NCBI GenBank assembly: GCA_020634495.1
Contig: JACKBR010000055.1
Location: 1 to 29,257 of the forward strand
Source: Ardenticatenaceae bacterium
GTDB taxonomy: Bacteria; Chloroflexota; Anaerolineae; Promineifilales; Promineifilaceae
Direction: 5' to 3'
Length of the DNA stretch: 29,257 nt
Shown here: positions 1 to 29,257 of the stretch, one piece after another
How the letters are laid out: the number at the start of each line of letters is the position of its first letter
Numbering within the stretch: the first letter of the stretch is position 1
The notes under the pieces: generated by a model
Seen by the model: the letters and a program-made list of their open reading frames with translations, nothing else
Database searches by the model: none
Told to the model about the DNA's origin: nothing
Made by a program: the position numbers and the translations under genes

Positions 1-924
1 GTCTCAGCCATCAGCCCCGGCACGGAGATGCTGCTCTATCGCGGCCAAATGCCCGCCCAGCTGATGGCCGACGCCACGATTGCCGCGCTGGGCGAGGGGG
101 GGTATCCACAAAAATACGGCTATGCGGCCGTGGGGCGGGTGGTGGAAATTGGCAAATCGGTCGAAAACTCGTGGCGCGACCGGCTGGTTTTTGCCTTTCA
201 GCCGCACCAGAGCCACTTCATCGCCCGGCCAGAGGAGGTCTTGCCCCTGCCCGCTGCAATGCTGCCGGAAACGGCCGTCTTCCTACCGAACATGGAAACG
301 GCCGTCTCCTTCGTCATGGACGCGCAGCCGGGGATTGGCGAGCAGGTGGCCGTGTTTGGCCAGGGCATTGTGGGCTTGCTCACCACCAGCTTGCTGGCCC
401 AGCTGCCGCTCACCTGCCTGCTCACGCTGGATAGCTATCCGCTGCGCCGCGACTGGTCGCAAAAGCTCGGTGCCAGCACCAGCCTGGACTCAACGGCCCC
501 CGATTTAGCAAACCAAATTCTGGCAGCATTGCCCCATGCCAGCCACCATCCCGGCCTGGATTTAGCTTTTGAACTGTCCGGCAATCCGGCGGCTTTGGAT
601 GGGGCAATTGAGCTGATGGGGTTTAACGGCCGTATTCTCATCGGCTCCTGGTACGGCAGCAAGCGAGCTAATTTGAACCTGGGCGGCAAGTTTCATCGCA
701 GCCAGATTCAGCTCATTAGCAGCCAGGTGAGCCACCTTGCCCCGCGCTGGCAGGGGCGCTGGAGCAAAAAACGGCGCATGGCCGTCGCCTGGCAGATGTT
801 GGCCAAAGTGCAGCCGCAGCGGCTCATCACCCACCGCTTCCCGCTGGCGCAAGCGGCTGACGCTTATGAATTGATTGATCAAAAGCCGGAAACGGCCGTG
901 CAACTCATTTTCATTTATGATTAG
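1..924 (+). CDS. Zinc-free medium-chain dehydrogenase, BchC-like (5' partial)
   Basis: The frame is open from base 1, so the N-terminus lies outside the window; about 307 residues are visible. The visible start contains ISPGTEMLLYRG, which resembles the ISTGTE..L segment of BchC-type medium-chain dehydrogenases. In ordinary zinc alcohol dehydrogenases a CGTD segment with the catalytic zinc Cys sits there, so a catalytic zinc is probably absent. A Rossmann NAD(P) motif GQGIVG lies in the middle, followed by the usual nucleotide-binding half and a C-terminal catalytic-lobe return. It most likely oxidises or reduces an alcohol/ketone on a small molecule, substrate unknown. It heads a same-strand run with a pterin synthase homologue, a glycosyltransferase and a methyltransferase, suggesting a shared biosynthetic pathway. 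A true bacteriochlorophyll role is unlikely because no other bch gene is seen. Confidence 0.8.
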   Translation, partial: VSAISPGTEMLLYRGQMPAQLMADATIAALGEGGYPQKYGYAAVGRVVEIGKSVENSWRDRLVFAFQPHQSHFIARPEEVLPLPAAMLPETAVFLPNMETAVSFVMDAQPGIGEQVAVFGQGIVGLLTTSLLAQLPLTCLLTLDSYPLRRDWSQKLGASTSLDSTAPDLANQILAALPHASHHPGLDLAFELSGNPAALDGAIELMGFNGRILIGSWYGSKRANLNLGGKFHRSQIQLISSQVSHLAPRWQGRWSKKRRMAVAWQMLAKVQPQRLITHRFPLAQAADAYELIDQKPETAVQLIFIYD

Positions 925-950
925 CCACCTTTTAATTACCAACCACCAAT

Positions 951-1055
951 TGTCATTCTGACCGGAGGGAAGAATCCCTTTGAGGAGCATCCTGTAAACG
1001 CCACGCCCGCGAATGATGCCCTCCGTAGGGATGCTTCACTTCGTTCAGCATGACA
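951..1055. repeat. REP-like imperfect inverted repeat
   Basis: An intergenic element lies between the dehydrogenase and the pterin synthase homologue. Its ends, tgtcattctga (951-961) and tcagcatgaca (1045-1055), pair with one mismatch. Inner stretches containing gaatccc and agggatgc give further partial pairing. Translated in reverse it yields the CHAERSEAS-type phrase that I recall from dispersed REP-like elements in many bacterial genomes (memory, not checked). It ends about 20 bases before the next start codon and may form a hairpin in the transcript. Confidence 0.7.
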
Positions 1056-1074
1056 GCATTCGGAGGAATTATTC

Positions 1075-1458
1075 ATGTACACCGTTGCCGTTAAACGTGA
1101 TTTTGTCGCCCAGCACTTCCTCATCGGCGGGGATTGGGGGCCAGAAAACGAGTGGCACTCCCACCATTACGTCGTCGAGCTTCAGCTTAGTGGCCCCACG
1201 CTGGACCAGCATGGCTACCTGGTAGACATCGTAGACATCGAGGCCAATCTGGACGCGCTGGTAGCCACCTACAAAGACAAAACGCTCAATGACCTGCCCG
1301 CATTTGCCGGGCTCAACCCCAGCATCGAGCATTTCGCCCGCATCCTGGCCACCCAGCTCGCCGAGCGCATCCAGGCCAGCACGCTAAGCGAACTCACCGT
1401 GAAGATTTGGGAGAATGAGATTGCCTGGGCGTCGTTTCGGTTATCAGTGAGTCAGTAA
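1075..1458 (+). CDS. Divergent 6-pyruvoyl-tetrahydropterin synthase / QueD-family protein
   Basis: The protein has 127 residues, a normal length for the PTPS/QueD fold. The zinc-binding histidines are recognisable as H14 and as H28/H30 in EWHSHHY. E113 in WENE matches the Glu that anchors the pterin ring, and NPSIEHFA matches the family's PT-x-E-N-x-A helix. The catalytic machinery is altered: the Cys four residues before the HxH pair is Glu24, and the usual Asp-His dyad before LND appears as Lys67-Asp68. It is therefore probably not a standard queuosine-pathway QueD or a standard PTPS; it may bind a pterin-like substrate and catalyse a different step. A ggagga ribosome site precedes the ATG. 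The last codons and the stop lie in a repeat arm. The next gene downstream is a glycosyltransferase. Confidence 0.85.
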   Translation: MYTVAVKRDFVAQHFLIGGDWGPENEWHSHHYVVELQLSGPTLDQHGYLVDIVDIEANLDALVATYKDKTLNDLPAFAGLNPSIEHFARILATQLAERIQASTLSELTVKIWENEIAWASFRLSVSQ

Positions 1459-1506
1459 TCAGTAGACCAGTATTCAGTTTGCCCTGTGTATTTACTGATT
1501 ACTGAC
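1451..1506. repeat. Intergenic inverted repeat with 14-bp perfect stem
   Basis: The 14-base arm at 1451-1464 is perfectly complementary to 1493-1506, with a 28-base loop. A second pairing (cagtattcag just inside, ctgaatactg just outside) continues the word-like pattern, so the whole block 1444-1532 is made of variants of cagtaatcagt. The left arm overlaps the stop codon of the preceding gene. A related one-sided fragment lies at 9986-10019 after etfA. No T-tract follows, so it is not a classical terminator. Confidence 0.85.
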
Positions 1507-1532
1507 CTACTGAACACTGAATACTGCAAACT

Positions 1533-2621
1533 ATGAAAATAGGACTCATCATCTACGGCCGTCTCCAAACAATCTCCGGCGGCTACCTGTACGACCGCCA
1601 GCTGGTTGAGCATTTGGAAGCGGCTGGGGACGAGGTGGAAATCATCTCGCTGCCCTGGGAAGGATACGGCCGTTCCCTCCTGCACAACTTTTGGTTTGCC
1701 CTGGCCGAGCAGCTGCGCCAGGCTGAATTTGACCTGCTGCTGCAAGACGAGCTAAACCATCCGTCGCTGTTTTGGCTAAACGGCCGTCTCCGTGGCCAGG
1801 TTCCTTACCCAATCATCAGCATCGTCCACCACCTGCGCAGCAGCGAACTGCGCCCAAATTGGCAAAACTGGCTCTACCGCCAAATCGAGCGGCGCTACCT
1901 GGCCCCGGTGGATGGCTTCGTCTTCAACAGCCAGACCACGCGGCAGGTGGTGCAGTCGCTGGTGGGGGATGGCCAGCCGCACGTCGTGGCCCTGCCCGCT
2001 GGCGACCGCTTCCAGCCAGCGCTCACACCACAGCAAATTGAAGCGCGTGCCCAGCAGCCGGGGCCGCTGCGGCTGCTGTTTGTGGGCAATTTGATTGAGC
2101 GCAAAGGATTGCACATTTTATTGGAAGCGGTGGCGGGTTTGTCTCCGTCGGACTGGACGCTGGATGTGGTGGGGGATACGGCCGTATCCCCCCGCTACAC
2201 CCACCAAATCCAGCAAAAACTCAGCCCAAATGTCATCCTGCATGGCCCGCTTAGCGACGCCGAACTTGCCGCCAAGATGGCCCAAAGCCACCTGCTCGTC
2301 GTCCCCTCCAGCTACGAAGGCTTTGGCATCGTCTACCTGGAAGGCATGGGCTTTGGCCTGCCCGCCATCGCCGGGCGCGGCGGCGCAGCCCACGAAATCA
2401 TCACCCACGGCGTGGACGGCTTTCTGGCCGATGACGCCGCCACGCTGCGCCGCCATTTGCACACCCTGCACCACAACCGCGCCCAGCTCAGCCAAATGAG
2501 CCACGCCGCCCAAACCCGCTTCACCGCGCACCCTACCTGGACCGATTCCATGTCCCAAATTCGAGACTTCCTCCACTTCACAATTAAAAATTCACCATTC
2601 ACTATTCACAATTCATTATGA
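1533..2621 (+). CDS. Glycosyltransferase family 4 (GT-B fold)
   Basis: The 362-residue protein has the GT4 layout. The N-terminal Rossmann domain begins [11 protein letters not shown] with a glycine pair at 16-17. A hinge and the donor domain follow, with [12 protein letters not shown] (181-192, Lys191 in the phosphate-binding position). The E-x7-E motif is seen in [10 protein letters not shown] (E262 and E270), followed by [11 protein letters not shown]. It should transfer a sugar from a nucleotide-sugar to an acceptor in the cytoplasm; donor and acceptor cannot be read from sequence. Translational coupling to the methyltransferase (ATGA overlap) and the pterin-synthase homologue upstream suggest it modifies a small molecule rather than surface polysaccharide. 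The last dozen or so codons are encoded by an AT-rich repeat and look like an accidental extension. Confidence 0.9.
2578..2617. repeat. AT-rich word repeat inside the glycosyltransferase 3' end
   Basis: Successive variants of attcacaa and attcacta fill the last 40 bases of the glycosyltransferase and reach the ATG of the next gene. The encoded tail ([13 protein letters not shown]) has no resemblance to a GT4 C-terminus. It behaves like the other word-type repeats of this window, but here it is translated. Confidence 0.6.
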
Positions 2622-3463
2622 TCACATATGACTTCCCTCGCTACCTCGCCGCTAAAAAAACGGTCGATGACCGCGCCCTCAACGCCCACGTCTGGCAAAT
2701 GCTGCACCAACATTTGCCACCCCATCCCCACATCCTGGAAGTTGGCGCAGGCATCGGCACAATGGTTGAACGGCTGGCTGAACAAAAGTTCATTTCATCG
2801 GCAAATTACACCGCCCTGGACAACCAGCCAGAGAACATCGCCACCGCCCGGCAGCGGCTGGCCCACCTGCCCGCAGGCATTCAGCTCACGCTGGAAGCAA
2901 CTGATCTGTTCGCGTTCATAGCGCGAGAGCGGGGCAATCGTCACTGGGACGTGCTCATCGCCCACGCCTTTTTGGATTTGATGGACATTCCCGCCACGCT
3001 GCCCCGGCTTTTTAGCCTGCTCAAGCCGGGCGGGCTGTTCTACTTCAGCATCAACTTCGATGGCGTGACAACGCTGGAACCGGCCATCGACCCGGCGCTG
3101 GACGCCAAAATCGAGCAGCTTTACCACCAAACAATGGACAAGCGCGTGACCGATGGGAAACGCTCTGGCGACAGCCGCAGCGGGCGGCACCTGTTTGGCC
3201 ATTTGCGGCAGGCGGGGGCGCACATTTTGGCTGCGGGCGGCTCCGACTGGGTGGTGTTTGCCGGGGAAAACGGGTATCCGGCGGACGAAAAATATTTTTT
3301 GCAGTTCATTGTGGAAACGATGCGTCGCGCCTTGCAGAATCATCCAGCGCTAGATCAACAGCAGTTTGCCCAATGGATTGCCCGACGGCAGGCCCAAATT
3401 GAAACGGGGGAGTTGGTGTACATTGCTCACCAGCTAGACTTTTTGGGCCGCTGGCCTGGATAA
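2618..3463 (+). CDS. Class I SAM-dependent methyltransferase
   Basis: The protein has 281 residues. Motif I, EVGAGIGT (41-48), binds S-adenosylmethionine. The acidic post-I segment is TALDN. Motifs II/III are seen in [15 protein letters not shown] and [19 protein letters not shown]. The fold is that of small-molecule O-, N- or C-methyltransferases. An extra C-terminal region of about 90 residues, containing the sequence GSDWVVF, could define the substrate. Its ATG overlaps the glycosyltransferase stop, so both are made from one transcript. It is the last gene of the left-hand cluster and is followed by a terminator-like hairpin. The substrate is unknown; a glycosylated pterin-like product is an inference from the neighbours. 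Confidence 0.88.
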
Positions 3464-3485
3464 GTTCAGTATCTGTCTAAATTTT

Positions 3486-3560
3486 GCCACAGAGTTCACA
3501 GAGAATTGAGAGGTGATTGTTTCCTTCTCAGATTTCTCTTTTTCCTCTGTGGCTTTTTTT
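3486..3560 (+). terminator. Repeat-derived hairpin with T-tract after the methyltransferase
   Basis: gccacagag (3486-3494) pairs perfectly with ctctgtggc (3545-3553), and seven T residues follow directly (3554-3560). The loop is long (50 bases) but holds further complementary words. It belongs to the dispersed cacagag repeat family and lies between the convergent methyltransferase and rhomboid genes. Confidence 0.6.
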
Positions 3561-3569
3561 GATAAACGC

Positions 3570-4319
3570 TTAGTAAAGAGATAGTGGACTGAACGGGGAG
3601 ATGAGGTAGGCGGCAAAAATCCCGCTGAGAAAGCCCCACAAGTGACCAGCCACAGAAATTTTGGCACCGTTGGGCAGCGTGCCGCGGCTGGTGAGCGTGT
3701 AATAAATGCGCTTGCGAAAGAACACAAACAGGATGACGGCTACGGCCGTTTTCCAGCTACCGGCAAATAACCCATGAGACACATCAAAGCTAAATAAGCC
3801 CAGCACCAGACCGCTGGCCCCAAGCTGTAGCCCCTTGGCCCCAAACAGCCAGACGCCAATCCCCTGAATTACAAACAGAAACAGAGCCACCGGCAGCAAA
3901 ATGGACAGCGTGGGCAAAATAAAGACGGCCACCCCCGCAAAAATAAGCAAGAGCCAGGTGTTGCCCATGAGATGGCCAAAATCGCCATGCACAAATGGGT
4001 AGGTAAACATGCGGATGAGGCTAAAGGAGCTGCCGGTGAGAAAGCCGAGACGATTGGTCAGCCCGCCCTTGAAGAAAAATTGATCCAGAAAGCGTAAGCC
4101 AAAGGTGGTGAAGAAGAGACCCGCGATAATTTTTACGGCCGTATCCACCCGGCTCATCACATCGGCCGTAGAACCGGCGTCCTGCGACAGGGCCACAAAC
4201 GTAGGCTGCTGCATCAACCACAGATACCCGCGAAACAAGGCAAAGCCCACCACAATGATGCTGCCAAAGGTAAAAAAGAACCAAATCGTCCCGAGGATTT
4301 TTCGTAAACGGCTGAACAT
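3570..4319 (-). CDS. Rhomboid-family intramembrane serine protease
   Basis: The protein has 249 residues from the ATG at 4319; an in-frame ATG at 4403 would add 28 residues that do not look like part of the fold. The hallmarks are all present: FVHGDFGHLMGN (H111, H116, N120) at the second core helix, the catalytic serine in LGASG (S169), and the catalytic histidine in GHLWGFLSG (H226). About six or seven hydrophobic helices are visible, with one before the rhomboid core. Such proteases cleave transmembrane segments of membrane proteins within the bilayer. The substrate is unknown. It has no obvious ribosome site and lies 259 bases from the next gene, so it is probably transcribed on its own. 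Confidence 0.9.
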   Translation of the reverse strand: MFSRLRKILGTIWFFFTFGSIIVVGFALFRGYLWLMQQPTFVALSQDAGSTADVMSRVDTAVKIIAGLFFTTFGLRFLDQFFFKGGLTNRLGFLTGSSFSLIRMFTYPFVHGDFGHLMGNTWLLLIFAGVAVFILPTLSILLPVALFLFVIQGIGVWLFGAKGLQLGASGLVLGLFSFDVSHGLFAGSWKTAVAVILFVFFRKRIYYTLTSRGTLPNGAKISVAGHLWGFLSGIFAAYLISPFSPLSLY

Positions 4320-4477
4320 GGTTTTTGCCAATGCTCTGGTAAAGCTTGAATAAAAACAAAACGCTGGTTGCCTAATTCTAACCACCAAGCAACCAGCGTC
4401 CAAATTATTTGATTTTATGAACTGTCTTTATTTGTCCATCACTGTAATGGTCAAGCACTTCTTGAAAAAACTTTTTA

Positions 4478-4560
4478 CCGCAAAGACCGCAGAGGGCGCG
4501 AAGATTTCTCCTAAATCTCTCTGTGAAACTCTGCACCTTCTCTGCGTACCTCTGTGTAAC
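4478..4560. repeat. cacagag-family intergenic repeat
   Basis: The words ccgcaaagaccgcagag on the left and ctctgtgaaactctgc...ctctgcgtacctctgtg on the right form an imperfect inverted repeat in the 259-base gap between the rhomboid gene and the small membrane protein. Nothing else recognisable lies in this gap. Confidence 0.7.
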
Positions 4561-4578
4561 TAGTTTTTGACCATACCC

Positions 4579-4911
4579 TTATTTATCCATAACAAGCAAA
4601 ATGATCAAAATTACCTCAATGGCTTTGGTAACAAGCCCTAATCCACTTGTAAACGCATCAGGATTCATAACAAAATAAAGAATAATCGTCAGGGCAGTGT
4701 ACCCTACCAGTGCCCAGCGGAGCATGGCTTGCTGAGAGGCAAGCTGCGGCAAAAAGTAAAGGCCAGCTACCAGGGCTAGATAACCCAAAAAATTCAGGAT
4801 AAACAGCACATTACCAAATTGAATGCCTAAAATCAGGTGAATAACGGCCGTTGCCACCGTCAACCCCACAATTCCTTTTTGCCGACCTGATAATTTTGCA
4901 ACCATATCCAT
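4579..4911 (-). CDS. Small four-helix membrane protein, unknown function
   Basis: The protein has 110 residues starting MDMVAKLSGRQKG. This start is chosen because a strong gaggagg ribosome site lies nine bases upstream on the minus strand; the longer open frame to 5040 has no such site. After a short basic N-terminus there are four hydrophobic segments, roughly residues 12-30, 34-52, 60-80 and 88-108, with few charges. The pattern matches small DUF-type membrane proteins, but I recognise no family. It lies downstream of the lipid genes on the same strand, separated by 151 bases. The palindrome ACGGCCGT encodes T-A-V inside its first helix. Confidence 0.75.
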   Translation of the reverse strand: MDMVAKLSGRQKGIVGLTVATAVIHLILGIQFGNVLFILNFLGYLALVAGLYFLPQLASQQAMLRWALVGYTALTIILYFVMNPDAFTSGLGLVTKAIEVILIILLVMDK

Positions 4912-5062
4912 ACCAAAAAACCTCCTCTTGCTTAAAAATAGATAGATGTGGGAATTCCCTCTTCCTACAGTTGAGAATGTTGTCCCGGGTTGTGCAAAGA
5001 TACGCAGCAATGCTCTGTTTGGATTTTTCTCACTGTTCAAAACCCCAATTAGGGCCGTTGGG

Positions 5063-6037
5063 TTACGGCCGTATCCACGCCATCTTCAAACGCTGTCCCA
5101 TCCACCACAAGCCCAGCAGCCCCAGCGCCACATCTCGCAAACGAATGAGCAGGCTCAGGCTAAGGCCCACTGCCGGATTTAAGCCCATCATGCTCAAGGC
5201 CCACACCTGGCTGGCTTCCAGCGTGCCCAGCCCGCCTGGCAGCGGCAGCAAATAGGCCACCCGCGCCGCCGTCAGCAGGGTGATGACCTGCGCCAGCGTT
5301 ACCGGCCCGCCCAAAAACCGCACCATCAGGTAAAATTCGGCAATCATGAGCGCCCAGGCAAAACCAGCCAGACCAATTGCGCCCAACAATACCCTGGGGT
5401 TTTGCTGGCAAAGGGCATTCATTTGAGCTTCGCTGTGGCGCACGGCCGTTTCCCAACGATCCCACTTCAGCCCGTGCAGCAGCCAGCTAACCGGCTGTTT
5501 TCCACGCCAAATCAGCGCCAAATAAAATGCAGGGGGCCATAAAAGCAGCAAAATCCAAACGGCCGTGCGGCCGCCCACCGCTTCCCCCAGCAAGCCAGTT
5601 TGCACCACCAGCAGCACGCCTAAAGCCAAAATACCAAAATTGAGCAGCAGTTCTACCGTTTTGTCCAGCGAAACGGCGGCAATTGCCACCGGGCGCGGCA
5701 CGCCATGCTGCCGTTCAACCAACAGCACCTGCACCGGCTCGCCGCCAAACTGCGGCCCCGGCGTAAAGTAGCTCACGCCAAACGCCGCCAACCGGTGCCC
5801 CAGCAGCGGCCAAAAAGACAGTTCATGCCCCAACCCCCGCAAAAGCAGCCACCAACGGCCGTTCAAAGCCAGCAGCACCCAGCCATTCAGCGCCACCAAC
5901 ACAACCAGATGCCAGCCACGCAGCCCGGCCAACATCTCCACCACCGCCTCCAAAGGCACCGAGCGCACCACCAGCCACAACAAAAACAGCGCCGCGCCCC
6001 ACACGCCAACTGACCAAACCCACTTTTTACTTTTCAC
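5063..6037 (-). CDS. Lysylphosphatidylglycerol synthase TM-domain / UPF0104 flippase-like protein
   Basis: The protein has 324 residues with about eight hydrophobic helices and no soluble catalytic domain. The family signatures are the long first helix, the segment GVSYFTPGPQFGGEPVQVLLVERQHG (G-E-P central), VSLDKTVELL and PLPGGLGTLEAS near the C-terminus. Stand-alone proteins of this family resemble the flippase half of MprF and the AglD/UPF0104 group and are thought to move lipid-linked molecules. The start is a GTG, and the first codons (MKSKKW) fall inside a word-type repeat. The stop codon is formed by the edge of an ACGGCCGT palindrome. It lies just downstream of the CDP-alcohol phosphatidyltransferase, so the two probably act on the same lipid. 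Confidence 0.88.
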   Translation of the reverse strand: MKSKKWVWSVGVWGAALFLLWLVVRSVPLEAVVEMLAGLRGWHLVVLVALNGWVLLALNGRWWLLLRGLGHELSFWPLLGHRLAAFGVSYFTPGPQFGGEPVQVLLVERQHGVPRPVAIAAVSLDKTVELLLNFGILALGVLLVVQTGLLGEAVGGRTAVWILLLLWPPAFYLALIWRGKQPVSWLLHGLKWDRWETAVRHSEAQMNALCQQNPRVLLGAIGLAGFAWALMIAEFYLMVRFLGGPVTLAQVITLLTAARVAYLLPLPGGLGTLEASQVWALSMMGLNPAVGLSLSLLIRLRDVALGLLGLWWMGQRLKMAWIRP

Positions 6038-6120
6038 TTATTACTCACCCTGTCACCCTGTCACCTTGTCACCCCTTCACCCTGTCACCTTGTCACCCTG
6101 TCACCCTGTCACCCCTCACC
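6023..6120. repeat. Word repeat followed by gtcaccct tandem array
   Basis: Bases 6023-6045 carry the tttttacttttcacttatta word also seen at 25887-25910. They are followed by about nine degenerate copies of the eight-base unit gtcaccct (6044-6120). The array fills the whole gap between two genes. It supplies the stop and last codons of the CDP-alcohol transferase and, at its other end, the start region of the flippase-like gene. Related arrays lie at 11334-11376 and 14105-14154. Confidence 0.9.
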
Positions 6121-7296
6121 CGCCCGCCGCAGCAAAAACCGCTCCTCTGGCTTCCAATGGGAGAGCGGCCCCGTACCCAGCAGCATGAGGCAAACGGCCG
6201 TTGCCAAACCAAGCCCGTTGGCCCAACTCAATCCCCGCGTCACCATGTCGAACCCCAGCGGGAAAACCAGCCAGAACGCCGCCAGCCGCCCCATGGTACC
6301 CAACAAGACAAGACCACCGCCCAGCAGCAGCAACACCAGCGCCACCATTGCTAAAAAGGCGGGCAGAGGCAGCCCCCAGCCCGTGAACAGCGCCACCCAG
6401 GCGGGCGGTGGCCACGCCTGCGGCAGCGCTAGAAAAATTGCCGAGACACAGCTGCCCAGCGCCAGCCGAAAAAGCGGCGGCAACCAGCGTGTTGTGGTCT
6501 GGTAGAGCCATTGCTGCACCTGCCGGTAACGCACACTCTGCGCATCTAATCGGCCAGTCACCAGAAACCAGTCGCGCAAAAAGCCCAGGGCAGTGGGGAT
6601 GGCAAACATCGTTCCGGCAATGGTGGCAAATTCGGGGGGCATAATCGGCCAGAGCACGGCGCTCATAAAGCCCATTTGGAACCCGGCAAAAACGCGACGA
6701 TGCACGCTGTGGGGCAAATTGTGGCTGGGCAGGCCCCGTCGCGCCCGCAGCCAGAGGCCAAAGACAAACAGGTAGCGCGCCAGGCCCAGAACCAAATACC
6801 ACCAGGGCAGCTGCCCATACCACACCGCCAGCAGGCTCACGATGAGCATCCCCAGGCCGTCGTATTCCATGTCCAGCCGCTCGCCCAGCCGGGTGGCGTG
6901 GTTGGTGATGCGCGCCAGGTAGCCATCCAGATAATCGGCCACGTCGGCGGCGGTGTAGAGCAGCATGGGCAGCCAGGCCAGCCAGCCAGCGGGCCAGGGG
7001 CTAAACAAAAAGCCCGCCACCATGCTGATGGCCAGCCCGCGCAGCAAAGTCAGCCGGTTGCCCCAGCCAAATGTGGGCAGCACGGCCGTTTCTCCCCTGC
7101 GCCTATTTTCAGCCAAATTGCTGCCCACCACCCACAAACAGTAGAGCAGCGGCGGCAGGGTAAGCGCCAGCCAACGGTTGGCGGCTTCAATTTGCCACAC
7201 TTGCCGCAGCCAGAAGTAGAAAAGGAGTACGGCCGTTCCCCAGCCAACTGCCAGCCACAGCCAATGTCTTCTTAATTTTTTCAATTGTGCTTCCAC
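6109..7296 (-). CDS. CDP-alcohol phosphatidyltransferase family membrane protein
   Basis: The protein has 395 residues. It carries the complete family motif D-x2-D-G-x2-A-R-x8-G-x3-D-x3-D: D121, D124, G125, A128, R129, G138, D142 and D146. This is preceded by the usual GNRLTLLRG segment (79-87). The aspartates bind two metal ions, and the enzyme joins a CDP-linked alcohol or diacylglycerol to a second alcohol, releasing CMP. At twice the usual ~200 residues, it has extra membrane helices on both sides, including about four after residue 270. The exact lipid cannot be assigned. The start is GTG; the C-terminal codons lie in the gtcaccct array. Linked to the flippase-like gene downstream. Confidence 0.9.
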   Translation of the reverse strand: MEAQLKKLRRHWLWLAVGWGTAVLLFYFWLRQVWQIEAANRWLALTLPPLLYCLWVVGSNLAENRRRGETAVLPTFGWGNRLTLLRGLAISMVAGFLFSPWPAGWLAWLPMLLYTAADVADYLDGYLARITNHATRLGERLDMEYDGLGMLIVSLLAVWYGQLPWWYLVLGLARYLFVFGLWLRARRGLPSHNLPHSVHRRVFAGFQMGFMSAVLWPIMPPEFATIAGTMFAIPTALGFLRDWFLVTGRLDAQSVRYRQVQQWLYQTTTRWLPPLFRLALGSCVSAIFLALPQAWPPPAWVALFTGWGLPLPAFLAMVALVLLLLGGGLVLLGTMGRLAAFWLVFPLGFDMVTRGLSWANGLGLATAVCLMLLGTGPLSHWKPEERFLLRRAGEG

Positions 7297-7382
7297 CTAT
7301 ATTTGTGCTATCCTGTAACGCGGTGCGGCATAAACCCGGTGTGTTCCTGCTTTTCAACAAAGCCACACCTGCAAAATGTCAC

Positions 7383-7447
7383 TTTATTAACCAGGCTACC
7401 GCCGCTATAATCTGCTAAACCATAGCTTGGTAACCATCGTATGGTAA
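7383..7447 (+). promoter_or_regulatory. Candidate promoter and tandem dyads upstream of the zinc-ribbon gene
   Basis: TTTATT (7383-7388) and TATAAT (7406-7411) are separated by 17 bases. Just downstream are two 13-base dyads starting 14 bases apart: acca/tggt at 7419-7431 and the perfect accat-cgt-atggt at 7433-7445. The arrangement would suit an operator covering the early transcribed region. The 212-base gap also serves the divergent CDP-alcohol transferase gene. Confidence 0.45.
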
Positions 7448-7508
7448 TGATACGCAAAACAAAATTTATTGGATTGCCTTTAACGGCGTCTGCGGCAAGA
7501 ATGTTCCT

Positions 7509-8024
7509 ATGAGCAGACGAATCAAAATCAAGGTTCGCCCCCAACAAACAATATCCTTCCCCGGCATTTGCGTCCAATGCAGCCAGCCTGCCCCGGAAAC
7601 GATGACACTCCGGCAGCGGTACGGCCGTATCACCCGCATCATCGACGTGCCCCTGTGCAGCCGCTGCGCTGGCGAACTCAACCGCCGCTCCGCCGAAGAA
7701 GAACGGTTGCAAAAAATTAGCTGGCTGCTCAGCGGCGTTTTGTTTTTGTTGGGATTAGCTATCACGCTGCTGCTCACGCCAGCGGCCCTCTCATTTGGGC
7801 TGCGGCTGCTTATTGCTTTGCTCGTTGGGGGTGGCTTGGTAACGGCCGTATTGTGGAGCTTCTGCAAACCGATTGCCAACGCCGCCTTACCAGAAAAGCA
7901 AGCTATCCGCCAATCCGTAATCATCGACGATTTTAGCTGGCGGGCCACCACCTTTGCCTTTGAAAACGATCTATTTGCCGACCGTTTTAGCGAGCTAAAT
8001 ACAGCTCGCCTGATGGAAATTTAG
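7509..8024 (+). CDS. Zinc-ribbon protein with two membrane helices, unknown function
   Basis: The protein has 171 residues. Two Cys pairs, CVQC (C21, C24) and CSRC (C50, C53), make a four-cysteine zinc ribbon in the N-terminal soluble part. Two adjacent hydrophobic helices follow at about 69-90 and 94-115, and a soluble C-terminal tail of about 55 residues ends the protein. I do not recognise a named family. Zinc-ribbon plus paired-helix proteins are common in bacteria and rarely characterised. It stands alone, with a candidate promoter upstream and repeat hairpins downstream, and is not coupled to etfB, whose start is about 200 bases away. Confidence 0.75.
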   Translation: MSRRIKIKVRPQQTISFPGICVQCSQPAPETMTLRQRYGRITRIIDVPLCSRCAGELNRRSAEEERLQKISWLLSGVLFLLGLAITLLLTPAALSFGLRLLIALLVGGGLVTAVLWSFCKPIANAALPEKQAIRQSVIIDDFSWRATTFAFENDLFADRFSELNTARLMEI

Positions 8025-8082
8025 CCCGTAAGCCAAACCGCCTACGGTGTCTTTCGCATACTTTACAAACTTTTTTGCCATA

Positions 8083-8203
8083 GAGAACACAGAGAAAAAA
8101 TCTCTGTTTTCTCTGTGCCCTCTGTGGCTATCTTGAAAATAAAACGCAGGTTATTCCCCTGAACCGCAGTTAAACCCACTCTGCGCCTCAGCGTCTCTGC
8201 GTT
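8083..8203. repeat. Two adjacent cacagag/cgcag-family inverted repeats upstream of etfB
   Basis: The first element (about 8083-8130) has aacacagaga facing tctctgtt and an outer ccatagag/ctctgtgg pairing. The second (8143-8203) has aacgcag facing ctgcgtt, with inner cgcag and ctgcg words. The second hairpin ends nine bases before the ribosome site of etfB, so it would sit in the etfB leader if transcription begins upstream of it. Confidence 0.75.
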
Positions 8204-8222
8204 AAAAAAATGGAGGTTTTGC

Positions 8223-9017
8223 ATGAAAGTTGTTGTAAGCATAAAACAAACGCCCAGCACAACGGCCGTACTCGTTGTGGATGGCAGCGGCAACGTCAGC
8301 TGGGACGATCCAGGCGGCAAGCCCAACATCCTTAACCCGTGGGATGAATACACCGTAGAAGAAGGCGTTCGGCTCAAAGAAAATCACGGAGCCACCGACG
8401 TCATTGCCCTCACCGTGGGCAGCGAAGAAAGCCAGGACGCCCTCAAAACCTGCCTGGCCATGGGCTGCACCGAAGCAATTTTGGTGACCGATCCCGCCCT
8501 GCAAGGATTAGACAGCCTGGGCACGGCCCGCACTTTGGCCGCTGCCATTGAAAAAGCAGGCGATGTCCAGGTAGCCATATTCGGCCGTCAGGCCATTGAC
8601 GGCGACACAGGCCAGACCCCCGTCCAGGTTGCCCGAAAGCTGGGCTGGACACCGCTAACTTTTGTTTCCGCCATTAAAGAAATTAGCGATGGCAAAATTA
8701 CCGTTGAGCGGCTGTTGGACGACGGCAAAGAAACCGTCACGGCCAGCCTGCCCGTGGTCGTCAGCACCGTGAAAGAGATCAATGAGCCACGCTACCCCTC
8801 CCTCATGGGCATCCGCAAGGCCAACCGGGCCACCATCCCCACCTGGTCTGCCGCCGATTTAGGGCTGGACGGCGGCGCGGGCGCAAGCAACGTGGATTGG
8901 TCAAACGTCTACGCCATCCCGCCGCGCGAAGGCAGCGTAGAAATTATTGAAGCAGATTCGGTGGAAGAGCAAGCCAAAATCCTGGCCGACAAACTGTTTG
9001 AGGAGAAGGTAATATGA
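8223..9017 (+). CDS. etfB: Electron transfer flavoprotein subunit beta
   Basis: The protein has 264 residues, normal for EtfB. It opens with the typical KVVVSIKQTP. The nucleotide-binding segments LTVGSEESQDALKTCLAMG and FGRQAIDGDTGQTPVQVARKLG are characteristic, and the C-terminal part has the family's PRYPSLMGIRKANR. With EtfA it forms the heterodimer that passes electrons from acyl-CoA and other dehydrogenases to a membrane quinone oxidoreductase. A tggagg ribosome site lies just before the ATG. The stop overlaps the etfA start (ATGA), giving the usual coupled pair. No dehydrogenase or ETF-quinone oxidoreductase gene is in the window, so the partners are elsewhere. Only one ACGGCCGT copy, at its 5' end, is found in the pair. 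Confidence 0.96.
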   Translation: MKVVVSIKQTPSTTAVLVVDGSGNVSWDDPGGKPNILNPWDEYTVEEGVRLKENHGATDVIALTVGSEESQDALKTCLAMGCTEAILVTDPALQGLDSLGTARTLAAAIEKAGDVQVAIFGRQAIDGDTGQTPVQVARKLGWTPLTFVSAIKEISDGKITVERLLDDGKETVTASLPVVVSTVKEINEPRYPSLMGIRKANRATIPTWSAADLGLDGGAGASNVDWSNVYAIPPREGSVEIIEADSVEEQAKILADKLFEEKVI

Positions 9018-9985
9018 GCGGCGTCTGGGTATTTTTAGAAAATAAAGATGGCAAGATTGTTACCGGTTCGCGTGAGGCCATCAGCGCCGCTCGCGCCGTG
9101 GCCGATGGGCTTGGCCAGCAGCTCACCGGGTTGGCTTTTGGCCAAAGCGTCTCTGGCGTGGCCGATGCCGCCTTTGATTTGGGCGTTGACGCTGTGTTGG
9201 GTGCCGATGACGCCACGTTGGGCCAGTTCCGCGTAGAAGCGGTTGGCCCGCTGGTTACCAAACTGGCGCAAGAACACAATCCCAGCGTCATTCTGGCCAG
9301 CGCCTCCAGCCGGGGCCGTGACCTGGCCGCCTGGGTAGCCGCCGACCTGGAAGTGGGTCTGGTGTCTGATGGCGTTAGTTTGGCCGTGGATGGCAGCAAT
9401 GTAAAGGTGACGCGCCCTGTTTACGCGGGCAAGCTAATGAGCGATGTCTTTGCCACCAGCAGCACGCAGGTGATCACCTTGCGCAGCCGGGCCTTCCCCC
9501 AGGCAGAATCAACCGGCAAGAGCGGTTCGGCCACCTGGGTGGACGCCGCTGTGGGCGAAGACGACATCCCCACCAAAATCGTTGGCTTTGAAGGCAAGGA
9601 AGGCACGGTGAGCCTGACCGACGCCAGCATCATCGTTTCTGGCGGGCGCGGTGTGGGTGGCCCCGAAGGGTTTGCCCCGGTGAAAGAACTGGCAGATACG
9701 CTGGGCGCGGCGCTTGGCGCTTCTCGTGCGGCCGTTGACGCAGGCTGGATTCCGTATGAGCACCAGGTTGGGCAGACGGGTAAAGTGGTTAGCCCTGATT
9801 TGTACATCGCGTCCGGCATCAGCGGGGCCATCCAGCACCAGGCCGGTATGCGTACCTCCAAAATTATCGTGGCCATCAACAAAGACCCCGAAGCGCCCAT
9901 CTTCAAGCTGGCGCAGTACGGCATTGTGGGCGACCTGTTTAAGGTGCTGCCCGCGCTGACGGCGGAGTTTAAGAAGCGGCTGTAG
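9014..9985 (+). CDS. etfA: Electron transfer flavoprotein subunit alpha
   Basis: The protein has 323 residues, typical for EtfA. The C-terminal FAD domain is complete: SGGRGVGGPEGF, the ALGASRAAVDAGWIPYEHQVGQTG segment (A-S-R, then Q-V-G-Q-T-G), YIASGISGAIQHQAGM with the conserved His, and INKDPEAPIF followed by YGIVGDLF. It binds the FAD that shuttles electrons in the EtfAB heterodimer. Translation is coupled to etfB by a four-base overlap. The gene is followed by a repeat fragment and then a good intrinsic terminator, marking the end of the etfBA operon. It contains no ACGGCCGT palindrome over almost 1 kb, in contrast to most neighbouring genes. Confidence 0.97.
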   Translation: MSGVWVFLENKDGKIVTGSREAISAARAVADGLGQQLTGLAFGQSVSGVADAAFDLGVDAVLGADDATLGQFRVEAVGPLVTKLAQEHNPSVILASASSRGRDLAAWVAADLEVGLVSDGVSLAVDGSNVKVTRPVYAGKLMSDVFATSSTQVITLRSRAFPQAESTGKSGSATWVDAAVGEDDIPTKIVGFEGKEGTVSLTDASIIVSGGRGVGGPEGFAPVKELADTLGAALGASRAAVDAGWIPYEHQVGQTGKVVSPDLYIASGISGAIQHQAGMRTSKIIVAINKDPEAPIFKLAQYGIVGDLFKVLPALTAEFKKRL

Positions 9986-10021
9986 GCAGTAAGCAGTATT
10001 CAGTAGGTCAGTGAACAGTGG

Positions 10022-10068
10022 AGCTGGCAGGTTGGCGGTGAAAATCGCGGAACTTGCCAGCTTTTTTT
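10022..10068 (+). terminator. Rho-independent terminator of etfBA
   Basis: agctggcaggtt (10022-10033) pairs with aacttgccagct (10051-10062) with a single G-T wobble. It has a 17-base loop and a run of seven T bases directly after the stem. It lies 37 bases downstream of the etfA stop. Confidence 0.85.
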
Positions 10069-10107
10069 GTTTGGGGGTGGTTTGGGATTTTTGTGAGGGA
10101 ACGGCCG

Positions 10108-10135
10108 TTGCCCATCCCCAATTCTCCTCTATCAT
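10108..10135 (+). promoter_or_regulatory. Candidate promoter of the phosphotransferase gene (copy of element at 14164)
   Basis: TTGCCC (10108-10113) and TATCAT (10130-10135) are 16 bases apart. The same two hexamers, spacing and most of the intervening bases recur at 14164-14190 before the phosphatase gene. The first hexamer overlaps an ACGGCCGT copy. The GTG start lies 17 bases past the second hexamer, which would give a very short leader. It may instead be part of a dispersed repeat. Confidence 0.5.
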
Positions 10136-10152
10136 TCTAATGTGTTAGAAAA

Positions 10153-11301
10153 GTGAGCGTGCGAATGAGCAACCAACCTGACTGGACGGCCGTTACCCAA
10201 CGAGCCGAAGCCATTTTAGGCCAACCAATCACAGAAATAGAGCAGTTTAGTGATGACGGTCGCCGCAATTTGCTGCTGCGTTGTACGCTGGGGCAGCCGC
10301 CTTATTCGGTTGTCATCAAGCAAACGCTGCCCATTGATGACCAAAGTGATGAGATGCTGGCGCAGGATCAGCTGCGTTTTTGGCAGGATTGGGCAGGGGC
10401 GGCGCTGTTAACGGCCGTTTCCGACACCGCCATCTCCCCCAAATTTTATGGCGGCGACACCGCCCTGTCTTTCATCATTTTGGAAGATTTGGGCACGGGC
10501 AGCAGTCTGGTCGAACCCCTGCTGGAGGGGGATGCCCAATCGGCCGAGGCGGCTTTGCAGCAGATGATGACCCGGCTGGGGCAAATGCACGCGGCGACTA
10601 TTGGCCAGGCGCAGGCGTTTGACGATATTTTGCATACGCTGGATGGGCAAGCGGCCGAGCGCGTGCAGCAATCCCTGCCAGATTTTGCCGACTTGCCAGC
10701 TAAATTAGCCGATTTGGGGGTTGCGGTTGCTGGATTTGAGCAGGAGTTGGCACAGGTGAAAACGGCCGTTTCCAACCCAGGCCCATTTACCACCTACGTT
10801 CACCTGGACCCCTGCCCTGATAATCTGTTTATGCACAACGGCCGTCTAAAAATCATCGACTTTGAGCAGGGCAACTTTGGCCATGCGCTGCGTGATGCGA
10901 TGTACTTGCGGATGAGTTTCCCCACGTGCTGGTGTGCCAATCGGGTGCCAACGGCCGTCATCGAGGCATGTGAAGCCGCTTACCGACAGCAGTTGAGGGC
11001 AAAGCTCCCCATCATCAACGACGACGCCCTTTTTAACGAGCAATGTTTGCTGATTTGTGCCTTTTGGGTATGGAATCGGTTTGACAGGTTGTTGGCGTAT
11101 ACGCATGAACAGGCTGTTGACTGGGGTATTGCCTCCGTCTGCAGCCGGTTGCTGACGTATTTGCACACGTTTATTCAATTGACTGACTCAGCAGATAAAC
11201 TGCCAGCCATGCGGGAAACGGCCGTTCAGCTACAAACCACTCTCCAAGCCAAATGGCCAGAAACGGAGCTGCTCCCCTACTACCCTGCCTTTCGGGCGTA
11301 A
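10153..11301 (+). CDS. Aminoglycoside phosphotransferase (APH)-fold kinase family protein
   Basis: The protein has 382 residues from the GTG (an ATG 12 bases later is the alternative). The kinase features are a Lys in VVIKQTL (K56) in the ATP lobe, the catalytic loop HLDPCPDN (H217, D219, N224), and the metal-binding IDFE (D236). These place it in the APH/choline kinase superfamily, which phosphorylates small molecules such as aminoglycosides, choline, sugars or homoserine. Similarity is at the fold level, so calling it a resistance gene would not be justified. It is a single gene between two repeat regions. It contains six ACGGCCGT copies, translated as TAV or NGR in surface-like positions. 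Confidence 0.85.
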   Translation: MSVRMSNQPDWTAVTQRAEAILGQPITEIEQFSDDGRRNLLLRCTLGQPPYSVVIKQTLPIDDQSDEMLAQDQLRFWQDWAGAALLTAVSDTAISPKFYGGDTALSFIILEDLGTGSSLVEPLLEGDAQSAEAALQQMMTRLGQMHAATIGQAQAFDDILHTLDGQAAERVQQSLPDFADLPAKLADLGVAVAGFEQELAQVKTAVSNPGPFTTYVHLDPCPDNLFMHNGRLKIIDFEQGNFGHALRDAMYLRMSFPTCWCANRVPTAVIEACEAAYRQQLRAKLPIINDDALFNEQCLLICAFWVWNRFDRLLAYTHEQAVDWGIASVCSRLLTYLHTFIQLTDSADKLPAMRETAVQLQTTLQAKWPETELLPYYPAFRA

Positions 11302-11333
11302 ATTTGCGCTACTTTTGCAGGATTTAGCCTGCG

Positions 11334-11412
11334 TCCCCTCACCCGGTCACCTTGTCACCCCTTCACCTTGTCAAGAAACGGCCGTTCCCCACCCCAAAGC
11401 GCCTCATCATTT
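11334..11412. repeat. Composite repeat: gtcacc array, palindrome, conserved tail
   Basis: Degenerate gtcacctt/gtcacccc units (11334-11376) are followed by the palindrome ACGGCCGT at 11378. After that comes a tail resembling the ccccaa...ctcatc..atcatt block found at 10108-10140 and 14164-14195. It lies between two convergent genes, where a promoter is not needed; this argues that the tail is part of a mobile or copied repeat rather than only a promoter. Confidence 0.65.
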
Positions 11413-11440
11413 CTGCAAAAAAGCACGTCAATCTGCTGGA

Positions 11441-13372
11441 TTAAAATAGATATTCTAAAAAGATGCTGAGCAAGATAGACATGATAATTAGCAGGCCCAA
11501 CACGCCGCCGATGATGCTTAGCACGGTGCTGATGCTGCGCGAGCGTGACCGGGTGACGGCCCCGCCAATGGCCATTTGCCGCGACGCCTCAACGGTTTCG
11601 CTGACGATCTCATCCAGATTCCAGGGCTCCACGCCAACCCATTCCCAGCCTGCCTGGCGGATGGGAATGAGGAGTTTGCGGGCGGGGCTGTGGGATACGG
11701 CCGTTGCCAAAACTTCTTCACGCTCCCCCATCGGCCAGGGGCTAATGATTAATTCAGCTTCGGCCAGGACCGTTTCAGGCGTGTGCCCATTCTCGATTTC
11801 TGCCGGGACGCCAACAGCCTCTACAGTGGCAAAGGGGAGCGCCTGTTGCAGAGCCGTTAGGAGACGTGGGGCCAAACGGCCGTCTGGCCCAGCCACCACC
11901 GCCACCCGCAGCGACTCAGGCAAAACCGGGACATCTGCCAGGCGCGTGTCGCTGCGCAAGGTTGCCCCATGATAGAGCCAAACGGCAATCGCGATCAGCG
12001 CATAAGCAATGGCCTGGGCCAGTTCAGCGCCCAGGTTTAGAGAAGTGCTTGCCCCCAAAATGAGGCTAACCAGCCGGTAAACAAGGTAAACGGCGCTGGC
12101 AAGAACGGTCATTGTGGCCACAAAAATGTAGAAGTAGAGATAGATTTTGCGAACGATGGCCTCGCGCTCGTTGCTGCCAGCGTCACCCGGCTCGGCAGCA
12201 GCCGCCTGTGCCTGCCGCCAGGGCCACAGCCAGACGGGCAAACCGGCAACCAGGGCCGCAGTGAACCAGGCAAGCTGTTCACGAAGTTCAGTAATAAACG
12301 CGGTGCTAAAGGAACGAATAAGCACGCTGATGTCCCCACCCAGCCCAAGCAGAAAAGCCGCCAACCCAATGGCCGCGATGAGATACCAGTAAAGCCGGCG
12401 GATAGTCGCTTGCTTAGGCTGTTCGTCGCTGGCCTGAATATCTTGCTGCAAGACGCGAGCATGGTAGAACCACAAGGTGCCCATGATTACGATGATGGCG
12501 ATGGGGTCTCGGATGTCTCCTTGGGGCGAGAGGCCGAAAAGTTCGCGAAGAATCCCGGCAAGAATGCCTGTGGCTGCGCCAACGGCCGTTAGCGCAGTTA
12601 CAAAAATGATCGCATAGAGATAAAACTTGCGCAGCGTTGACTGCGGCTCTCCTTGGTCGGCCTGAGCAAAGCGGTGCTGAGCCTGACGCCAAAAGAGCAG
12701 CCACAAAGGGATGCCAACTGCCAGGCGGGCCAGCTCCGCAGAAAGGCGAAAGTAGGAATTCACGATAGCCGCATCATCACCCACTGGCAGCAAAATCCAA
12801 CGCAGCAGGGTAATGGTGCCAACGGCCGTCATGGTCAAACCAGCCGCCGAGAAGCCAAACATGTACCAGCGCCGCGCAGTTTTTAGCGGGCCAGCCGCTT
12901 GGGAATCCGTTCCGACCAGCCGGTAATGATAAAACCACAACACGGCCAAAACGACGATGGGCAGAAGCTGTGTAAGAGCAGCCTGTGTGGGTGTGAGCCG
13001 GGAGTTAGTGAATCGTGGTTCTGTTTTTATCAGCAGTTGAAACAGGTGTTGCAGCAGCTCATACCCGTTAAACACAATTGGAATCAGGAAGCTGACCATG
13101 ACGCCATACAGATAAAAGCCACGTACCCATGAGGTATGTTCCTCGCTATCTTGCAGGGCCAATCGCTGCGCCCACAGCCAGTGGACCAAAAAGAGTGGCA
13201 GGGTAACGATGATGATGGCGATTTGCCACGACAGGGAATCTGTTTCAAACGCTGCCCCAGCCAGACGGCCGTAAACAAGCAAATTTTGCAGCAGAGAAAT
13301 GATAGCCCAGGCAAGCGCCTGCAAACTGATAAAACTGACCAAATAGATATACCAACGTCGTATACCCTTCAT
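11441..13372 (-). CDS. Large membrane protein of six DUF5671-like units plus C-terminal soluble domain
   Basis: The protein has 643 residues. Six units each begin with a basic-aromatic motif: RRWYIY (5), VRGFYLY (83), RRWYMF (167), RKFYLY (248), RRLYWY (325) and RKIYLY (408). Odd units end in LWAQR, LLFWRQAQ or WLWPWRQAQ. Even units end in LWFYHYR, LWFYHAR or VWLYHGA. The architecture is therefore three tandem pairs, each unit apparently carrying two helices. This matches DUF5671, whose function is unknown. Residues about 485-605 form a soluble alpha/beta-like domain starting LRVAVVAGPDGRLAPRL, and a single helix (about 613-640) ends the protein. A ggaggg ribosome site precedes the ATG. It is the second gene of a two-gene operon, 24 bases after the NTF2-like gene. 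Confidence 0.8.
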   Translation of the reverse strand: MKGIRRWYIYLVSFISLQALAWAIISLLQNLLVYGRLAGAAFETDSLSWQIAIIIVTLPLFLVHWLWAQRLALQDSEEHTSWVRGFYLYGVMVSFLIPIVFNGYELLQHLFQLLIKTEPRFTNSRLTPTQAALTQLLPIVVLAVLWFYHYRLVGTDSQAAGPLKTARRWYMFGFSAAGLTMTAVGTITLLRWILLPVGDDAAIVNSYFRLSAELARLAVGIPLWLLFWRQAQHRFAQADQGEPQSTLRKFYLYAIIFVTALTAVGAATGILAGILRELFGLSPQGDIRDPIAIIVIMGTLWFYHARVLQQDIQASDEQPKQATIRRLYWYLIAAIGLAAFLLGLGGDISVLIRSFSTAFITELREQLAWFTAALVAGLPVWLWPWRQAQAAAAEPGDAGSNEREAIVRKIYLYFYIFVATMTVLASAVYLVYRLVSLILGASTSLNLGAELAQAIAYALIAIAVWLYHGATLRSDTRLADVPVLPESLRVAVVAGPDGRLAPRLLTALQQALPFATVEAVGVPAEIENGHTPETVLAEAELIISPWPMGEREEVLATAVSHSPARKLLIPIRQAGWEWVGVEPWNLDEIVSETVEASRQMAIGGAVTRSRSRSISTVLSIIGGVLGLLIIMSILLSIFLEYLF

Positions 13373-13396
13373 GATACCCTCCGCTGTCCGTTTTTA

Positions 13397-13891
13397 TCAT
13401 GGACAATAAGCTGCATCGTTGTGCCAGCAATTTTCCCAATAGGCGTCTGCCTGGGTGATTTTCCAAGCGCCATTTTCCTGGTTAAGCACCATCGCAAAAG
13501 TCGTCACAGATTGATAGCTGTCGAATAAACCGGAGCTGTAAAAGCGCGTTTCCTCAATGGTGACCGTGGCCCGATTAGCCACGACGCGAACAGATTCCAC
13601 AGCCAGCGTCACGTCAGTGTCCCGGCGAAACGACCATGAATTATCTTCAATCTCCTGAATAAATTGGTTGAGGGTTGGGGGATAGTTGATTAAGTTGGGC
13701 GACAAATACGAATAGGCCCGTTCATACTCCTGCTGCCGCAAAGCCAACAGGTAGTTATGGGCAATGTGTTCCGGGCTATCTTCGGGCTGATATTCGGGGG
13801 CAGGTCGGGACAAAACGAGGACAAAGGCTGCGGCAACTAAAATGAGAATGCCAGCCACAATGCCTAAAAGAAGTTTATCGGTTTGTTTCAT
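13397..13891 (-). CDS. Membrane-anchored NTF2-like / DUF4878-type protein
   Basis: The protein has 164 residues from the ATG at 13891, chosen for its ggaggga ribosome site; the longer frame to 13951 lacks one. It has a short basic start MKQTDK, one hydrophobic helix (7-28), a linker, and an extracytoplasmic domain. That domain starts with an IAHNYLLALRQQEYERAYSYLSP helix pair and ends with strands carrying VTTFAMVLNQENGAWKITQA. This order is typical of NTF2-like DUF4878 domains. It probably acts as a ligand- or protein-binding domain outside the membrane. It is co-transcribed with the DUF5671-like protein 24 bases downstream, suggesting a joint function. Confidence 0.78.
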   Translation of the reverse strand: MKQTDKLLLGIVAGILILVAAAFVLVLSRPAPEYQPEDSPEHIAHNYLLALRQQEYERAYSYLSPNLINYPPTLNQFIQEIEDNSWSFRRDTDVTLAVESVRVVANRATVTIEETRFYSSGLFDSYQSVTTFAMVLNQENGAWKITQADAYWENCWHNDAAYCP

Positions 13892-14104
13892 CGTGCTTCC
13901 CTCCAGAAATTGCAGATGCAATGTTCCAAACGAGGCTCCTAACGATGACACCAGTGGTTTACGGGTGCTGTGGGGATTTTAGGCAATCATGTGCCAGGCG
14001 ACAAGCTGCTCCCCTTGCCCCAAAACCCACAAGGACATAATGCCAGAATAGTGGAAGAAACGGCCGTTCCCAAGTATCGTTTGTCGTTATCCAACGTGCT
14101 TTTC

Positions 14105-14190
14105 ATCACCCCTTCACCCTGTCACCCCCTCACCTTGTCACCCTCTACCCTGTCAAAAAACATTGCCCATCCCCAAAACTCATCTATCAT
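14105..14190 (+). promoter_or_regulatory. gtcacc array plus candidate promoter of the phosphatase gene
   Basis: About five degenerate gtcaccct units (14105-14154) are followed by TTGCCC (14164-14169) and TATCAT (14185-14190), 16 bases apart. The block is nearly the same as 10108-10135. The GTG start codon lies only six bases after TATCAT, so if this is the promoter the mRNA would be leaderless or almost so. No ribosome site is seen. Confidence 0.5.
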
Positions 14191-14196
14191 TCAGTT

Positions 14197-15672
14197 GTGT
14201 TCGATGACTGGCTGACCCAAGAAACCCAAAAAACCTTTTGGCTGTTATTACTTTTGTTGCTGCCTGCTGCGGTGGCTTTGGTCTGGCTAACGGCCGTTCA
14301 ACCCGCTGCTGGCTGGTGGGGGCTGCTCATTCTGGCCTTGGGTGGGCTGTCGGCAGCGCTGCTGCTGGCTCGCCTGCTGCACAAAAAAGCAGCCAGCGGG
14401 CAGCGTCACGCCACCGCCCTGTACCAATTAGAGCAGCTGGCCCAGGCCATCCTGCGCGAGCCTGTGGAAAACGGCGATTTACCCGCGCTGCTAAACCGCC
14501 ATGTGCCGCACATCTTCCCCAAAGGCTGGGTGGAAATCCGTTTGCTGCCAGATTCCGTTCTCTATGCCCAGGGGGAAAGCTGGATACCGCTGGACAATGA
14601 CCAATGGGAATCGTTACTGGCGAGAGAAGGGTTTCCCTGGACGGTGCCGGGGCTGCCGGAAGCGGTGGAATCTGGCTTTGGCAAGCGGGCGTTGGTCATT
14701 CCCATTCAGGGCAAGCAGGCAGAAAATGTGGGCGGCATTTACCTGATGCGAAACGGAACAGACGATGTTTGGGAGTGGGAAACAAGCGCACAGTCATTGG
14801 CCGCCTTGGTTACGGCCGATCTGCTGCGGGCGCAGCAAATCGAAGAGGCGCTGGCGGCTCAGGCAGAAGCTTACGAAAAGGAGATTTACGAGCAGGCTTA
14901 CCAGACTGAAATGACGGCCATGATGGCCGAATATGAGAAGGTGTCTCAGGAATTGGCCATTGCCAAGAAGGTGCAAACAACGTTTTTACCGGCAGACCTG
15001 CCAGAGATTGCGGGCTGGCAGCTGGCAGTGACGCTGGAACCGGCGCGGGAGATGTCTGGCGATTTTTATGATTTTATTGCGCTGCCCAACGGCCGTATCG
15101 GTCTGGTCATTGCCGACGTGGCCGACAAGGGCATGGGGGCGGCGCTGTACATGGCCCTCAGCCGCACGCTCATTCGCACCTTTGCCCCCACCTTTGACAC
15201 GGCACCAGAACAGGTTTTGCAGGCGGCCAACCAACGGGTGCTGTCAGAAACCAGCAGCGATTTGTTTGTGACGGTCTTCTACGCCATTTTGGACCCAGCA
15301 AGCGGACTGTTAACTTACTGCAACGCGGGCCATAATCCGCCTTTTTTATATTCGGCCAACGGCGGCGGAATGAAAACGCTCACCCGCACGGCCATTCCCG
15401 TTGGCGTGCTGCCTGAAACCGTCTGGGAGCAAGGCTCGGTTGCCATGCAGCCCGGCGACTTGCTGGTCATGTACACCGACGGCGTGACGGAAGCGGAAGA
15501 TGAATTTGCCGTATTTTTTGGTGAGGAGCGGCTTAAGGCGGTGGCTACAGCCAACCTGGGGCGCTCGGTTGACATCATTGAGAGCAAGGTGGTTACGGCC
15601 GTTCTCGATTTTGTTGGCGACGCACCGCAGTTTGACGACATCACCCTGATGCTTTTGGCAAGAGATGGTTAA
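14197..15672 (+). CDS. SpoIIE-family protein serine/threonine phosphatase, membrane-anchored
   Basis: The protein has 491 residues with a GTG start. Two N-terminal helices (about 15-65) anchor it. A GAF-like sensor region (about 75-210) follows, then a charged coiled coil (about 220-265) leading into AKKVQTTFLPADLP, the usual entry to these domains. The PP2C-type core has the metal-binding aspartates in SGDFYD, VADVADKGMGAALYM, YTDGVTEAED and FDDITLMLLARDG, plus NAGHNPP. Such proteins dephosphorylate anti-sigma-factor antagonists (STAS proteins) or similar partners in partner-switching signalling. No STAS or RsbW-like gene is nearby, so the target is unknown. The EamA gene starts six bases after its stop. 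Confidence 0.93.
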   Translation: MFDDWLTQETQKTFWLLLLLLLPAAVALVWLTAVQPAAGWWGLLILALGGLSAALLLARLLHKKAASGQRHATALYQLEQLAQAILREPVENGDLPALLNRHVPHIFPKGWVEIRLLPDSVLYAQGESWIPLDNDQWESLLAREGFPWTVPGLPEAVESGFGKRALVIPIQGKQAENVGGIYLMRNGTDDVWEWETSAQSLAALVTADLLRAQQIEEALAAQAEAYEKEIYEQAYQTEMTAMMAEYEKVSQELAIAKKVQTTFLPADLPEIAGWQLAVTLEPAREMSGDFYDFIALPNGRIGLVIADVADKGMGAALYMALSRTLIRTFAPTFDTAPEQVLQAANQRVLSETSSDLFVTVFYAILDPASGLLTYCNAGHNPPFLYSANGGGMKTLTRTAIPVGVLPETVWEQGSVAMQPGDLLVMYTDGVTEAEDEFAVFFGEERLKAVATANLGRSVDIIESKVVTAVLDFVGDAPQFDDITLMLLARDG

Positions 15673-15678
15673 CCAGTT

Positions 15679-16548
15679 ATGAATCTATTTTTGAACAATC
15701 CTGAACTATTGGCCGTGGCTTACGGTTTGGCGTCTGCGGCCGTTTGGGGGGCAGGCGATTTTAGCGGGGGATTGGCCAGCAAGCGGGGCAACGTGTACGT
15801 CGTTGTGCTGCTGTCGCAGATTGTGGGGCTGCTTTGCCTGCTGACGCTGGCGCTGCTGCTGGAAGGGGCGCTGCCTTCCGCCCGCGATTTACTTTTTGGC
15901 GCACTGGCCGGGCTGGCCGGGGTCATTGGCATTTTGGCCCTGTACGCCGGGCTGGCCCGTGGGCGCATGGGCGTGGTGGCCCCCATGACGGCCGTTTTCT
16001 CCGCCTCGATTCCTGTGATTGTGGGCATTGTTACCGAGGGCGTTCCTCCGATTTTGGTGTTGGTGGGCTTTGTGTTGGCGGTAACGGCCGTTTGGCTGCT
16101 GTCTGGCGGTGGCAAAGCCGACGGTATCCGGCGGGACGAGCTGGGGCTGGCGCTGCTGGCCGGTTTTGGCTTCGCCCTCTTTTTTGTGTTTATTGACCAG
16201 ATCAGCGCAGGCGTTGTTTTTTGGCCGCTCACGGCGGCGCGCAGCGCCTCGGTGCCGCTGCTGTTTATTTTCTTGTTCAGCCGCCGCTGGCCCGCGGCTG
16301 TGTGGAAGATGCCTGCGCGAAGCGTGCTGCCCATTGTTGCATTGTCTGGCATTTTAGACAGTGGTGGCAACTACTTTTTTGCCCTGGCCACACAGTCAGG
16401 CAGGTTGGATATTGCGGCCGTTTTGGCCTCGCTTTATCCGGCATCAACCGTGCTGCTGGCCCGGCTTGTTCTTAAAGAAACGCTGGGGCCGCGCCAATGG
16501 CTGGGCGTAGCGGTTGCCCTGGCAGCCCTGATTCTCATCGCTCTATAG
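15679..16548 (+). CDS. EamA/DMT-family transporter
   Basis: The protein has 289 residues with ten hydrophobic helices in two five-helix halves, the standard layout of drug/metabolite transporters. The first half opens YGLASAAVWGAGDFSGGLASKRG, and the second contains GNYFFALATQSGRLDIAAVLASLYPASTVLLARLVLKE. The latter is the conserved EamA ending, with the P and the E near the last two helices. It exports or imports a small metabolite; the substrate cannot be told. It begins six bases after the phosphatase gene, so the two are probably co-transcribed, although a functional link is not obvious. Confidence 0.92.
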   Translation: MNLFLNNPELLAVAYGLASAAVWGAGDFSGGLASKRGNVYVVVLLSQIVGLLCLLTLALLLEGALPSARDLLFGALAGLAGVIGILALYAGLARGRMGVVAPMTAVFSASIPVIVGIVTEGVPPILVLVGFVLAVTAVWLLSGGGKADGIRRDELGLALLAGFGFALFFVFIDQISAGVVFWPLTAARSASVPLLFIFLFSRRWPAAVWKMPARSVLPIVALSGILDSGGNYFFALATQSGRLDIAAVLASLYPASTVLLARLVLKETLGPRQWLGVAVALAALILIAL

Positions 16549-16580
16549 CCGACATTTACCCCAAATATGATCTTTGTCAA

Positions 16581-16610
16581 TTGCGCCCTCTGCCGCAAAA
16601 GCGTTATGGT
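16581..16610 (+). promoter_or_regulatory. Candidate promoter of the trypsin-fold lipoprotein gene
   Basis: TTGCGC (16581-16586) and TATGGT (16605-16610) are separated by 18 bases, 70 bases before the start codon. Match to consensus is moderate. Confidence 0.35.
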
Positions 16611-16680
16611 ATAGGCAGTATCGGTTAGCAAAACGCACCTTCATTGCGCCAGTTTCCTCCTGGGGGTTGTGAGGCGTAAG

Positions 16681-17481
16681 ATGGGAAACAAGTGGTGGGC
16701 CTGGCTTTTGGCAAGCGTGTGGCTGTGGGCAGCCGCAGCCTGTTCCGCCCTCCCCAAACAGGCAGCTGAATCGCCAACTCCCCCGGCAAATGATGGGCAC
16801 CAGCCTGCGGAACAGCTAATGCTAGAGGCGACCGTGCGATTGGCGGTGGAAACCTGGCTGGTCAATGATGGGGAGAAGGGCTACACCATTCTAAAATCTG
16901 AAGGGCACGGCACGGTGGTCAACGGCCGTTTCCTCATCACCCACAACCACCACACCATTCCCCTCTCGCTATCCGAAACAGGCGTCGATCCCGATATTTA
17001 CAGCCGACTCTTTGTTTTTGATACGGCCGGTGAGCTGGTCAATATTTTGCCGCTTACCGATTTTCAGATTGCTCTGCGAGAGCCGCAAACGCTGCTGCTG
17101 GCTTATGAGGGCGAAAAAAGCGACACGCCCTTTGGCACAGATGGTTTGAGTGTGGCACAGGTGCAGGAGGGAACGGCCGTTCCGTTTGAGCCAGGTAGCC
17201 AAATTGCCCAGATTGATTGGGATGGCAGCAGCAGCCAGGTGGTATGGACAGAAGTAACGGCCGTGTATCCCCAACACAATCCCCCCTGCCTGGAACTGGC
17301 CAACCAGCCACTGTTTGGCGCTTCCGGCGGGGGCGTCTTTTGGCAAGGCAGGCACGTGGGCAACACCTGGCTCAAGGGCAGCCGCACCACCGCTACCAGC
17401 GGCGTAACCTGCCAATACAGCAAAGCCGCGCTCAATTCTGCCCAACTGATTAGCTACTTAAACAATTACCTGCCACCCTGA
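16681..17481 (+). CDS. Trypsin-fold protease-like lipoprotein
   Basis: The protein has 266 residues from the ATG at 16681, preceded by gagg six bases away; an in-frame GTG at 16669 is less well placed. A signal peptide runs to the lipobox WAAAAC, with lipidated C21, followed by a Pro/Thr linker. The trypsin-like order is visible: GHGTVVNGRFLITHNHH with H90 in the T-x-x-H position, DFQIAL with D127 as the candidate Asp, and GASGGGVF with S215 in place of the GDSGGP serine. It would be a membrane-tethered extracytoplasmic serine protease or a protein using that fold. The Asp-to-Ala change before the serine is unusual and may affect activity. No partner gene is adjacent on this strand. Confidence 0.72.
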   Translation: MGNKWWAWLLASVWLWAAAACSALPKQAAESPTPPANDGHQPAEQLMLEATVRLAVETWLVNDGEKGYTILKSEGHGTVVNGRFLITHNHHTIPLSLSETGVDPDIYSRLFVFDTAGELVNILPLTDFQIALREPQTLLLAYEGEKSDTPFGTDGLSVAQVQEGTAVPFEPGSQIAQIDWDGSSSQVVWTEVTAVYPQHNPPCLELANQPLFGASGGGVFWQGRHVGNTWLKGSRTTATSGVTCQYSKAALNSAQLISYLNNYLPP

Positions 17482-17513
17482 GGGTGCGGCGCGCTCAGAA
17501 TCTATCCGAAAAA

Positions 17514-17583
17514 GCCACAGAGGAAACAGAGAATCAAGCGGCTTTGAACCTAACCTCAAAAATCTCTGTGAACTCTGTGGCTA
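17514..17583. repeat. cacagag-family inverted repeat (close copy at 28463-28523)
   Basis: gccacagag (17514-17522) pairs with ctctgtggc (17573-17581). Read on the minus strand, the block from 17583 downwards matches 28463-28523 over about 58 bases with mostly scattered differences. It separates two convergent lipoprotein genes and has no T-tract. Confidence 0.85.
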
Positions 17584-17599
17584 ATATTCGGAATGGTAT

Positions 17600-18505
17600 T
17601 TAGGGCGTTTGGTTTAACAAGTTCTGGGCATCGCGCAAGGTTTGGGCGGCAAGGGGTGGAAGTTCGGTGACTACGGCCGTTTCCAACCAATTCACATCCA
17701 GTTGCAGCGTTTCTTCACCCGCCCCGTTCACCGTCCAATTTTGCTGTTGCAGCAGTTCACCCGTTGCCAAATCCAGCACAAACAGTATCTTCCCCCCGCT
17801 TAGCGATTGGCCGGTTGTGTTGCTTTCCGCTGGGATTATCTGCTGGTAAAGCGTCTCAATTTGAATGTGATAACGGCCGTTTTCCTCCCAGGCGGTGATG
17901 GTGTGATCATCAACTGACCCGGCGTCAATGTCGCCCAAAATAGCGATTAAACTTTGGTGCGGCGTCTGAAAAAGCAGCGGGGCATCTAGCAAATTGATAC
18001 GGCCGTCTACCGTTTTTTCCGGCAGAACCCGCACATTTTGGTTCCCAATAATCGCGCTCCGCTCCCAAAGCCCACCTTCCCTGTCATAAACCAGTAAGAC
18101 CTGTTGGGCAATGGTGTTTTCCTGGCTCACCTCCGTCCACACTTCAATCAGCCAGCTATCGGCCAAACCGCGATAGGTGGCTGGGATGACGCCCGCTTGA
18201 AGCCGTTCATAAGATTCTTCACGATGGTAAAACCAGCCCGTCCGGTAAGGTTTGGACGTTTCAAATTTAGCAGACAGCGCTTCGACTTGAGCAATGATGC
18301 TGCTAATTGAATGGGGATCGATGGGGGTGTCTGTGGGCGGTACGGCCGTAGGCACCACAACACGCTCTTCAACGGCAGGGGCAGGTAAATGGGTGGGCGC
18401 GGCGGAGATGGCTGTGGGGGGAACGGCCGTTTCACCCCCAACAGACGCAGCCTCTCGGCAGGCAATCAACAAAATTAGTAAACCAACCAAAGCCAATTTA
18501 CGCAT
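17600..18505 (-). CDS. Lipoprotein of unknown function
   Basis: The protein has 301 residues from the ATG at 18505, chosen because a ggagg site lies seven bases upstream; the open frame reaches 18613 without one. The signal peptide MRKLALVGLLILLIAC ends in a clear lipobox with C16, followed by a low-complexity Thr/Pro/Val linker. The remaining extracytoplasmic domain (about 75-301) alternates strands and turns: GLADSWLIEVWTEVS, QQVLLVYDREGGLWERS, then ILFVLDLATGELLQQQNW. This resembles LolA/LppX-like or beta-rich lipid-binding lipoproteins, but I cannot assign a family with confidence. It is transcribed divergently from rsgA. Four ACGGCCGT copies fall within it and one more in its linker region. 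Confidence 0.7.
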   Translation of the reverse strand: MRKLALVGLLILLIACREAASVGGETAVPPTAISAAPTHLPAPAVEERVVVPTAVPPTDTPIDPHSISSIIAQVEALSAKFETSKPYRTGWFYHREESYERLQAGVIPATYRGLADSWLIEVWTEVSQENTIAQQVLLVYDREGGLWERSAIIGNQNVRVLPEKTVDGRINLLDAPLLFQTPHQSLIAILGDIDAGSVDDHTITAWEENGRYHIQIETLYQQIIPAESNTTGQSLSGGKILFVLDLATGELLQQQNWTVNGAGEETLQLDVNWLETAVVTELPPLAAQTLRDAQNLLNQTP

Positions 18506-18665
18506 TTTCCAACCTCCAGGTAGCTTCAGGAAACAAACGTAACGGGACGATCCTAAAGCAATTTGCCGCCTAAACAAGATGCCATCCTCCAACCGTAGGC
18601 TGATTTTCAGCAAAAGCTCATCCGCTATTTTCCTGGAAATTTAGCTGGCGTTTCCTACCCTGCGC

Positions 18666-18671
18666 TATAAT
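18666..18671 (+). promoter_or_regulatory. -10 element (TATAAT) of rsgA next to the start codon
   Basis: A perfect TATAAT ends six bases before the rsgA ATG. Transcription starting about seven bases downstream would give a leaderless mRNA. No good -35 hexamer at 17 bases and no ribosome site are seen. Confidence 0.5.
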
Positions 18672-18677
18672 CCCCGC

Positions 18678-19628
18678 ATGGCAGAAAAACTTCAAGGTCG
18701 GGTCATCAAAGCAATCAGCGGCTTTTACACGGTAGAAGTTGCAGGGCGCGAACCAGTTGTGGCCCAGATTGCCGGGCGGCTAAAGCAGGATTGGCAAACC
18801 ACCACGCTTGTTGCCGCCGGGGATTGGGTCACCATTTCGCTAAATGCCGACGGCACCGGCACGGTGGAAGCCGTCGCCGAGCGCAGCTCGGTGCTGTCGC
18901 GCAGCCGCCCCACGGCCGCGCCCACCCGCAAAATGTCCGCCGACCAGGAGCAGGTGCTGGTGGCCAACCTGGATCAGGTGATTTTTGTTTTCTCCGTGAA
19001 AGACCCCACCTCTAACCTGCGCAAGCTGGATCGCTTTCTGGTGGTGGCTGAGATGAACGAGCTGCCCGCCATCATCTGCCTCAACAAAATCGACCTGGAC
19101 AAAAAGGGCAAGGTGCAGGCGCAGTTTCAACTGTACGCCGACATTGGCTACCCCGTTTTGCACACCAGCACCCAAACGGGTGAAGGCGTTGTCGCCCTCA
19201 AGGAGCTGCTGCATAACAAGATTTCGGTACTGGCGGGGTCTTCTGGGGTGGGCAAATCGAGCCTGCTGAATGCCATCCAGCCAGGGCTTGGTCTGAAGGT
19301 AAACCAGGTAAGCCAGGCAACGGGCAAAGGGCTGCACACCACACGCTACGCCGAACTGTTTCCGCTGAACGAAGGTGGCTACGTGGCCGACACGCCGGGC
19401 ATTCGCGGCCTGGCCTTGTTTGACCTGGAACCAACGGAGCTGGACGCTTACTTCCGCGAGATTGCCCCGCTGGTGGAGGATTGCCAGTTTAGCGATTGCA
19501 GCCATCGTCATGAGCCAGGCTGTGCGGTAAAGGCGGCGTTGCAAGACGGCCGTATCCACCCCGCCCGCTACCAAAGCTACCTGCGCCTGCGCGAAGAACA
19601 CGAAGCGTTAGACGAAGAAAACTACTAA
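18678..19628 (+). CDS. rsgA: Ribosome small-subunit-dependent GTPase A
   Basis: The protein has 316 residues, usual for RsgA/YjeQ. An N-terminal OB-fold (about 5-85) is followed by the circularly permuted GTPase domain, with motifs in the order G4 NKID (136-139), G1 GSSGVGKS (187-194) and G3 DTPG (238-241). The C-terminal zinc-binding region has C269, C274, H276 and C282. RsgA acts in late maturation of the 30S subunit, using GTP hydrolysis to leave the particle when assembly is correct. It stands alone, with TATAAT directly before its ATG, and ends at a word-type inverted repeat. It holds a single ACGGCCGT, near the C-terminus outside the GTPase motifs, consistent with exclusion from conserved positions. 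Confidence 0.97.
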   Translation: MAEKLQGRVIKAISGFYTVEVAGREPVVAQIAGRLKQDWQTTTLVAAGDWVTISLNADGTGTVEAVAERSSVLSRSRPTAAPTRKMSADQEQVLVANLDQVIFVFSVKDPTSNLRKLDRFLVVAEMNELPAIICLNKIDLDKKGKVQAQFQLYADIGYPVLHTSTQTGEGVVALKELLHNKISVLAGSSGVGKSSLLNAIQPGLGLKVNQVSQATGKGLHTTRYAELFPLNEGGYVADTPGIRGLALFDLEPTELDAYFREIAPLVEDCQFSDCSHRHEPGCAVKAALQDGRIHPARYQSYLRLREEHEALDEENY

Positions 19629-19635
19629 CTTCCAA

Positions 19636-19695
19636 GGAGATTGGAGACTGGAGATTAGAGATTTACCAGTCTCCAATCTCTAATCTCCAATCTCC
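19636..19695. repeat. ggagattgga-type inverted repeat
   Basis: Left arm 19636-19663 and right arm 19670-19695 are made of variants of ggagatt and aatctcc and pair almost completely. The same family recurs at 25095-25154. It starts eight bases after the rsgA stop and has no T-tract. Confidence 0.9.
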
Positions 19696-19698
19696 CCA

Positions 19699-19726
19699 AT
19701 CAACCGATCGGTTGATACGGCCGTAT
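19699..19726. promoter_or_regulatory. 18-bp perfect palindrome beside a 12-bp palindrome
   Basis: atcaaccgatcggttgat (19699-19716) is a perfect palindrome. It is directly joined to the ACGGCCGT copy at 19717-19724, which extends to the 12-bp palindrome 19715-19726. The block lies 134 bases upstream of the LiaI/LiaF-like gene that opens the exporter and two-component locus, and its size and symmetry fit an operator for a dimeric regulator such as a TetR-type protein. Confidence 0.5.
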
Positions 19727-19860
19727 CCATTCCACCGATTCCACAATCCATCCATCGTAAACCGAAATTCCATCCCCCGATGGGTTACTTTGTCGCGCCC
19801 AAATTGTACGATGGTGCCATATTCGAAAAAGAACAAGCGCACAGCGCAAGGAGTGGAATC

Positions 19861-20229
19861 ATGAGCAACGAAATCAATGAGTTGAAAAATAAAGAAATCC
19901 GCAGCGGTCAAAATGGCAACGTCGTCATGGCCATTGTTTTTATCATCGTAGGTGTGGTTTTAATTTTTGGCAACGTTACGGGACTTACCTTCGATAACTG
20001 GTGGGTATTGTTTATGCTGATTCCGGTTGGCTTTTTTGTTCAAGGCATCTACCGGGATTACCAGGCAAACGGCCGTCTCACCCAACACAGCACCGGCTTC
20101 ATCATGGTCACCCTGGCCATCCTCGCTTCTGCGGCCGTTTTCATCTTTGAAGCCCTCACCTGGGGCATGATCTGGCCCGTCGGCCTCATCTTCGCTGGCC
20201 TTGCCATCTTCCTGGGCAACCGGTCTTAA
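19861..20229 (+). CDS. LiaI/LiaF transmembrane-like (DUF5668-type) protein
   Basis: The protein has 122 residues from the ATG at 19861, preceded by aaggag with seven bases spacing. Four hydrophobic segments are seen at about 21-39, 47-64, 78-97 and 102-119, in two hairpins. Motifs such as VVMAIVFIIVGVVLIFGN and WWVLFMLIPVGFF resemble the membrane domain of LiaI/LiaF (DUF5668), but the C-terminal soluble LiaF domain is missing. In Firmicutes, LiaF holds the kinase LiaS in check. Here two LiaS-like kinases and a LiaR-like regulator lie downstream, so a modulating role in envelope-stress sensing is plausible, though inferred. The exporter ATPase follows after about 130 bases. Confidence 0.7.
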   Translation: MSNEINELKNKEIRSGQNGNVVMAIVFIIVGVVLIFGNVTGLTFDNWWVLFMLIPVGFFVQGIYRDYQANGRLTQHSTGFIMVTLAILASAAVFIFEALTWGMIWPVGLIFAGLAIFLGNRS

Positions 20230-20269
20230 AAGATAGCGCTCTTGGGGAATTCAGGGAACTAAAAAGTTC

Positions 20270-20309
20270 GTGAAACGTGATTGACCTCTGGTCACACATC
20301 ACGTTTCAC
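20270..20309. repeat. Perfect 12-bp inverted repeat after the LiaI/LiaF-like gene
   Basis: gtgaaacgtgat (20270-20281) pairs perfectly with atcacgtttcac (20298-20309). The loop contains a further gacc/ggtc pair. The word gtgaaac is repeated just outside. There is no T-tract. Confidence 0.8.
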
Positions 20310-20359
20310 GTTTCACTCATCCCCCCACAAAATCCAAAAGAGCCAACCTGAGGAAAATC

Positions 20360-21268
20360 ATGAACGTAATTGAAGTACAAAACTTACACAAAGCATACGG
20401 CACCACCGTTGCCGTAGACAACATCTCATTTAACGTGCAGCAAGGCGAAATCTTCTGCATTGTTGGCCCCAACGGTGCAGGCAAAACCACCACCGTTGAG
20501 TCCGTCATGGGCTTGCGCCAGCCAGACAGCGGCACCATCCGCGTGCTAAACATGAACCCGCAAAAAGAAGAGCACACGCTGCGCCAACGCATTGGCATCC
20601 AGCTACAGCAAGCTGCCCTGCCGGAGCGGCTCAAAGTGTGGGAAGCGCTCAATTTGTACAGCGCCTTCTACAACAAAACCGTCCCCTGGGAAAAACTGCT
20701 GGAAGATTGGGGCCTGGCCGAAAAGCGCAGCACCAACTTCAAAAACCTGTCTGGCGGGCAAAAACAGCGTTTGTTTATCGCCCTGGCCCTGCTCAACGAT
20801 CCAGAACTGGTGTTTTTGGATGAGCTAACCACCGGGCTAGACCCGCAGGCGCGCCGCGCCACCTGGGACGCCGTTCGCGCCATCCGCGACCAGGGCAAAA
20901 CGGTGGTGCTGGTCACCCACTTCATGGACGAAGCTGAAGAGCTGGCCGACCGCATCGCCATCATCGATCAGGGCAATATTGTGGCGCTGGATACGCCCCA
21001 GGCGCTGATCCAGAATTTGCAGGCCGGGGTACGCGTTCGTTTTACCAACGGCAACGGGTACGATCCGCAGCTTCTGCATAATGTTTCTGGCGTCACCGAG
21101 GTAGAGCAGCGCGGTAAGCAGGTGATTGTGCAAGGCAATGGCGCACTGCTGGCCCACGTGGCCACCGCGCTGGCCGAGCACAACGTGACCCCCAGCGACC
21201 TGCGCGTGGAGCAGGCCAATCTAGAAGATGTGTTCCTGGCCCTCACCGGCCGCAGCATTAGAAATTAA
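20360..21268 (+). CDS. ABC-2 type exporter ATP-binding protein (DrrA-like)
   Basis: The protein has 302 residues. All ATPase motifs are intact: Walker A GPNGAGKT (36-43), Q-loop region IGIQLQQ, signature LSGGQ (130-134), Walker B LVFLDE (150-155), D-loop GLDP and switch His187 in VTHFMDEAEE. The C-terminal ~80 residues match the DUF4162-like extension of DrrA/CcmA-type exporters. It powers the permease encoded 74 bases downstream. Placement between a LiaI/LiaF-like protein and LiaS/LiaR-like genes suggests export of antibiotics, peptides or lipids in response to envelope stress (inference). It contains no ACGGCCGT, as with the other well-conserved genes. Confidence 0.95.
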   Translation: MNVIEVQNLHKAYGTTVAVDNISFNVQQGEIFCIVGPNGAGKTTTVESVMGLRQPDSGTIRVLNMNPQKEEHTLRQRIGIQLQQAALPERLKVWEALNLYSAFYNKTVPWEKLLEDWGLAEKRSTNFKNLSGGQKQRLFIALALLNDPELVFLDELTTGLDPQARRATWDAVRAIRDQGKTVVLVTHFMDEAEELADRIAIIDQGNIVALDTPQALIQNLQAGVRVRFTNGNGYDPQLLHNVSGVTEVEQRGKQVIVQGNGALLAHVATALAEHNVTPSDLRVEQANLEDVFLALTGRSIRN

Positions 21269-21274
21269 ATATAT

Positions 21275-21325
21275 CATCCGCAGATTTCACAGATTAGCGC
21301 AGATTGTTGCGCTCTGTGCAATCTG
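21275..21325. repeat. Short cagatt-word repeat between ATPase and permease
   Basis: Words of the type cgcagattt/cacagatt fill the 74-base gap, and cagattg (21300-21306) faces caatctg (21319-21325). It lies inside the presumed exporter operon. Confidence 0.6.
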
Positions 21326-21342
21326 GATTTATCAAGGAAAAA

Positions 21343-22083
21343 ATGATGAACGCTTTACGAAAAATGACCTGGGTTGAATTTAAACTCGCTCTTCGGGAAC
21401 CGATTGCTACCTTTTTTACGCTGGTTTTCCCGGTTTTGATCTTGTTTCTGTTTGGCAGCATTTACGGCAACGAGCCATCTGAATTTTTAGGTGGGCGGGG
21501 CAATGTTGATAATTCTGTGCCCGGCTACATCGCCATGGTGATTGCCACCACGGGCATGATGAGCCTGCCCATTGGCCTGGCCACCTACCGCGAGCTGGGC
21601 GTGCTGCGCCGCTATCGCGCCACGCCGCTGCGCCCGCAAACGCTGTTGGGGGCGCGCATCATTGTGCATACGCTGATTTCGGTGATTGGTTCGGCCGTTT
21701 TAATTGCTGCGGGTGTGCTGGTGTACGACATGGTGCTGCCGGTGAACATTCCCGCGCTCATTGCGGCCTTCTTGCTGGGTAACGTTAGCTTTTTGGCGGT
21801 TGGCTTTTTGCTGGCCAGCGTTTTGCCTAATGCCAACACGGCAACGGCCGTTGGCATGGCCCTGCTCTACCCGATGTTGTTTTTATCTGGTGCTGGGCTG
21901 CCCCGCGAAATTTTGCCGGATAACCTGGTAACCGTCGGCAACTTCCTGCCGCTAACGCACGTGGTGGATTTGCTTAAAGATGTCTGGTACAGCAACACCT
22001 GGAATCTGACGGCCGTAGCTGTGGTGATTGGCATGATGCTGGTGGCGGGAGCGGTTTCCGTGCGCACCTTCCGCTGGGAATAA
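21343..22083 (+). CDS. ABC-2 type exporter permease (DrrB-like)
   Basis: The protein has 246 residues from the first of two adjacent ATGs (21343), with aagga upstream; the frame extends to 21304 but without a site. It has six hydrophobic helices in the ABC-2 arrangement. The conserved cytoplasmic loop after helix two is seen as TYRELGVLRRYRATPLRPQTLLGARI. The late PMLFLSGAGLPREILPD...FLPLTHVVDLLKDVW segment is typical of DrrB/ABC-2 permeases. It forms the membrane channel for the DrrA-like ATPase upstream, probably as a homodimer. The gene is followed by a strong hairpin with a T-tract, which separates it from the kinase genes. Confidence 0.93.
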   Translation: MMNALRKMTWVEFKLALREPIATFFTLVFPVLILFLFGSIYGNEPSEFLGGRGNVDNSVPGYIAMVIATTGMMSLPIGLATYRELGVLRRYRATPLRPQTLLGARIIVHTLISVIGSAVLIAAGVLVYDMVLPVNIPALIAAFLLGNVSFLAVGFLLASVLPNANTATAVGMALLYPMLFLSGAGLPREILPDNLVTVGNFLPLTHVVDLLKDVWYSNTWNLTAVAVVIGMMLVAGAVSVRTFRWE

Positions 22084-22089
22084 AAGACC

Positions 22090-22182
22090 GGAACACAGAG
22101 CTGCACGGAGATGAACGGAGCTACACGGAGATTTCTCTGTGAAACTCCGTGTCTCTTCTGCACCGCTCTGTGTTCCTTTTTT
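22090..22182 (+). terminator. Long cacagag-family hairpin with T-tract after the exporter permease
   Basis: ggaacacagag (22090-22100) pairs perfectly with ctctgtgttcc (22166-22176), and acacggag (22123-22130) with ctccgtgt (22145-22152) inside it. Six T bases (22177-22182) follow. It therefore combines the dispersed repeat family with terminator structure. Confidence 0.75.
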
Positions 22183-22227
22183 GCAATCATCGTTATTAGG
22201 AAAGCGTAGGTTATAATGATGGGCATC

Positions 22228-23877
22228 ATGACGCGAGAAACGGCCGTTTCCAACCAATCCCCCCCAAAAAGCCACCGCCTTAAAACATGGCTGGCTGAAC
22301 TGCGCGACGTGAAATGGCCCTGGGTCGTTTTTCCGGGCCTGGCCGTTGGGGTTATCAACATCATCATCGTTGGCACCGTCATCTCCATTTACGCCTCAAT
22401 TCTCTCTATTGAGTTTCAATCTCCAGAGGCTACGGCCGATGCTGTTGCCGAAGGGGCGGCCCTGATCGCCACGTACCTGTCGCCCCCGGTGCAGTTCCTC
22501 ACCACCATTTGGGTGGCCTACCTCGTTTGCAAACGGCAGGGAACGGCCGTTGCCTGGTACGGTCTGCTTATCGGAGCCATGAGCGGCCTGGCAGCGGCTC
22601 TTCAAGTGGCGTTTTTTGCCGGAATTCCCCGCGAGATTTTGCTGGACGCGACGTTGCTGACCTTTTTCCCGGCTCCCATGCTGGCTGGCTGGATTGGCGC
22701 ACGGCGCAGCCAGGTAGCGCTGGCCGGGCAAGAGAGACTTTACCGGGCCAGCCAGGCCATTGCCCACGCCCACACCCCACTCACAATTGTCAACGCCATT
22801 GGCACCCACCTGGCCAAGGCCAACGTTAACCAGATTGGTCTGTGGGAAATATTGCTGCAAGGGGAAGGGGGTCGGCCAACGGCCGTATCCCTGCTGGCCG
22901 CCTGGTCTGGCCAAAACAACGAAAGCTGGCAGCCTGGGCTACAGCTCACCGCCGACACAACCCACTCACTCAACCAATTGTCCAGCGAAAACAGCCTGCA
23001 AATTAAAGCCATTGACTTGCCCGCAGCGGAAAAGGCAAGCTGGGAATCATTGGGCGCGCGCTCTGCTTTGCTCATTCCGTTGGTGACGCCCCTGGGCAAC
23101 TGGGTTGGGCTGCTTACCATCACCTCACCCGCCAACAGTGGGCTTTCGCGCAGCAGCGAGCAAGATTTTGTAACGATTGCCGCCCAGGTAGCGCTGGTTT
23201 TAGATAATTTACGGTTGGTGGCCCAGGCGCAGGAAACGGCCGTTCTCCGTGAGCGGCAGCGATTGGCCAGAGAAATTCACGACACGCTGGCCCAAGGCTT
23301 CACCAGCATTGTGATGCACCTGGAAGCCGCCGAGCAGGCGCTGCCCACCGACCAGGAAGTGACGGAGCGCCATCTGAACCAGGCACGCAGCACCGCCCGC
23401 GACAGCCTGGCCCAGGCCCGCCGCGTGGTGGACGATTTGCGCCCGGAGCTGCTGGAAAGCACCCCGTTCGACCAGGCGATTGGCCGGGTGGTGGAACAAT
23501 GGGCGGCTCACAGCGGCGTGGCGGCCGAATTTAAGGTGACGGGAGAAATACGGCCGCTCCATCCCCAGGTAGAAGTGACCCTGCTGCGCAGCAGCCAGGA
23601 AGCATTGGCCAACATTCGCAAGCACGCCCAGGCCAGCAGCGCCTGCGTCACGCTTTCTTATTTGGGCGACACGGTGATTTTGGATGTGGAAGATAATGGC
23701 AAAGGTCTGGTGACTGCGGCATCAACGCCCGATGGACTGACCAGCGGCGGCTTTGGTCTGGTGGCCATGCGCGAGCGGGTGGCTCAACTGGGCGGCGAAC
23801 TGTTTGTGGAAAGTGAACCGGGTGAAGGAACAACACTGTCGATATCATTGCCTTTGGAAAATGGAGCAGCAAGCTAA
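22228..23877 (+). CDS. LiaS/DesK-type sensor histidine kinase with membrane and GAF domains
   Basis: The protein has 549 residues from the ATG at 22228. Two earlier ATGs (22216, 22219) would add four residues but overlap a TATAAT at 22212-22217. The N-terminal part has four hydrophobic helices (about 30-160), followed by a GAF-like domain (about 170-330). The HisKA_3 phosphoacceptor lies in RQRLAREIHDTLAQGF (His351). The ATPase domain has EALANIRKHAQ (N-box), DVEDNGKGL and GGFGLVAMRERV. It autophosphorylates and passes phosphate to a NarL-type regulator, here most likely the one at 25171. It is followed by a second, related kinase whose ATG overlaps its stop by one base. Confidence 0.94.
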   Translation: MTRETAVSNQSPPKSHRLKTWLAELRDVKWPWVVFPGLAVGVINIIIVGTVISIYASILSIEFQSPEATADAVAEGAALIATYLSPPVQFLTTIWVAYLVCKRQGTAVAWYGLLIGAMSGLAAALQVAFFAGIPREILLDATLLTFFPAPMLAGWIGARRSQVALAGQERLYRASQAIAHAHTPLTIVNAIGTHLAKANVNQIGLWEILLQGEGGRPTAVSLLAAWSGQNNESWQPGLQLTADTTHSLNQLSSENSLQIKAIDLPAAEKASWESLGARSALLIPLVTPLGNWVGLLTITSPANSGLSRSSEQDFVTIAAQVALVLDNLRLVAQAQETAVLRERQRLAREIHDTLAQGFTSIVMHLEAAEQALPTDQEVTERHLNQARSTARDSLAQARRVVDDLRPELLESTPFDQAIGRVVEQWAAHSGVAAEFKVTGEIRPLHPQVEVTLLRSSQEALANIRKHAQASSACVTLSYLGDTVILDVEDNGKGLVTAASTPDGLTSGGFGLVAMRERVAQLGGELFVESEPGEGTTLSISLPLENGAAS

Positions 23878-25103
23878 TGAGCGATATTTTGGCCAGGGTA
23901 CAGGCGGATGGGGAGCAAAACAATCGTTTCTGGCAGCGGTTTCAGTTGTTGTGGTCGGGGATGTTTGTGGTGGCAACGGCCGTTTCCGCCGCGCTAGGCT
24001 GGCAGGTGGAAGCGCAAACGTCCAGCCAGCGGCTGCTGGGGCTGGCACTGTGCCTGCTGCTGATTGGCATCCATCTGGGACAGCAGTGGATTGCCTCTAG
24101 CTCGAAACATGGCCGCGCTTCGCTGCGCGTCAGCCTACCCTACATTATTTTCAGCATCGTCGCCTGGTTTTTGCTTATTCGCATCAGCCCCATTTATTAC
24201 CTGGTGCTGTTTGGTCTATTTAGCCAGATTTATGTTTCCCTGCCGCTGCGCTACGCCTCCGCTGCGGCCATCGTCGTTGCCGCTCTGATGGCCTACAACC
24301 AGACGATTGATTCGGGAGACGCTTTCTCCTGGCAGATTGGCCTGATTTACCTGCTGATGGGCGCTGCCAGCGTGGTGCTGGGTGCCTGGATTCACGCCAT
24401 CATTCAAAAGAGTGAGGAGCGGCGCGAACTGCTCAACCAGCTCCAGGCCACCCAGGCAGAGCTGGCCGAGGCGGAACGAAAGGCTGGCATTTTGGCCGAG
24501 CGGCAGCGGCTGGCCCACGAAATTCACGACACGCTGGCGCAGGGCTTCATCAGCATCATCATGCACCTGGAAACGGCCGAACAATCCATTCCACCCGCCG
24601 ATAGCGAAGCGGCCCGACAAGTTCAGCTTGCCAAAGAAACCGCCCGCCACAATTTACAGGCCGCTCGCCGCGTCGTGGCCGATTTACGCCCAGAGCCATT
24701 AGAAAACCAATCGCTGCCCGCTGCCATCGAGCGCACCGTGCAGCGTTGGAGTTTGCAGCACAATGTTGCCGCCACCATGCAAACCACCGGCTCGCCGCTG
24801 CCGCTGCACCCCGATGTGGACGTGACGCTGCTGCGGGCCACGCAAGAAGCGCTGGCCAACATTCACAAACACGCCCAGGCACAAAACGTCAGCGTCACCC
24901 TCTCTTACATGGGCGATTCGGTGCTGCTAGACGTGCAGGATGACGGCGTGGGGCTGAACGGGGCAAAACCTTCGCCGTTTGGCGGCGGCTTTGGCCTGCA
25001 AGCAATGCGCGAACGGGCAGCCCAGTTTGGCGGCGACCTGCTGCTGGAAAGCGAGCCGGAGGGCGGAACGACGCTGGTGGTGTCAATACCTGTTGGAGAT
25101 TAG
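23877..25103 (+). CDS. Second LiaS/DesK-type sensor histidine kinase, paralogue of the preceding
   Basis: The protein has 408 residues. About six hydrophobic helices (25-175) make a membrane sensor with no GAF domain. A coiled linker (180-207) leads to the phosphoacceptor RQRLAHEIHDTLAQGF (His217) and an intact ATPase domain with EALANIHKHAQ, DVQDDGVGL and GGFGLQAMRERAAQ. The catalytic half is closely similar to that of the upstream kinase, including ISIIMHLETAEQ versus TSIVMHLEAAEQ, which points to tandem duplication with different sensor halves. Translation is coupled (TAATG overlap). Its last two codons and stop fall in a word-type repeat. Both kinases presumably signal to the single regulator downstream, or form heterodimers (inference). 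Confidence 0.94.
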   Translation: MSDILARVQADGEQNNRFWQRFQLLWSGMFVVATAVSAALGWQVEAQTSSQRLLGLALCLLLIGIHLGQQWIASSSKHGRASLRVSLPYIIFSIVAWFLLIRISPIYYLVLFGLFSQIYVSLPLRYASAAAIVVAALMAYNQTIDSGDAFSWQIGLIYLLMGAASVVLGAWIHAIIQKSEERRELLNQLQATQAELAEAERKAGILAERQRLAHEIHDTLAQGFISIIMHLETAEQSIPPADSEAARQVQLAKETARHNLQAARRVVADLRPEPLENQSLPAAIERTVQRWSLQHNVAATMQTTGSPLPLHPDVDVTLLRATQEALANIHKHAQAQNVSVTLSYMGDSVLLDVQDDGVGLNGAKPSPFGGGFGLQAMRERAAQFGGDLLLESEPEGGTTLVVSIPVGD

Positions 25104-25154
25104 AGATTGGAGATTGGAGACTAAATCAATCTCTAATCTCCAGTCCCCAATCTC
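25095..25154. repeat. ggagattgga-type inverted repeat (second copy)
   Basis: The left arm 25095-25121 and right arm 25128-25154 are built of gagatta/gagattgg and taatctc/ccaatctc variants. It is of the same family as 19636-19695. It contains the stop codon of the upstream kinase and ends just before the ribosome site of the response regulator. Confidence 0.9.
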
Positions 25155-25170
25155 GATCTTAAGGAAGATT

Positions 25171-25806
25171 ATGGATACGATACGCTTAATTTTAGTAGAC
25201 GACCATCCGGTGGTGCGGGAAGGGCTGGCGGGGATGCTGGCCGGACAGCCAGATTTTGACGTGGTAGCGACAGCAACCGATGGCTCTGAGGCGCTGCGGC
25301 TGGATGCCGAGCACAAGCCGGACGTCATTTTGATGGATTTGCGGATGCCAGGGATGGATGGGGTGACGGCGATTGGGGAGATTAAGGGGAAACGGCCGTC
25401 TGCCAACATCCTCGTCCTGACCACTTACGACAGCGACGCCGACATTCTGCGGGCCATCGAAGCGGGAGCCACGGGCTACCTGCTCAAGGACACCCCCCGC
25501 GAAGAGCTGTACCGCGCCATTCGCGCCGCCGCCAACGGTGAATCGGTGCTGGCCCCGGCCGTGGCCGCCCGCCTCATGACCCGGATGCGCGCCCCCGCCG
25601 AAGAAAACCTGAGCGCTCGTGAAATTGAAGTGTTGCAGCTTGTGTCCAAGGGTGCCAGCAATCGGGAAATCGGCAAGAGTTTGCACATTAGCACCGCCAC
25701 CGTCAAGACCCACCTCATCCACATTTTCAACAAGCTGGGGGTGGCTGATCGGACTGCGGCCGTAACGGTTGCTCTAGAACGCCAAATCATCACACTTAAC
25801 CAGTAG
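25171..25806 (+). CDS. NarL/LiaR-family response regulator
   Basis: The protein has 211 residues; aagga lies upstream of the ATG. The receiver domain has the acidic pair D10-D11, phosphoacceptor D56 in ILMDLRMPGMDG, T84 in LVLTTYD and K106 in YLLKDTPREE. A LuxR-type helix-turn-helix (about 147-205) reads LSAREIEVLQLVSKGASNREIGKSL and continues with STATVKTHL. Phosphorylation by the two upstream kinases should make it dimerise and bind DNA. Plausible targets are the exporter genes on either side, but no binding site is defined. ACGGCCGT falls here in its rarest frame, giving Arg-Pro. Confidence 0.96.
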   Translation: MDTIRLILVDDHPVVREGLAGMLAGQPDFDVVATATDGSEALRLDAEHKPDVILMDLRMPGMDGVTAIGEIKGKRPSANILVLTTYDSDADILRAIEAGATGYLLKDTPREELYRAIRAAANGESVLAPAVAARLMTRMRAPAEENLSAREIEVLQLVSKGASNREIGKSLHISTATVKTHLIHIFNKLGVADRTAAVTVALERQIITLNQ

Positions 25807-25857
25807 ACGTTCTAAAATATGGTATGATTATGCCGCGTGGGGAACACGACAGAAATA

Positions 25858-25922
25858 AGTAATAAGGGAAAAGTAAAAAGGGTTTTCCTCACTTTTCACT
25901 TATTACTTTTCACTTCTCACTG
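25858..25922. repeat. aagtaataag/cttattact-type inverted repeat
   Basis: agtaataag (25858-25866) pairs with cttattact (25899-25907), and surrounding words (aaaagt, acttttcac) add partial pairing. A relative of the right arm lies at 6023-6045. It fills most of the gap before the second ABC ATPase gene. Confidence 0.8.
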
Positions 25923-25966
25923 AAATCCCCTTTATTTACAAACAACCGTTCAAACGGAGTAAACAG

Positions 25967-26746
25967 ATGACCAGTTGGGCCATTGAAACACGGGGACTCA
26001 CCCGCCAATTTGACAAGAAAATTGCGGTAGACAATCTTGACCTTGCCGTGTCCGCCGGGGAGTTTTTTGGCTTTTTGGGGCCGAATGGCGCGGGCAAAAG
26101 CACCACCATCAACATGCTGGTCGGTTTGCTGCGGCCCACCAGCGGAACGGCCGTTATCGACGGCATCGACATTTGGGAAGACCCGCTGAAAGCCAAAGCC
26201 CGTATTGGCGTGCTGCCAGAAGGGATGCAGCTGTATCAACGGCTCACGGCGCGAGAATACATTCGCTTTGCCGGAACAATGTACGGCGTGTCCAAGGCTG
26301 AAGTAGAACAGCGCACCGAAGAACTGCTGGATTTGCTCACCCTCACTGACGATGCAGACAAGCTGATTGTGGATTATTCGCACGGGATGCGGAAGAAGAC
26401 GGCGCTGGCGGCGGCGATCATTCACGCACCCCGCGTACTCTTTTTGGATGAGCCTTTTGAGGGCATCGATGCCATTTCTGGCCGGATCATCCGCGATGTG
26501 CTGGGGCGGCTGCGCGAGCACGGCACGACGATCTTTTTCTCGTCCCATATTTTGGAGGTGGTAGAGCGGTTGTGTACGCGGGTGGCGGTGATTGCCGACG
26601 GCCGTTTGGTAGCCCAGGGCAGTATGGCAGAGCTGCGGCAGCAGGCAGAAACCGGCGATGAAACCACGCTGGAAGAGCTGTTCTTGCGGGCCGTGGGAGC
26701 CAGCAACGACCTGGAAGCCGAAGGCAGATTGTCATGGCTCCGCTAA
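25967..26746 (+). CDS. ABC transporter ATP-binding protein (second exporter)
   Basis: The protein has 259 residues. Walker A is GPNGAGKS (38-45), and the signature is the variant YSHGMRKK (137-144) instead of LSGGQ, as found in a subgroup of ABC-2/CcmA-like ATPases. Walker B is VLFLDE (157-162), with EGID for the D-loop and His194 in SSHILEVVE as the switch. It overlaps the following large membrane protein by 13 bases, so the two are made together and presumably form one transporter. Location directly after the response regulator may mean joint control. The substrate is unknown. Confidence 0.93.
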   Translation: MTSWAIETRGLTRQFDKKIAVDNLDLAVSAGEFFGFLGPNGAGKSTTINMLVGLLRPTSGTAVIDGIDIWEDPLKAKARIGVLPEGMQLYQRLTAREYIRFAGTMYGVSKAEVEQRTEELLDLLTLTDDADKLIVDYSHGMRKKTALAAAIIHAPRVLFLDEPFEGIDAISGRIIRDVLGRLREHGTTIFFSSHILEVVERLCTRVAVIADGRLVAQGSMAELRQQAETGDETTLEELFLRAVGASNDLEAEGRLSWLR

Positions 26747-28446
26747 GCAAACCAGGGGCAAATCGCTCTTTGCTGGGAACGCTGTTCCGGCTGCGCGGCA
26801 AGCTGACGGTGCGCCAGTTTAGCCGGGAGAAAGGGCGCATCATTGGGGCAATTATCGTCGCTTTGGTCTTTGGCCCCATGATTATTGCCGCCGCCGTAGG
26901 CACGGCAACGGGCTACCGCGCCTTAGAAGATCATTGGCCCACCGCACTGCTGGGAGGCGTGCTGGTGGCGATGTGGTTTATTTGGCTGGGCTTTCCCATT
27001 ATTGCAACGGCCGTCAACGAAAGCGCCGACATCACCCGCCTGCTCATCTTCCCCATCTCCCGCCGCGACCTGATTCTAAGCACGCTGCTGGGCACATTGT
27101 TTGATTATCCCACTTATTTGGTGCTCCCCCTGTTCATCGCCATTTTTATTGGTTTTGGCTTTAGCAGCATCTTTCCCATTGTTATTTTGGCCATTCTGTT
27201 GAGCTACGGCCACATGGTGCTCATTGGGCAATTTATCACCATTGCCATTGGCGGCATTTTGCAAAGCCGCCGCTTCCGCGATATTGCCATTATTTTCTTT
27301 TCGCTGTTGGGCAGTTCTTGCTACTTTATCAACCTTGCCTTTCAAAGCGGGCTAGAGCGCTTTACCGATTCACTTTCTTTACAAGAAGAAGAAGCTTTTG
27401 TTGAGACTTTTGCTAACTGGCAGCCGCTCGACACGCTGCAATGGTTTCCGACGGGGGCACCGGCACGGGCGGTAGAGCAGGCGTTGGCTGGGGCCTGGCT
27501 GCCTGCGCTGCTGTGGTTGCTTTATTCGGCCGTTTTGCTGGCAGCTATCACCTGGGTCTGGTTCCAGCTCATGACGCGGCTGGCGACTGGGGGTGGCTTT
27601 CTCGTTGGCGGACGGCCGCAGGCAGAAAAAGAGAAGCCAGTGGTGCAAAAAGCCGCCCGGCGCAGCGTGTTGAATTGGCTGCCAGAAGATTTGGCCATGC
27701 TGGTAGGCAAGGAACTGCGCTCGGTGTGGCGCGTGCCGCAGCGACGGGTGGGTATGCTGCAAGGTGTGCTTATCCCATTTTTTATGATGGGGCCTTTTTT
27801 GTTTACTGGCGGCAATATTACCGGCGGCGTTTCGGCCATCCCCAGCTGGTTTGGCCTGTCGCTGCCCGTGTATGCCCTCTTTTTGTTTTGGGTAAATTCA
27901 CAAAATATGCTGGCCTGGGAAGGGCGCGGGCTGCCGTCGCTGCTGCTGACGCCGCTGCCGCGCTGGCGCATATTCCTGGCCAAGGGATTGGTCTTTTTGC
28001 TCATTGCCGGAACGCCGTTCCTGATTGTGAGCGGGCTGGCGATAGCGGCTTTGAAAAGCTGGGTTACCACGTATGGCATGTTCATTGGTTTGGGGATGGG
28101 AGCCGCCTCTATTGCGGTAACGGCCGTTGGCTCCGTCCTCTTCCCCTCCCCCATAAACCTGGAAGCCAAACGCACTCGCGGCTCTTTCCAGTCCGGCGGA
28201 AACCTAAAAACAGGCTGTGCGGTGGTAACCATCGTTCCCATCAGCATTGCAGTAGTGAATCTGCCAGCCGGAGCGCTGCTGGGGTTGGCCTACTACTTTA
28301 ATCTTCCCTGGCTGGGCGCTGTAGGGGCCGTGTTTAGCCTGGTGTACGGGGCTGGCATTTTGTATGCTGGCTGCCGGTTGGCAGGCAATTTGCTGCAAGA
28401 GCGCGAACCGGAACTGGTAGCCACCATGAAGCTGCCAGATGATTAA
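26734..28446 (+). CDS. Large ABC transporter permease-like membrane protein
   Basis: The protein has 570 residues with about twelve hydrophobic helices in two similar-sized halves separated by a soluble stretch (about 285-330). The first half contains ATAVNESADITRLLIFPISRRDLI, and the second a comparable LAWEGRGLPSLLLTPLPRWRIFLAKG. The repeated pattern of helix, polar segment, L-x-x-P-x-x-R and helix suggests a fused dimer of an ABC-2-type permease. It overlaps and probably partners the preceding ATPase. Similar 500-600-residue permeases accompany YSHGMRKK-type ATPases in several phyla (general knowledge, not checked). The transported compound is unknown. Confidence 0.82.
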   Translation: MAPLSKPGANRSLLGTLFRLRGKLTVRQFSREKGRIIGAIIVALVFGPMIIAAAVGTATGYRALEDHWPTALLGGVLVAMWFIWLGFPIIATAVNESADITRLLIFPISRRDLILSTLLGTLFDYPTYLVLPLFIAIFIGFGFSSIFPIVILAILLSYGHMVLIGQFITIAIGGILQSRRFRDIAIIFFSLLGSSCYFINLAFQSGLERFTDSLSLQEEEAFVETFANWQPLDTLQWFPTGAPARAVEQALAGAWLPALLWLLYSAVLLAAITWVWFQLMTRLATGGGFLVGGRPQAEKEKPVVQKAARRSVLNWLPEDLAMLVGKELRSVWRVPQRRVGMLQGVLIPFFMMGPFLFTGGNITGGVSAIPSWFGLSLPVYALFLFWVNSQNMLAWEGRGLPSLLLTPLPRWRIFLAKGLVFLLIAGTPFLIVSGLAIAALKSWVTTYGMFIGLGMGAASIAVTAVGSVLFPSPINLEAKRTRGSFQSGGNLKTGCAVVTIVPISIAVVNLPAGALLGLAYYFNLPWLGAVGAVFSLVYGAGILYAGCRLAGNLLQEREPELVATMKLPDD

Positions 28447-28462
28447 ATACCTGTCCGCCTAT

Positions 28463-28523
28463 TAGCCACAGAGTTCACAGAGGTTTTTAAGTTTAGGTTC
28501 AAACTATCTTGAATCTCTTTTTT
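28463..28523. repeat. cacagag-family repeat, inverted copy of 17515-17583
   Basis: It begins tagccacagagttcacagag and matches the minus strand of the 17515-17583 element across about 58 bases. The distal arm that would close the hairpin is missing here, so this is a half-element. A run of T bases (28518-28523) lies at its end. Confidence 0.8.
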
Positions 28524-28551
28524 GTTCCGTTGCTTTTTGGAGGCGTTTCCC

Positions 28552-29257
28552 ATGTCCTTTTTCCCTTCGTTGGCTAATTTTGAACCAACCCGGCAAACCC
28601 TGCACTGGTACAGCCAGGCCGTGGGCGTGGTGCCGCGGGTACATGGCATTGCCCACCCGAAGTGGTGGCACATCAGCCTGAAGCTGCGGCCCGATGGGCT
28701 GATCACAGACAATATTCCCCTGCCGGATGGTGGCGTTTTGGCCCTGCGTCTGGATTTTCATCAGCATCAGCTGGTGGTGGCCAACAGCAGCGGCGAGACA
28801 AAAACGGCCGATTTGCAGGATGGGTTGACGGGCAGCGAGATGGGGGAATGGGTGATTACGGCCGTCTCCCAATTTGGTCTTCAGGGCAAATATCCCCACG
28901 AAAAATTCAGCAACGACGCGCCACGCCACTACGACCCTGAACTGGCCCAGCGTTACTTTAGCGTGCTTACCAACGTCGCCCGCACCTTTGAGACCCACCG
29001 CGCCAGCCTGGAAGGCCCCGTAAGTCCCGTGCAGGTTTGGCCCCACGGCTTTGATATTGCCTTTGAATGGTTTGGCACTCGCGTGGAACGGGGCGAGGAA
29101 CATGGCGAGGTGCAAGAATTCCCTTCACAGCTCAACCTGGGCTTTTACCCTGGCAGCGAAGGCACAGCCCCATACTTTTACTCCAACCCCTGGCCGTTTG
29201 AAGCTGAACTGCTGGACAAGCCGCTGCCGCCAGGGGCCAGCTGGCATACAGCTGGCT
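28552..29257 (+). CDS. DUF5996-family protein (3' partial)
   Basis: The frame is open from the ATG at 28552, which has ggagg eight bases upstream, to the window edge: 235 codons without a stop. The features match DUF5996: LHWYSQAVGVV near residues 18-28, then HPKWWHISLKLRPDGLITDNIPLP, LRLDFHQHQLVV, a middle part with HYDPELAQRYFSVL, VSPVQVWPHGFDIAFEWFGTR, and the ending segment LNLGFYPGSEGTAPYFYSNP. The conserved W/H residues suggest a binding or catalytic site, but no function is known to me. It seems to be a single gene after the second exporter and is not obviously linked to it. Confidence 0.85.
   Translation, partial: MSFFPSLANFEPTRQTLHWYSQAVGVVPRVHGIAHPKWWHISLKLRPDGLITDNIPLPDGGVLALRLDFHQHQLVVANSSGETKTADLQDGLTGSEMGEWVITAVSQFGLQGKYPHEKFSNDAPRHYDPELAQRYFSVLTNVARTFETHRASLEGPVSPVQVWPHGFDIAFEWFGTRVERGEEHGEVQEFPSQLNLGFYPGSEGTAPYFYSNPWPFEAELLDKPLPPGASWHTAG

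Follow-up and report, generated by a model that had tools for sequence, protein, structure and literature searches.

What accounts for the recurrence of one palindromic octamer, ACGGCCGT, in the DNA of a Chloroflexota bacterium? In the window, the whole stretch of 29,257 bases analysed here (56.4% GC), exact matches number 64, the first beginning at 271 and the last ending at 28865, and the first-pass annotation, which had put their number at about 64, was right. In 100 dinucleotide-preserving shuffles of the window, the octamer appeared 0.44 times on average and at most 3 times. Markov models of order 0, 1, 2 and 3 predict 0.70, 0.49, 1.05 and 2.6 copies, an excess of 25- to 130-fold depending on the model; the roughly 90-fold enrichment first claimed corresponds to the order-0 expectation of 0.70. 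That annotation had also allowed that many other 8-mers might be equally enriched. The runner-up palindromic octamers reach 3 copies each and none exceeds this, so equal enrichment of other palindromic octamers is ruled out for the window.

The exact matches lie at 271..278, 298..305, 626..633, 892..899, 1555..1562, 1666..1673, 1780..1787, 2178..2185, 3742..3749, 4135..4142, 4844..4851, 5065..5072, 5442..5449, 5559..5566, 5855..5862, 6194..6201, 7082..7089, 7229..7236, 7621..7628, 7842..7849, 8262..8269, 10101..10108, 10186..10193, 10411..10418, 10762..10769, 10838..10845, 10951..10958, 11218..11225, 11378..11385, 11697..11704, 11876..11883, 12582..12589, 12822..12829, 13265..13272, 14060..14067, 14290..14297, 15089..15096, 15595..15602, 15988..15995, 16084..16091, 16922..16929, 17173..17180, 17257..17264, 17673..17680, 17873..17880, 17999..18006, 18342..18349, 18423..18430, 19546..19553, 19717..19724, 20069..20076, 21844..21851, 22009..22016, 22240..22247, 22543..22550, 22879..22886, 23236..23243, 23976..23983, 25392..25399, 26147..26154, 26598..26605, 27007..27014, 28120..28127 and 28858..28865. 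They take up 64 of the 88 CGGCCG hexamers in the window. Among words one change away, those with an outer G or T exceed the order-2 expectation (GCGGCCGT, 9 vs 3.4; TCGGCCGT, 8 vs 1.45), CCGGCCGT occurs 2 times against 3.1 expected, and the inner neighbours are found 0 to 3 times each.

The first-pass annotation had suggested a search of related Chloroflexota for the same octamer. ACGGCCGT proved to be the iterated word in 21 of 50 related genomes, at 2,887 to 15,176 copies per genome, while the reversed word, used as a control, occurs 55 to 459 times in the same 21. The genome-wide counts come from relatives of the window's genome, and the octamer was counted in 101 distinct genomes altogether (sets of 50 and 56, with 5 common to both). 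Both the window and the 21 genomes, which we classed as carriers and in which density runs from 0.44 to 2.1 per kb, show the density of a HIP-type repeat (about 0.5 to 2.5 per kb). This class was set by us: G033, with 2,982 copies or 0.51 per kb, above the 0.44 per kb of the carrier G013, was placed apart for its mixed flanks. The density reaches 3.0 to 3.7 copies per kb on certain contigs catalogued as viral. We conclude, with near certainty, that ACGGCCGT belongs with HIP1 among the highly iterated palindromes, and that its hosts form a clade of Anaerolineae-like, mostly uncultured Chloroflexota.

Codon usage, amino-acid usage or simply high GC might have produced the octamer as a by-product. 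Using 25 ORFs taken as genes (four of the 29 listed were left out), we found 56 of the 64 copies within genes, 37 on the plus and 19 on the minus gene strand, and 8 outside, in line with the original description of copies on both gene strands and in intergenic DNA. The 56 coding copies divide among the codon phases as 39, 15 and 2, and the 39 in the phase that reads Thr-Ala-Val speak for such a by-product. Against it, all three phases and intergenic DNA are used, the Markov expectation is only 0.5 to 2.6, and the reversed word stays in the tens to hundreds where ACGGCCGT has thousands. Moreover, synonymous codons inside copies are conserved between the window and the related L013 (59 of 62 kept vs 39, or 63%, expected). 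We regard this explanation as having a negligible chance of being correct.

Are individual copies kept as the genomes diverge? In comparisons of ten genome pairs, 352 of 415 copies were positionally conserved. Between the window and L013 (81% nucleotide identity), 33 of 37 copies were kept, as against 81 of 301 control octamers, and between L319 and L321 (74.5% identity) 14 of 20, as against 9 of 258. Retention of the central hexamer was graded by its flanks: pooled over the ten pairs, which share genomes and were each counted from both sides, it was kept in 361 of 415 cases (87%) where both flanks were correct, in 75 of 122 (61%) where one was and in 32 of 84 (38%) where neither was, and control palindromic hexamers were kept in 206 of 550 (37%). 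The wider listing comprised 18 pairs, one of them without an alignment; the graded analysis used the ten. Because copies are positionally kept, graded by flank and accompanied by conserved synonymous codons, we are highly confident that the octamer is under constraint at all eight bases. The earlier proposal that CGGCCG is an enzyme's site gives way here to a longer unit, with 87% retention for both flanks against 38% for neither. These observations are consistent with a model in which some cellular component recognises ACGGCCGT over its full eight bases; because of that recognition, copies would remain at old conserved places, with losses mostly purged or reverted by selection or biased repair.

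The outermost bases behave differently among lineages. Sister lineages keep the CGGCCG core and change the outer pair, giving TCGGCCGA (99 of 118 CGGCCG in G036, 66 of 95 in G046) or GCGGCCGC (139 of 151 in G029), each counted in a sample 54 to 74 kb long, and thus provide the alternate octamers that are part of the HIP description. GCGGCCGC contains no adenine. Among the 24 single-octamer genomes of the 50-genome set, 21 have A as the outer base and 2 have T. In 398 kb of G002, inner single-change neighbours were halved (69 seen vs 139 expected, 0.5 times). Variants with an outer G or T stood at 2.5 and 4.4 times expectation, and those with an outer C at 0.59 times. Single-base deviations are thus concentrated at the first and last positions, as the available text of Elhai (2015, PMC4390886) describes for HIP1.

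This pattern is what a functionless ratchet would also leave behind. In the model of Elhai, as far as that text goes, GmeC-dependent methyl-directed mismatch repair, for which a MutH analogue is postulated, makes copies out of near-copies and restores those that were lost, G before a methylated first C is favoured and about one site per 1000 bases is expected (PMC4390886); accumulation and persistence in place would be a by-product. The halved inner and enriched outer neighbours in G002, the observed 0.44 to 2.1 copies per kb and the 9 of 122 half-flanked hexamers that face a full copy in the partner genome all fit. The model, however, rewards G before the methylated C, and the outer base here is usually A; methylation of the inner C would yield GC regardless of flank, so the flank preference is left unexplained. 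MutH was found in 0 of 50 genomes (an E. coli control was positive), though the model postulates only an analogue. A flank rule in which A is usual but switchable speaks against a ratchet of the GmeC type, which we consider unlikely, and the idea in the first-pass annotation of a purely self-propagating mutational bias is weakened.

The first-pass annotation had predicted a solitary methyltransferase, and there is a candidate for it: a DNA-methyltransferase-like protein of about 650 aa is present in all 21 ACGGCCGT genomes, as well as in G029, G036 and G046, which represent both flank-switched lineages. Counting G033, which has no orthologue, as a ACGGCCGT genome makes this 21 of 22 in the 50-genome set. 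In a draw of 396 genomes from the class, CGGCCG enrichment was seen in 20 of 51 with the protein versus 5 of 345 without it; the Fisher test on this draw ignores shared ancestry, and a genome was taken to have the protein from 1.2 bits per residue upwards, with fragments counted. Initial scoring covered three candidates per genome only; a recheck of 28 genomes, in which every candidate was scored, showed no orthologue in 26. In a separate step, sequences shorter than 440 residues (G013, G349) were left out and a paralogue (G172) was kept in.

The link has exceptions in both directions. The other 31 of the 51 class-draw genomes with the protein fall under the enrichment threshold, among them G124, G197 and G223, which have close homologues and CGGCCG ratios of 0.36 to 0.55; no other iterated palindrome was outstanding in these three or in G238, which likewise has the protein and no CGGCCG excess (4.9 to 20 kb each). 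Conversely, G180 has 6,514 copies of ACGGCCGT in 4.1 Mb without the protein, and G198 (0.42 copies per kb), G384, G032, G033 and, by one locus, G031 are CGGCCG-rich with mixed flanks and lack it, though fragmented metagenome assemblies make such absences unsure. G015, nested in the ACGGCCGT clade (96/94), lacks the protein and has only 155 copies in 4.7 Mb. Taken together, the association between the protein and CGGCCG enrichment in the class is strong but imperfect. Viral carriers of the protein were also sought, and the 13 loci found were partial, weak matches only.

Other enzymes were considered as readers and set aside. C5 cytosine methylases (PF00145) occur in 23 of 50 genomes and are missing from many with the repeat, for example G003 to G008 and G012 to G014. 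Plain PF01555 enzymes gave no strong match in G001, G006, G008, G012 and G013, where the weak matches are partly the candidate itself. D12 enzymes (PF02086) have matches in 45 of 50 genomes; all 10 tested score above the cut-off for Dam. Two were set against solved structures, with E. coli Dam the closest to one and DpnM to the other. We set them aside as putative, not proven, GATC enzymes.

The candidate itself has the features of a PF01555-type amino-methylase of DNA: SAM-binding and DPPY motifs, a PF01555 score of 41 to 55 bits in three proteins (cut-off 26.7), with the halves in permuted order, and a predicted class I methyltransferase fold (pLDDT 87.6). The DPPY motif is commoner in adenine methylases, which, with no adenine present in GCGGCCGC, counts against this candidate as the reader. 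Its family placement is looser, all scores for DUF1156 and NF042963 lying under the curated cut-offs: for DUF1156 two of the three proteins scored 18.1 and 16.3 bits (cut-off 24) and the third had no match, and for NF042963 (NCBIfam) they scored 71 to 76 bits against 1000, as a partial match to the methylase region. The PADLOC models PglXI and HmaB likewise match parts of this region. In structural comparisons of the model, the best by Z among the rows listed were Trm11/Trm14, and the Foldseek rows include CcrM and a DNA cytosine-N4 enzyme; for a predicted model, these Foldseek and VIA-align rows indicate a shared methyltransferase fold, not a specificity. The association is observed; that this protein is the reader, which would bind and perhaps methylate the octamer, we put at an even chance.

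A rival reading is that ACGGCCGT is bound by a protein that organises or segregates the chromosome and that the methyltransferase-like protein is the clade's fellow passenger. Constraint on the whole octamer, with both flanks read, and the exceptions to the protein-repeat link would be expected of such a site. Spacing speaks for it in part: gaps under 50 bases are rarer than random in the window (1 vs 6.5) and about half as common as random in three stretches of G002. Spacing in the window is otherwise near random (CV 0.89 vs 0.98 ± 0.11). In G002, on the other hand, spacing is uneven, with CVs of 2.37 and 1.20 on two contigs, largely via copy-free islands, and the methyltransferase-like protein persists in both lineages with switched flanks but not in the near-wordless G015. 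On balance, we find an organising site quite improbable.

One copy-free island, a 25.8-kb Tn7-like element in G002 with zero ACGGCCGT, bears on a further reading, in which the octamer is a DNA uptake sequence that competence machinery prefers and recombination spreads and preserves. Its lack of copies would fit, as would the account, in the available text of PMC1939737, of uptake words arising by changes in existing sequence, imposed by molecular drive. By the same account known uptake words are not palindromes, and here contigs filed as viral are dense in the word. We hold this reading to be very doubtful.

Collectively, these data are consistent with a model, which we give an even chance of being right as a whole, of a HIP-type constrained octamer read by the methyltransferase-like protein and put to use in genome maintenance. 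The history of the candidate reader largely follows that of the clade, and the protein persists where the outer pair switched to T/A or G/C. The octamer would form a heritable mark set densely along the genome, once every 0.5 to 1 kb or so in most carriers, by which old and new DNA, or a cell's own and foreign DNA, might be distinguished in repair or end resection. A role in repair or recombination is tentative, at well under even odds; the only lead is that nurA immediately follows the candidate gene in several lineages, a minority overall. The hint from gene neighbours concerns nurA and herA; NurA is also encoded by genomes without the repeat, and the widest-shared neighbour family appears in at most 6 of 20 neighbourhoods. 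Of the 13 shared neighbour clusters listed, 8 are annotated; no restriction partner is among these 8, and one is the nuclease NurA. A further speculation, which we think probably mistaken, joins the protein, NurA and HerA into a single system, with octamer marks across the chromosome showing the resection machinery where to halt or which DNA is self. Were it true, the octamer would parallel Chi as a palindrome that may also be methylated. HIP1 in cyanobacteria would be one instance of a broader class, in which the specificity of the reader, and not mutation, would decide the outer base.

The name HIP1 dates from 1995, and the literature covered here still treats its function as open. Judged by titles and the beginnings of abstracts, the open-licence PMC literature on highly iterated palindromes appears cyanobacterial. 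Within that literature we found no paper linking the HIP1 palindrome to Chloroflexi, on its overrepresentation beyond cyanobacteria in other phyla, on CGGCCG as a methylation motif in metagenomes or on Candidatus Leptofilum in Chloroflexota, and no report of ACGGCCGT overrepresentation. Our best reading is of a HIP-type system outside cyanobacteria, with the candidate protein as its likeliest reader. An old puzzle thereby becomes testable in a second phylum: with its different core, its switched flanks, its graded conservation and a candidate protein, this independent case tells apart hypotheses that could not be distinguished from cyanobacteria alone.

How does this system compare with those already described? 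M.Ssp6803II of cyanobacteria is an enzyme outside known restriction systems. Its target, GGCC (m4C; available text of PMC6560206), is contained in ACGGCCGT, but no GGCC enzyme was identified here, and all 10 of the widespread D12 enzymes tested score as Dam. Systems of the DUF1156/HmaB/PglX type resemble the candidate over parts of its methylase region (NF042963 and PADLOC PglXI/HmaB) and differ in the low NF042963 score and in the lack of a restriction enzyme among the annotated neighbours. Chi acts with RecBCD and is not palindromic. Like Chi and uptake sequences, ACGGCCGT is a short word highly repeated and kept across the genome; it is palindromic, unlike the uptake words of PMC1939737. 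The nearest parallel, and the one first proposed, is HIP1, GCGATCGC with its alternates (Elhai, 2015, PMC4390886, available text). ACGGCCGT is not HIP1 proper, in sequence or in host: the phylum is another, the core is CGGCCG instead of CGATCG, so that the GATC site of Dam is absent, the usual flank is an A that the GmeC repair model does not predict, and a DUF1156-like protein of about 650 aa takes the place of the m5C or m4C CGATCG enzymes of cyanobacteria. The likeness holds in a GC-rich palindromic octamer at hundreds to thousands of copies per Mb, in deviation at the outer bases, in a lineage-specific switch of those bases (TCGATCGA in cyanobacteria, T or G here) and in association with methyltransferases, here a methyltransferase-like candidate.

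The octamer ACGGCCGT occurs in the window as 64 exact copies, or 64 of the 88 CGGCCG hexamers, against a Markov expectation of 0.5 to 2.6 (order 0 to 3). They are found on either gene strand, in every codon phase and outside ORFs. Thus, the roughly 64 copies counted in the first-pass annotation, and their placement on both strands and in intergenic DNA, are borne out; the observation is correct, and its extent is larger than stated there. When all palindromic octamers in the window were counted, no second one exceeded 3 copies. Separately, a 643-aa protein is encoded at 11441-13372 (minus strand) of the window; DUF5671 matches three stretches of it, and DUF3842 matches barely over the cut-off.

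To place the host, we took the best 80 of 573 ETF-alpha relatives. Among these 80, 79 carry Chloroflexota-type labels and one is labelled Bacteroidetes, and the closest stands at 93%. On the ETF tree, the row nearest the window is L013, a locus of a close relative (93% over 587 columns). As the methyltransferase-like protein of L013's genome has an 86% relative named Candidatus Leptofilum (Promineifilaceae), the window's host is probably near that genus. The same octamer does recur in related Chloroflexota, as the first-pass annotation had proposed to check: of 50 genomes, 21 (G001 to G014, G016 to G021 and G024) hold between 2,887 and 15,176 copies of ACGGCCGT, and 55 to 459 of its reversed word. 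Three of 51 further genomes (G180, G349 and G414) hold more than 6,000 copies each. G033 is classed apart because its 2,982 copies make up only 15% of its 19,906 CGGCCG. The hexamer is nearly missing from many more distant genomes; in a class draw of 396 genomes, G283, G396 and others lie at the opposite extreme within one class, having next to no CGGCCG (2 copies in 5.3 Mb and 7 in 6.0 Mb).

We then compared aligned copies between relatives. Between the window and L013, which are 81% identical, 33 of 37 copies are kept, compared with 27% of control octamers; against the related loci L002 and L001, 13 of 16 and 12 of 17 are kept. Further genome pairs agree, including one at 74.5% identity with 14 of 20 kept and controls at 3%; the weakest ACGGCCGT pair with at least 10 copies, L017/L020, retains 4 of 10, its controls 15%. 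When ten pairs are pooled, CGGCCG is retained in 87% of cases when both flanks are right, 61% when one is and 38% when neither is, the last being the same as control palindromes (37%). This flank-graded retention is the clearest sign that all eight bases are read. Codons within copies are conserved at the synonymous level in 59 of 62 cases against L013 (63% for the same codons elsewhere), 25 of 25 against L002 and 25 of 27 against L001. Inner single-change neighbours of the octamer fall to half of expectation across 398 kb of G002, where outer G and T neighbours exceed expectation and outer C lies below. Where a copy has been lost, one to five bases differ, and since 18 of 63 such cases differ by one, single-step losses do occur.

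In some relatives the outer pair has switched. The CGGCCG core takes the form TCGGCCGA in G036 (99 of 118) and G046 (66 of 95), and GCGGCCGC in G029 (139 of 151). Five further relatives that carry the candidate methyltransferase-like protein described below (G022, G023, G025, G026 and G028) have, in a single locus each, CGGCCG at 1.3 to 3.1 times expectation and no dominant octamer. Collectively, these results describe a constrained octamer whose form switches between lineages.

Other words are iterated as well. G027 has 3,665 copies of TGCCGGCA in 4.0 Mb, and its samples place 27 of 53 GCCGGC within that octamer; G015, which is nearly without ACGGCCGT, has 886 copies of it (loci L030, L317 and L016). 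G078, G111 and G139 of the class draw carry 23,000 to 25,000 GCCGGC in about 3 Mb; no one octamer dominates the readable samples, which are those of G078 and G111. A 398-kb sample of G002 (L201-L220) holds 40 GCCGGC versus 1,043 CGGCCG, and GCCGGC observed/expected is about 0.1 for both L013 and L002, although 0.8 for L001; close relatives of the host strongly avoid this word, as if it were restricted. In G198, G384, G032 and G033, which lack an orthologue of the candidate protein, CGGCCG stands at 3.0 to 5.1 per kb and its flanks are mixed, possibly reflecting a different driver of the same hexamer.

The first-pass annotation had also envisaged a solitary methyltransferase for CGGCCG. Screening for a methylase shared by the repeat-bearing genomes, with the usual families set aside, left one protein of about 650 residues, which carries DPMMGGGTT as its SAM motif close to the N-terminus and, around residue 475, DPPY(F/Y)DS(V/I)QY(S/G)DLAAFF. 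It is found in 29 of 50 genomes: all 21 with ACGGCCGT, three with switched flanks and five mixed (in pieces in G001, G003, G013 and G036). In single-locus counts, all 29 genomes with the protein have CGGCCG at 1.34 times expectation or more, and 18 of the 21 without it have 1.07 times or less, the exceptions being G031, G032 and G033. In the class draw, which overlaps the first set, genomes passed if CGGCCG reached both twice the count of its reversed hexamer and one site per kb; 20 of 51 with the protein and 5 of 345 without did so (Fisher p 1.2e-15, kinship ignored). The link is therefore imperfect, and on these assemblies the protein is neither sufficient nor strictly necessary for enrichment. 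Compared by eye, the supported groups of its tree resemble those of the ETF tree. G015, within the repeat-bearing clade on the ETF tree (96/94), is without the protein and almost without the octamer, one independent joint loss if its assembly is sufficiently complete. The protein is thus a good, though unproven, putative reader of the octamer. Dam-like enzymes of two types also occur (L143, L141, L145, L149, L150): by sequence, those of the window's closest relatives (G001, G002 and G012) are of the E. coli Dam type, L143 scoring 278 bits against 2g1p, and those of other genomes are of the DpnM type.

The predicted model of the candidate (65 sequences, pLDDT 87.6) has a class I methyltransferase fold. 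The rows with the highest Z belong to Trm14 and Trm11 (15.7, 179 residues, rmsd 2.5), and Foldseek rows include CcrM (E 2e-3) as well as a DNA cytosine-N4 enzyme (E 2e-2). Directly after its gene, on the same strand, lies nurA in 5 of 20 neighbourhoods (G005, G019, G029, G036 and G046), with herA following a conserved gene of about 210 aa in all three tested (G005, G036 and G046); by coordinates, nurA shares contig and strand in G003, G020 and G414 (4 kb away) too. NurA, which looks like a housekeeping repair nuclease, is present in 55 of 59 genomes, mostly singly, with or without the repeat, so this link is only a lead.

Mobile DNA can lack or carry the octamer. G002 has a 25.8-kb stretch without any copy (GC 0.47; L206-L207, G002:C90, about 103-129 kb), which resembles a Tn7-like element carrying restriction-modification cargo: among nine ORFs examined, TnsA, TniB and TniQ domains occur in three, a C5 methylase domain in a fourth and a restriction endonuclease domain in a fifth. 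In contrast, among 221 loci on viral-filed contigs, a sample biased upward because the loci came from capped scans and were selected for two close copies, three longer than 13 kb carry 3.0 to 3.7 copies per kb (L383, L415 and L369: 49 and 47 in 13 kb, 44 in 14.7 kb), above the genome averages of the hosts. Judged by its genes (ParA, RadC, FtsK-like, lytic transglycosylase), L383 may be a phage or plasmid.

In kind, the repeat is a highly iterated palindrome in Elhai's sense of the term (2015; PMC4390886). The likeness to HIP1 drawn in the first-pass annotation holds at that level, but membership of HIP1 proper fails by sequence and by host. The candidate protein falls below the family cut-offs for DUF1156. 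Elhai's GmeC repair model needs a G ahead of the methylated C (PMC4390886), whereas the usual flank here is A, a misfit with the G-before-C form. Compared with the palindromes described by Elhai, then, this one belongs to another phylum, has another core and is associated with another type of protein.
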